From: Tribonema minus
Lineage: Eukaryota; Sar; Xanthophyceae; Tribonematales; Tribonemataceae
Assembly: GCA_017506865.1 (NCBI GenBank)
Contig: JAFCMP010000135.1
Location: 682,001-746,000 of the forward strand
Direction of reading: 5' to 3'
DNA length: 64,000 nt
Made by a program: the position numbers and the translations under genes. Under the pieces are notes generated by a model, which worked only from the letters and a program-made list of their open reading frames with translations, was not told the DNA's origin and did no database searches. Positions 1 to 64,000 of this stretch are shown in pieces. Every line of letters begins with the position of its first letter. Positions within the stretch are counted from its first letter, which is position 1.

Positions 1-815
1 GCAGTGCGCTTTGCACGCAGAGCCAGATTGCACCACGCCCGACGCCCAGACACTGCCTGTGCTACACCACCAGCTTCCCCAGGCTTCCGCAATTGCGTTT
101 CGACGTGCAATGTGTATTTCAGGCCGGACGGGCCCACACACTGCAGCCTGGATGGCGAGCTTCTATGGGTATGTGTGGGTGCAAGCGGGTTTCGCAACTG
201 AAAGGTTTGCCATTACTGTGCATGGCATGCTTTCATGTCAACTTGCAGTGCTCATTGACGCTGTGCGCCTGAATTGCACCATAACGTGCACCTCCTGTGT
301 ACACTCCTCAAATGCTCTCCACCTACCGTGTTTGGCACCACTTTGATGATTCATCAATGGCATCGACTGGTTTGATGGCAGTTCGATGGGGCCATTCAGC
401 ACAAGCGCTTGCCGGTTCTCGGCGCTTTGGATGACATTGGCGCTGGCATTACACTCATAGCGATGTAGAGGAGTTAGTGAACGAGGCTGAGTGGGTGACG
501 TGGAAGAGATCGTGTCGCATGATGACATGTCATGCCCGAGATGGTCCACTGTTTGACCTTGAATGGACACGGCGGGCGGCGGGCGGGCGGCAACAGGGCG
601 GCCGAAGGCGGCGAAGGCGGCGAAGGCGGCATAGGGCGGCCGTGAGGCGGCGAAGTAATTAAGAAAGAGCCTGCGGTTGATGCCTCCTCTTGGGTCAATC
701 AAGGGCTTTGCACTGCAAGTCGGCAGTCGCCACTGTTTTGACTCTGCGAACGGTTTCAAATGAAACCGCCAAAAGTGAAAAGTGAAACTTCGCTTTGCTT
801 GCTGCTAGGCAGTGC
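1..815. other. 5' flank, no gene recognised
   Basis: No open frame here resembles a known family. A GGC/GGCGAA-rich simple-sequence stretch lies around 566-655. The rest looks like unique non-coding DNA and may hold the promoter and 5' UTR of the EGF-module gene that begins at 816. Confidence 0.4.
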
Positions 816-3800
816 ATGATGCCTCAAGCGCTGAAACAGAGAATGAGGCGACGAACGGGATCAGCACGGAGCTGGCTGCTGGCGGCGGTGCTAGCGCGAC
901 ACACGACCAGATCAACCGCCACTCCTTGCAGTCCAAACCTATGCAGTGGGCACGGCAGCTGCGAAAGTGCCGGCGCCCGTAGTACTCCCAGGCAATGTTT
1001 ATGTGTTTCGGGCTGGTTTGGAGCTGACTGCAGTCTCAAGTCGTGCCCGACTCATGCGGCGTGGGATGACATTGCCTCCGCCAACGAGGTGGCTCATGGC
1101 CCAGCGGAGTGTGCGAACAGAGGAGCATGCGACAGGTGAATGTCCATCAGCACATGATCTGTCACTCGTGCTCACGGTCCTAGTATTTGGCGATAGAAAG
1201 TGCAAGACATTGGTGTTTCCGTACCTAGACACGACGCCGACGTATACGACATGAAGAATCTGTTGCCCTGAATGAACGCTGCCAACCAAGGATTTGCGCC
1301 TCTCTTGGTGTTGTTCTCAGTGAATCAGTATCTGTTCCAAGCCGTAGCTGCCACTGGACTGACATGCTTACTCAGTTTGAGGTGTTCAAACATCATAGAA
1401 GTTTGACAGGCATTGTCAGTAGCTGACCGCAGTACAGATTCATGTCGCCTCTCGGCGGCTACGACAAGCGGCAGCTAGCGGTGCATTTGCCTTCGGTACA
1501 CTGCAGCAAGCATGCTACTCATCTTCTGAACCTGCAGAGTGCCGCTGCATGGGCAGCAAGGGACGTGCCAGTGCCCTCAAATCTCTGTTGGCAATCTCGG
1601 CAGATGCGTCTTGAGCACCCCCATGCACATTCACCCATATTGCCCAAACAGCTTTCGGCTATCGGTACAGGCCGGGCCACAAAGGGGCTTGTCCTCGCTG
1701 TCTCAACGATGCACGCAACATGTGCCGCACATTGTCAGCAAAGCACCGTGCTAGGGCCCGATCTTGTGGCTTTCACAAATTGCCGCCGCGTACGGGCACT
1801 TGTGCAGGCGCAGCGGTGAGAGCATGCGCGCCGCACTTCTCAAAGGTTCTTTAACGACGCAACTGTTCTGCAAGACATCGCCTCAGTGGCAGGGGGCCGC
1901 CCGCGGCGTGGTCGCGTCCAGATCCCAATCACTGTGCCTGTCCACGGCGTCGAAACGCTGGCACCGGATGCCGCACGTCCAAGGCAGCTCGTCTCATGAC
2001 AGCGCCCCGTATATGATCTGGGAGTGTGTACACCACGCGTGCGCTACACTCCCCCACAGTCCCCGCGCCGCGCACACCTCAGAGCGCATTCACACCGAGG
2101 GCAGAGCTGCTGAAAGACGGTGGTGATCGCTGCTGCCTAAGCGCTGCGCGTGTTGGTAAGGGCAGACGCTGAAAGACCGTGGTGAACGCTGCTGCTGATA
2201 CGTGCTGCGCGCGTGTTGTTGCAACTGCGCGCCCGCAGGCTCAGCGGCGAGTGCGCGTGCGACGCGGGCTACGAGGGCCAGGCGTGCGAGCGCCTCTCGT
2301 GCCCCGCGCGCTGCAGCGGCCACGGCCAGTGCCAGAGCATGTCGTACTACGCGCACACCAAGGACCCGGGCGAGGGCCCCGTCTTCCCCTACGACACGCG
2401 CTGGGACGCGGCCATGATCTACGGCTGCGCATGCGACAAGGGCTTCTCCGGCCCCGACTGCTCCATCCGGCTGTGCCCCACGGGCGACGACCCGCTCACC
2501 GGCGGACAGCGCAACGAGCAGCAGGCGGTGACGTGCGCGGCGACGGGCGGCGCGTTCACACTCGCGTTCCGCGGCTTCACGACGGCGCCGATCGCGGCGG
2601 GCGCGCGCGACGCCGCGGTGCGCGACGCGCTGCAGGCGCTGCCGAGCGTGTACGCGGCGTTTGGCGCCGCCGTCGCCGTGTCGTACGCGTCCGGGCAGAC
2701 GGCCGCATGCACGGCCGCGGGGCACACGTGGAAGGTGGAGTTCCTGCAGGTGTGTACGTAGGCGCGCGCGCGTGCCGGTAGCCCTAACCCTGAATCTGAT
2801 CCAAACCCTAACCCCAACCCTAACCCTAGCCTTGACCCTCACCCCTATCTGTAAGCTTCTGAACCTGTGGGCTTTTGGCGCTGCTATCATTTGGTGGGGG
2901 GGTGGCGGTAAACCAGGGGGGGGGGGGGTGCTCACGGGCGTGCGGCACTGCGTGCCGTTGCTGCTGTGCGAAGGGCACCTTGCGGCAGACAGTCTTTTGC
3001 GGGGCCATGCGGTAAGCGGCCGTAGAAGGTGGAGCTTATGCGGCCACCCGTTCGAGCGCATGAGATGAATGCAGGGACAGGCGAGTGCGCAGGTAGTGGA
3101 GGCGCAGGGCGGTGGAGTCAGCGCGGACGCAGCGCGTCGCAACGAGCACCGTTGCGGCGTTGACGCGTTCAGGCGCTTGACCGCACGCATTGTTGGGCGA
3201 TATGCGTAAGGCAGAGAGATACTGCACTTGGGTGTCTCAGCATCCACCTCACAAAGTTGCAGGGTGTTGTGGACCGTGTCACTCTCGTCCAAGTCCAGAA
3301 TTCAACATACCTGTTGACCACGAAGCATCTGTTGGTGCCGCTTGCTGCTGAAGTGGAGTGCGACAAGCCACTGCCGCAGCAGCCAGCGCGCATTGCGCTG
3401 CGCCTCCAGTGCAAGTGCCGCGGCGCTGACGACTTGTGGTGGCCATGTGCTATTGATGCGTCGCCTGACAGACTGGCGCTTGAAGCGGCACTTCAACTGT
3501 CACTACACCTCATGTCGCTCGCAGAGTCCGTCATTGCACGCGCGCTCTTCAGATGGTACCGTCACCCTCTTTGCGCTCTTCCACGCGGCTGCGACTGTTT
3601 GACAAATTTCTATGCCTCAATGCTCAGCTGACTTCAACTTGTGCTGCCGCTGACGCCGCAGGACTTTGGTAACCTGCCGCTGCTGGTGCCCAACGGCGCC
3701 GGGCTCAGCCACACCAGCGGCACCAAGTCCATCACCGCGGCGGAGGTGGTGGCGGGGGAGAAGGAGAACCTGCCGTGCTCGGGGCGCGGGCTGTGCGACA

Positions 3801-6556
3801 GCACCACGGGCATCTGCGAGTGCGAGGTACGTATGCACACTCAAAATTTCACATGTGCAGTTGATCAAAATGTGTGAACTTCATCTTGCACTTGACCAGC
3901 TGCTCTCAGTCGAAGCAACCTGCTCGGCAGCCGCTCTTGCTGATTGATTTTACGGTTGTTGAGCGGACGTGCCGTGCGCAGGCCGCCCGCCCCCGTGCGT
4001 CATGTGTGTACGCATCGCGCACACGCGTGACCACTCACAACTTCAAATGCGCAGTCACAGCACCTCAAGTGTGAAGGGCACAGCGCTGAAGCCGCCCGCC
4101 CACCTCTCGTGCCTTCGCCTTCGCCACCGCTGCCGCCGCCGCCGCCGGCGCCCCGCGCAGCCGGAGATGGACACGTCGGACGGGCTCGGCGCGCCGGGTC
4201 GCCGCGGCGACTGCGGCCACGCGGCCCTGTCCGTCACGCACTGCCCGGGCGAGGTGTCGTGCAGCGGGCACGGCGTGTGTGCGGGGGCGCCCACGTACGC
4301 GTGCCTGTGCGCGGACGGCTGGCGCGGCGCGGACTGCTCGCTCAAGGCGTGCCCGCGTGCGAAGGCGTGGTTCGCGCGGCCGGCGGCGGCGGAGGCGGCG
4401 CACGTCGCGCCGCTCGCGGAGTGCGCCGGCGCGGGCGCATGCGACGCGGTGACGGGCGAGTGCGCGTGCGTGCCGGGGTTCGAGGGCGCCGCGTGCGCGC
4501 GCATGATGTGCCCCGCCGTAGGTGAGCGGGAGGGTTGCTGCGTGCCGGGCTGAGCGTGCGCGTAGAAGGCGGCTGGCGTGCGCTTGCGTGTACTGTGAGC
4601 GCTGCTGTCGTCGCAGCGCTCTCGACTCCTCGCCTATGCAGTGACCGACGACGAGTGCACCGCAGGCCTGCCCCATGGCCTCGCAGCGCGCGGCGGGCGC
4701 AACAACAGCGCTTCCGTCCGCACACGCGGCGAGTACACTATCCTCAGCGGGCAGCCGCACCAGCCGCGCTTCCGAGCGTGAGCACGCACCGTCACGTGCG
4801 ACTCTGACTGCGACTCTATCTGCAACTCTGCGATTCTGACTTGCTCGCGCGCCCCCCTCTCCCCCCGCAGCCGGCGACGTCTGCTCCGGCCGCGGCCAGT
4901 GCCTCACCATGTCGCAGCTCGCGGCGGCGGCGCGCACGCCGCAGGGCGCGCCCGACCCGCGCGCCTACGGCGCCGTCCCCAACGACCCCGCCGCGTGGGA
5001 CTGGGACATGGTGCAGGGGTGCTTGTGCGACGCCGGCTACGCGGGGCACGCGTGCGAGCTGCGCCGCTGCGCGCGCGGCGACGACCCGCAGACGGGCGGC
5101 CAGCGCAACGAGGTGCAGCGGCTGCGCTGCGTGGACGCGGGCGCCGCGGTGACGGGCGTCATGGTGCAGTTCCGCGGCGCGTACACGGCGGCGCTGGGGC
5201 TGGGCGCGACCGCCGCGCAGGTGAGGGGGGGGGCGCGTGCGTTTACGGATCTGCCTTGCCGAATTCCCTTGTCTACATTGTTCTATCGACTAGAGAGGCG
5301 GCACACCTTGGAGACCTGATGCAGTTGAGAGTACGGCCGGGTCCGTGCGCGCGTCGCAGCGGCGGCGGCAACCGCAGCAGGCTGTCAGGACAAACATCTA
5401 CAGTGAATGCCTTCATGCACGCTGGTGCATGATACATGAACGCCGTCACGTCGCGCGAAGGCCACTGTGGGAGGTGCTCGATCATGACGCTGCAGCAGTG
5501 CGCGCCGCTGTTGCGTCGTGGTTTCGGCGCCGCATCCCCGCGCTACGTGCTGCAAGCTGTGGCATGTGGTCGCCAGCGGTGGCAATTGCATCATGCAGTC
5601 TCTAGGCCCACTGTAATGGTGCAGGTTCGCGGCGCACGTGCAGCGGCGACTGGCCCAGCGGCAGCGGCAAGTTCACACAGGATGCATGACAGCAAGCCCC
5701 CCCCCATACACACACATTGCACGCTACTGCCAAGAAGTTGCAGCGCCTTTCGTGCAGGCTGACGCACAGCTGACAGATGCAATGGCAGTCGAATCACAAC
5801 CGCAGGGTGTCATGGTTGTGCTGCGCAGTAGGTAGTGGTGTATCGCTGCTCAGCGCAACGTTGTGCAGGCGTGGCTGGGGCTAGCGCAGGGTGCAAAGCT
5901 GGGGCTGCTATGTAGCTCCCGCATGCGCGCCGCCGCATGGCCGCGGCCCCGCTGCTGCCTTGAATTTCAGCCCACGCAGCTACGATGCCGCCATGACTCA
6001 ACACTTTCCACATGCCGGGGCATGAGCTGCCATGCCATTGCATCGGTGCAGTGATCGCGCTGCAACTTGCCCATCAAAGCTGACCCCCCCCCCCCCCCCC
6101 CCCCCCGTTCCCCCCCAGATCAAGGCAGCGCTCGAGGCGCTGGACACGATAGACGACGTGACGGTTTCCTGCGGCCCTACGCACGACGCGCTGTGCGCCA
6201 CAACGGGCGATCTGTGCACCGTCGAGTTCCTCACCGACACGGGCGACCTCCCGGAGATGACCGTCACCAACGCCGGCAACGGCGCCGTCGCCGTGCGCGC
6301 CGACACGCTGCAGCAGGGCACGCGCGAGGACGACGTGTGCTCGCACCGCGGCCTGTGCAACGAGGCGACCGGCGAGTGCGAGTGCTTCGCGGGGTTCGGC
6401 TCGAGCGACGGGCGCGGCGGGCAGGGGACCAAGGGCGACTGCGGCTACATGCTGCCGTTCGCGCTGCCGCCGCTGGAGCTGGACGGCGGCGGGGGCGCGG
6501 CGCCGGCGGTGCGCGGCAACCTGCGCGGGCCGCCGCAGCTGCCGAGCGCGCCATGA
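816..6556 (+). CDS. EGF-like module protein, two tandem modules (6 exons)
   Basis: Exons 816-1135, 2239-2749, 3662-3826, 4161-4521, 4871-5220 and 6119-6556 join in phase to about 714 residues. The product is Cys-rich with tenascin-type EGF repeats such as CSGHGSC, CLCVSGWFGADC, CACDAGYEGQAC and CSGRGQC. Between them are longer segments around GDDPLTGGQRNE (about residue 189) and GDDPQTGGQRNE (about 522). The 333-residue offset shows that exons 1-3 and 4-6 are two copies of one module. A basic start followed by a short hydrophobic stretch (residues 20-27) could be a weak signal or anchor, so a secreted or surface role is inferred. ATG 816 is the first in-frame methionine; an upstream leader exon is not excluded. 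All introns are GT-AG, and the last one ends in a long C tract. The tail is Gly/Pro-rich. Ligand and function are unknown. Confidence 0.85.
5615..5672 (+). repeat. Echo of EGF-gene exon 5 3' end
   Basis: The intron after exon 5 contains a diverged copy of that exon's last part, beginning ATGGTGCAGGTTCGCGGCGC (compare 5161-5180). It no longer carries an open frame that fits the gene. Confidence 0.6.
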
Positions 6557-7113
6557 CACGGTCGCAGCAGAGGATTTGGCTCGAACCGCTTATGAATGTA
6601 TCAAGCGCATGTGCATGCGCGGTTTTGTGCACGTTTTTGTGAGTGCCGCTGCCATGCAGTCGTTTTGGGTGTGTGGAGATGCGGGTACGGTCGCCGTACT
6701 TTCATAAAAGAACTACGCATCTGGCGCTCATATCAAAACCGGCTGCTCAACAGCGGTTTGGCAAATCCACAAGCGTGTGCGGTGCCGGCAGGTCATGTCC
6801 TGACCCCATAACCCACAGTGTTCGCGAGCATGCATGTGTACTGGACAGCTTGATGCGTCGATGTGATGGTGTCTTTCAGTATGTTTCATCATGATGCTGG
6901 TAACACGACGGCACAGTGGTATGTACAGGCAATGTCACGCATGGGTTGACATGGTCTAGCTTGCTTTTCCTCTGTAGGTCGTGTAATCACATGCGGCTGA
7001 GCACCTGCCACGTCAAGTGCTATCAAAACGCCGAAACAAGCGCGGCTTATGCATTGGGCAAAGGGCAACCACAGCGGCACAAGACAGGCATCCTCGCGTA
7101 TCCTAACCACGTG
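6557..7113. other. Convergent intergenic region, nothing recognised
   Basis: This is the 3' flank between the EGF-module gene (+) and MED21 (-). It should hold both 3' UTRs and polyadenylation sites. No exon or repeat was recognised. Confidence 0.4.
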
Positions 7114-7599
7114 TCATGTATTTTGCGGCGCCACCAGCAGAGTACTGGACAGGTGATCAAGCACCTTGTCCGCAGCATCCGCCGCCGCCGCCGCTTCCGC
7201 CGTCCTTCCCCGCAGCTGCAATGCTAGTGCCGCACTCTCCTCACCCAGCTCTTTCAGCTCCTGTAGCTGCTGCGCCTCCGTCTTGTCCATCCCCGGCAGC
7301 GTTTCGATCATGTTGTCCAGCGCGCGAGCCTCGGCGACCACGCGCGCCGACAACGCTGCCACCGCGTCTATCCACTGCTGGCCGTGTTGTTGTTGCGCAT
7401 CTGACTGGCCAGCAGAGACTACAAACTCCGGAGCAAAGCTGGGGTCCGCTGCGGGGTCCGGCAGCGACCTTATCGACTCGAACATGGCCAGTGCCAGTTG
7501 GTCCACTTTGTCCTGCATGACGCTGACCTGATCCTGGTCCTGGGGGTAGGGTGAGATTGGCCTGGGCGCCTGGTCACCCCCAGCGCCTTGGAATTCCAT
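7114..7599 (-). CDS. MED21: Mediator of RNA polymerase II transcription subunit 21
   Basis: A single open frame ends with TGA at 7114-7116. From ATG 7599 it gives 161 residues; from the internal ATG at 7518 it gives 134 (start MQDKVDQLALAMF). The second matches the usual ~130-150-residue MED21/Srb7 length and N-terminal pattern, so 7518 may be the real start. Recognisable features are the DKVDQLALAMFESIRSL start, the central ALSARVVAEARALDNMIETL segment ending LPGMD, and a long C-terminal coiled coil (QLQELKELGEESAALALQLR). MED21 pairs with MED7 in the middle module of Mediator, in the nucleus. It is the only apparently intronless gene here. It lies convergent to the EGF gene and divergent from cytochrome c1, so 7600-8004 probably holds a shared promoter. 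Confidence 0.8.
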   Translation of the reverse strand: MEFQGAGGDQAPRPISPYPQDQDQVSVMQDKVDQLALAMFESIRSLPDPAADPSFAPEFVVSAGQSDAQQQHGQQWIDAVAALSARVVAEARALDNMIETLPGMDKTEAQQLQELKELGEESAALALQLRGRTAEAAAAADAADKVLDHLSSTLLVAPQNT

Positions 7600-8004
7600 G
7601 CTAAATATAAACTGAACAAGGATTCTACTGAAATCCAACGTCGGCTCTGGCTGCTCCTCAGTGGCCTACGCCATGCTGCTAAGGTTGTGCTTTCGCACTC
7701 CGGGCGCAGATGCTCACAAAGCACTCGAGCACGCCTTAGCTCCACACTTGGGGTGCGTCCACGAAAGTCAAGAACTGAACTTAAAGCGCTTGAAGTTTGA
7801 TCAACAGAGCTTTTTGGACTCTGTACAAGCAAAGCATGTTCAGGCTAGGTATCAGGAGCATCAGGCCCTCAGTGGCAGCGGTGAGAGCCATGTTATGCAT
7901 GCCATGGTCGCTTGCGGCATCCCACGGTGGTCATGCATGCCGGGTAGGGCACTCAGAGCCGACTGACACACAGTTGCGCTGTTGCTGCGCGATGCTGCAC
8001 GCAG
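7600..8004. promoter_or_regulatory. Divergent MED21 / cytochrome c1 upstream region
   Basis: The 405 bases between MED21 and the first resolved cytochrome c1 exon must contain the c1 presequence exon and start sites for both genes. ATG 7673 opens a basic, mitochondrial-looking peptide (MLLRLCFRTPG), but its only obvious donor (7753) leaves the wrong phase. No promoter motif was recognised. Confidence 0.35.
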
Positions 8005-11000
8005 GCCAGCGCCGTTGCTGCAGCTGCTGTGGGAGCTGGAGTCGGAGCCTCTTGCAATGACGACTGCATACCGTCGCTGTCGTACGGCTGGCCCCAAGAT
8101 GGAGCTTTGTCGTCGTTCGACCACGCTGCGTGAGTCAACCCACGCGCTCATGGTGCACTCGTATTTGAATTCGGACGGTGTGTTGGACACATTTCCGTCC
8201 TACGACCTGATTCCAGTCGCCTCTGATTACTTACCTCGTTGTTGGTGATCTGGGTACGCTAGCAACGCCTCTAGTATCAACAAGCAGCCTGAACGGCAGC
8301 TCTCGCTGCTGCCAATGTGGGCTCGCTTCCTTCGACCACAATCATGTCGCAAACCATTCAATGCGCCAGTAGGCTTGTTCATGATGTTCAAGGCAGCGTC
8401 AGTTTTGGCCCAGCGCACCTCGCAGCATGGGACACTTTCTTAGAGACTTGAGTACGCAGCGTGCCATGCACTCTGCGCAGTGCGGCCGCCCCTACACGCA
8501 CCTGCGCCAGCTTTGCCCCGTGTGGCGTTTGCCCTCATTCAGTCTGCACTCTGCTCCTTGTCGCTGCTGCCGCCACTCGCGCCGCAGCATACGGCGCGGG
8601 TTCCAGGTGTACCGGCAGGTCTGCAGCTCGTGCCACTCCATACAGTACATCAGCTTCCGCAACTTCGTGGGCGTGACGCACACGGAGGAGGGCGCCAAGA
8701 AGCTGGCAGAGGTGAGCTGCCAATGCCATCACCAGCCAGCATCACCCCGTGTGCGCCGCAAGCAATGGCACGGCAGCACCTGACATGAATCCTCATTGGG
8801 TGAGCGCTGTCACGGTTGTTGCTGCGCGCACCCCGCGATCCAGCCCTCCGAGCGTGCTTCTTCGTCGAACTGACGCGCCACGCGTTGCGGTGTTCGCGTT
8901 CGCTGTTTCTCCCGCGCGCTCGCAGGAGTTTGAGGTGACGGACGCGCAGCCCAACGACGACGGCGAGATGTTCGAGCGGCCGGCCAAGCTGTTTGACAGG
9001 TGCGCGCGCGCTTGAAGTAACGGCTGTTGAAGTGGCTCGGCTGATGCTACGTGCTGCATTGGTGCTCCTCGTGAGCTGCTGTTGAGGCGGGGTTTGTCAC
9101 GCCAGAAGCGGCGCGCACGCCCTATAGCCTGTTACCCATCAGAATTGGGGCCAGGGCATGTGTCAGCAGCCTTTGGATAGTAACATTTTCGCGGAGCCTA
9201 CCCCTCACAGGTGCATCACTCACCGTGGTCAAGCGATACTGCCATGCAAGCGATACTGCCTCGCACACAGCGCAACATGCGCAGGAGGGCCTTGATAGCC
9301 ATGCGCTACTGCCACGCACAGTGCTCCCAACGGTGATGCATCACTACATCCAGGACGGCACCAACTGCGTAGGTAGCTCTCGCGTCCAGAGTCTGTGCCA
9401 CACACACCTTGCGCTTGGTTAATGCTATCATCCACGAGCACAAGCGCGCTGCGCGCTCGCCACACCCCCCTCCACCCCCCATCCACTGCAGTTGTTCATA
9501 GCCTCACAGGAGCGAGCCTCTCGCTGAGCTGCCGGCGACTGCGCATTATCCCTTCTTATCAAAGTTGTTGGCATCGTCCCCTGTCAGTCGTTCGCGCGTG
9601 CACACACTGCTACGCGTTCTCCAGCACCAGGCGCGCGCCTACCCTCCCGTACATACGAATCCCTTACATACCCCATGCCGCCGCAGATACGCGGGGTCGT
9701 ACAGGGACGGCGCGGAGCGGCGCGCCGCCCACAACCATACATACCCCACTTCACACACCTTACCTACCTACCCCCGTGCCGCCAAACGCATACAATTAGC
9801 CTACCTAACACATACCTTACCTACCTAACCCATACTCCTTACCTACCTACCCCATTCAGGTACCCGGGGCCATACAGGAATATGCGCGCGTCCAACAGCA
9901 TACATACCCTACCTAACACACCTTACCTACCTACCCCACACACGTTACCTATCTACAAAACCCCGCCCCCCCCAGGTACCCGGGGCCATACAGGAACGAG
10001 GCGGAGGGGCGCGCCGCCAACGGCGGAGCGCTGCCACCGGACCTGTCCCTCATGACCAAGGCTCGCCACGGCGGCATCGACTACGTCTTCGCGCTCCTCA
10101 CCGGCTACGCGGATTCGCCAGCGGGCAAGGACCTCCTGCCAGTGAGCCGCGCCGCTCTGCTTTTCACTGTGTTGAAGTAAAGTGTTGATGTTCTGTGCGG
10201 CAGAGCTCAGCTTGTGTTGTGCTGCATGCTGGCAGCTATGACTAGCTGTGTGTGCGGTGTATTTCCATGTGGCCTCAGAGCGGCGGCGATGGCGGCCGCG
10301 GCGGCGGCGGCGGCGGCGGCGTATAAGCGGGTGGCCGGGTCTGGCACGTACTGCTGTGTGTGGTGATGCTCAGCCAAATGTCAAGTGGAATATGATGGTG
10401 CCACCTGCTCCCATGTCCCCCATTTTGTGTGCGCTTGCGTCTTTTTGCTCAGCGACACCGCCTCTGTCACGCCCCCCCCCCCCCCACACCCGCAATCTGC
10501 GCATTTCAACAACAGGGCCTCTACTACAACCCGTACTTTGCGGGCGGCGCCATCGCCATGCCAACCTCTTTCAGTTGATCGCTGACACCCCCCCCCCCCC
10601 CTCAAGTCGCTGACGCCCCCCCCCCCCCCCTCTACAATGGGCTATTCTCACAGATGCTTGTCAACTTGTCATCATCGTTTGTGTTGCTGTTTTCCACAGG
10701 GCCTGTACTACAACCCGTACTTTGCGGGCGGCGCCATCGCCATGCCGCCGCCCCTCATGGACGGCCAGGTGGAGTACGAGGACGGCACGCCCGCCACCGT
10801 CACGCAGATGGCCAAGGTGAGAGCCTTCATGTAGCGGCCATCTGCAGATTTTCCCTTCAGTGAGCACCATGGCGCCCTGAAGGCCAATGAAAGAAGGAAA
10901 ATGGCGCTGTGCATGTCAGTGACTCCCTAATATCGTGAGGGCGGCTTGCCCGCCACCGGCACGCCGATGGCCAAGGTGCGCCATTAAAGCTTGCACACAG

Positions 11001-11958
11001 AAGTCTGTTGACTACTGTGGATACGGTGGCACTGTCTGACTCGTGGCCATTTGCCGCAGCGGCGGCGACCACGGTCATTGGTGGAAGGCATTCAACTTGA
11101 CGTCTAACCACACCTTGTCACCAAGGTGCACACGTCCCGCCAGCCCTGACCCTGACCATAGGTCAGAGCATCTCCATTTGTGCCGCAACACCGTGACCGT
11201 TGTGATTTGCGCTGTCCCCAACCCTAACTCTGACCCCGATCTAGCTCTCACCCTGATGTCGTCTCAATCCTAAGCTTTGCGGGCCGGAGGCCGTGTTGCA
11301 TGGGTGGGGCTGCATTCACTTTGAAGTGTAGCGTTGCGGTTTTGAGGCATGAGTGGGGTGGGGACGCGCTAAGTGTTCAGGGTTAGCTGACTTCTACCCT
11401 GGCGCTGCAGTGTGGCTCGCGTGTCTGTAGGGTTTGGATTGGGGTTAGGGGTGGGGCGGGAGGCCACTGAAGCTGAGTAGCACAGCCAGCCGTAGACTCA
11501 GGAGCAGGTTCGGCTTGACCTTCACGTTACAGGTGCGAACCGCTGATGCCAATCTATAGCAGCTGATGATCTGTCACCGCCGCTCAGATCAATAAATGGG
11601 ATTCGCCTGTATGTCAGAAAGCAGAAATACTGCGATAGCTGGGTCTTCCGGTGCTGAGCATGAGGATAGCTGTTTTTTTTAATGGCTGACAAGCATCCGA
11701 ATAGCTGTGGCCGATCAGTAGCAGCTGACGAGCTGCCACCACCGACCCCCCCCCCCCCCCCCCTCCCCCCCAATCACGCCCCCCCCCCAGGACGTGTCCC
11801 AGTTCCTGGCGTGGTGCGCAGAGCCGGAGCACGACGAGCGCAAGAAGTTTGGCGTCAAAGCTGTGACGGTGCTCGCCCTCGGCATCGGCATCACGGCGTA
11901 TTACAAGCGCCTGCGGTGGGCGCCCGTCAAGACGCGCAAGATCACGTACATGGAGTAA
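8005..11958 (+). CDS. CYC1: Cytochrome c1, heme protein of mitochondrial complex III (5' end unresolved)
   Basis: Exons 8005-8129, 8588-8711, 8926-8999, 9976-10141, 10700-10816 and 11791-11958 join in phase to 257 residues. An Ala/Gly-rich sorting stretch comes first. It is followed by [20 protein letters not shown], the heme-binding CSSCH (residues 54-58), the acidic hinge region, [24 protein letters not shown], and the axial-ligand Met in AIAMPPPL (about 178). A single C-terminal membrane helix (about 226-241) ends near the stop. This is the standard c1 layout: heme domain in the intermembrane space, tail in the inner membrane, electrons passed from the Rieske protein to cytochrome c. The exon or exons encoding the start of the presequence lie before 8005 and were not located. 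Introns 3, 4 and 5 contain truncated copies of neighbouring exon edges. Confidence 0.95.
9692..9893 (+). repeat. Two echoes of cytochrome c1 exon 4 acceptor and 5' end
   Basis: The real exon begins after CAG at 9975 with GTACCCGGGGCCATACAGGA. Truncated, diverged copies with their own AG lie at about 9692-9735 and 9856-9893. They are separated by TACCTACCTACCCC-type simple repeats that also precede the real acceptor. Confidence 0.8.
10512..10566 (+). repeat. Echo of cytochrome c1 exon 5 acceptor and 5' end
   Basis: CAGGGCCTCTACTACAACCC at about 10514 continues for roughly 48 bases almost identical to the start of the true exon at 10700, differing at one base over the shared part. It then diverges at CCATGCCAAC, and the copy keeps a CAG acceptor. 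Confidence 0.85.
10946..10986 (+). repeat. Echo of cytochrome c1 exon 5 3' end and donor
   Basis: GCCCGCCACCGGCACGCCGA followed by TGGCCAAGGTGCG repeats the last ~30 bases and donor of the exon ending at 10816, about 160 bases downstream in the intron. Confidence 0.75.
10987..11126 (+). repeat. Dispersed ~135-bp repeat, copy A
   Basis: The segment starts AAGCTTGCACACAGAAGTCT and ends near CCTTGTCACCAAGG. A clearly related copy lies at about 33092-33222. No terminal inverted repeats or target duplication are evident, so the repeat class is unknown. It lies in the last cytochrome c1 intron. Confidence 0.75.
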
Positions 11959-12738
11959 GCGCGGTCGCTGCCGCATGCGCGCTGCGTGCGAGGTTGAGCT
12001 TGGAGGACCAACAGGGCGGTCGGCTAGGGGCAAGGCCATGATCTTCCACCCCCTCTAACCCTAGTTGCAGCGCGCGCAGGGCGAAGGGGGTTGACCCCCT
12101 TGTGATGGAACTGCACGCATCGGACAGCCGGGTCTCGTTGTCACTGGTGCCTCCGTCGCAGTTTTGCGCGGCGCATTTTGGCCCTTGGCAGGGGGGGGGG
12201 CGGGGGCATATAGGTCACTGCGCGGGAAGATGTGAGATAGGGACACACGGAGGGACAGGAGACAGCCTAGCTGGCGCGTGTTGCCACTGCTGAGTCTGCT
12301 GTATCAGTTGTGCAGCCTCAGGGCTACGCGCATGAGTAGGCTGCCGCCATAATGCGCGCGGCCTAGTTTTGATTTTGGGGCGGCAGAATGACACACAGTT
12401 TGGGCATGGCCCTGAGCGTTGATGCATGTGCATATCAGGTCCTGTGTTTCTTGTCGCATCGGTGGCGTGTGTCCATTGCGCTGTTGCTGGCGTCATTGCG
12501 TTCTGTTGGGACTGCCCTCATCGTCCACTTCCTTGTTGATGAGCGTGCTTATGCGCTGCGCAACCATGACCTCACACATCCTGCATTCCCAACATGGCAC
12601 GCCAGCAGGCACAACAGAAAGAGGCCCCTGTCGTGCAGCGGTCAAATGAAGCTGTAACCATTGTGATGCTGTGATGATGACGACAAAAAACCCTCAACCC
12701 CCCCCCCCCTTCTAAGCCCCCCACCCCCCCATCGCCCC
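11959..12738. other. Convergent intergenic region
   Basis: This lies between the stop of cytochrome c1 and the stop of the GPX-like gene. It contains two short homopolymer runs (G near 12190, C near 12700). No coding region was recognised; it probably holds both 3' UTRs. Confidence 0.4.
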
Positions 12739-15138
12739 CTACACGACGTTGTTGTAGTAGTTGAGGCCCAGCTTGAACGCGTACTCGCTGCGCTCCGCCT
12801 CCGCCTGCGCCTTCACCCACGATGTCGCGTACGGGCGCCCTGGCGGCGGCAGCGGCGCGCCGCGCACCGCCGCCGCAATGTCGTCCTCCACGAGCCCCAG
12901 CGCGAGCTGGCGCGGGTAGCGGCGCAGCGGGCGGCCGTCCGCGCCCAGCAGGAACTTCTCAAAGTTGAGCGTGATGCGCGCGATGCCGTTCGGGTTCTTG
13001 AGCGAGCGGCACAGGTACTTGTACAGCGGGTGCGCCGTGTTGCCGACGATGTCGACCTTGTCCGTCACGACGGCGACGGGGTACTGCCCGAAGCCGTAGA
13101 ACTGGTAGAATTTAATTTTGACGACGCGGTCCTCGTCTGCCTCAAAGTACCCCTGGTCCGTCGGGACGACGATGACGTGGAGCCCCTCGCGGCCGTACCT
13201 GCGCGCAGGGGGGGTACGTAGGTATGCATGCGTCAGGGGGTATGCAGGTATATGGGCAGACGCAGGCCTCGCGCCCCTTTCAAGTACGCAGCGCGTTAGG
13301 CGGTATGCAGGCATGTACACGGGCAGACGCAGGCCTGGTCCGTCGGAAAGTGCCCCTCTAAAGTACGCAGTGCGTTCGGTGATAGTAGGAACAACAGGAA
13401 CATGGGCAGACGCAGGCCTGGTCCGACAGAAAGTGACCCCGTTTGAGGGGGGGCAGCGGGGGGGGGGGGGGGCATGGCCAGCCCTCGCCGATGCATGTGC
13501 AGAAGGTGCACTGGTGTGACATTTTGGTAAATAACTCAGCGGCGACAGCGGTGGTGGAGAAGTCAAGGTCGATGTGAGAGCTTTGCATGTGATGCGAGGG
13601 GCTTCGCACATTGGTGCAACAATAAATTGATGGCTTTTGGTGTTTCGCGAGTGAGCTTGGAGTGAGCGCGTCGCTGAGCGCACAGCCTCGCCATGGGGCC
13701 TGAAAGAGGGCCGGCTGCGCAGCGGCACGTGGGCGCAGCAGTGCTGCCCTGGCACCTTCGAACGGCACCTGAGAGCATTGATCACCGGCAATGTGTCGTG
13801 TGCCTAACCCTAACCCTAACCCTAACCCTAAGTACGGCGCTGGATGCGCGCAGACACAGCGGAGCGCTGAGCACGCCGAGTCGCACGTTGGTGGTGCTTG
13901 AGCATGCGGGGGCTCGCTGATGTGTGTAGGTTGCTGCTTCGAGGTGGAAAGGTACATGATAGTCAACAGCTGAAGACGCTGCTGCTGCCGGCACCAGTGG
14001 CGCTGTAGCGGCGGCGTGCTGACCTCAGTTTTGAGCCATAACTGAACACCAAGAAGACGGCAATCCAGAGTGCACTCTTCATTGCTGAAGGGAGAACTTT
14101 CAAAATAGGTGCGCCTCCTGGAACTCATGACACAGCAAGGCGGTGTGCAACATCTGTCCAAAAGTGCTGAGCGTCAATGCACCATTCAGTCAACAGCTGC
14201 CGCGGCTCAAGCGAGCGGTCAGCATGAGACAGTCAACTTACGGTAGCCCTAACCTTGCCACTTTGCCTGACGCACCTGGGCCATGGTCAGAGTCACACAG
14301 GGCAAGGTAGTTGTTGCCTAGAACGCCAAGTCAATGCCTGCTTGTCTTCGTGCGAACTTCCTTGATGTTGATTCGTCGTTTATTTTGTGGGTAATACATG
14401 CATACAGTGTTGAACTCTGCTTGCGCGCACGTGTGTGCGGCATCAAAAGCCCCCCTGAGAGACAGGCACGCACGTATTAAAAGTGTTATGTGCAACAAAG
14501 ATCTTCGCTGATTCGCGGTTTTCAACTCACGCATATCTGCAACTGGGCTGTTGCAAAACTCACTTGTTGGCCATGTTGACAATGTCAGGCATCTGCTGCA
14601 TGGCAGCAGGATCGTCCAGCTTGCCATTGATGACCAGAGTCGCCTTAGGTCCCAGCAGCTTGCCAACAGGTATTTGCTTGCCGTTGTATGGCATCGTGAA
14701 GTCGAACGCGCTCACCGCAGCCTTCTCTGCTGCTGATTTTGGCACCGCCACTTCTTGTACAGGGGAAGCAGCAGATGCTTCTTCTACAGGGGCAGCAGCA
14801 GAGGCTTCTGCTGCCGGCGCAGCAGCAGCAGAGGCTTCTGCTGCCGGCGCCGGTGCTTCATCGTCTGCGAAAGCTGCTCCTGATCTTGATAGCCAGAACG
14901 CCCCCCCCGATGCAGCTCCCGCAGCCGCCTTTTCTATGACCCCTCTCCTCGACATCGCACGCTGCTGCTGCGGCCGATTTTCGCCAGCGGAGGCATCTGA
15001 GGGCGTCGCTGCAGCCCGTGTTCTGCATGCATGTTGCCTGTGTGTGTGTGCGCCGCACGTCGAAGGGCGGTGGTAGGCTTCTGTCAGCACCGGCGCCAAG
15101 CAGAACGCTCCGCCTATCGCCACCGCTGTGAACCTCAT
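12739..15138 (-). CDS. Glutathione-peroxidase-fold protein, predicted thylakoid lumen, catalytic Cys absent
   Basis: Exons 15138-14564 and 13198-12739 join in phase to 344 residues. The leader has three parts: a signal-like MRFTAVAIGGAFCLAPVL, a Ser/Arg/Gln-rich stretch, and a twin-arginine segment (SRRG, residues 63-66) with hydrophobic core and AFA before DD (about 91). This suggests plastid import and then Tat transport to the lumen. A repetitive Ala/Glu/Pro linker follows. The domain starts SAFDFTMPYNGKQIPVGKLL and continues through VIVVPTDQGYF, TAHPLYKYL and ITLNFEKFLLGADGRPLRRY, all matching GPX landmarks. Where GPX has its Cys/Sec loop there is VINGKLDDPAAM with no Cys, and the WNFEKFL Trp is Leu. 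Peroxidase activity is therefore doubtful. The upstream GTG frame is ignored because ATG 15138 gives a good signal sequence. Confidence 0.75.
13254..13440. repeat. Tandem repeat in the GPX-like gene intron
   Basis: Three related blocks around GGGCAGACGCAGGCCT begin near 13255, 13322 and 13403, followed by AAGTACGCAG-type segments. Spacing is about 67-81 bases. A G-homopolymer follows near 13460-13472. Confidence 0.65.
13803..13831 (+). repeat. Interstitial CCCTAA tract
   Basis: About four and a half perfect CCCTAA units lie inside the intron of the GPX-like gene. Confidence 0.9.
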
Positions 15139-15355
15139 GCTGCTGCTGCAATGCTGCGTCACTCCACTCCTTCGCGTGCGTGATTCTCTTCAAACAAAAC
15201 AAACAAGTCTTGCAGTCTAGAAAGGCAAACATCACTATTAGCAGCAGCACCTCCAGATGCGCACTAGGACAGGGTTGGTTGTAGTGCATGCGAATGACGG
15301 ATTGTTGAGAGCCCACGAGTGGCTTGCGCTTGCTGTTGCCTCAGAAAGGGCCAGC
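15139..15355. promoter_or_regulatory. Divergent promoter region, GPX-like / PPR genes
   Basis: Only 217 bases separate the two start codons, which point away from each other. Both genes probably encode organelle-targeted products, so shared regulation is possible. No specific box was recognised. Confidence 0.5.
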
Positions 15356-18300
15356 ATGACCAGATGCTGGGCGGCCGCCGCTGTGGGGGGGGCTGCTGTG
15401 GGTCTTGGACCGCGGCCAGCGGCAGGCGTCCGACTGCCTTGGAATCATGGCGGTGCAGCACGCAAAGTGGCAGCTCGCAGCAACTCTGCGTCCATGATAG
15501 CTTTGAACGGAGCCGCTGGAGGGGAGAAGCTGCCTTCGATGTCGATGCAGCGACCGCCGCCGACAGCAGGAGGGCAGCACCATGACTTGGTCCTGGAATC
15601 CTACAACCAGCCGCAGACAGCCCCAGACAGCGAAGGCGTCAGTGAGGCGGCCGTGATGGAAGTCATGGCGGGCATGATTGCTGATCAGGACTATGCTGGC
15701 GCAGTGGACGAGTTCGAGTGCGCCATCGAGGAGAGGGGTCTGAAGCCCTCAGCAGATGCTTATGCATTGGCGCTGCAGGCCTGCGAGAGGTATGTTGGCC
15801 TTACGTCAAACTCATTTCATGTCGGAGCACTTCAGTACACCGATGCGATCATGGCTGGCTGACTCTAAACATCTGCTGACAATATCATGCTGATCAAATC
15901 ATTCGACGCACCCAGTTGCAGTTGCAGTTGATGGCCATGCCGTGCTACGGAGGATGTGCATAACAGGCGCACAAAACGCTTGTGGCTCGTTCAATGTCAA
16001 GGCGTTGCTGCTGAGGCAGTATTTTTATCTTCACGATCCTGCGGTCTGCAGTTCAGCACGCATGGCGCCATCGCTCAAGCCCTTGCCAGGTGATAGGGTA
16101 GCAAACGTTGGGGCTGTGTATGTAGCGGCTAAGCTCACAGCAAGCAACGATGCGCCAGCGTCAGTTAAATTTGCGGCACTGGTGCAGCAACTGGTGCAGA
16201 TGCATCAGATAGGAAATGTGTACAACTTGCGGTGCTGGTGCTCCTCATGTAGGCCATAGTTGAAATGCGGGAGAGAGTCAAGTGAGGCGCTCCTGTGAGA
16301 TTTCAAATCAGACTCATCTACCAGCTACAGTGCGTTCGGCACATGTCAGCACTACTTCAACAATTGATAATCACCAGCTATCACTATGGAATAGGCAATG
16401 TGTAGGTTGGGGGAAAGTACCTCACACGAAGACAGGATCAGATCAGACATCATCTGACCCACACTCCGGTAATTGAAGCTTGGAAAAAGCATTTCTATCA
16501 CGCAAGAACGCTGGCGGCAACTGCTGGCAACGGATCGGCTACATTGTGCTGAGTTGCGTTGCTTTTTGCTCTGGTCAGCACACAGCATGATGGCTGCGCG
16601 CACAGTCGCGGGCAGAGCAGAGACATTTGGCGCAGGGGCCGGCACGCCCGTCAGGCTGTTACCACTGCCTCACCGTCTTGAGATGCAGCAGATGCTTGCG
16701 CGCGGGCCTCTATCACTCTTCATGACGGCCGGCGCACGGTCGACGACAGCCGTGCGCGCTGCGGCATGCGCAGCGTCGATGAGGCCCGCAGCCGCAGCTT
16801 GCGGCGGGGTTGACGCTGCGCGCGGTGGCGCTCACAGGGATCAGACCCCGCCGCCGCCACAGCATCACACTGCCGCGTCAGCTACTAGTAGTGTATCTTA
16901 GTAGCGCATCAGATTTACTCTGTGAGCGGTGCCCTCGCTTTGCAAACAAAGTGCGCCGCGCTTTGGTGCTTTCTTCGCCCGTGCCTCAACAACTGCAGAG
17001 CCAACAAGTAAACAAGTAGTGGCGCTGGCGGCGCGCACGCTGGCGCTCAGACAAGGGATCAAACGCCGCCACTGCCATGCCATTCCGCTGCCGCATCTCA
17101 TGCTTTCTTTTCTGCCTGCCTCTCAATGACTGCAGAGTCAATAAGCGCTGGGGCTGACGGCACGTCATCGTGCTGCCGCTTCGTGTGCCCTCTTCTTCGC
17201 CCGCCCCTCAACAACTGCAGAGTCAACAAGTGGTGGCGCTGGCGGCGCGCACGCTGACGCTCACAAGGCATCAGACGCCGCCACCGCGACGTCATCTCAC
17301 TGCCGCTTTTTATGCTTTCTCGCCCGCCCCTCGCTGACTGCAGAGTCAACAAGCGGTGGGGCTGGCGGCGCGCGATGGCGCTCGTGGAGGACATGGAGGC
17401 GGCGGGCGTCGCGGCGCGCCTCGAGCACTTCCGCAGCGCCGTCGTCGCGTGCAGCAAGACCAAGCAGTGGCGGCACGCGCTGCCGCTGCTGGCGCGCATG
17501 CGCGCGGCGGGCGCGGTGCCGGACGTGCAGACCATGACGGCGGCGATCTCTTCGTGCCCGCCGCAGCAGGCGGACGACGCGCTGTCGCTCATGCAGGAGA
17601 TGCGCAGCGAGGGCCTCGGTGAGAGGGGGCTGGTGTACTTGAGTGAACCTTGTACTTTGGCTGTACTCAAGTGAATCATCAGTTTACTCTACTTAGGTGT
17701 ATCAGAAGAAGAAGTAGGCGGACGACGCGCCGTCGCTCACGCAGGAGATGCGCAGCGAGGACCTCGATGTGAGCTGCTGGTGTACTAGGGGGCGAATCTT
17801 CAGTGTACGCTAGCTGCATTTCAGGGAGAAGCAGGCGGATGATGAGCTGTCGCTCATGCAGCAGATAAGCGGCGAGGGCCTCGGTGAGAGACAGCTAATC
17901 GCGGTGATGGTGCACCTGCAGTGAACAGCTTAGTGTATCCTCTGATGCCAATGTACTTGAACGATCTGCTCTGTAGAGTCTCATAGTACTCTGCGGCAGC
18001 TGGAGCACGACGCTCTACCGCTGATGCAGGAGATGCGCAACGAGGGCCTCGGGATGGGACTGGTGCACTGCAGTGAATTTCAGTATCCTTCGGCTGTACT
18101 TCAAGAAGCAGGCGGACAAGGTGCTTTCACTCATGCTGGACATGCGCAGCAGCCAGGGCTTCGGGGTGAGCGCTGATGTGCTCAGTGAGGCCTCTGGTGC
18201 GCTCTGACTATACTGCAAGTGCACACTTCAAGTGCCGACTGGCGCAGTTCCGCCGGTGGTGGGGCGTCACCTAACACTTCTGCCCTCCCCCCCTCCCCTT

Positions 18301-21300
18301 CCCCCTCATGCGCAGCCCCGAATGAGGTGACATACAACGTGGTGCTGAGCATCTGCGCGCAGGCGGGGCGCTGGGCGAGCACTGCCACGCTGCTGGAGGA
18401 GATGCGCTCGGAGGGCCACCAGCCGACGCCGTACCAGTACAACTGCGCGTTTGCGGCGTGCGAGCGGTCGCAGCGCTGGCGCGAGGCGGTCGCGCTGTAC
18501 CGCCGCATGCGCGCCGACGGGCTGCGGCCGACGGCGCTGTCGTACACGCACCTGGTGAGGGGAAACTAAAGTTGAAATTGGCGTTACTTGCAGAAAGCGG
18601 CAGCGTGAGGCGGTCGCGCTGCACCGCCGCATGCGCGCCAAGAGGCTGCGGCCGACAGCGCTGTCGTACACGCACCTGGTGAGGGGATCACTGTATAAAA
18701 TTGAAGTTGAGCTCAAACTTGAAGTTAGTACGTGACGCCCCAGTGACGGCGCCTAGAGGGATCTGTCTGTGAAGCGCAGTTGAACTTGAAGTTGATACTT
18801 GACACGCCCCAGTGATGGCGCGAGCCTGTCGCGGTGTACAGGCGCTTGCGTGCCGACAGGCTGCGGTTGACGACGCAGTCGTACACGCACCTAGTGAGGG
18901 GGGGGGGCTGTATGAAGTTGATTTCACATCCGCTGTCCAGGCCTTCACATGGAATACGTTGCTGTTGCCGGTCTCGTCGGTGGTTGCAAGCGCGGCGCGC
19001 AAAGTGCAGGCCCGCGCCGCTGCAGTGCGCGATCCGATTTACTGTGTTCGCTGGTTTCAGGGCCTTTGAGGTGGCGCGCTGCACCCGCGGTCGCGCACGG
19101 TCTGCAGCGCTGCGCCGCTGCGCTGCGGCCCGCGCCGCGGCCCCCGCGCTCTCCTCGTCTGAGCGCTGATGACGTGAGCAGGCAGCGGTATGCTGCGCGC
19201 TGTGCCCGAGGAATTGGTGCAACTTCGAGGAGCTGTCTCTGTCCAACTGCTTCTCGGACGTGCATACGCAAAACGCCTCCCACCGAGGCGCTTTCGCTCC
19301 TTGACGTTTGCTCACAGCATCGTCGACAGCTTGCACTGGCATGCAAACACACTGTTGTCCGCTGTTGTCCGCCCCCCGCGTTTGGCTTCATCCGCTCACT
19401 TGAAGTCTGTGCGCGGCGCCGTCACTGCGTCTGCTCTGCGGCGGCAGGTGAGCGTGCTGGAGCGCGGCAAGCGGCGCAAGCAGGCGGTGGCGGTGCTGGA
19501 GGAGATGCTGGCGGAGTCGCCGCGCGAGAGCGTTGTCAACTTCAACATCCTGATGAACGCGTGCGCCAAGGTGAGCGCGGCGCGCCAAAACTGTTGACTA
19601 CCAGCAAATGCGATTGGGATTTAGAAGTATTATCTTTGAGTAGTTAAAGTTGATTCATTTTGAAAAAGCTAGTCGCGGCGGCGCCTGTCATCTTCAACCG
19701 GTGATGCTGCGCTTTGCCTGCCGCGTGCAGGCACCCATGTCAACGGCTGTCTGACCGCCAGTCATTTTGAGCCTGGCATGCCTACCAGTTGTTTTGAGTC
19801 TGGCGTTGTTGCAGTGTATGTCTGCCACGCATCCGCTGCACGCACTCTGTCACTCACGCGCCACCCCACTGCATTCTGTGTTTGTTGTGGTGCATGCAAC
19901 GCCGTGCTTCAGTGCGAGGCTGTTGACGTCTCTCGTTGGCCGCGCAAGACTGCCGATGGGGCGGCACGCGGCGACGCTGTCTGTGCAGCCTTCCGCTGTG
20001 AATTCACACTGCAGCGTGGGTTTGTCATTGTGCATATATGACGCCTGCCGCTGCATCTCACCACTGTTGAGGCTGACAAATGCATCGCTCCCGATTGGCC
20101 AGGCGCGCCACTGGGTGCACGCGGCGGCGCTGTTTGCGGAGATGCGGGCTGCAGGCATCGCGCCTGACGTCGTCTCGTACAACACGCTCATCAACGCGTA
20201 CGCGCGGTGCGGGCGCGTCGCGGAGGTGAGGCCGCATGCATACATACCTAGGGTAGCGTCACCACTTTAACTTCAAGTGCTCCACATGTGAAGCTGCGTC
20301 GCTCACGAGGCATTCATTGTGAAATCCGCAGTAGCACAGATATCATGCCGACGTTGCTGTAAGCCGGCGCAGTGAACTTCAAGTGCTGCGCATCTGCAAC
20401 CGTGCAGTACGCGAGCGCGAATCTGAAACGCGCAGTCCCGAGCACGGCGCAGGCATCGTAGCGCTGTCCACAGCTGTCTCCACGGGATGGTGCTGGCGAC
20501 ACGCCGCAGGCATTGAGGCATTGTGTGCCGCAGCGGCGCTGGCGCGAACTACGCCACCGCAGCCTGCGGTGTCGGCAGGCAAGCGTCCACGTGGGAGCGA
20601 TGTCTGCAGCTCACACTGAGCACGGATGCTTTGTGATGCAAGCAGAGGACGCTGGCGCCAGCGGTGAGCGCTGACGGCAGCGGCAGCGGCGGGAGATGCG
20701 CGGGACGCGCCGCGTGCCGCAGGTGCCGCGACAGCGGCAGCAGCGGCGGCAGCAGAGGCGGCGGCGGCGGCGCCACCATCGCCCTGTCAGAATTGCGTAG
20801 ATGCCACGTCTCAGCGCTGATGTTATGCAATGCGAGACACGTGTCACCGAGGTCCCGCAATAACTGCCGCAGCCACATTCTCTCACGGCGCAACTCTCTG
20901 TGGTGAAAGGCAAGGTGCAGTGTATGTTACGGCAGCTTCTCAAAAACTTGAAATAATTCACATAAACGTCAGATTACTCACGCGCGCCCCGCGCCGCAGG
21001 CAGAAGACGCGCTGCACGAGATGGCGTGCGCGGCGGCCGCGGCGGCGGCGGCGCCCGGCGGCAGCGGCGGCGCTGCGCTCGCCGCCCCCGACGTCGTCAC
21101 GTACGGCACGGTGATGCAAGCGTGCGCCGCGTCGGGCCAGGGGCAGCGCGTGCTGGACCTGTTTGAGGAGATGGTCGCGGCGGGCGTGAAGCCGAACGTG
21201 ATGGCGTACCGCGGGTGCATCATCGCGTGCGAGCAGCGCGGGCGCTGGGAGGAGGCGCTGGCGCTGTTTGACCGCATGTGCGCGGAGGGCGGCGCGCTGG

Positions 21301-24300
21301 AGCCGGATCGGGTGAGCTTGCGCAGCCGCGGCGTACGTACAACATGTCTACATGTATATTTATATCCAATTGGTGACAGTATAAGCATGTACCAATGTAC
21401 CTTCACACTCATGTGCACATGAAGAAGTACCAGTGTACTCACATGCTTTGAAGTACATGAATCGGGTGAGCTCGCGCAGCCGCAGCGGCGTGTGCTCAAT
21501 AGTATCATCGTCCAGGATATGCATATACATCCACATACGCAGTGTACAAGCGACTGGCCCGCTTAGGGTTGAGATAGGGTTAGGATTAGGGTTAGGCACC
21601 GGCCCGCTTGCACGCGATTCTTGCCTGCACTGCGACCGGGGCAAGCTGACGACGGGCGGCAGTTGACGCCGCGGAGCGCCTGCAGCTGCACGTGTCGCGA
21701 GCCGTTTCTGCAAAAGCGCGCTCGTGTGACAGCGCACGCAGGCGCAACAGCGCTGCCGCCGCCGTTGAGTTGCGCGTCTCTCGCCGGGCGTTGCGCGTGA
21801 GAATCCTGACGCTTAGGGGGGGGGGGCGACAGCCTGACCTAGAACACATGCCGGCGCCGCCGAAGATTGCTTACACGCGCCCCCGCTGCCGCACAACGCC
21901 CCCCCCCCCCCCCCCCCCCCCTTCCCCTGCCTCGGCAGGTCACATACAACAGCGCGATCGCGTGCTGCGCGCACCTGCGGCTGTGGCGGCGCGGCGTGGC
22001 GCTGCTCGACGACATGCGGCAGCGCGGCGTCACGCCCGACCAGTACTCGTACAACAGCGCCGTCGCGGCGTGCGTCAAGGCGCGCCAGACGCAGCAGATG
22101 GCCGCCGTGCTCGCGCGCATGCGCGAGGCGGGCTTCTCGCCGGACCTCGTCACGTACAGCAACCTCATACAGGTGCGCGCGCAACGACGCCACACCATCA
22201 TCTGCAGTACTCCAACTTCGTGTAAGGTCAACTGCGTGTAGCTGTTTGATGTGCTGTGCGCATGCGCGAGGCGGGCTTCTCGCCGGACCTCGTCACGTAC
22301 AGCAACCTCATACAGGTGCGGGTCTCATCTGCAGTACTTCAACGATTTCATGTAACTTCAACTGTGATGTGCTGCGCGCATGCGCGAGGCGGGCTTCTCG
22401 CCGGACCTCGTCACGTACAGCAACCTCATACAGGTGGGTCTCGTCTACATATGCTTCTACTTCACTGACGTCAGTTCAGCGCTCTACCATGTCTCGACAG
22501 CACCCTCTCCTGCCATGTGCTCCCCCCCCCCCCCCCTTCCCCTCCTGCCGTTGCACCGTGCCGCAGTGCTTCGGCTACGCACGTTTCTGGGGGCAGGTCG
22601 ATTCTCAGAATCAGTTGTCGGACGACCAACAGGCGCTGTTAAGATCGTTTGCTAACGCTAATTTGACGCTCCACAACATCTCGACAGCACCCCCCCCCCC
22701 GTTCCCCTCCTGCTGCTGCACAGTGCTGCAGTGCTTCGGCGATGCTCGCCTCTGGGGGCAGGTCAATCCTCGGAATCTTTGTCAGACGACCAACAGGCGC
22801 TGTTACGATCGTTCGCTAACGCTAATTTGACGCTCCACAACATCTCGACAGCACCCCCCCCCCCCTTCCCCTCCTGCTGCTGCACCGTGCTGCAGTGCTT
22901 CGGCGATGCTCGCCTCTGGGGGCAGGCCAATCCTCGGAATCTTTGTCGGACGACCAACAGGCGCTGTTGGGATCGTTCGTTTACGCTTCTTTGACGCTCC
23001 ACAGTGTCTCGACAGCACCCCTCACGCCATGTGCCCCCCCCCCCCCCCCCCCCCCCTCTCTGTTGCACCGTGCCGCAGTGCTTTGGCGACGCGCGCCTCT
23101 GGGGACGCGCCGTGCAGCTGATCGAGGAGATCAAGACGGCGGGCGCGGGCATGCCGGACGCCGTCTGCTACAACGGCGCTATTAACGCGTGCGCCAAGGT
23201 GAGCCGCGCGCGCGCTGCGCCCCGCGCATTCATCGCGCTCCTGCGCTCCCCAGAGCGTGCCAGCGAGCGACGCTAGCGCGTGCCGCGGCGGCGGCGGCGC
23301 ACGGCCACCGCCAGTCAGCGCAGCATGACCGTGCGCTCGCTGCGAAGTCGCTGCGCACGCGCGTTACTTGCTCAAAGCTCGCTGTTCCCAGTCCGGCCAG
23401 CTTGCATCTTGGTCGTTCCGTGCGCATGAAGCTTGCTGCTCTTAAGGTCGTTAAGCACGAGCCGTTGTGACGGCGTAGCATCGTCAGCCTTTGTGAGGTG
23501 CGGCGGCCGTGCGCGGTTCACACTGTTTGCTGCAGCGCGCCGTCAACGCACACGCGAAGGCAAGCCTGTCCTGCTTTCTTGTTGTCTGTGATGGTGTTGC
23601 ATATGCTGTGGAGAGACGGCTGCAGCGGGTGACTGAGCACCGCTGCCAGTATGCGCAGACGACTTCCCGTCTCGTGCTTATGGTGCTGCGTGCGGGGCAG
23701 CAGCATTGCCGCAGTGGCGCAGGGCGCCAGCGAAGAACCGAGCATCGTCACCTTTGCCACACAGATTTCCAGCACCTCTGATCCTGTCCCCAATGCTGTG
23801 CGCAGTGCTGCTGCTGCGGTGCGGCGCGGCGCGGCAGTGAGCAAGCATCACTGCCGTTCGTGTACGGATTCTGTGAAAGCGAATTTCTGCTGTCCGTGAT
23901 ACTACTGCGGGTGGTGCCGCCGCTGCGGCGCGCCCGCTGCGATGCAGTGCCGCGCAGCACTGCCGCCTCTCGCTTCGACATTGATGTTTCTCCCATTTGC
24001 TCGATGCTGTGCGCGGCGCCGCTGCAGCACAGTGCTGCCACTATGATGTGGTGCTGAACTGCTGTGCTCCTTTCTGTCATTGGTGCTGCCTGCTGCTGTG
24101 GCGCAGTGCGTCTTCGAGCGAGCATCGCTGCCGTTACTTTACGGAGTCATTGAAAGCACATTCCTCCTGTCCATGCTGCTGCGCACGGCGCTGCCGCTGC
24201 GGCGCGGCGCTGCGCAGCACTGCTGCCACGCTTGTTCATCTTCTCTTCTGTCAATTGATGCCTTGCGCGGCGCAGTGCGGCGAGTGGGAGCACGCGGAGC

Positions 24301-27300
24301 AGCTGGTTGAGGACATGATTGCGTGCGGCGTGGAGCCGGACACCATAACGTACAACAGCCTCCTGAATGCGTACGCGAAGAAGGTGCGTGAGGTTGCCGG
24401 GGGGGGGCGTGGCAGGATGCCAAGGGGGGGGGGGATCTCAGGCCTTGGGGTACAGTCGTGATGGCACGTATCGCCTGCTGCATCTTGTGGCTTGTGAGTG
24501 CATGCTGTGAGATCAAAAGTCTAACTCGCCACGCGCCCTGAGGTGCCTCGGACGTGCATGGATGCGCGAGTAATGCGTCAATGTTGAAGTCGAGCCGCTC
24601 AAAAGTGGTGTGGTCGACCCCCAGCAAATGGTGCAGGGGCAGCAATACGCGCCCGCTTTGCATACTCCCAGTGAAGCAAGACTGCCCCCCCCCCCCCTCC
24701 CCCCCTTAATGGCACCGCCGCCGCATCTACAGGGGCGAGTGGGCCACGGCGCTCACGGCGCTGGAGACGATGCGCGAGCGCGACATCACACTGACTTTCT
24801 GCCACATCAAAGTTGAAGTTGATTTTTTCAAGTTTGAATTTGACCTAGAATTGAGGTTGCTCCGACCGGCACTCGCAGGGCGAGTGGGCCAAGGCGCTGA
24901 CGGCGCTGGAGACGATGCGCGAGCGCGGCATCACGCTTACTTTGCCGCATCATTGTTGAAGTTGACCCACCCCGAATAGGCAAGTTGACTCACCTAAACT
25001 TTGAAGGCAATCCAGCCGCCGCGGCCTTCGCTCTCTACAGGGCGAGTGGGTCAAGGCGTTGAAGAGGCTGGAGACGATGCGCGAGGGCGGCACACACACT
25101 TTACTGACTAATCAAAGTTGAAGGTGACCCCTTTGACCCAGACTTGAGGTTGCTCCACCCGCACGGCGCAGGGCGAGTGGGCCAAGGCGCTCACGGCGCT
25201 GGAGACGATGCGCGAACGCGGCATCACGCAGAGCGCCATGACGTTCGGCGCGGCGATACAGGCGTGCGAGCGCGCGCGGGAGTGGGAGCGTGCGGTGGCG
25301 CTGCTCAGCAAGGCGACCGCCGCAGGCGTGCCGCCGACGACATTTGCGTACAACTTTGCCATGAGCGCGTGCGTGCACGCGGGGCGCCTCGACCGCGCGC
25401 TGGAGCTGCTGGAGGAGATGAAGGGCAAGGTGTACATGTAGGGTACACCATGTATTTATTCATTATGAATAATAGCAACGTTCCAACTAAATTAAAGTTT
25501 GTACAATTGAGGTTGGCCGCTTGCGTCGCGCGCTCGCCGGAGCTGCCGCAGGAGATGTAAAGCCCACTTGCGGCGGCGGCACGCAAATCGTCGATGATTC
25601 CTGTGACCCGATGGGCGCAGGGTGGCCCATGGCCCATGGGTATGTATGTGCTCCTGAGAGATAATTGCGTTGTCATCAGTGGACCTAACATGTACATTAA
25701 GGCGCTTCAAAGACTTAAATGACCGCTGCAGGAGTGTCTGGCACTGCGTCAAAGCACCCTGCAAAGTGATCGCGAGCTGCAGCCAATGACGCCTGCGAGG
25801 CCCGCGTGAGAGCATCACCCGCCGCGCGGTCGCTTCCTGCGCGTGCGCATCACCTCAGCAGTGGTCAGCAGCGCCACTGTTGAAGTTATCAAAGTTGAAG
25901 TAGCGGCAGGCTCGATGACAAGCCGTATCTCGGTCATGCACGGGCCCAGTACATGCATCACTGCTCTGTGTACGTTTGCTGCCGCCTTTCTAACTGCGCA
26001 TTGCCGCCGCCGTCGCCGCCGTCAGGGCCTCGCGATGGACACGATGACCTACGGCATCATCATCTTTGCGCGCAGCAAGGGCAGCGACTACAGGGCATGT
26101 CTCCAGCTGCTCGACGCCATGAAGGCGGAGGGCGTGCGCCGCGATTGGTGAGTGCTGCCGCATTCGTGGCGGTGGAGCAGTGTCGCGTGCATTTGGCGGT
26201 AGTACGGCAGTGCACTGCTGCGATACAGTTGAGCACTGCTGCAATACAGTTGAGCACTGCTGCGGTTTTGATCGAGCATGCAACTTCAACACAGATCCGG
26301 TCGTCGGAGAGATGTAGTCCGCGATGCGTCGTGCAGAGAACTCAAAATCAAGTTTGACAGGCAGGTATGCTCGCTGGTGCAGTGAAACGGCCAGTCGCTG
26401 GTTATGCCAGGGACGCGTCGCAGGCAAGCAAGCGCGAGGCTGTGGCGACGCACGCATACTTCTGCTCTGCAGGACTTGAAGTATTTTGACGTTCGTGCCG
26501 CGGAGAACTACCATGCGCGCTCGCAACAAGCTTGTCCCAGCGCTTTGGCGTGTGGCCTATCGTTGGTCTTGCGAGAGAGTGAGAGAGAGAGAGCTGCGCA
26601 ATCGGTCACAAGGCTGTCGCGCGGCGTACACACCTTGTACTTCAAGGTGAAGTAGGACGCTGGGTACATTGAAGTACGTGCTGGGGAGGCCTGCATGCGC
26701 GCTGACGACGAGCTTGCCCCACCGCTTTGGCGAGTAGCTGGAATTGATTGTGCTGGAGAGAGAGCTATTGGTCAGGAACACAGCGGCAGCTCCTCTCAAG
26801 CGCGTGCCATCGCACAACGCGGTGGCACAGCACGCACCTCTGCAGCAGGTGCCTGCAGCCGCCTCACTGAGCAACGACACAGGTGCACCGCGCTCCTCTC
26901 GCTTCCCATGCCGTGCTGGTGACGCTGAGCACGTTAGCGAGGCAGCAGCACTTGCCATCAAATTAAATAAATATGTGAAGCGCACTTCCGCAACAGGTGC
27001 CTGCAATGGGTGTGAGATTTGCCTCACGCGGCACGCCAGTGCTCACGAAGGACCGACCTGAGCCCTGCTGCGCCATCTACGCTCGCCTCGCTACTGAGCA
27101 CTGACACGCGTGCACCACGCGCCCCTCGCGTCTCCGCTGTCCCTGCGCGCGCAGGTACAGCTACCACGCCGTGCTGGTGGCGCTGAGCAAGGGCCAGCAG
27201 CACGAGCGCGCGCTGGAGGTGTTTGAGGAGATGAAGGCGGACGGCGTTCCGCCAGACCTCGCGTGCTACAGGCGAGTCTCCTGAGCTTTTTTCACCCTGT

Positions 27301-30300
27301 GTTCTGTTGAAAAAGGTGTGTTTTTTTCCTGTATTCCAGGTATGTAGGTAGTTTCAAACATGGTTGTGACTTTGTTAGCATCAGGCGTCCCAATCTCGCG
27401 TGCTACAAGCGAGTCCTCCATGCTCTTTCTTGCTGTACTTCAGTTGTGTAATGCAAGGAACGTTGTTGACTTTGATGGCATCTGGGGGGGCGCGAGTCCT
27501 CCACGCTCCTAGACGTATTTGGTCTTGCAATTCAAGAACCTTGCTGAACTTACCTTCGTCAACGTTTGTGACTTCCAAATGCTGAGAACTCAAGTCACAG
27601 TTGTTAAAACCATCTCCAATGTTCAAACGGGGGGTTGAAGTCAGAGATGGTGAATGGGCAGCAGTTGGTCAGGCAGTCAGCCCTGACACCAATCGACCAC
27701 AGTCAGCGGAGGGGCGGCAGTGGCCGCGGGGCCCTGTCAACAGCTCTCAGCACTTCGCCGGCAACTTCAAAGACGCTCACAAGAACTGGCGGGGGGGGGG
27801 GGGGGGGGGGGCGTGTATGTTGCTCCCGTCCCCAATGCCGAGATGGGGCACTGGAGGGACATCTTGGAGGCCACATTCATCGCCCCTCCCCCTGGCGCGG
27901 CCTTTAGCGCTGCCTTCAGGCTGAGGCCTCGGCTCGATTCTCTTGTAGGATGGCGCCTCTAGCCTGAACAGACGTCTGTAACCGTCCTTCGTGACTGTCA
28001 TCGCCGCCATGCGACTCGCTCGCGCCTGCGTCCCCTGCTCCCACTCCCCACTCACCTCTGACCCCTTGTACCTGTCGTTTGCAACTGCCATCGCCAACAC
28101 GAGACTTGCGCGCCTGCGTCCCCTGCTCCCACCCCCTGCGCTCACCCCTGCCCCTACATACCTACCCTCGTCCCGTCGTGTCCACGCTCAGCACCATGCT
28201 GCGCGTCTGCCTCAAGAGCGGGCGCTGGCAGGAGGCACTGCAGTTTGTAGAAGAGGTGAGGCAGAAGTGACCTATACGTAGCGATTCGTGCGCGTTTGTG
28301 AGTGCAGGGTTTGGGGGGGGGGGGGGGGGGGCGATTGTGAGAACAGGGTTGGGGGCAGGAAGGGAGGGGGGGGGGCTGGTATGTTTGTATGTTGCCGCTT
28401 GCTGCGCAGTTCGACTTAGATCGCTGATGCTGCCCAACAGATACCTGCATACCTGCGCACAAAGGTACTGCTCAAGCGGCTGTAGACTCCATGTCACTGT
28501 CGCCATTAGTATGTTGCAGCAACAGCAGCTGAGGCATCGGGTCACCCACCGCACCTTGTTCCGCCGATACCTATTGCAGCTAGAAGTAGAGGGTCTGCAT
28601 TTCCTGTCCTCAGAGGTAGATAATGGTAGCATGAGTTTTGCACCTGTGCTTCCATGTGCTACACCACAGCAGGCTGTTGTTGGCAGATCTGGGTGTCATT
28701 CGTGCTCCTTTCAGAGCACACCCTGTGCTTGCACTGTGCGCACTGGAACTGTCGCAGCATCAGGTCACGCTTGTTTGCACCTCACTCGCGATTGACGGCA
28801 CCGTGTTGATACGATGCGCCAGTCCTGATGCCGCGTCATGTGAGCGCAGCGCCGTGCAGCCCTGGTCACCAGTGAACATACTCACCAACAATCCCTCACC
28901 TGCATCCCCACGACGGTCACTCCACCACACGCGACAGTTCCGACGTCCATGTAGGTACTCGTGGAGGCAGTGCCAGGTGGCTCAACTCACCAACAATCAT
29001 ACCAACCCCCAACCCCTCACGGGCACCCCATTTCCTCTATTCCATGCGCCGCAGATGCCGCGGCGAGGCGTGCAGCCCATCCCCTTCCAGTACAAGTGCG
29101 CCGTGCAGGCGTGCGAGGCGGCGGGGCGGCCGCAGGTGCGTCACACATTGCACTTCATGTTGGTACTTCAAGCTTGGTCCCACGCGCAAGGGACGCACTT
29201 TCCCGTCTGTTGAGCGCACTCAATAGGCTCGCTTTGTCGACCAGCGCATCACAATTGGCGCGTCCGCGTGCGACCGCGGTCTCATCTGGACGTTCAGGCT
29301 CAGGGCGGGGGCGCAAGGGCACTACGACTTGGCCCGTTGCCGTGTGCACAGCGGCGGCACGTGCTATATTCCATCATGCTGAGTTGTGTGGTGTTCAATG
29401 TGGCCTTGCTTGCGGTCTCAGTCGCTCTCCCGGGCGGCGCCGTGTCAGCGGAGCTGCATTGTTTGTGTGTCAGCGCTCCGCTCGCGCATCTATCGATCGG
29501 TCCTCACGCCCGCGTCGCCAAAGCGGGATGCGCAGCTCTTGCGTGCGCAGCTGTAGCAGTGAGAGCCGCACGCATGCAGCAGCTGTGTACCTGCATACCG
29601 CCTGCAGCCGCAAACCTACTGGACATTCATGAGAACAGCACCTCTCACTATCGCGGCAACGCCTACAGCACCCTCCCCCGCTGCGCCTGCCTGCCATGTT
29701 ATGGGCACTGCACAAGCGGCATGCTCGTCTCTCGTCGCGCAGTGAGCGTCGGCCGCACTGCCTCTGCGGATGCTCCCCGCCTCTCCCTCTGCACTCCCCG
29801 CGTGCACTGTGCGCCGTGCCGTGACAGCGCCTGCCACACCCCAGCTGCGCCTGCCCGCCTCGGACGCTGCGTACGCAGCACACTCCTCTCATTATTTGTT
29901 TGTCCGGTGCGTGTCGACCGTACCTGCGCCGATAATCCCGTCGCTTTGTGCATTCGCCTTTCACGCGCTGCGCGCAGGAGGCGCTGCGCGCATTCGACCA
30001 CGCCGTCAAGCACGGCGTCATACCGGATGCCGACACGTACCGGGCCGCCATCCGTGCCTGCAAGGAGGCAAGTGGGCACGATCTCTGCCGGTCATTGCTG
30101 CCACGACCAGTCCTTGCTGCATATAGAAGTGTGCCGGAAGGGGGTTCGCTGGCAGCCGACACGTGCCGCCAACGCTAACTAGATGCGCTTGTCAAATGCT
30201 TGCTGCCTGAAGAAGAGTGCCTGAATGGGCTACGCTGGCAGCGAACATGTGGTGCCAATGGTCTCTAGACCCCCCCCCCCCCCCCGCCGCCTCCTGGCTC

Positions 30301-30835
30301 TCTTTACTTCCTGAGACGTATCCCCTGGTTGATGACACGTAAAGGTACACAGCATTTGCTACATGCACATTATGATGCAGGGCCGCTGCTCTTCGCGATA
30401 CAGATCAAGATCTTGGAGGTGAATGCGGTGCAGCAACGCGCCGCTCGTGCCAGGGTGCGCCTCCTCTGACCCCGCCGCTTCGCACCGCTGCTGCGCATGC
30501 CGCGCTGACCCGCCCCGCAGGGAGGCATGCCCGAGCGCGCCGCCCAGATCACCGACGACATGATAGTCCAGACCATGAGCAAGCCCTTCTTCCGCAGCGG
30601 CCGCGGCGGCGGCGCTGCTGCTGCCCCCTCCGGCCGTTCTTCAAACGGCGGAAGGCGGCGGCAGCAGCAGCCGTCGGCAGGCGGCGGCGGCGGCAGCAGC
30701 AGCGGCGGCGGTGGCGGCAGCGGCGGCGGCGGCGGCAGCGGCAGCAGCGCCGCCACGCGCGCCGCCGCTGCCACCGCGCTGGATGCTGCCGGCGTGCCCT
30801 ACGGCCAGGGCGGCGGCAGCGGCGCCGCTGCCTGA
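15356..30835 (+). CDS. Pentatricopeptide repeat (PPR) protein, 16 exons
   Basis: Exons 15356-15789, 17344-17618, 18316-18554, 19448-19570, 20103-20225, 21000-21311, 21939-22172, 23079-23198, 24276-24383, 25172-25429, 26026-26147, 27155-27271, 28192-28255, 29055-29135, 29978-30067 and 30521-30835 join in phase to about 1004 residues. An Ala/Arg-rich organelle-targeting-like leader (MTRCWAAAAVGG) precedes a long run of 35-residue PPR units. Typical units are EMRSEGLAPNEVTYNVVLS, AGIAPDVVSYNTLINAYARC, AAGVKPNVMAYRGCIIACEQ and CGVEPDTITYNSLLNAYAK. Such proteins bind organelle RNA one base per repeat and act in its processing, stability or translation. No DYW, E or SMR domain is visible. The C-terminus is a low-complexity Gly/Ser/Ala tail. 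Donors after exons 12 and 15 read GC instead of GT. Introns fall near repeat borders and are packed with echoes of exon edges. Confidence 0.9.
16988..17270 (+). repeat. Three echoes of PPR exon 2 acceptor and 5' end
   Basis: The real exon opens after CTGCAG at 17343 with AGTCAACAAGCGGTGGGGCT. Related acceptor-plus-exon segments end their AG at about 16998, 17135 and 17220. Each continues for 20-50 exon-like bases before diverging. Confidence 0.85.
17715..18178 (+). repeat. Four echoes of PPR exon 2 3' end
   Basis: Diverged copies of the last ~55 bases of exon 2 (CAGGCGGACGACGCGCTGTC through GAGGGCCTCG plus donor) occur at about 17715-17775, 17829-17890, 18003-18055 and 18107-18170. Several end in GTGAG. 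Confidence 0.85.
18596..18905 (+). repeat. Two echoes of PPR exon 3 3' end and donor
   Basis: Segments at about 18596-18684 and 18815-18904 reproduce the end of exon 3 up to TCGTACACGCACCTGGTGAG. They are separated by TTGAAGTTGA-rich sequence. Confidence 0.9.
21562..21597 (+). repeat. Interstitial TTAGGG-like tract
   Basis: Degenerate TTAGGG units (GATAGGGTTAGGATTAGGGT) lie within a PPR-gene intron. Confidence 0.8.
22257..22437 (+). repeat. Two near-perfect echoes of PPR exon 7 3' end and donor
   Basis: The last ~58 bases of exon 7 (CGCATGCGCGAGGCGGGCTT through AACCTCATACAG) recur at about 22259-22316 and 22378-22434, each followed by GTG. They appear identical to the exon, which implies recent duplication or conversion. 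Confidence 0.95.
22485..23078 (+). repeat. Tandem units carrying PPR exon 8 acceptor and 5' end
   Basis: Units of about 165, 164 and 183 bases end in a C-homopolymer, a CAG acceptor and TGCTTCGGCGATGCTCGCCT-like exon starts at 22567, 22732 and 22896. The true exon starts at 23079. The unit body includes GACGACCAACAGGCGCTGTT. Confidence 0.95.
24730..25105 (+). repeat. Three echoes of PPR exon 10 acceptor and 5' end
   Basis: Copies of CAGGGCGAGTGGGCCAAGGC plus the following ~40 exon bases (to GAGACGATGCGCGAGCG) start at about 24732, 24878 and 25039. The true exon begins at 25172. TTGAAGTTGA words lie between units. Confidence 0.95.
27385..27515 (+). repeat. Echoes of PPR exon 12 3' end and GC donor
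   Basis: CTCGCGTGCTACAAGCGAGT at about 27394, and a shorter GCGCGAGTCCTCC near 27489, repeat the end of exon 12 together with its GCGAGT donor (27272). Confidence 0.7.
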
Positions 30836-33091
30836 ACCTGGCATGCGATGGTAAAAGGGCTGCGGTGGTGGATTGCGGCAGCGTTCGGCCTCCGTTGTCA
30901 GGGGCTCACGAGCTTTTGTACGCTGCGCCTGTGCGCGCCGATGCGGATGTTTCCTTGGCGGCTGTGCGCCAGCGCTTGCAGAGCGCGTGCCCCAGGAACG
31001 GCGCTGGGAGGTTCCTGGAAGCTTCGTCGTAGGCGGCAGCGCGCGCTGCGGTTTCTGATGATGGTCTTCTGCGTTGAGTGACCTTTTGCGCAGGCAGCAG
31101 TGCTGGTCAAGCATTTGCCGCAAGCGGAGAAGGGATCTCTTTCGCAGGATCCCAAAGCAATGCGCTCGCGTTACTTCTAGGAATAGCTTTGGTGCAGCGC
31201 CACGCCTCTCTTCCCGCGCGCCCGTTCTCGACGATTACGTTGCCACAGTAGCGGGGGCGCACGAGTTCCCGCGTTCCCATACTCCTATCGCACCTTTGTT
31301 TTTGCACCGTGGTTTGCGCTAAATGCATGTTAGCTGAGGCGTCGACTACCTGCGCGTCGTGTTCTTCTGGCTGCTGCTTTCGCATGCGAGCACGAAGCTG
31401 TGTGCAGCTACATGTAGCCATTGCACTTTGGATTGTTTTGTTGCGCTGAGCAAATCACACATGCCTATGCTCCTGTACACGGGAGTGTGCACGCACGCAG
31501 ACGTGCTTTGATCATCCAAGCAATTGCATTTAGGCTACATAGGCCTCGTTCGGGTGCTGGCCCTCTGTAGCTGCTCGGTGCTCAACAGCAGGTGCGTGCT
31601 TGCTAAGAGGAGGCCACACGCTGACAGAAACAGCAGCAACAGTGCTGATGCTTCACCCAACTGAAGCACTGCGTGCCTATGCGGGCCTCAACGGTTTGCA
31701 CACCTCCAAACTTACAAATGTGGTGTTACCCTTGATGAGTGCATGAGGTTGAACTTATCTTGTCTGCGCGCGCGCGCGCGCATGTTTTTGCCTCATCTCA
31801 CGCCTTGCTGCAGTTAGCACACCAACTGCTTCATGTTGCAGCATATGCCACATAGCTTACACCATGCGTCAAGGTGTGAGCTGTCTGGGTCCACCACTGG
31901 TTTTGCCTCGTGAGCTCAAATGTCATGCTGCAAGCACACACTGTGACAATGTGCTAGCATGCTCGACAATGAGAAGTGCCTAGCTATAGACTAAAAGCAA
32001 GCGGCTGTGCTGTACAACATGTTGGGGAGATTTTGGTGTTGAGTTCAATGTGCCCCTGATGAGTCCTGTTGCGCCACAGGGCGGTTTGGGCGGATCTATT
32101 CTGCAACCGCCGCCGCATTCACTTGCTGCTGCTGCTGCCTCTCTAGCAAGAAGATGAACAGCAGCAAGGGCGAGGAGGAGAAGGACAAGGTGAGTGGAAA
32201 CTTTACTGGAAACTGGCACGTGCAGCTCCTTCGAGTGCGTAGTACATTCACGCGCGTGTAGCAAGGTGTAGCAAAGAGCACAGAGGGCACTTCGAAAAGA
32301 ACGGCAGGATGCCGCGGTCGACTCTAGGGTACCGTCCCTGGAGGCGATCGTGGTGTTCTTCGACCTCGTGCACTGCGAGATGAGGTCTGTGATTGCACAC
32401 GGCGCTGCAATCATCAGCTTCCCATGTCTGATGCGCTGCAGCAATACTACCTGTCAACGGCACATCACTGAGGCGTTGGCACCAGAAGCAGCCTGCTCTG
32501 CGGAAATGCCTTCGTGTCCTCTCTTTGGGCGGCGGCAAGCCCAGGGCGCCCTCCTAATGTTTGGCTCGTGGTGCTCTCTGTGCTCTTTGAAAGTAGTGCG
32601 TTGGCGGATGAAGAGCCCAGAGGCCCCATGGCACCCACAACACAATTGCTCGACTGTAGACAGTTCGCTCATCTCAGCTACACCTATCTCAATAATAGGG
32701 TTCCTTGGCCTGGGCTTGTAGCAAGTGTTAGGCGTAGCTGCAGTGTAGCTGAAGGCTGGAGAGGCATCGGACATAGGCCAGGCTAATCAGCCTGGTTTGA
32801 GATCCACTGCAGTGGGGAGGGGATACGGGTGTCTGTCCTGGTGCGGCCCCCCCTTTGCTGCTGCTCTCGCAGATGGCTCTGTGTCAACCGCGTGGTTGCC
32901 TCCAGACAGTTCCCTGTCACTGACGGCGGTTGGCGATGTGCATGCAATACTGAATCGCGGGAGGGTAGCACATGTTGTTTTCCCTCCTCTGGGGGTATGG
33001 GGGTATTCCGCTGCCTCCGTGCTTCCCGGGCCGTCCCTATGTCCGATGCACGCCTCCAAGTCCTTCAGTATATATTGTCCTCGAACGCTGA

Positions 33092-33222
33092 AAGCTTGCA
33101 CACAGAAGTCTTTTTGACTGGTGGATACGGTGATACTGTTTGACTCGTGGCCAATTGCTGCAGCAGCGGCGACCACGGTTTTTTGGTGGAAGGCACTTGC
33201 GGCTAACCATCCCTTGTCACCT
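33092..33222 (+). repeat. Dispersed ~135-bp repeat, copy B
   Basis: This is related throughout to 10987-11126, starting AAGCTTGCACACAGAAGTCT, with small indels. The two copies are 22 kb apart in the same orientation. Confidence 0.75.
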
Positions 33223-35134
33223 AGAGCTCTACGATCTTTTGATTCGTTTTCATTGTTAGAATTGCATGAAAAGGGAGCAGTAAATGTACCAGTAGTTGTG
33301 GTAGTGGTAGGTCCCTCGCTATGGTCTCCACCTTGAAGCGGTGCGGGGGCTTGGTGGTGAGCCTTGGGCAAGCTCGCTGCTGTACTAAGAGAGACCCAGG
33401 CAGGTGATGGCATGGCCCTTGCATGTGCCGGTGCTGAGCACTGTTGTTGACGCCAAGTTGAAGCTGTGGAGCAGCCCGGCGCCTCCTGAGTGCGGCAACC
33501 TACGATACCCGCGCCCGAATGGACATCCTTCTAGGTGAGTCGACAGGCATGGGTAGGTATTGTTACGGATGCCGTGTACATGTTGACACAAGTGCGCATG
33601 GCAGATTCGCATGTGCACATGCAAGATTCACCAGTCCTTCAGTTGAAGTGACCCCGTGCTGCGATCATCATTCCCGAACACGTAGCACAGAGCAGCTAAC
33701 TGCAGCATCTAGTGCTGATCGCATTGCGGTGGTTGTGACTGGATGCTTTCCATTGCAACTTCATGCCAGTTTCCACATTTCACATTGCGGCGTATCACCG
33801 CCAATCGATGCATACTGATCATGCGCCGATGGCTGATTTGTCCCTTGCACAGACATCGGAGCACTGCAAGCACATCATAGCAAGACTTATTGGCACTAAC
33901 TACCCGCCAAGCAGAACATCCAAGCAGAACATTCTTCACCTGCGCGAATTCCCCGCAAGGTCAGCACTGCTTGCGGGTCCATGTACTGAAGCAGAGCACT
34001 CACTGGCCGTCACACGATGTGCTGTTTGCAGTGAGCGCAGTGCCTCTTCTTTGTGTGAGGTTGAAACACCGTACCTTCTTGCTCTCGCATGCAAGTAGCC
34101 ATGTCGTGGTATACTTGTATCGTCTGCATCACATTAGTCCGCGTTCATCTGTCAATGGTCATTTGTGTAAGCTGGTCGTCATCGTTTAGACCTGGATGTA
34201 CTGTACTGGCTACAGTACACATACAGTACACAAAGAGTGCGTGCAGAGGTTGCGGTCGCCACGCTGTACTCTGACAGTCAGTCCACTGTCTGCTACATTG
34301 CTTGTCACGTGATCTGCAGGTGGCAATGCTCAAGACAACGTGAGCACTGGCGCGCACGTGACACAAGTGACCTGATCAACACAAGCAGTGGCACAGTGTT
34401 GCGTGCTACCTTCGAAGAAGCCTTCTCACACGCTAGATGGTTGGAGCAGGGCATTGGGAAGGAGATATGGCTTACATGAGAAGGTTGATGTTTGGCACAA
34501 GGGCGTACACTTTACGCTGTCCTGTTCCAGCAGACTAATAGCCGCATGCTGCGCTCTATTGAAGCTTACAATGATTATGACTGTTTGTACTTCAGTGCCT
34601 TCTTTTTTAAAAGAGTCTTGTTTGAGTGTTACCCATGCTTGCCAGTGCCTTACCTCTGCTATAGTGCTGCTGCAGCACCAAGTTGGGACAAGCTGTTGTG
34701 ATGCTATCCTTTCTGTTGATGCAAGTCTCATGCACTACTGAATTACCAAGGTGTTGCATGTGAGGCGCTCAAAACGCTTGCTCGCCTATACCATCGGCCA
34801 TGAGAAATATGCATGCACGCAGTGCAGAGGGAGAAGATGTATTGCTGCTGCAGGCACGCAGTGCAGGTGCCAAAGCCACAGCAAAGCACAGTCTATTGAA
34901 CAATCCTGGAGAAACTGAGGTATAAGTGACCAAATGTGATGGCCACGACCTGTGGAATAGCCCCAAGCACACATGTCATGACATGCCAAACAGGCAATGC
35001 CTGCTGAACCAGATGCTGTATCATGCAAGCAGGCAATGCCTGCTGAAACAGATGCTGTATCATGTGAAGGAACGCAAAAGAACCTTTCACTAGAGAGCAT
35101 TCCGCAAGTGCTACAGTACGACTGTATCATCAAG

Positions 35135-35200
35135 AGCTCTGTACTTTTTATTAATTCTCGCTCAGGGCGCGAAAAAGCCCAGATGATTGGCATCTACATT
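35135..35200 (-). repeat. Short dispersed repeat, copy 1 (reverse)
   Basis: Read on the minus strand it contains ATCATCTGGGCTTTTTCGCG then CCCTGAGCGAGAATT. Related copies lie at about 40160-40255, 48474-48530, 49040-49105 and 56058-56110. Confidence 0.75.
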
Positions 35201-36867
35201 GTTGCTCTGCCAGAGGAATACCGCAGCTGTTCGTGCAGCAGAACACGGCTGAACAGCGACAACGCAGAGAGGTAGCAGCTTTGTGGTCTCAAAACTCATA
35301 TCAGAGTGCAGCACAGCTCACACATGTCAACACAAGCCAACTTTCGCCTGCACAACTTGACGTCGCGCCTGACGCAATGCAGCGTGCGTCCTTGCAGTCT
35401 TGGACCTGTGAAATGGAATTGCGTCATGAGATAGAATTACTAGAGACCAGCGCCTGCTGTATGGCTCTGGAGAACTGGTCAAGCATGTATGTATTCCCCG
35501 AACGTTAACATGACATTCATACGATCGCACATGAGATCCCCCTAATAAGGACCCTCAAGGGGGGCGTCGACCGAAACAGTTTCGACGAGCATTTGCAAGT
35601 GACACGGCTGGTACTAGCTAGGGCGACTGGAACGGAGCAGCAGTGAAGGGCGCTGGGGGAGGCGGCGTTTTCTTGAGCAGCAACCATGATGGAAATGGGG
35701 CCTATGCCAGGTAACACCCTTGCTGAGAAAACTAGGGACTCCAGCCCGAATCGCTTCCTTGTGTGTAGGCGAGTGTGCTGATATGAATTGATTAAAACCA
35801 GGCAGCTTCTGAGAAGTTTGGCGCTGTGTGAAGTATTGGTGCTGCCAGCGAAGCAGGACCAGATCATGAATTGTCAGAAACGCAGCTGCTTCGGCGACTC
35901 TTCTGTCAAAGCCGTCAAAGCTGTTTTTACTGCAGGCGCACGCCGAAAGGCAGTGCAGTGGTCGTTGAAGCACCAACAAAAAAATACTGAGAAGGTAACA
36001 CCAAGGCGATGTAGATCAAGGCACTCAGCTTTGAGAAACACGGCTGATGGTCATGATGGTCAAGATGACCTACAACCTTCACTCTGTTGCCCCTGTTTCG
36101 GGCAGAGGCGATTGCTGTCTTTTTCTGCTAGCCTTTTCCACCGGAACGGCAAAACAGCGTTGTTGCAGTGTGGTTTTTCGCATCAATCTGACTGTAAACT
36201 ATGAGCGCGCTGCCACAAGTGTTGAAGTTGCACAGGCAGGTGGGGAGAACGCAGCAGTGACCGGCAGTAGTAATTGGACGGTAGGAAACTGACCAAACTC
36301 AAGAGGAACCAATAGCGATGACCACTCTCGCCCACCATGCAGCAACAGCGGCATCATCACTTGTGCTTGTGCCATGCCATCAAGCCCATTTGAGAGACTC
36401 ATCCTTTATACAGCGTGGCATACACAAACCTTCTCAAGTCTACAGTCAACCAGCACTTCAAGTGACAGACAGGCAAGCCACCAGTAAACACACTCACCGC
36501 ACACCAACTAGGCGAGTACTCAGCGCCGGTGACTGCATCAGGTCGGCAACACAGGTAGTTCACTTGGCAGTGACCTTCTGCACAGTGCCACTAGGCCACT
36601 TTAGCGCACACACGCGTGACCATGCGGTCCGACAGAGCGCGCAGCGCCAGCACCAGCGCCAAAATGTCTAGTCGACCTTGTCAGGATGCCAGGTTGCCCA
36701 CGCAACGGAACGTGCCTTCGAGCCATTTTTGAATCGTTGCGCACATTCGGAGCGGCGCTGTCGCCCGCACGTCGTCCCCCACAACTTCAACATGTGATCC
36801 AAAAGGCAAGACAGAAACCCTGAGCTGTCACCTCGCGAAATTCGTGGATGACACAAGGCCAATGGAT

Positions 36868-37417
36868 TTGGCGGCAGTCGTACAGCACGGTGGGCACGTC
36901 GACGCCCGCCAACTTCAAATTTTTTGACTTCAACTCTGATGCTCGCTACTGCCGCAGTCAGCACCGGGACGCGTACGGGCTCGCGGCCACTGGCAGCCGT
37001 GCAGCACAGCGAGCACGTCGATGCCCCTCAACTTCAAACATTGAAAACTTCAACTCTGATGCTCGCTGCCACCGCAGTCAGCACCGACACGCCCACACTA
37101 TCGCCGCCGCAGCAGCCGTACAGCACGGCGGGCACGGCGACGCCGCCTTGGGTGACGAAGTCGCCGTCGCTGCTCACCTTCAACTCTAAAAGAACTTCAA
37201 CTCTCAAGCAACTTCAATTTTCATGCTCGCCGTCGCCGCAGTCAACACCGGCACGCCAACAGGATCGCCGCCGCTGCAGCCATATAGCACGGCGGGCACG
37301 TCGACGCCGCCGTGGGTGACGGACTCGCCGGCGCCGCTCACCTTCATCTCTGAAACAACTTCAACTCTGAAACAACTTCAACTCTGAAACATAATTTGCT
37401 GCTCGCTGCCGCCGCAG
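36868..37417 (+). repeat. Tandem echoes of the YIPF Pro/Thr-rich exon acceptor and 5' end
   Basis: Three further acceptors (AG ending at about 36957, 37077 and 37241), plus a truncated block near 36870, precede the true one at 37417. Each has GCTCGC-type sequence before CCGCAG and then TCAACACCGGCACG-like exon sequence. Units are separated by AACTTCAACTCT words. Confidence 0.9.
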
Positions 37418-40400
37418 TCAACACCGGCACTCCAACAGGATCGCCGCCGCGGCAGCCGTACAGCACTGCGGGCACGTCGACGCCGCCGTGGGTGACGGAC
37501 TCGCCGGCGCCGCCGCCGCACATAGGGGGCGGCGGCGGGGGGCGCATGGGCAGCCCCAGCACGCCTCAGCAGGCGCCGCAGCAGGCCGCGAGCGTGCGGG
37601 GGTCGCTGTGCGGGTGCTTCACGGTCGAGGTGCGGTGCGGTAGCATTTGCCCTGTGCAGTGGTGTGTGTGCAGTGCTTGTGTAGCGCTGTCGAGCAATGG
37701 AGCAAGCCTGGAGTGTCCGCTCGTGGGGAAGTGCCGTGCAAGGCAGCTCTGTAAACTGGAGGCGACGTGCCGCGGAAGAGGTGCGTTGTCCCACGCAGTG
37801 CGGACGGTGCCAGCACTGTTGAGCGATGGCGCGCTGCATTCAGCGTGAGGGCGGCGGTGTGCGGGTGCGTCATCGTTGAAGAGCGTTCGCCTTGCTGTTG
37901 AGGTGCGTTTGCCTTACACTGCGGTGTGTGCGTTGAAGCCATCTTGATGGCGGAGTTTGCGTCCTGCGACTGCCCGCTGCTGAGCGCTGACTGACGCTTT
38001 TGCGCGTGGGAAGCGCCGTGCATGCGGCTCTTTGAACTTGGAGATAACGCGCCGCGGATAGGCACTGCGGCCGATGGCGCAGGGCGCTTCCCAAACCTCT
38101 CAAAGGCGGAGATGTCTCCGAACTCCGCTGACGGCCGCGGCATCAGTGGTGAGCGGTCGGCGTCCGCGCTGAATCGAGTGCGCGCGCGGTCGCTTTGCGC
38201 GCCGGGTGCATTCACGGCACGCGCTCCCCTGCATTGCGCACGCGGCATCCGCGCACGTCAAGTCAAGCTTGCATGGACGTGGCCGCGGCACCTGCGGGCA
38301 TGTATGTATGTATGTATGGGCGTTGCCGTTCCACTGCTATAATATGCGCCGTTCGTGCGCGCCGAGGGGCATCGGGCCGCCGCTGCAGCCATCGCCTGTG
38401 CTGGGCACTGCTATGCGTGTTGATGTTTGCCTGCGTGCTGTGCTGGGCACTTAATCACGTGCTGGGCAACGGTACGACTATGGCCATTTGCTTGCGTGCT
38501 TTGCTGGGCGCTGATCTGTAGAACTATGTTGACAGGCTGATGAATCTCTCTCTTACAACGCTGCTGTGTGTACAATGTGTTTTTGGTTTCTGTGTTGATG
38601 GTCCCTGCAGTACTACAAGCCGTACTTCAACGTGGATACGGGCGATGTCTACAAGCGCTGGCTCGGCAGCATGCTGTTCTGCCGGCGGCAGAATGGCTTC
38701 GTGGAGCTCATGGGGGAGAACCCGGATGCATATGTGAGTACTCTTTTTCATGAGGGTCAGGATTAGGCTTAGGTGTTAAGATTAGGGTTGTCGTTTAGGG
38801 GGTCGTGAAGTCCAGACGATAGACAGAATACATAATGTGCTACACAAGGTGTCCCATGGTGACACAGGGCCATACGGCGCCTCCCCCTCGGTGTGTGCCT
38901 ACAAGCGGTATGGCACATTCAGAGTCTTGCACTGGCTCCGCTTTGGCAGTTCATAATGAAGAACATCAGCAACAACTTCTGTCGGAAATTGCGGTGCAAT
39001 ACTGCGCTGCGATGCGTGCTCTCAAAAATTACGGTGACAGGAGCCACTGTAACTTCATCAATTCAATTATGCAGCAGTGCTCAGGTTGCTGCTGACGGCA
39101 AAATTGGCCCTCTGGCGCGAAGATATCATTGTGCGTCGCGTCTGCTCATATACTCTCTGTGTATATGTGCATCGGTGCAGTGACCGCCTTCATTCATGCG
39201 GAAACTCGGCTGTAACTCTAACCCTAACCCTTTCAGATCTGTTCATGACAAGCACGACGCGCCCACCTCGCTGCCTCGGTGTCCTCAAGCGGCTTTGGAG
39301 TTCAAGTTTGAAGTACGCAACGCAACGCAGCGCTCAGCGCGCGTGCTTAGCCAGCTCTGATCTGAAATTGTGTAACTGATGGCTGACTGCTCAGCCTTTG
39401 TGTTTGACGCACGAGGTGGCGTCAGATGCAACCGTCACATGAACTTCTGCAAAGGCGGCTCGCAAAGTGTCCTCTGCGTCTCCCTCTGCAACTGCTCATA
39501 AAATCGTCAACGCTTATTCGTTGCATGTGGCTCCACACAATCAGTTGCTAGTTGAAGTTCTGACACAAGAAGCGCGGTTTTCGCAGGGTACCCGCCTCTC
39601 CCTTGCCAACTGCCGTTCACCAATCCCCCTCTGCATCTGTGAAGCTTCGACAACGCTCATCTTTCTTGCAAGCATGTCTGCCTCTGCCTCTCCAGGCGCG
39701 GACGCTTGTGCTGACTGGCATGTCAGGGTGACATCGTGCCCATTGTCCCGGCTGCTCAGTATGCCAGCTGCAGCTTCTTCTAGCGCACAAAGCCCTCACA
39801 GCGCTCATTTTCGCGCCTCGCTCACATGCTGTTGATGCCTGTGTGCTGACTGGTGTGCCAGGGTCCCTTCTGGAACGCAACGACCCTGGTGTTTCTGGTC
39901 GCCGTCACGACGAACCTCAGCAGCTGGCTGGCCTTCAACGGCGACCAGTGGTATGTATTCGTGCGCAATCGCTACCGCATACCGTATGACACCTGCACCG
40001 TGCGTCAACAAGCACTGCGAATTTCAGCAGCTGGCTGGCCTCCAATGGGGACCAGTGGTAAGTATTGCACGCAATCGTTACCGCGAACCGTATGGTAGAT
40101 TCCTTTGACATGTGTCAACAAGTGATCGGCAACGCGCATTGAGGCTTTCAAGGTGTTCACAGAGTTACATGTAGATGCCAAGTGCAAGTCCATGGATATC
40201 CACCATCTGGGCTGTTTCGCACCCTGAGCGAAAATTGATACAAAAGTACATGGTTGTTTGATCATCTAAAATACGTCACCGCTGGGCATTGCGCGCGAGC
40301 TGTCTGAGCGATGGCATACTGCAGCATGCTACTCCAATGTGAACAAGTGCACACCTGGCGCGCGATACGCCTGTGCGTGTGACATCGGAGTGTACCCCTT

Positions 40401-43400
40401 CACTCTCCACCATTGAGGGTTTCAGGGGGAGCGCGTCGCCGCAGTGCCCAAGAGAATCGGGCGCCTAGTAGGTGCGCAACGCGGCTGGTTGTGCAGCTGG
40501 CACTTTCGCAAACCCAGTACTGTTCGTGCGTGGGCTAGACATCACCCCTACACGTAACCCTTAATTCAGAACGTCAGCATTGGGGGTGCCCAAGAGTATC
40601 CCACAAGATGATGCCGCTGAACTTGGGGTAAGAACTAGGGTTAAGTTTGGCGCTGTGGATATGCACGACGAGCTGATGAGTTATCACTTCGACTCATCTC
40701 TCTGACTCACCACTCATCCAGCCCTCTGCATCGCTGCCGCTTTGTGTGACAGTTGCCACCGACCCTAGTCCCCATTCTGCCCGCAACTTCAACTTTGCAG
40801 GCAGTACGACTTCCAGAAAGTGGTGACGTGCTCCGCCATCGTATACGGGTTCGGCGCGGTAGTGCCGCTGCTTGTGTGGGCCGCGTTCCGGCAGCTGGAC
40901 GTCAAGCTGTCGCTCATCCACGTGCTCTGCACGCACGGGTGAGCCATCCTGCCAGCGACTTGTCTGCTGCTTTTGAGAAGCGTCGACGAGGGTTAGGGTT
41001 GGGGTTAGAGTCGGATGTACAGTCTGAAGCCGGGTGGCGTGCGTTGTTAGGGTTAGTTTAGGGTTAAGGTTAGGGTTAGGGTTAGGGTCAAGCTGTCGCT
41101 GATCCACGTGCTCTGCACGCATGGGTGAGCCAGCCTCCTGCCAATGCCGCCTGTTCAAAGGTGTTGTCAACCGAGATGTGAAGTTACGCGTCTGCCGGAA
41201 GCGTCGTCAGTTGGCATGTGAAGCGTGAAACGAGCTCGCGAACATATTCGGCCGGCTCAGTGCACGCGCTGCTGCCTCGCCACTGCCGCCGCCGCCGAGC
41301 CTCTGCCGCTTTGCACCAGTGCTGTCACTGATGCGCGCGGGGCACTCTCTCAGCAGCGCTTGATTGAAGCGTGCGCCTTTCGGCGGCTTTTTGGGCTCGC
41401 TGCGCTGTGGGAACGGCTACGGCGAACTGCCCCACTCGCAGCTACACAGCTGCCTCCGGGAAAAGCCCATCATGTCAGCGCGAGTAGCATGGCAGATTGC
41501 TCCTATGGCCGCTGTGCGGTGACGGCGCGGGCGCACCGCACTTTCTCATGTCTACCACCGCACCCCCCTCTTGACGCTGCGCGATCTGACGTCGCTGCCA
41601 CACATGGTCGTATGCTGCGCGCGCCGGCGCAGGTACGGGCAGGCGGTCTTCTTGCCAGCAGCGCTCATCTGTGCGGTGCCCAACGGGATGTTCTCAACGG
41701 TGAGCCGCTGCGCTTAATCCCAGCCCTAACCCTACTTTCAATAGCGTAGTGGCGCACACCTTAGGGTTAGAGTTAGGGTTAGGGTTACTTCCACGCGTCG
41801 CCTTTGTTGCGCTTACGGCAGCTCATTGCTATTCTATTGTGCTCAAAGGGATGCTCCTGAGGTACTGCGCAACGCTCTCTCTGCGCCCGTGCCGCCCGCG
41901 TCCCAGAGGCTGTTCCGTGTTGAAAATCTCCAATTTGAAGTAGAGCATTGAGGCGCATCCGCAGAGCGACGCAGGCGGTGACTCAGAAGCTGGTACCGGC
42001 AGCACGCATGATTGTAGCTTGCGCCGCGCCCGCGCTTCGCGTCACCAAAGGCGTCGCAAAAGGGTGGCCATGATCGTGTGCATTAATTGCGTACTGCATG
42101 CACGGGGAGCTCCGCACATCGCGCCATACGGCGCTGCATGCAATTCGCTGCCCAGCTCTAGAGGTAGCCCCAAACCCTACCACTCGATGGCCGCCTTGCC
42201 GAGCGTTGCAAGCTGGCCTTGGTGAAGGCCACGAGAGAGTATAGACGCTGCCGTGTCGATCGCGTTGCATAGCGCGGCAGGTCTGCCGCGCGGCGTGAGC
42301 GATGCGCAGCCCCCTTGCCGGCCCCTTTGGGGTATGTACGCATACGGTATCGCGCGCATGCACCAGCCCAGCAGCTGGAACCAGTGGATCCACTTCAGGG
42401 ACCACATGCGCCTCCCTCACCGCATCAGTAGCGACGATACGGTCGAGCAGCGGGGGGGGGTGGGGCTCTGATGCAGTTCAGCTGCCTGCCCTGGCCTATG
42501 ACGGCGCCAAATGCAGTGGCGCGCAAGGCGCGGGTGCACAGCGCTCTACGCCGGCGTGCGCGACGCTGCGGTCGTGCTGGCCTCCCCTCACGGTACACAT
42601 TTTTCTTGGTGAGCAGGAACAGGGAGGAGAGCACTGGCGGCGGCTGCGCTGGCGAATGTTGGGGTCTCGGCCTGCTGCAGTGCTCAGGTTTGAGTGTCAA
42701 GTCATGGTGCCACCACAGTCAGCGGCGCAATGCCAGTGTGCTCACCAATACAGTGCAGGCCTGAAATTGCTGCGCACACACACGCTTGTATGCCCACGGT
42801 CATTGCTGGGGCAGACGCGCGCGCGCGTCTGCCCCAGGTCACGCTGGCGACCTGCGCGGTGCGTCAACTCTTGCAGTGCTGCGTGCGCGCCATGATGAAC
42901 TTCAAGTGACTCTATTGACTCGACTTCTTCCTGATGTCGTCATGGCGCAGGTGGCTTTGGGGGTGGCCGCCGTCATGTCAACACTGTTCCTGCTGAGGAC
43001 CCTGACGCCACCGGTCATGGAGCACAATCCGGTGAGGACCTGCATTCTCTTGCTGCTGGTGCAGAGCTGCAGGCTCTTGTGTGAAGCTGTGATGCCATGT
43101 TTGAGACAATTTTCGACTTGGGAAGCTTGCAAGAAGGAACATTATTAGCGCCGGGCTTTCGGCCGCATGCTTGAGGTTCCAACGCTCGGTGTCAGATTGA
43201 GGCATTTTAATGCGAGTGGAGTCGGCAGGGAGCACGAAAGCAAACAGCACGTGCTTGACCGCAGTGCAAGTCAAGTGGTGTCAGCAGGAAGCACCGAATC
43301 AAACATCTCATGCTTGCAAAACATTGCATGCTTAATTGCAGTGCCCTCAATGTCGTCCTAGTGTGCCAGCCTTCATAGGAGGCATATACTGCAATCGCAA

Positions 43401-43763
43401 CATCTATAGATCTCCAGGCTATGCTCGCGTGCCTCTGCGCACTATCTGAAACTCGCTGTACTCCGAACCCCACTCTAACAGCGCGTCGTCCAACGCGGCG
43501 CTGCACTGCTGATTTCAGCCCCAGCATCATCCATAGCCCACACGTGTTTCCGAGTCTTGTGTGTCGGCATTTCAGTGTGTTGGCATCTCTGACGCTCACT
43601 AATTGTGAATGGGCTGCAGCTGCCAATCTCACGCGTGCCATTTCCCCTCCTGTAAATCCCTCGTCGTGCACCACAGACATGGGCGATGATCATAGTGGGT
43701 GTCCTCGTGGCAGAGCAGGTCACGTTTGCCATGCTGCTCAAGTTCCTCTTCTACTACCAATGA
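37418..43763 (+). CDS. Yip1-domain (YIPF) Golgi/ER membrane protein, 5' end missing
   Basis: Exons 37418-37629, 38611-38733, 39862-39950, 40801-40938, 41633-41699, 42951-43031 and 43677-43763 join in phase to 264 resolved residues. The first enters in phase 1, so at least one upstream exon is missing. A Pro/Thr/Gly-rich cytosolic segment leads into the family signature FTVEYYKPYFNVDTGDV and NPDAYGPFWNATTLVF. Five membrane segments follow: TLVFLVAVTTNLSSWLAF, VTCSAIVYGFGAVVPLLVW, AVFLPAALICAVPNGMF, VALGVAAVMSTLFLLRTL and a last helix ending MLLKFLFYYQ. Spacing matches YIPF1/YIPF2-type proteins, which cycle in the early secretory pathway and interact with Rab GTPases. Orthology within the YIPF family is not settled. 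Introns contain exon-edge echoes and TTAGGG-like tracts. Confidence 0.87.
38756..38800 (+). repeat. Degenerate TTAGGG-like tract
   Basis: AGGATTAGGCTTAGGTG and AAGATTAGGGTTG lie just after the donor at 38734 in a YIPF intron. A shorter CCCTAA pair is at about 39216-39229. Confidence 0.7.
40018..40068 (+). repeat. Echo of YIPF GPFW exon 3' end and donor
   Basis: CAGCAGCTGGCTGGCCTCCA through GACCAGTGGTAAGT copies the exon end and donor at 39917-39956. The following intron bases (GCGCAATCG-like) are shared too. Confidence 0.9.
40160..40260 (+). repeat. Short dispersed repeat, copy 2
   Basis: It contains ACATGTAGATGCCAA, then CCATCTGGGCTGTTTCGCAC and CCTGAGCGAAAATTGATAC. It matches copy 1 including the AGATGCCAA extension upstream. 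Confidence 0.75.
40985..41130 (+). repeat. TTAGGG tracts followed by an echo of the preceding YIPF exon 3' end
   Basis: TTAGGG-like units at 40989-41010 and 41044-41088 are followed directly by GTCAAGCTGTCGCTGATCCA through CACGCATGGGTGAGCC (41087-41130). The latter copies the exon end and donor at 40900-40944. Confidence 0.9.
41720..41790 (+). repeat. Opposed telomere-like words
   Basis: AGCCCTAACCCTA (about 41723) and, 40 bases on, TTAGGGTTAGAGTTAGGGTT (about 41761) lie in opposite orientation just after the donor at 41700. Confidence 0.8.
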
Positions 43764-44748
43764 GGGCAACGCGCGCAGCAGCCCCACTGAAGAGCCGGTG
43801 GCCGAGCACTGTCTTCCACCATCTTCAATGGAAAGTTGAAGTTTGGCTGCCCACTGGCTCTGTAGGCTACACCTGCTCGTGCACCACTGCCAGATGGACT
43901 GTGCTTTCGCTGCGCATGCTGCAGCTGTGTGGCACGGAAAATCTCACTGAGAGGGCCTTGGGACACAGTTGGGCGTTGGGGGGATGGGGCTGCTAGAGCA
44001 TTGTCATTTCCCATCAATTACTACAACACACTGATACGCCACATCTCTGCTGTGTCCTGTGTAATTTGCTGTCATGTTGTGAAGGTGTGCTGAACCTCGA
44101 CTGTGCATTAAGGCGGGTGATTTGAGCTTTGTGTGCAGCGCCTGACCCATTTGGAACAAGAGTTTGTGAATGGTTGCAAGCATATCTGAGCTGGCAGAGA
44201 ACATGCTGGTACACGTTCGACGTTCTTGCACAAGAAGTAGAGGTGCAGTGTCTGTTTTTTGCACAACAGAGGCAGCCACTGCCCTGTTGGTGATGCACAC
44301 TGGCGCTAGCACACGATAACTGCATGTTAGCAAACATCACGACGCTCCGCGGCGTTGCACCTTGAGAATTGCGACGACACAGATTTGAGTCGAGCCGCAC
44401 ACAGTCAACGCAAAGACCAGTCGCGTCAAGCACAGTGCGTCTCTGCGCCGCATGAGAACAATCACAATTGTGTTGTGATTAACGATACTCTTCCGTTGCG
44501 GTGGCCCCTGGTTGGGTGCAAAGCGGCCGCCCAGTGCCTCGCTGATAAGCGCTGCTGCTGCGCAAACATACCTACCCCCAGAGCCACGTTCGCGTGCTTG
44601 TTGCGCAAGACGCTGCGACTGCGCATTTGGCGCTGCAAGCAAAATCGGTGTGCAAGTTCGCAGTGCCGCAGCATCGCACCACAGCATGACACAGGCGTGC
44701 CCCGCTGGGGGCTGCGGCGCGGAGGAGCTCTGGCAGCGGCGGCTCTAA
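43764..44748. other. Convergent intergenic region
   Basis: This lies between the stop codons of the YIPF gene (+) and the aspartyl-tRNA synthetase gene (-). No exon was recognised. Confidence 0.4.
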
Positions 44749-47700
44749 TCAGGGCGCGATGCGCTTGGGGTCGCGCGGGAACATGGACGTTTTGCGGATG
44801 TTCTTGAGGCCCAGGAAGAGCATGACCACGCGCTCGAGGCCGATGCCGCCGCCCGCGTGCGGCTCTGCGACAGGCGGCAGCGAGAGAGACGGCAAGGGTT
44901 GCACAGCAGCAGTGCTCGTAAGAGGTTTCATGCTTGCGGACACCATGCGCGCAACTTCTGCACGGAGTGTACGCTTGACGTTGAAGGCAGTGATGGGTGT
45001 GTTGCGAGATGAGTCGGACAGTGCCAGCCATAATAGCCCTGCGGGCTGGGGGAGAGTCCTAGGGACGCAAGCAGATAGAGTGCACCATGGTGCTACAAAA
45101 AGCAACAACAGCATGCTAGCCATGCAGACAGGCACACCGTTGTCAATGCGCAGCAGCAGAGGAAGCAGGCGGCACAGGAGGCGGCACATGTGACAATGTG
45201 TGCAATGAAAGAAGTAATATCTTACACATGCCCAGACGCTGGTTGCAAAACAACACGGGAGCATAACCTTCCCCTAAACTTGAGAGATTTCAAGCGCAAA
45301 TGTCAGCCATGCTGAGCTGCAGGTAAGCAGCCATTTCGTGCGTTTGAAGGGCTGCGCGACTCCACTGAGTTCTGTTGTGACTGCTCCACCGCCTGGGGTT
45401 ATCACAGGCATAACCACACCCGACGCTGCTTCATTGCACACTGCAGATGTGTATATTGGCAAGCATGGCAAAAGCAGGTCCTGGAGTTCAGCACACAATG
45501 TAACTTTGTATGTCATGGTTGTTGATACCACATTATGTAGCTTCAAACGCTTACACTGTCCAGATGAATGCACTTACTCCATGCAGGTTGTATGTCAGCA
45601 TCAGAAGTGTGCTATCACGTCCTGCTGTGCCAGCTTGGTCTGCGCCTCAGCTGCAGTGCTCTCACCACATGATGCTGTTGACACCAGTGCGTTGTTGGTA
45701 TCATCTGGTCTCATGAAGAATGCATTACCATGGCACCTGCTGCCAGATGGCAGTCCAATGCTCACGAGTCGCCAAGTCAACCGAGCACAACTTGCTGCGT
45801 GCTCACTGCATACATGGCCCAGTGTGACAGCATGATCATGATGCACAGGCAGCTCCGCAAGCCTCGCACGTCGCATATGTCTGAGTCAGCTGCAGTCAGC
45901 CCAAGGCAGTCACCATCATGATCGCAAACAGGCGGGAAGGACCGGCCATGGCAGTTCAATGCTCATGAGTCGCCAATTCAACGGACCGCAACCTGGTGCG
46001 TGCTCACTGCATACACGGCCCAGTGTGACAGCATGCACTGGCAGCTCTGCAAGCCTCGCATGTTGCACATGTCTTCAGCTGCAGCCAGCCCAGGCCAGTC
46101 GCCGTTGCAAACAGTTGGCAAGTACCAGCCATGAAAATTCATGATTGATGGGTCGCCAAGTCCGACAACCGATCGCAGGCTTCTGCCTGCTTGCTGCCTT
46201 ATTTGACAGCATGCAGCTCTGCAACTTGAAGCCTCAGGCTTGCATGTTGAATCATGGCTCCAGCTTCAGCCAGCCAGGCCAGTTGCCGTCGCGAACAGTT
46301 GGCAAGCATCACCTATGAAGGTTCATTGCTGACGGGTCGCTAGATCAACCGACCACAATTTGCTGCATACCTGCATGTCACCTTGACCACAAGTGTCGCT
46401 CGTCAAGTAGCTTACTTTGGTCTTTTCTGTAGCAGCCCATCGTCGACACGCGCCGTCCGTCAAGGCAGCCCACGCCATGGGTACAGCTTGCTCAACTCTT
46501 CACTGGGGCTTACGTGTACTTCACAAGCCACCAAGTTGCTGCTTCCCCGCCATGCATCGGTTGTATTTGCCGTAGGCAGCGCGCCAGCACTTGCTACCAC
46601 ACGTGGCTCAGCACTGCTTTCCGTGAAGCAAGGACTGTTGCTGCACCTCACTCGGCACTAGTTGTCGCGTGCTGCCTTGCCTCGCTGCACACAGCTCCAC
46701 TGTCTTGGCACAGACTCCTCCGCGACTGTACCGCACGGCTGCTCCTGCTTCTTGCTGCGCACGCCTACTCATTGAGCTAGCCTCACCACTTGCTTCTGTC
46801 TCATGACCATCCTCTCCTCTGCACACTCTTCGTGCACGCGCGATTCCCTGCATGCAATGTGGCTGCCGGGCTCATGCACCTTTAGGCGCTTTTGACACAA
46901 ATCAGTTGCAAATCGGGCCGACTGTCGAGTTTTCGGTGTACAAACTTTTTTATTCAATAAAAACTTATTTTGAGGCTTTGTAATTATCCCACAGCATCGC
47001 ACTGTTGGTCTGCTGCATATCTGTTGCATGATCACTATACCTAACAGTATTGGATGTACCACGCACCAAACAGAATGAGAACCAGGTTGCTAGTTCAGAA
47101 GTGATTGCGATTTTGGGTGTTTTGCACGATGTGCAAACGGAGACCTAGTGACTTCGTCCCTAGGAAAATGAGCATCACCACGCTCGCTTCAGGCCGATGC
47201 CGACGGCTACCTCTGCAAGGCGGGCCAAGTGTACAATGCGCATGCAACACACGAGCTTCGTGGCCTTTTGAAAGTAAGAATGAGTTTGAGTGCTTGAGAT
47301 ACGACTTTGCTCAACACCAGGGTGGCACATCGCTCAGTAGCAGGGCACCACAACGCTCAAAGCATGCTGTCACAGTGCTCAGCTATGTCAGCGGCAAACT
47401 GTCACAGTGCTCACTTGCTCCACATCGCTCGGCAGCCAAGTGCTGCAGCGCTCAGCAGCAGGGCTTCACAGCGCTCAGCAGCAAAAAAATGTCACAACGC
47501 TCAGCGGCAGACCGTCACAGTTGCTCACCTGCGCCGTGCCTGAAGGCGTCCAGGTAAGAGCCGATGGACGCTAGCGGTATCTGCCACCACTTGGCGCGTT
47601 CGATCTGTCATCGCAGCAAGCAAGGCGGGGGGCGATGAGCACGACGCGTAATTCTTTGAGACAGAACTCGCATGACACGTCATGTGTCGCGAGCACGGCT

Positions 47701-50700
47701 GTGTGCGGCAGCGCATACTTCTTGCTTCGATCGCTTGGAAAGCGTCGCTTGGGCTTTACAAACGCCCATATGCTCCGTGATGCACGAATCATCATAAAGC
47801 CAAGCTCACACTAGGTACGGGCTTTGCTCAAAACAAAGCTCACACTAGGTATGCGCTTTGCTCAACGCAGAGATAGTACAGGCTTAGTGCAGGCGTAGTA
47901 CAGACATAGTACACGCAGAGTACGTATACACAAGGCCACCAGCAGGTCCACGTCGTGCACGCGCTGCGCCCCAGACAATGCAGACATAGTACAGACACAG
48001 TACACGCATGGCTCCTGCAAGGGTAGGTATACGGCGCACCAGCAGGTCCACGTCGTGCACGCGCTGCGCCCCGGACACAATCTCCTCGCCGCGGATGAAG
48101 ATGTCAAACGAGTTGCTCAGGTTGGGGTCGTGCGGGCACGGCATGGTGTAGAACGGCCGCGCGGCGAGCGGGTACTTGTCCATGATAAAGAAGTCCGTCC
48201 CGAACTTCTCGCGCACGATGCGCCCCAGCGCCTTCTCCTGCTCCGTCGGCAGGTCCTCTGCGGGGTTGGCTGCGCAGGGGGTGTTGCGTGGCGCACCGGC
48301 AGACAGAGAGGGGGGTAGGTGAGTATGGCATGAGCGAGAGTGCTCTGAAGTTGGAGGGGCGAAGCTCTACCGTGCACAACGCACTGCTGAGGTTGTGGGG
48401 TGTAGTGGTCGAGGTGAGCGAGGTATTGGCGGTTCTGGTGACAGTGGAGGCCTCTGGCCTTTGTTGCTCCCACAAACAGATCATCTGCCCCTTTTGCCGA
48501 CCCCTGAGCGTACCCTCACGAGAGCGCCTAGATGACCGCAGCTGCGTCAGAAAGCGTAGCATGAGTGTCAGCCACCCAGCCACGTATCGCGCCGCAACTG
48601 TATGCGCATACCAACACGCGAGCGCGCACGCGCGCTGTGGCGAGTGTCACCATCATTGTAACATTAGACAATCTCACTGTGCTTTGCTCTGAGATAGGTA
48701 GCAACGTGAAGTGTATCATTGATGCATCCGTTTGATGTCGCGGTATGGTCATGCAGCGCGGGGGATGTCGGGCTGCTGGAAGGCAGGACCGCAATCTCGG
48801 CGCGACGGCCTGATGCGAGCAACAGGTCTGTCCTGCACGCAATGCGCGGAGCCCCGTTTTCGCTTTCGTGTACGTCAAGCCCCGGCCGCGTGTGGGGGGA
48901 AGCCCCGCGGGGGGCGTACGCGGCGAGGCTGAAAGGTACACCACATTGGCATGTCGTTTGGAAGTGACTGTCGGTGCGCATCGGGACGCTTTTCAGTTGT
49001 CACAACAGGTCTTCGCGTAGGTTCTGGTAGCAAGCTTGACATCAGATCATCTGCGCTTTTCCGCCCCGTGAGCGGGAGTTTACGAGAGGTACACACGTGT
49101 ACTCTTGTGCGTGTGACAGCGTTACGCGGGGTACATCAGGTTTGGAGACAAGCCCAAGGCATGGCAGCTGAGGTGACTCGTGTTTGCAACTCCAGCAGTG
49201 CTCAGGAGGCGCGCAGCACTCACCGTCGTAGCCCGCGTCCTGCAGCAGCTTCATGCCCCCGTTATGCTATGTATGACAACAACGCAACGACCAGTAGTGC
49301 TTCTTCACATGCGGCGCGCTGCGTTGCGCATTGGAGGCGATGATTGCTCCAGCAGCAAGCAGCAGTGCTTGTCAGGCGTGTCGCGCAGCGCTCACCGTCG
49401 TAGCCCGCGTCCTGCAGCAGCCTCATGCCTAACCCTACATTGCACACTAAAAGCGTCGCGCATCGCAGTACGCACAGCAGCGCTCAGCGCATCGTCCCGT
49501 CGCATTGCGCGCACAGGCAGCAGCAAGCAGCGGCGCAGCGCTCACCGTCGTAGCCCGCGTTAGCAGCCTCATGCTTTCAAGTTAAAACCCTACATTGCAC
49601 ACTAAAGCGCCACACAACACAGTTCGCACACCGGTTGTACGCTGCGGGGCTTAGCGCATCTTCCCGTTGCGCACGCGCCACATGGCGACACAGGCAGCAG
49701 GCAAGCAGCAGCGCTCACCGTCGTAGCCCGCGTCCTGCAGCAGCTTCATGCCCTCGTAGTAGCTCAGCCGCAGCGTGGGGCGGCAGTACTGAGGAACAAA
49801 GGACAGCAAGCACGCGCACCGATTACGACTTGCACAGAAATGAGTGGTTACGATGATGACGACTATTGACTGCAGCAGCTTCGTGCCCTCGCATTAGCTC
49901 GGCCGCAGCATGGGGCGACAGTACTGAGGAAATAACCAACAGCAAGCACGTGCACTGATTACAACTTGCACAGAAATGAGCGAGAAGCGGGCTGAAGGAC
50001 GCTCGGCTCCGACGATGACGACTATTGCCTGCAGCAGCTTCATGCCCTCGTAAGAAGCTCAGCCGCGGCGTGAGGCGGCAGTACTGAAGACCAAAGCACA
50101 GCAGCAGGTGCGGCGATCGACGGATCAACGGTTGACAGTCGTGCAGACAAGCGCAAGCACCAGCCTGGAGCGTGCTCACCCCAGACACGAGAATGGCTGC
50201 AACTGCTGCAGCCGACAGCAGCAGCTGCGTCGTTTACCACTCGTACAGAGGTAAGCGAGGAGCAGGCTGAAGCACGCTCACCCCCAATGATGACGATGAC
50301 GACTACCTACTCAAAGCGTGAAGCACTGCTGAGCGCGCACGGCTCTCCCCTTGAGCGACTCGAACGGGTATTGCTGCCCTATCGCCACCAGCTCTGCTGC
50401 TTAGCGCTCATTGATGATGGCGTCATCGAGCATGTGCATACATGGGTATCCCGACTCACATACTCTCCAGAGTGCGTATATATCGCAAGTGCCTTGAAGC
50501 ACACGGTTGCAGACCTGTACTCGAAGCGTCAAGCACTGCCGAGCGTACACGGGTACTCTGAGTCAAATCCTCTCTGAAGTGCATATCGCGCGCGCATGAC
50601 TCGCACCTTGAGCGGCTCGAACGGGTACTGCTGCCCGATTGCCGCAAGCTCCGCCGCGTAGCGCTTGTTGATGCGGTCGAAGATGTGCATACATGGGTAC

Positions 50701-53700
50701 CCCAAATCATACCTTGTCTCTCAGGTGCGTACATTGCAAGTGCTTCAAAAGTGCTTCGAAGCGCACAGGCGCAGACCTCGCAGTCAAAGCGCGAAGCACT
50801 GTTCAGTGCGCATGCATCGCACCTTGAGCGGCTCGAACGGGTACTGCTGCCCGATTGCGGCGAGCTCCGCCGCGTAGCGCTCGTTGATGCGGTCAAAGAT
50901 GTGCACAAAGAGCTCGCCAAAGAGCTCCAGCGCTTCGTAGTAGTGCTCCTTGATGGTCATCTCGAGATCGAGGCCGGTGAATTCGCACAGGTGGCGGTGC
51001 GTGTTGCTGTTCTCCGCGCGGAAGACGGGGCCCACCTCAAACACCTGTCGTTTGCGGGATACACGCGTTCATGAACATGAATCAATCCACACATGGACAT
51101 GAATGAGGTCGAGGCCCGTAAACTCACACGGGTGGCGGTGCGTGTTGCTGTTCTCCGCGCGGAAGACGGGGCCACCTCAAACACCTGTCATGTACGGAAT
51201 TTGTTCATTCATGAACATGGATGATTGTAGAGCATGAATATGGATGCATTCCTGTTCGCTGAAGGGCGCGTGGAAGACGGGGCCCACCTCAGACACCTGT
51301 CATATGCGGAGTTCATTCATTCATTCATGAGGGTTTACAATGCATCGATGCATGCCCGTGGAAGACGGGGCCCACCTCAAACACCTGTCATATGCCGAAT
51401 TCATTCATTCACCTGTTCATGAGTTTTCACAGTGCATGAACGCTTACCCATGGCAGACGGGGCCCACCTCAAACACCTGTCATGTGCACAATTCATTCAT
51501 TCATTCATGAGTGTGTACAATGCCTGAATGCGCTCCCCTTCGCTGAAGGGCAGCTGGTTCATGGCGCGGCACAGGCGCATGGGGCCCTGGCGTGCTGACA
51601 AACCATATACGCACCTGCGCGAGCGCGAGCGTGTGCGCCGCGCACGCTGGAGTCAGAATATCAGCAGCGGCAGCATTATGTGGGGCGGTGCTCTGGAAGG
51701 ACTCGCACGTGAGCGAGTGTGGCAGGGGATACTGACACATGAACTGTGTGAAAGTTCAAGTTGAAGACACTTACATGAATGTGTGAAAGTTGAAGTTGAA
51801 GCACGCACCTTCTCAAAACCGCCGCACGCCGCCGTCATCTGCTTGTACAGCTGGGGCGACTGCGACGCGCAACACGGACAGCGAAACGACGGACGAGGTT
51901 CAGCGCGATGAGCGTCAGTGTGCGCTGCAACATCAAGTTGAAGTGCACAGCGTCAGCACTACTAGCGCTGAGACTCAGAGCCAGGGCATCACGTCCCGAT
52001 AGCCGACACTTGCCACTGCGCCCTGCATTGTGCGAAAGACCACGGCATTGTGCTGCCGTGTCCAAACCTGGTCCAAACCTGGCGGCGACTCTCCCCCGCA
52101 ATAACCTAACACAGTAATTTACTCCACGTCATGTGCTAGCTGGCAGCCGTAATATAAATGATCGAAAAGCCGCTCACGACCTGGCCTGCCTTGCATTGAT
52201 GGTCACCGACAGGGTATTTCTTGCACCAGGCATGCCTGCGAGTCGCAGCGGTCTAGCATGAATTTCACTGTTTGCTGCCTCCTTTCGGGTTCCCATGCAT
52301 ACTTAGGGCATGATCAGACATTGTCGAATAATTCGGGACACCGAGTGCAGCACTCGAGTATGACCGAGTATTACTCGGCACTCGGTGCCGCACAGGCACC
52401 GATTATACTCGGTCAATATTCACTCGGTCTGCAAAAGCAGCTGTGGATAATCACTCGGTCTGACGGCTACAACCGAGTATGCGACCGAGTACAGTGGCGC
52501 GGTTGGAGCAGCACACTTGGCTCGCTTGCCCGGACCGTTTCGCGACCATTCTCGGTTCTCCGACGCGGGCTTTTCAAACTTTTTGAACCAGAGACTCCTG
52601 CTCCTGCTGCCATGGAGGCGGCAGCTGCTGCGGTCGATTCTGCTGCTGATGCTGCTGCAGATTTAATTGTCATCGACGAGGCAGAAGCTTCGCTGCCTGC
52701 AGTAGCAGCAGCAGCAGCTGGCCCTGAAACTGCGCTGCCTGCAGCAGCAGCTGGCTCTGACCCACCAATTCTTTGGGAGGACGATGATCGCCTGGCCCCG
52801 TACACTGTCGTCGAGCGCGAGGGTGCCATCTACAAGTATTATGTCATCGTGGAGCACCCCACGGACAATACGAAGCTGCTGGCATTTTGCAAGCTGCTGC
52901 CTATCAAGCTTGACAGCAGGAAGCGCGACATTGTCCACCACCGGAAGTTTGACAAGGCAAGCAACAGCAATCTGTGGGGACACCTGCAGGCGACGTTTCC
53001 TGACCTATGCAAACGCCTGCGATGAGACTGTGTATCAGGTGTGCGATGTGTCGCCAAACGCATGCCCTGATGCTACAGTTGACATCAGAGCTAAGGACCT
53101 TTGCGCTGAGGCCGGCAGTATTATGGAGCGCCTCAAAAGCGAACTTGACGAACGCTTCATCATGCCTGAGCTGCCAAACACAACATTGGCAGCTATATTC
53201 TTTGATCTTGTTGCTGGTGCGTCGGTACTGCAGTTCTACAGCTACGTCAAAGCGCGCCTATCTGATGCGGCAGTCTTTGTTCCATAGCTGCCAGCTGAGG
53301 CAACATATTATCAGAAGGCGCACTTCCTTGTGAGCGAACTGCTGAGACGCATTGTCAATGAGCCAGTAGCGCAACTTGAGGCCGCATCAAAGCGGCAGAA
53401 GCTCGGTGGTTGTTGCGGCATGCTCTCATTGCCGCAGGGCTTGGCAGGGTCTGGCGCTGCTGCGCCTGCCAATGGCTCAGTGACTGCCACACCTGACCCG
53501 CTAGAGCAGTTGCAGGCTTATGATAAAGATGCACTTCATACAAGCCAGTCCCCCCCCGATGATTACAGCCTGTTTCAGTGGTGGAAGTCTGCCATGAGCA
53601 AGGGCAAATATGAGCACTTGGGCCAGATAGCCCGCGTGTTGTTGGGGGTGCGTCCCACTTCAGTCGACCCTGAGCGCAACTTCTCAGATGCTGGCAACAT

Positions 53701-56700
53701 CATCACTGCAAAGCGCTCGAGGTTGTCTCCTGCGATGGCAGAAACACTGCTCATGATCAAAAGCAACAGTGACTTTATCAGTGATCCTAACGAGGTGTCA
53801 GTCTTGTCAAGGCAGCAGGTGCAGTCAATGATGCCTCAGTTGTTTGGTGATGAGGACAATCCGTTTGATGTCGCAGACACTAGCGGGAGCAGTGACTCAG
53901 ATGATGGAGACTCTGAGTGAGTTAAGCGACAATTGCAAGGGACCTAGCTGGCACATTGGGTTATGCTACCAGTTTGATGACTGTGAGGATCTGCAAGAAA
54001 GGTTGGAATGTATATACATGCGCTCAAGCCTGTAACAGGCTACAACGGCATTTAAGCTCTTGCTCTTCCTGCTGCCAGTAGTACTGCCAGATTATTGAGC
54101 AACGGCTGTTTGTGTGCACTGCCAGCCTGCCCTGTTTCTTTTGCATGCAATGCGTGTCGCAACTGTGGTCACCATGTGTGTTGCATCGTTGGTCTGCTAG
54201 TACTACGCTGGTGCTTTTCCCTACCCTGCTCTGCTAATCAGCTGGCGCTCCTTATCCTTGCAATACATGTTTGCGGCACATGACTCATATTTAATATAAC
54301 ACATTATTGCCTGACATGGTCAGCAGATGGTCATGATGACTCTGTTAACTCTGCTGCAGCAGTGCTGCTAGATGTGTATCGTGTGATCATGCTGCAAACC
54401 CCACATGCTGCACGTGTGGTGCAAGTGTTATGCCTGCTTCACATGCGAATGCATGCTGCAATGCATCAATACTCGCCAATACGCGGTCAATTCTCGCCAA
54501 ATACTCGGTCAATACTGGCCTGCAGCCTTTAGGGCCCATACTCGGTGTGCGAGTAAATACTCGCACTCGGTTTGGCTGCCGAGCTGCAGCACTCGTACTC
54601 GGTTCACCCAACATGGCGAGTATACTCGGTGCATACTCACTCGGTCTCTGCATGAGTCACCCACCCTCACACTCGGGGGGTAAAAGTGCATATTCAGCAA
54701 TGTCTGGGCATGATTTGCTACTTGAAGTATCACTTGAAGTACACGGGCAACGCAGAGTCACTCTCACAAAACTGTGCGAGGCATCGCTGGTGCACCAGAG
54801 TAGTGCAGCGTGGAGAGAGGCACTGACCACTTCAGCAGTGCTCGTACTTCTTCAGACGCGCTGTTTGAAATCCAACTTCTTGAAGGTTTTCACGGTACTG
54901 CTCTAACTTCCAGTTGAAGTAGGAGGCATACATACCTGTGCGAGCACGCCGGCGGGCCAAAGTAGTCTAGCGTGAACACGCTGGAGCCGCCCTCGCTCGC
55001 GCTTTCAAGGGTAGCTTAGAAGTACTTCTGATCAGAGTTCAAGTACTTGAAGTACCTGCGCGAGGCACGCCGGCGAGCCAAAGTAGTCGAGCGTGAAGAC
55101 GTTGGAGCCGCCCTCACTCGCGCCGCCGAGCAGCTTGGGCGAGTGTATCTCCACAAACCCCCGCGCCGCGAGGTAGTCCCTGAACAGCTGGCACACGCCG
55201 GACTGGATGCGGAAGATGGACTGGGGGGGACGGGGGGGGTAGGCAGAAGGACAGCGTCAGCGGGGTATCAGCACAGGTCAAGAATGAACAAATAAAAAAT
55301 GAAGGGCGGGTAAGGGTGGGGGGGGGGGCAAGGGTGGTGTTGATGCGCAGGCCCGAGGGGGGGGCAGAGGGTGCTTGGTGCAAAGGGTGTTTCTTGTGTG
55401 CAGGGGGGGGGGGGGCAAAGGTCGGCTTTTGTGCATGCCGGGGGGGGGGGGGGGCGAAGGGTGCTTGGTGCGAAGGGTGGTTTTTGCGTGCGGGGAGGGG
55501 GGGGGAGGGTGGTTGGTATCCCATCCTGTCCATAAGATCGTGAGGGGCGGCGCTGGGCCAGCGCTTCACACAGAGGACATGCTATGACAGAAAAACAAGA
55601 GAACGGGAGGGGGGGATCATCAAGGGGAACTACCCTACCAGTCCACCCAAAAACGCGACTGTGTGCGCAAAGAAACGACGCGCACCTGATTTGCGGGCGT
55701 CCGCAGGTCTATCCAGCGGTAGTCGAGCGCTGTGGATGCGGTGACGCGTGGTCCCACGTGCGCGCCCCCCTCTTCCCCCTCCCCCTCGGCGGCAGCGTCG
55801 CCCCCTGCCCCCCCTTCTTCCCCCTCCCCCTCCGGCCGCGACGCGTCCTCCACGAGCAGCGGCAGGCGCGCCATGGCGGCGCTCACCACGTGGATCTGCA
55901 CAGCAGCAGCGCTCAGCAGCGAGGGAAGTACGGACAGAGTGAGAACGGTGCACGCATTCGTGATGGTCCGTAGTGAATGAGTGGTCGTCGTTGAGACGCT
56001 TTCAGACTGTCACACGACATGTGCATTCCGTACAGCAAGCTTCAAGTTGGATGCCTTCATCCGAGCTTTTTCGCGCCCTGAGCGGGAATTGTTACAAGTA
56101 CACACATGAGGACGGTGCGCGCATTTGTGATGGTCTGTAGTGAATGCGTAGCCGTGATCAGAGAGCGTCCGCGCTCGACGATGCGCCTTGACTTCCCCGT
56201 CACAACTTCAACTTCACCTTGAAGTATGGGAAAAACCCTTAAAGTTGAAGTTGTGGCGGGGAAGTCAAGGTGCACATCGACTGTCCCGACTTGAAGTATG
56301 CCGCATGCACCTTCGGCGTGTGCTCACCTCATCTACGTGCACTCTGGTGAGGCCCATGAGCTTGAACCCTGTGTGATTGAACTTGTACTACAGTTACAGC
56401 AGACACGCGGGCCGGTCAGAGAGCACTGGCGTGTGCAAGAGGTACAGTAAGGTACACAGCCACTTCAGGGAGCATCAGCGCTCAGCAGCTTTCCTCTTGC
56501 CTCCTCCACGTGCACCTCAATGAGGCTCTGCATGGCGGCCTCCACAAATAGCAATGGACGAGGCTCAAACTGCCTGATGACTGCTTGAGAATTCGAGTCT
56601 GAAGCGTGTCCTCATGGCAAGCATCGGCGGTTTGCTCACCTCCTCCACGTGCACCTCGAAAAGGCTCTGCGTGAGACTCCATAGGCACCTGATTGAACTT

Positions 56701-59700
56701 GTACTTTGAAGTACTACAGGCACAGTACAATACACGGGAGCACCGGCGTGTACAAAAGAACAGTAGGTTACGAAGCAGTTCAGAAAGCACGAGCGCTCAG
56801 CAGTTTGCCTCTCGCCTCCTCGACGTGCACTTTGATGAGGCTCTGCGTGGCAGACTCCGCGTGCACTTGAAGTTGCACTAAAATTACAGTAAAACATACG
56901 GGCCGTTCAGAGAGCAACGGCGTGAACAAAGTGTACGGTATAAAAAGAAAGAATGTTCAGCACCAGCGCTCAGCAGTTTGCTGCTCACCTCCTCCACGTG
57001 TACCTCGATGAGGCTCTGCGTGGCGGACTCCACGGGCACGGGCGCCAGCTTCACAGTGCCGCAGATGTCCACGACGGACTCGCGCGAGATGCCCGAGGCG
57101 TATTTCACCGCATCCTTCGCAAGCAAAAAGAGAGGGCGCGGAGAGAGACGATGAGTGACAGTGGAGGCGGGCTGCGCAGCGGGTGCATCTGAACTTTAAC
57201 AATGGAAGAGCTGCGCTCGGTGAAGAACGCGATTTGAAGGCGGCGAGTAGCTCCGAACGCGCACATATCCCAGGGCGCGGGGAGAGATGATCAGTGGCAG
57301 CTGAGGCGGCTGAGCAGCCGCGCCTTCAAACTTCGATGCTTCGGCAAAGGTGCGCAGTTGAAGCAGGTGCGGCAGCACGTCCGGGCATCCGTGGTGCGCT
57401 GGAGCTGTGCATGTCGAAGCACTGCGCTTTCAGAACGACCGGCAGCACAACTAAGAGAGGGTAGGCAGGTACCAGCAGATGATGATCAGCGGCAACTGCA
57501 GCCGCTGCGCGGCAGCGATGAGGCAGTTCTGCAGCTGCATGGAGCGCGCTGCGCCGGCGATGATGCGCGCGGCGCGGCAGCAGCAGCAGGGTTAGGGTTA
57601 GGGTTAGCTATTCCTAATCAACCCTAACCCTAACCCATACGGCGGACGCATCTGCGACACGCCTAACCCCAACTAATCCTGGCCCCAAGCACAGAGCCGC
57701 CAGCAACAGAGGACTCAAGTAGATGGGCGTCTGTTGCGGAAGCGCCGCAAAAGGGGTCACGCGCGCGCAGCGCTCCCCTCTGTCTCTGCGCTCGAGCCGT
57801 TGCAGTGCTGCGGCGCCCGTGAACAGAAATTGCTGCAAGCCCGCGGCAGCTGCGGAGGTCGCGCATCTCCACCTCACCCTAACCCTGAAAGTGTCAAGTG
57901 TGTCGCGTGCTCTAACTGTCAGTAGAGACTCACGACCACACATCCTTCGTTGCTGCTGTCACAGAAAACGACTGCACGCTCCACTGCACCAGCACCTGAG
58001 AGCCAGCGTGCGGCGCTTCCCCCACCCTCAAAAAGCTTCCACACTAGCGCACCCACAATACACAAGTGCCATGTGTTCACACTGGATAATCTTTGTGCCA
58101 CTGTGCCTGCCCTTCCCTATCGTAGTAAAACCTGGAAACGCTATCTCTCAACGATGGCGCAGCGACCGCCGGCGAGGGTGCGCCGGGTGCGTCGCGGCAG
58201 CGACGCTGCGGAAAGCCACCGCGACCCGCCTAACCCGACCCCTAACTCTCACCCTTATCCAGACCCTAACCCTGAACACGCCATGTTCTCAAGGAGGGCG
58301 CGGGCGACCGCCGGCGATGCCCCGCGTGCGCAGCGACGCTGCAGGACGCGACACGCGTGCACCGCGCACCATACCTACATACCCGTCCGTGTCGCCGTGC
58401 GCCATACCTACCTACCCACCCACCTTTGTGATGCCCGCGCCGCCCTTGCCCGCGAACAGTATCGCCTGCACCGTCGCGAGCCCCTGGCGCAGCAGCAGGA
58501 AGGCGCCCTTGCCGACGGAGCGCGTCGTGTGCACGCGCGCGCGCAGCCACACGCGCTGCTCGCGGCGCCCCATCGCCTCGCCGAGCTCGATGACCGCGTG
58601 ATATGCGCGCTCGCTGCCGCCGCCCGCGGACTGCAGCAGCGGCGCGTCGCCGTAGCGCCACGCGTCGTCGGGCGCGGCGCTGCGCCGGTCCAATGCACAC
58701 ACGCAAAGAGCGAGTGCACGCGCACGTGCGTGAGAGAGCGTGAGAGGCGCAAGAGTATGGGCGGGGAACATGCGCTGCGTCGCTTGCAGGTATGCCTGGC
58801 TCTTGCACTGATGTCCGCTGTAGTAGGGACTGCAGCAGCGGCGCGTTGCCGCAGCGCCACGGCTGCGGCGGCGTGCGCACCCGCAAAGAGCGAGCACGCG
58901 CGGGCGAGCGTGTGTGAGCGGCGCAAGAGTGTGTGGGGGGGGGAACACGCTCTGCGCCGCTTGCGCGTACGCCTGGTCCCTGCGCTGATGTTCGCTGCGG
59001 TGTGAACGACGTGCGCAAGAGAGAAAGGGCGCGCGCTCTGCATTGCGTGGCGGTACGCCAGGTGTTGATGCTGTTGCTGCCGGGTTGTGGAGCGTTGCTG
59101 GCCGACGCAGCAGCGGCGCGTCGCCGTAGCGCCACGCGTCATCGGCCGCGGCGTTGCGCCAGCGCACACGCGCAAAGAGCGAGCACGCGAGAGCGAGCAT
59201 CCCCGCAAGAGCGTGAGAGGCGCAAGAGTATAGGCAGGTAACACGCGCTGCGTCGCCTGCAGGTATGCCTGGTCCTTGCACTGATGTCCGCTGTAGTGGG
59301 GACCGCGGCAGCGGCGCGTCGCCGTAGCGCCACGCGTCGTCGGGCGCGGTGCTGCGCCGTCGCACACGCGCAGAGCGATTGCACGCCGCGAGAGTGAGCG
59401 TGAGAGGCGCGAGCAGGAGTGGGAGAAGGCCCCCGGTTTGCTTACGCGGTATTCAGTCATGAGACACGTGAGCAAGGGAGAATGGGGGCACAGGCTGCTA
59501 TGCGCAGTACTCGGCACGCATTCTGCCGCTGCCAGTGTCGCTGAGCGGTGGATCGTTCCCGCAAGTACCGCAGCAGCAGCGGTGCTGCGTCATGGTCGCC
59601 CATTCGCGCGCATTGTTGCTGCAGGCGCCGCGGCGGCAGCGCGGCGCCGGTGCTGCGTGATAGGCGCGAGCGACGCTCGCAGTTGTGTTCGGCCGCGCTG

Positions 59701-62700
59701 CCGCAGTGCTCAGCAGGTGTAGCGCGTGCCGCCGTTGCCGCAGGGCCGCAGTGCCAACGCCGCCGCTGCGCGCGCGCACCAGCGGCGCTGCTCGCAACGC
59801 AATACTTCTTGATGGATCACTGCAGGTGTACATCCTATACGGACCTGGGCCCTGCCCTAACCCTAACCCTAACCCTGACCCTGACCCTAGCCAGTGTCAG
59901 CACGGCTACAGCAGGAAGTTTGTATGCGGTACTCGCGAGGCGGCGCCGGCGGCCTCATGCCCTAGGTAGGTGAAGACGCCAAGCACACACATGAACAGCG
60001 CGGGAGCGAGTGCACCTTACCGCTGACAACCATCCCCTCAGGCGCGCCATCAGGGCATGCTAGGGGTGCACAGCGCTCGCCGCACGGACACTCACCCTCC
60101 GTCCTCCGTCACTGCCTGCGACGCGCACGCGAGCAACCACAGGGACACCAGCGCATACATATATTGAGTATGCTTTGAGCGCGCGTCGTCTCACTGAGCG
60201 ATGCCGTGTGCACGCACGTCGGACAGATATGCATGGTGATGGGGCGGTAACGCGGGACAGCGCCGACTGGGGCGTGCTGGGCCACTCGTGGGCCTCACTG
60301 ACGTCAACAGAATGTCTGGCGGCGAAGACACGATACAGATGCCATGGCCTTGTGCGCCTTGGACATAGATTCCAATCCTAAATGCCATGGCCTGTTCAGC
60401 CTTGGACACAGGTTCCAGTCCTAAACTGCGCAATTACTACAATGTCAAGTAAGGTGGGAGCAGGCGGCGCCCCCAGACGCGCGGCAAAGGCGCGTCACAG
60501 ACTGAGCGGCCGCAACTGATAAAGTGTCACAGCTGCACCCCTTTTGTCGGTGTTCCTGCTGGCAGTACATTGTGAAGTAACATTGTGAAGTACAAACATT
60601 GCGCTGTGGTGGGTGACACTGTTGCGACCATCGTGCTGCGTCCGCGAGTGATGAGTTCAAGTATCGGCTCGCTGTGCAATGCGCAGCTGCTGGGGAAGCA
60701 CAATGATCACCAATCTGCAGCCCCACTGGAGGAGCATACAAACATCACCATCATCACCAGCCACAACAGCGGTGAGGCGCATGCTGGGCATATCCATTTG
60801 CATATGGCGACGGACGCTGCATTTCACCACTTGAAGTTTTTTGCTGAAGTTTCCTAAATCTTGAAGTTTGTTAACTCTTGAAGTTTGATAAATCTTGAAG
60901 TTTGGTAACTCTTCCTGTTCACAGTTCACACGCCTCGGACAGAGCCAATGTATGCTCTTTAAAGGAGCAGCGCATTGGTGGCCTCTCGCTCTCTGTTCGA
61001 CGCGCTGTTTTTGCGCATGGCACACTACACAGCGCCCTCCTGCACGTGCCAGCACCGCAGACTTGACGCACTACCGCTTGTGTGGTTCAGTATCCAGCTT
61101 GAGACTGTACGTTGCAGAGCATAGCAACTGTACGACTCAGCAACAGTGCCTTACAGGCCTTTGTTTTTACTTCCGGGCTTCAGGTAACACTCTGGGTGGC
61201 AGAATTTCTGCTCTGCCATGTTGAGTCACTTTGCAGCTCAGCGTGCTCCTCGTGCGCACGCTACATTGCACGCCAGACCGCACTCTTGAGGACCGCAACA
61301 AGTGCTCTAAGGTGTGTAGCAGCCGTCTGCGTTCTGCATTCTGCCCGCTCCTCCAGCCTTTGGAACGTCACGCATTCGAAAACGCTTCTGTGGCTGTATT
61401 TCGCTGGCTTTTGCTCTAGGCCATGTCACAGCAGTGACCCGCTGCTGCTGTACCGCTTCTACTGACACACCGCACTGCGCTGTCAAGAGCGGCAAAGCAT
61501 GTGTCGTAGATGTAGCGGCCTTGCCTTGTTGGCATCAGCCTTCTGATTGGCCTGCTCCTCCCGCGCGCGCATGCCATTGGTACACACCACAGCGGCGACG
61601 CGCTGCCACTGCTCCTGGCACTATACACTCTACTGCGACGAAGCGCAGCCTCATGTGCTCCACAACAATGCAGCCGTACCTTGCTAGCTTTGGCCTTCTG
61701 GTTGGCCTGCCTCCTTCTGCCCAGTGCTACTCACACACGGCGCTGCGTTGTCAAGAGCAGCAAAGCAACCTCATAATTGCAGCAGCGTTACCTTGCTGGC
61801 CTTCGCCTTCTGATTGGCCTGCTCCTTCTGCGCCATGCGCTCCGCCTTTTTGGCCTTCCTCTCATCGGCGCCGCCGCCAGCCGCCGCCGCCCCCCCCGCC
61901 GCTGCGTCTTTCTTCTTGGCCTTGCTCTTGTCCTTGGAGCCCTGCTCACCAGGCGCCACATACTCCTCGCCAGTCACTTCCTGCGGGGCAGGGCGGCGGT
62001 TACGGCAGTTACATTAGCACCCTTGCGAAGCAGTGCGCGACGCACTCATCCGAGAAGCCGACCTGCACTGCCGCGTTACGTCAGCACAGTTGCAAGGCGG
62101 CACTGGCTCCGCCATGCGCTGATCTGAGCGAAGTCAGCCTGCACTGCCGCTGCGCTGCAGTGTACTCACAAGTAGATGCCATACTTGAAATGTCACATTG
62201 AGCAGTTCGGTGAGTGCGTTTGGTTGGCGGAGCCATGCCATTGCGGCGCCACAGGCTGCCCACTCGCCAACTTACAACGGTGTTCACTCCTTCTTTTCCT
62301 CCTTCGCCACCCTCCCCGCGGCTGAACAGCTGCCACACGAACTACTGTGTCCTGTGCATCATTGACTGATCATCTTGGGTCAAGGAATGTAAGGTCCTAC
62401 AACCCAGAGCTGGCCCTGCTGTGCAGCTGCGTCTTGTCTCTGCCGCCGCGGATGCTGCTGCAGCCTGCCGGCCGCTGCACCTGCTGCGCAGTTGCTTAGC
62501 GCAGCAGCTATGCGCAGCAGCTGCAGCGAACAGCTGGAGAGCGGTCAAAGCATGTTCTGACGAAACAAGTGTTGCCGCGGCATGCCTCTGGCGTGCTGCT
62601 GCAGCACTTTCCATGAGTGCCTCTACATGACAACAAAGGTAAATTTGGATGATACAGTTCGTACCGCCTGCCACCACTGCGTGCTAAACAGCACGCAATG

Positions 62701-63608
62701 GTATCTGCAGACACAGCTGCGATATCAAGAGGGTTAGAGTATGCGGTCAGCAACTGTCAGGGCTGTGCGGCAAGGATACGATGGCCGTACGAGGGAAGTA
62801 TGTAGTTATTCACTAATGCAGCTATGCGCCATGACTCTCAACAACTTCAACAACTGCCTAGGGCAGACGAAGGCAAGCACTCAACAGCCAGTGGTAGCCA
62901 GCAGCCCACGTGGTGTGCACCTGGTTCTACATTGACACAATTCAAAGCAGTTTGACAATGTGTAGAGCTGACACACGCGGGAGTGACATGATGCCACGGT
63001 TGTGCAGCTGAAGTCTGCCACATTCACTGGGCCTTGTGTGGCAAGGCAAGTGAAACAAGGCATTATGCCCCTCAGCAGACGTATAATCTATCAGAATGCC
63101 ACAGTCAGCGCGTGCAATCTCATGTCTACCAGCGTGCTAATATGACAGCTGAGTGATTGTCATGGTGCCTGCACTGCATATGTCGTCGCGCATCAGCCAC
63201 AAGCCAAATAGGCACGTTCCGCGGCGGCTCAATGTGAATTTTTGCTGTCTAAGCCCAGCGCCAGTGCATATCAATTCAGCAGCAGCTGCTTTTGCCGGTA
63301 CGCCAGGCCATTACATACGGGTCGGAGGTATCTACGCAAAAAAAGGATCCTCTCGGAACTTGAATTTGCTGAGAGCTGTGAGGGGCAGCAGGCAAAATTA
63401 CAGGAGTCCTTTTGTACACAAAGACATGTAGCCACTTCCATTGCAGTGTCCCGCTTTGGCTCCGGCATACCTGGTACTTGCTCTTGAGAGCCAGGAGCTC
63501 GCCGACCAGAGCTTTCACGGCATCCTTGTCCGCTCCGCTGGTCTTCGCATTTCTGATCTCCGCCCCCTTGTCCGTGATGGCTGCTACCAGCTCCTCCTTG
63601 CTGGCCAT
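44749..63608 (-). CDS. DARS1: Aspartyl-tRNA synthetase, cytosolic type, with N-terminal WHEP domain
   Basis: Exons, 5' to 3': 63608-63471, 61980-61792, 58679-58424, 57114-56989, 55895-55686, 55220-55056, 51859-51809, 51044-50823, 49788-49719, 48269-48040, 47604-47529 and 44864-44749. Residues 1-46 ([20 protein letters not shown] to LLALKSKYQ) form a WHEP helix-turn-helix, joined by [13 protein letters not shown] to a Lys/Ala-rich linker. Then come the OB-fold anticodon-binding domain ([12 protein letters not shown]), an acidic insert (55895-55686), [19 protein letters not shown], motif 2 [22 protein letters not shown], and motif 3 [13 protein letters not shown] ending [10 protein letters not shown], the AspRS rather than AsnRS ending. 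It charges tRNA-Asp in the cytosol. All joins are in phase except 61792 to 58679, which lacks a 3n+2 segment, so a small exon is probably missing. The resolved parts total about 616 residues. Confidence 0.95.
45744..46385. repeat. Tandem satellite, ~4 units of about 180-207 bp
   Basis: Units begin near 45744, 45951, 46131 and 46315 with variants of CAATGCTCACGAGTCGCCAA. They share GTGACAGCATG, GCAGCTC(C/T)GCAAGCCTC and CAGCCCAGGCCAGT-type segments. The array lies in the last intron of the aspartyl-tRNA synthetase gene and shows no relation to its exons. Confidence 0.8.
47330..47525. repeat. Degenerate short tandem repeat (CACAGTGCTCAGC-like)
   Basis: Variants of TCACAGTGCTCAGC recur about eight times with irregular spacing, ending at the donor of the 47604-47529 exon. 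This makes a long but meaningless plus-strand open frame. Confidence 0.65.
48474..48530 (+). repeat. Short dispersed repeat, copy 3
   Basis: Diverged member of the family: CAGATCATCTGCCCCTTTTG then CCCCTGAGCG. Confidence 0.55.
49040..49105 (+). repeat. Short dispersed repeat, copy 4
   Basis: ATCATCTGCGCTTTTCCGCC, then CGTGAGCGGGAGTTTACGAG and GTACACAC. It shares the tail with the copy at 56058-56110. Confidence 0.65.
49215..49580 (-). repeat. Three echoes of the 49788-49719 AspRS exon 3' end and donor
   Basis: On the plus strand, CTCACCGTCGTAGCCCGCGT plus CTGCAGCAGC recurs at about 49221, 49393 and 49543 (the last shortened). The true exon edge is at 49719. These lie downstream of the exon in the sense of transcription. 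Confidence 0.95.
49868..50085 (-). repeat. Two echoes of the 49788-49719 AspRS exon 5' end and acceptor
   Basis: Plus-strand copies of GCAGCAGCTTCATGCCCTCG through CGGCAGTACTGAGG occur at about 49873-49935 and 50032-50090. They lie upstream of the true exon in transcription order. This 70-base exon is therefore echoed on both sides. Confidence 0.9.
50330..50705 (-). repeat. Two echoes of the 51044-50823 AspRS exon 3' end
   Basis: Long diverged copies (~110 bases) of the exon end, marked CTTGAGCGGCTCGAACGGGT and extending through the TTGATGCGGTCGAAGATGTG region, lie at about 50350-50450 and 50610-50690. Confidence 0.9.
51110..51490 (-). repeat. Four echoes of the 51044-50823 AspRS exon 5' end and acceptor
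   Basis: On the plus strand, GAAGACGGGGCCCACCTCAA plus ACACCTGTCAT recurs at about 51163, 51271, 51362 and 51452, and the true edge is at 51044. The nearest copy (51110-51190) also includes GGTGGCGGTGCGTGTTGCTG. Units are spaced by ATTCATTCATTC runs. Confidence 0.95.
52315..54706. mobile_element. hAT-family DNA transposon, internally deleted
   Basis: The element is 2392 bp and lies in the AspRS intron between exons 55056 and 51859. An 8-bp direct repeat GGCATGAT flanks it exactly (52307-52314 and 54707-54714). Its ends are inverted: CAGACATTGTCGAATA at the left against CAGACATTGCTGAATA when the right end is reversed (14 of 16). Many ACTCGGT/ACCGAGT words lie in the ~200 bases inside each end. 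An 8-bp duplication, short terminal repeats and subterminal repeats are hallmarks of hAT elements, and the internal frames carry a hAT dimerisation domain. Confidence 0.95.
52612..53920 (+). pseudogene. hAT transposase remnant
   Basis: The frame opening at ATG 52612 (or 52360) runs to a TGA at 53023-53025. It encodes an Ala-rich N-terminus and a region resembling a decayed zinc-finger segment ([17 protein letters not shown]). The downstream frame carries [17 protein letters not shown], a TAG at 53285-53287, and then the hAT C-terminal dimerisation region ([40 protein letters not shown]) to 53920. The roughly 300-residue RNase-H-like catalytic core expected between them is absent. With a frame change, a stop and the core missing, the element cannot make its own transposase. 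Confidence 0.85.
54945..55018 (-). repeat. Echo of the 55220-55056 AspRS exon 3' end
   Basis: The plus strand at about 54947-55008 (GCACGCCGGCGGGCCAAAGT, GAGCCGCCCTCGCTCGCG) repeats the true exon end at 55056-55125, about 110 bases downstream in transcription order. Confidence 0.85.
56058..56110 (+). repeat. Short dispersed repeat, copy 5
   Basis: CATCCGAGCTTTTTCGCGCC then CTGAGCGGGAATTGTTACAA and GTACACACATG; it is close to copy 1 reversed. Confidence 0.75.
56485..56865 (-). repeat. Three echoes of the 57114-56989 AspRS exon 3' end and donor
   Basis: Plus-strand variants of CTCACCTCCTCCACGTGCAC then CTCGATGAGGCTCTGCGTGG occur at about 56497, 56635 and 56807. The true edge is at 56989. They also share upstream CAGCAGTTTGC-like sequence. 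Confidence 0.95.
57588..57637. repeat. Opposed telomere-like arrays
   Basis: GGGTTAGGGTTAGGGTTAG (57589-57607) is followed after a few bases by CAACCCTAACCCTAACCC (57619-57636). The two arrays face each other inside an AspRS intron. Confidence 0.9.
58226..58275 (+). repeat. Degenerate CCCTAA tract
   Basis: CCTAACCCGACCCCTAACTC, then CCCTTATCCAGACCCTAACC; diverged telomere-like units in an AspRS intron. Confidence 0.75.
58690..59420 (-). repeat. Three echoes of the 58679-58424 AspRS exon 5' end and acceptor
   Basis: Units of roughly 170-250 bases contain plus-strand CAGCAGCGGCGCGTCGCCGT then AGCGCCACGCGTCGTCGG-like sequence at about 58833, 59106 and 59305. Each also has CGCAAAGAGCGAG and GTGAGAGGCGCAAGAGTA segments. 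The true copy joins the exon at 58625-58679. Confidence 0.95.
59851..59890 (+). repeat. Interstitial CCCTAA tract
   Basis: Three CCCTAA units followed by CCCTGA and CCCTAG variants, in an AspRS intron. Confidence 0.85.
60833..60915. repeat. Short tandem array of CTTGAAGTTTG
   Basis: Four to five units of about 17-18 bases, such as TCTTGAAGTTTGTTAAC and TCTTGAAGTTTGATAAA, lie in an AspRS intron. The core word TTGAAGT is the one scattered through most introns here. Confidence 0.85.
61521..61725 (-). repeat. Two echoes of the 61980-61792 AspRS exon 3' end
   Basis: Plus-strand copies of CTTGCTGGCCTTCGCCTTCT then GATTGGCCTGCTCCTTCTG occur at about 61524-61562 and 61680-61722, slightly diverged. 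The true edge is at 61792. Confidence 0.9.
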
Positions 63609-64000
63609 CCTTGCTGGTGGCGATTACTCAGCCTCACTTCTGTGATTCAGCCCTGTTGAAGTTTTGGGTTTTAAGTGTTCATTTGAAGTGTGGATCAGAA
63701 GTTCAGTGCCTTTGCACCTTGTAGATGCGTGCATCGCCATTGCTGTGAGCTTTTGAATGCATTGTGGTGCTACATGAATGACTCACTTCATGGCAAGACT
63801 CTAGGAGGTGCCACTATCAATGTGAGGTGTCCAGCAAATTTGCTTTGGCATTCTCATGTTTGTACATGGTTCAGTTGATCTATTCATACCAATTTTTTAA
63901 GCGAAGCAGAGCGACGGGCGTAACAAAAAGTCCTTATTTGGCTTCAAGGACAGACCAGTACAATCACTGCAACAACGAGGACAACGCTGTCAATATCATA
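63609..64000. promoter_or_regulatory. Upstream flank of the AspRS gene
   Basis: This sequence lies 5' of ATG 63608 on the minus strand. It should contain the 5' UTR and promoter. No motif or exon was recognised up to the window edge. Confidence 0.4.

Follow-up and report, generated by a model that had tools for sequence, protein, structure and literature searches.

In the potato RdRp gene, a tandem duplication over an intron-exon boundary has been reported (Ma, Lan, and Niu 2016, PMC4974935). The duplicated piece consisted of the 3' part of an intron plus the 5' part of the exon that follows it, and this single event involved a cryptic donor that made a new intron, with a gain of exon sequence. 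A report on the sole dmrt1 gene (PMC7605655) describes a truncated, nonfunctional exon copy (partial exon I') within an intron, produced by one 10.4-kb intragenic duplication that included the whole of exons II and III. The Rogers model likewise invokes within-gene tandem duplication interacting with splice sites, in that an exonic segment is duplicated to give a new intron. In Rogers and Bendich 2025 (PMC11782384), direct repeats of 4 to 30 bp are described near both intron borders and are interpreted as insertion footprints.

Here, we describe introns of the yellow-green alga Tribonema minus that contain truncated copies of the edges of their neighboring exons, which we call echoes, in a stretch of 64,000 nucleotides (the window). 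Unlike the potato case, there were many events, and the copies apparently remain in the old intron; unlike sole dmrt1, the units are recurrent and about 150 nt long. Existing junctions are duplicated and existing introns lengthened, whereas the Rogers model generates new introns, and the repeats comprise about 20 to 87 nt of one exon edge within the adjacent intron rather than short repeats near both borders. The earlier note on this DNA knew of no described system of this regularity. That statement is too broad for single junction-spanning duplications, which PMC4974935 and PMC7605655 document, but it stands for recurrent ones: a literature search, with most subscription papers outside its scope, found no genome with recurrent junction-spanning arrays.

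Self-BLAST of the window returned 84 direct repeat pairs and 4 inverted pairs, and most direct pairs were separated by <600 bp. Exons were fixed by homology in three genes (31 exons), encoding cytochrome c1, a PPR protein, and aspartyl-tRNA synthetase (AspRS). Each exon was compared by BLAST with every intron of its gene (E ≤ 0.01), and matches within 12 nt of an exon edge were classed as edge type. This yielded 45 intronic exon matches, of which 37 were edge type, with identities of 80 to 100%. All 15 copies of 5' edges lay within the upstream intron and all 22 copies of 3' edges within the downstream intron; thus, none of the 37 edge matches in these genes, which lie on both strands, was on the wrong side. 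The 37 matches are distributed over 18 edges, and copies in the same array are not independent. The other eight matches were outside the polarity count (three in an upstream intron but not at the edge, three in nonadjacent introns, and two on the opposite strand). Curation gave 36 echoes at 16 edges, close to the earlier estimate of about 40 copies around some 15 edges. The arrays, in window positions, are as follows.

9687..9975, plus strand: acceptor-edge echoes (edges 9687 and 9860) upstream of cytochrome c1 exon 9976-10141
10516..10699, plus strand: one acceptor-edge echo, matching 47 nt of the exon at 98%, upstream of cytochrome c1 exon 10700-10816; this unit also occurs in a second cytochrome c1 gene (C118), together with a further one
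10817..10975, plus strand: donor-edge echo downstream of cytochrome c1 exon 10700-10816
17619..18160, plus strand: four donor-edge echoes (17766, 17883, 18051, 18160) downstream of the PPR exon ending at 17618
18555..18893, plus strand: two donor-edge echoes (18678, 18893) downstream of PPR exon 18316-18554
22173..22433, plus strand: two donor-edge echoes (22315, 22433; about 97 to 98% over 66 nt) of PPR exon 21939-22172
22568..23078, plus strand: three acceptor-edge echoes (about 22567, 22732, 22896) preceding PPR exon 23079-23198, the first of them a by-eye addition whose register is off by one base
24734..25171, plus strand: three acceptor-edge echoes (24734, 24879, 25041) upstream of PPR exon 25172-25429
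47940..48039, minus strand: donor-edge echo of AspRS exon 48040-48269
49224..49718, minus strand: three donor-edge echoes (49546, 49396, 49224) of AspRS exon 49719-49788
49789..50083, minus strand: two acceptor-edge echoes (50083, 49923) of AspRS exon 49719-49788
50350..50822, minus strand: two donor-edge echoes (50607, 50350) of AspRS exon 50823-51044
51045..51476, minus strand: four acceptor-edge echoes (51184, 51296, 51384, 51476) of AspRS exon 50823-51044
54936..55055, minus strand: donor-edge echo of AspRS exon 55056-55220
56501..56988, minus strand: three donor-edge echoes (56816, 56640, 56501) of AspRS exon 56989-57114
58626..59413, minus strand: tandem array of coding-like copies adjoining AspRS exon 2 (58424-58630), not scored as a junction array because the start of that exon is uncertain
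61525..61791, minus strand: two donor-edge echoes (61680, 61525) of AspRS exon 61792-61980

A start of AspRS exon 2 at 58685 was rejected because it breaks the frame, and 58630 was used for the frame results. The earlier note placed the echoes in at least five genes and from position 5615 onward. The count of five was not confirmed: three genes are supported by homology, and a fourth candidate (36862-42909) has two echo-bearing edges on gene-finder exons only. Nor was the lower bound confirmed, as self-BLAST found no repeat pair between 5149 and 9719.

DNA that straddles exon-intron junctions has very probably been copied head-to-tail, repeatedly, and the introns hold copies of exon ends, often with a splice site. 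An assembly artefact appears disfavored, given that the copies have diverged and that one unit is also present in a second gene copy on another contig. For this nuclear genome, we consider recurrent head-to-tail duplication of junction-straddling units the best explanation, with a probability of roughly 0.88. Segments of roughly 90 to 265 nt (median 150) across one exon-intron junction would be duplicated head-to-tail again and again, perhaps by slippage, microhomology-mediated repair, or unequal exchange. The copy still attached to the complete exon would stay in service, and the others would be stranded in the intron as truncated edges with a splice site, drifting neutrally while the intron lengthens. 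The polarity then follows, since the protein would stay intact only when made from the copy attached to the complete exon; by the same deduction, which corrects the earlier note, it is implied by junction-spanning tandem duplication and is not independent evidence of a system.

Duplication across the junction, as that note had proposed, is supported by the sequence between copies. Of 30 echo-to-echo spacer pairs, 25 were homologous at z > 4 (the remaining 5 showed no homology at that threshold), so that by this measure the copied unit is the exon edge plus adjoining intron. The comparison with the edge in use is weaker: when the intron beside it was aligned with the intron beside the outermost echo, homology (z > 4) was seen at only 7 of 16 edges. 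At some edges with a single echo, among them the donors of cytochrome c1 exon 5 and AspRS exon 5, the match to the used edge ends no more than about 3 nt from the junction. Under simple tandem duplication, this would not be expected unless the flank had been lost to indels. The 7/16 result raised the possibility that exon pieces were copied by a route other than DNA duplication, with homology stopping at the junction; we set it aside, as the spacer alignments, a unit shared by two cytochrome c1 genes, and visible indels cover most cases, although not all. Gene conversion preserving the exon parts of echoes was also rejected: in the 25 homologous pairs, exon parts and spacers had diverged similarly (0.875 versus 0.843), a difference that is not significant (p = 0.16).

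The second cytochrome c1 gene (C118) provides a direct comparison. Its protein is nearly identical to that of the window copy, dS between the two genes is 0.52, and its echoes follow the claimed polarity in 13 of 13 cases. In intron 4, the genes have one echo unit in common (191 columns, 88.5%), but the window copy holds one unit and C118 holds two, so that the head-to-tail number differs by a whole unit. C118 has four exon 4 donor echoes; the window copy yielded none, and its intron 4 begins with sequence that matches the DNA behind the first C118 echo (z = 14.9). Introns total 6,282 nt in C118 and 3,180 nt in the window copy; echo-spanned stretches sum to 1,397 nt of the 3,102-nt difference, in keeping with the suggestion that echoes make introns grow.

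Polarity was also examined elsewhere. Tables for the CCT and kinesin genes placed the copy on the claimed side in 9 of 9 pairs that involved a real copy, and the one wrong-sided pair among the 10 flagged matched two echoes of one exon to each other. A kinase table (131 rows, with a stricter cutoff) contained no edge pair, real-copy or otherwise. Of 19 other loci, 9 were looked at further, and 4 had, by eye, arrays of the claimed polarity. A 200-kb stretch (C90), which is intron-poor and has lower GC, served as a rough control: it had 0.18 repeat clusters per kb versus 0.47, with a median repeat period of 93 versus 122. Between the C90 and C179 copies, nine indels of ≥12 nt were compared and only two had a clear adjacent copy, and a tandem-duplication spectrum is therefore unsupported in this pair.

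Tandem duplication does not account for where the arrays lie. A junction copy was present in 18 of 29 exon-masked arrays, against about 17% expected under random placement, an excess of roughly three- to fourfold in the genes examined. In the window, the proportion was 12 of 22 (the AspRS exon 2 array is outside the 12), in a test open to selection because the window was chosen for its echoes; in C118, a small sample not chosen for echoes, it was 6 of 7, as classed from coordinates. This junction bias is the new part, which the earlier note missed.

We give a little under even odds to a purely historical origin of the bias, in which arrays formed in much shorter introns that later grew. Random 150-nt duplications in short introns would mostly strike a junction, arrays do lengthen introns, and the pooled excess fades (P = 0.11) when intron length is rescaled to 0.3 of the present value. 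It persists (P = 1e-4) at 0.6, however, and recognizable arrays are fairly young, at about 7% change per side by simple arithmetic versus the dS of 0.52 between the cytochrome c1 genes. It is tentatively conceivable, if on balance unlikely, that exon edges are instead hot spots of tandem duplication with a nucleosome-like unit size; edge spacings had a mean of 151.5 (sd 37, n = 49), and the nucleosome link is speculation. Under that same doubtful reading, candidates for edge-tied targeting would be nucleosome placement, transcription- or splicing-linked structure, and repair at exon borders.

We see only a slim chance that the echoes are cassette or mutually exclusive exons, or alternative splice sites, retained for use. 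The splice dinucleotide is intact in 27 of the 36 curated echoes, several score equal to the used site, and the gene finder called several in-frame mini-exons; in two of the nine scored as lost (22568 and 24734), an AG lies one base off. Yet differences between echoes fall evenly over codon positions 1, 2, and 3 (70, 77, and 82; p = 0.62; 3 of 13 C118 echoes omitted for register problems), versus 53, 56, and 112 between real edges and echoes, and we therefore take the copies to be evolving neutrally. In-frame stops occur in 4 of 46 echoes and frame-breaking gaps in 10 of 46, all 36 echo sites would, if used, disrupt the reading frame or introduce a stop, and echo segments are absent from P0001 and P0121, public T. 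minus proteins that are perhaps not RNA based. From their sequence, the copies look like neutral debris. The idea that echoes supply decoy splice sites holds as far as the intact dinucleotides go, but every one of the 36 echo sites would disrupt the protein if used.

A very slim chance attaches to intron birth from a duplicated AGGT-bearing exonic segment, the intron itself being the duplicated exon piece. The Rogers model would also leave exonic sequence within introns, next to the exons of origin, but by our deduction the intron should then open (5') with a copy of the downstream exon and close (3') with one of the upstream exon. The introns between PPR exons 6 and 7 and between AspRS exons 7 and 8 have the opposite order, donor echoes and then acceptor echoes, and the echo units include intronic spacer. 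Introners or another dispersed mobile element, of which introners are a known source of intron-associated repeats (PMC9860276), have next to no chance of being behind the copies, since each unit copies the adjoining exon of its own gene and since none of the 51 non-self genome matches to a 5-kb PPR query (best 40 of 199 candidates scored, common words skipped) fell in its three echo arrays.

Recurrent duplication of junction-straddling units makes the echoes a natural replicated experiment on intron lengthening by means other than mobile elements. They also probe spliceosome choice, with up to four similar sites and tens of exon bases nearby. Both questions are open to direct test in the cytochrome c1 pair, whose proteins are almost identical and whose intron lengths differ twofold. 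For annotation, echo copies can mislead gene finders, as happened in this analysis. Should exon edges be hot spots of duplication, introns in this genome would be steadily lengthened and filled with decoy splice sites, which the spliceosome would have to pass over.

The window comes from contig C135 in the 158-Mb, 554-contig genome of the xanthophyte Tribonema minus. The cytochrome c1 that it encodes shares 99% identity with T. minus protein P0001, and the aspartyl-tRNA synthetase (AspRS) 98% with T. minus protein P0121; the distinctive residues of P0001 are encoded by a second cytochrome c1 gene, on contig C118. Genes were modeled with a purpose-written gene finder and a spliced aligner, exons being fixed from homology. 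The aligner tends to split too often, and the gene finder reads echoes (truncated copies of an exon edge with its splice junction, within the adjoining intron) as mini-exons, so the final exons were chosen by manual curation of both outputs. The window contains:

Cytochrome c1 gene, + strand; from homology, Pfam agrees
PPR protein gene, + strand; brown-algal relatives at 43%, Pfam agrees
AspRS gene, - strand; from homology, Pfam agrees
13803-13831, 41046-41088 and 59855-59889, short interstitial telomere-like arrays, CCCTAA or complement

The AspRS model may be incomplete around exon 2 (58424-59413), since the coding-like sequence preceding that exon, which resembles a relative's protein, P0125, is out of frame with exon 1 and absent from the public T. 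minus AspRS. An AspRS intron holds a probable transposon (52300-54700), whose ends are repeated and ACTCGG-rich and whose disrupted reading frames are reminiscent of a hAT transposase.

The earlier note claimed that copies of an exon's 5' edge always lie upstream of it and those of its 3' edge downstream. When 31 exons of the three window genes were compared by BLAST with every intron of their own gene, 45 matches resulted, of which 8 without edge contact were excluded; the other 37, at 18 edges, bore the claim out without exception (15 copies of 5' edges, all in the upstream intron, and 22 of 3' edges, all in the downstream one). The side was as expected in 13 of 13 cases in the C118 cytochrome c1 gene and, as judged from overlapping profile hits with the sequence unread, in all 9 real-copy pairs, located at 8 edges, in the CCT and kinesin tables, where a tenth flagged pair was echo against echo. 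No overlapping-hit pair was found in the kinase table. By eye, arrays at 4 of 19 other loci (L004, L010, L013, and L018) show like polarity. Tandem duplication makes this polarity unavoidable, because only the copy attached to a full exon can preserve the protein; it is therefore consistent with the mechanism but adds no surprise. One gene-finder prediction that matches no Pfam family (36862-42909) has an array of the usual polarity at one 5' edge (36871-37513) and a same-polarity donor echo (41087-41136).

Neighboring echo units can be aligned over a large part of their extent. Of 30 echo pairs, 25 have homologous spacers (z>4), and in these 25 divergence is about equal for exon part and spacer (identity 0.875 versus 0.843; p=0.16). 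Edge-to-edge spacing has a median of 150 nt and a mean of 151.5 (sd 37, n=49), and echo-spanned stretches make up 5393 of the 29189 intron nt of the three window genes. Against the mechanism, only 7 of 16 edges show homology (z>4) between the flank of the used edge and that of the outermost echo.

The clearest case for duplication is the cytochrome c1 pair, with differences at 87 of 768 coding sites, 66 of these at third positions (dS ~0.52). One echo unit is common to intron 4 of both genes (191 columns, 88.5%); C118 carries another unit of this kind ahead of the real exon. Four donor echoes follow C118 exon 4, none being found in the window copy, and the sequence behind the first matches the beginning of intron 4 in the window copy (z 14.9), as expected of a duplicated junction. 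C118 exon 6 has two acceptor echoes (87 nt, 97% and 89%); BLAST of exons against introns found none in the window copy. Introns total 3180 nt in the window copy and 6282 nt in C118, and echo-spanned stretches, summed from measured coordinates, account for 1397 nt of the 3102-nt difference. In the donor array of C118 exon 4, the first echo, together with its flank, is closer to the window exon edge than is the edge used in C118 itself, a hint that units have undergone exchange or block duplication.

What does not follow automatically from the mechanism is the excess of arrays at junctions. With exons masked, we classed intronic arrays by the presence of a curated echo edge, which was found in 12 of 22 arrays in the three window genes (13 if the AspRS exon 2 array is counted) and 6 of 7 in C118. 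Random placement of units of observed size, with those breaking coding sequence dropped, predicts 18% and 15%, respectively, and the pooled 18 of 29 gives a P of 1e-7; C118 alone, a small sample but, unlike the window, not picked for echoes, gives 7e-5. The excess fades only with introns at ~0.3 of their present length when arrays arose (P 0.11; P 0.012 at 0.4). It may stem from a past of shorter introns or from a genuine preference for the edges of exons. Repeat clusters number 0.47 per kb in the window versus 0.18 per kb in a 200-kb intron-poor stretch of contig C90. This stretch (C90:764001-964000) and C179:152001-172000 (loci L021-L042), of lower GC and with kinase-like and other genes, are ~94-96% identical over 20 kb and possibly represent an endogenous virus.

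Among 46 echoes (36 from the window and 10 of the 13 from C118), real-echo differences at codon positions 1, 2, and 3 number 53, 56, and 112 and echo-echo differences 70, 77, and 82 (p=0.62; pooled, nonindependent pairs). This is the pattern expected of a constrained exon and free copies, and by arithmetic the difference counts imply ~7% change per side. The splice dinucleotide is intact in 27 of 36 window echoes (two of the nine losses are matters of register), against ~30 of 36 expected by chance from the mean identity of 0.906; no selection favoring or opposing the decoy splice sites is thus clearly evident. Use as an alternative site would cause a frameshift or introduce a stop codon in all 36 (18, plus 18 in AspRS).

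Our literature search found no genome described with recurrent junction-spanning arrays. One report describes a single tandem duplication across an intron-exon boundary in potato that created a new intron (PMC4974935), and another a partial exon left behind by a 10.4-kb duplication in sole dmrt1 (PMC7605655). In Tribonema, the elementary event is ordinary; the abundance of the arrays and their concentration at junctions are unusual.
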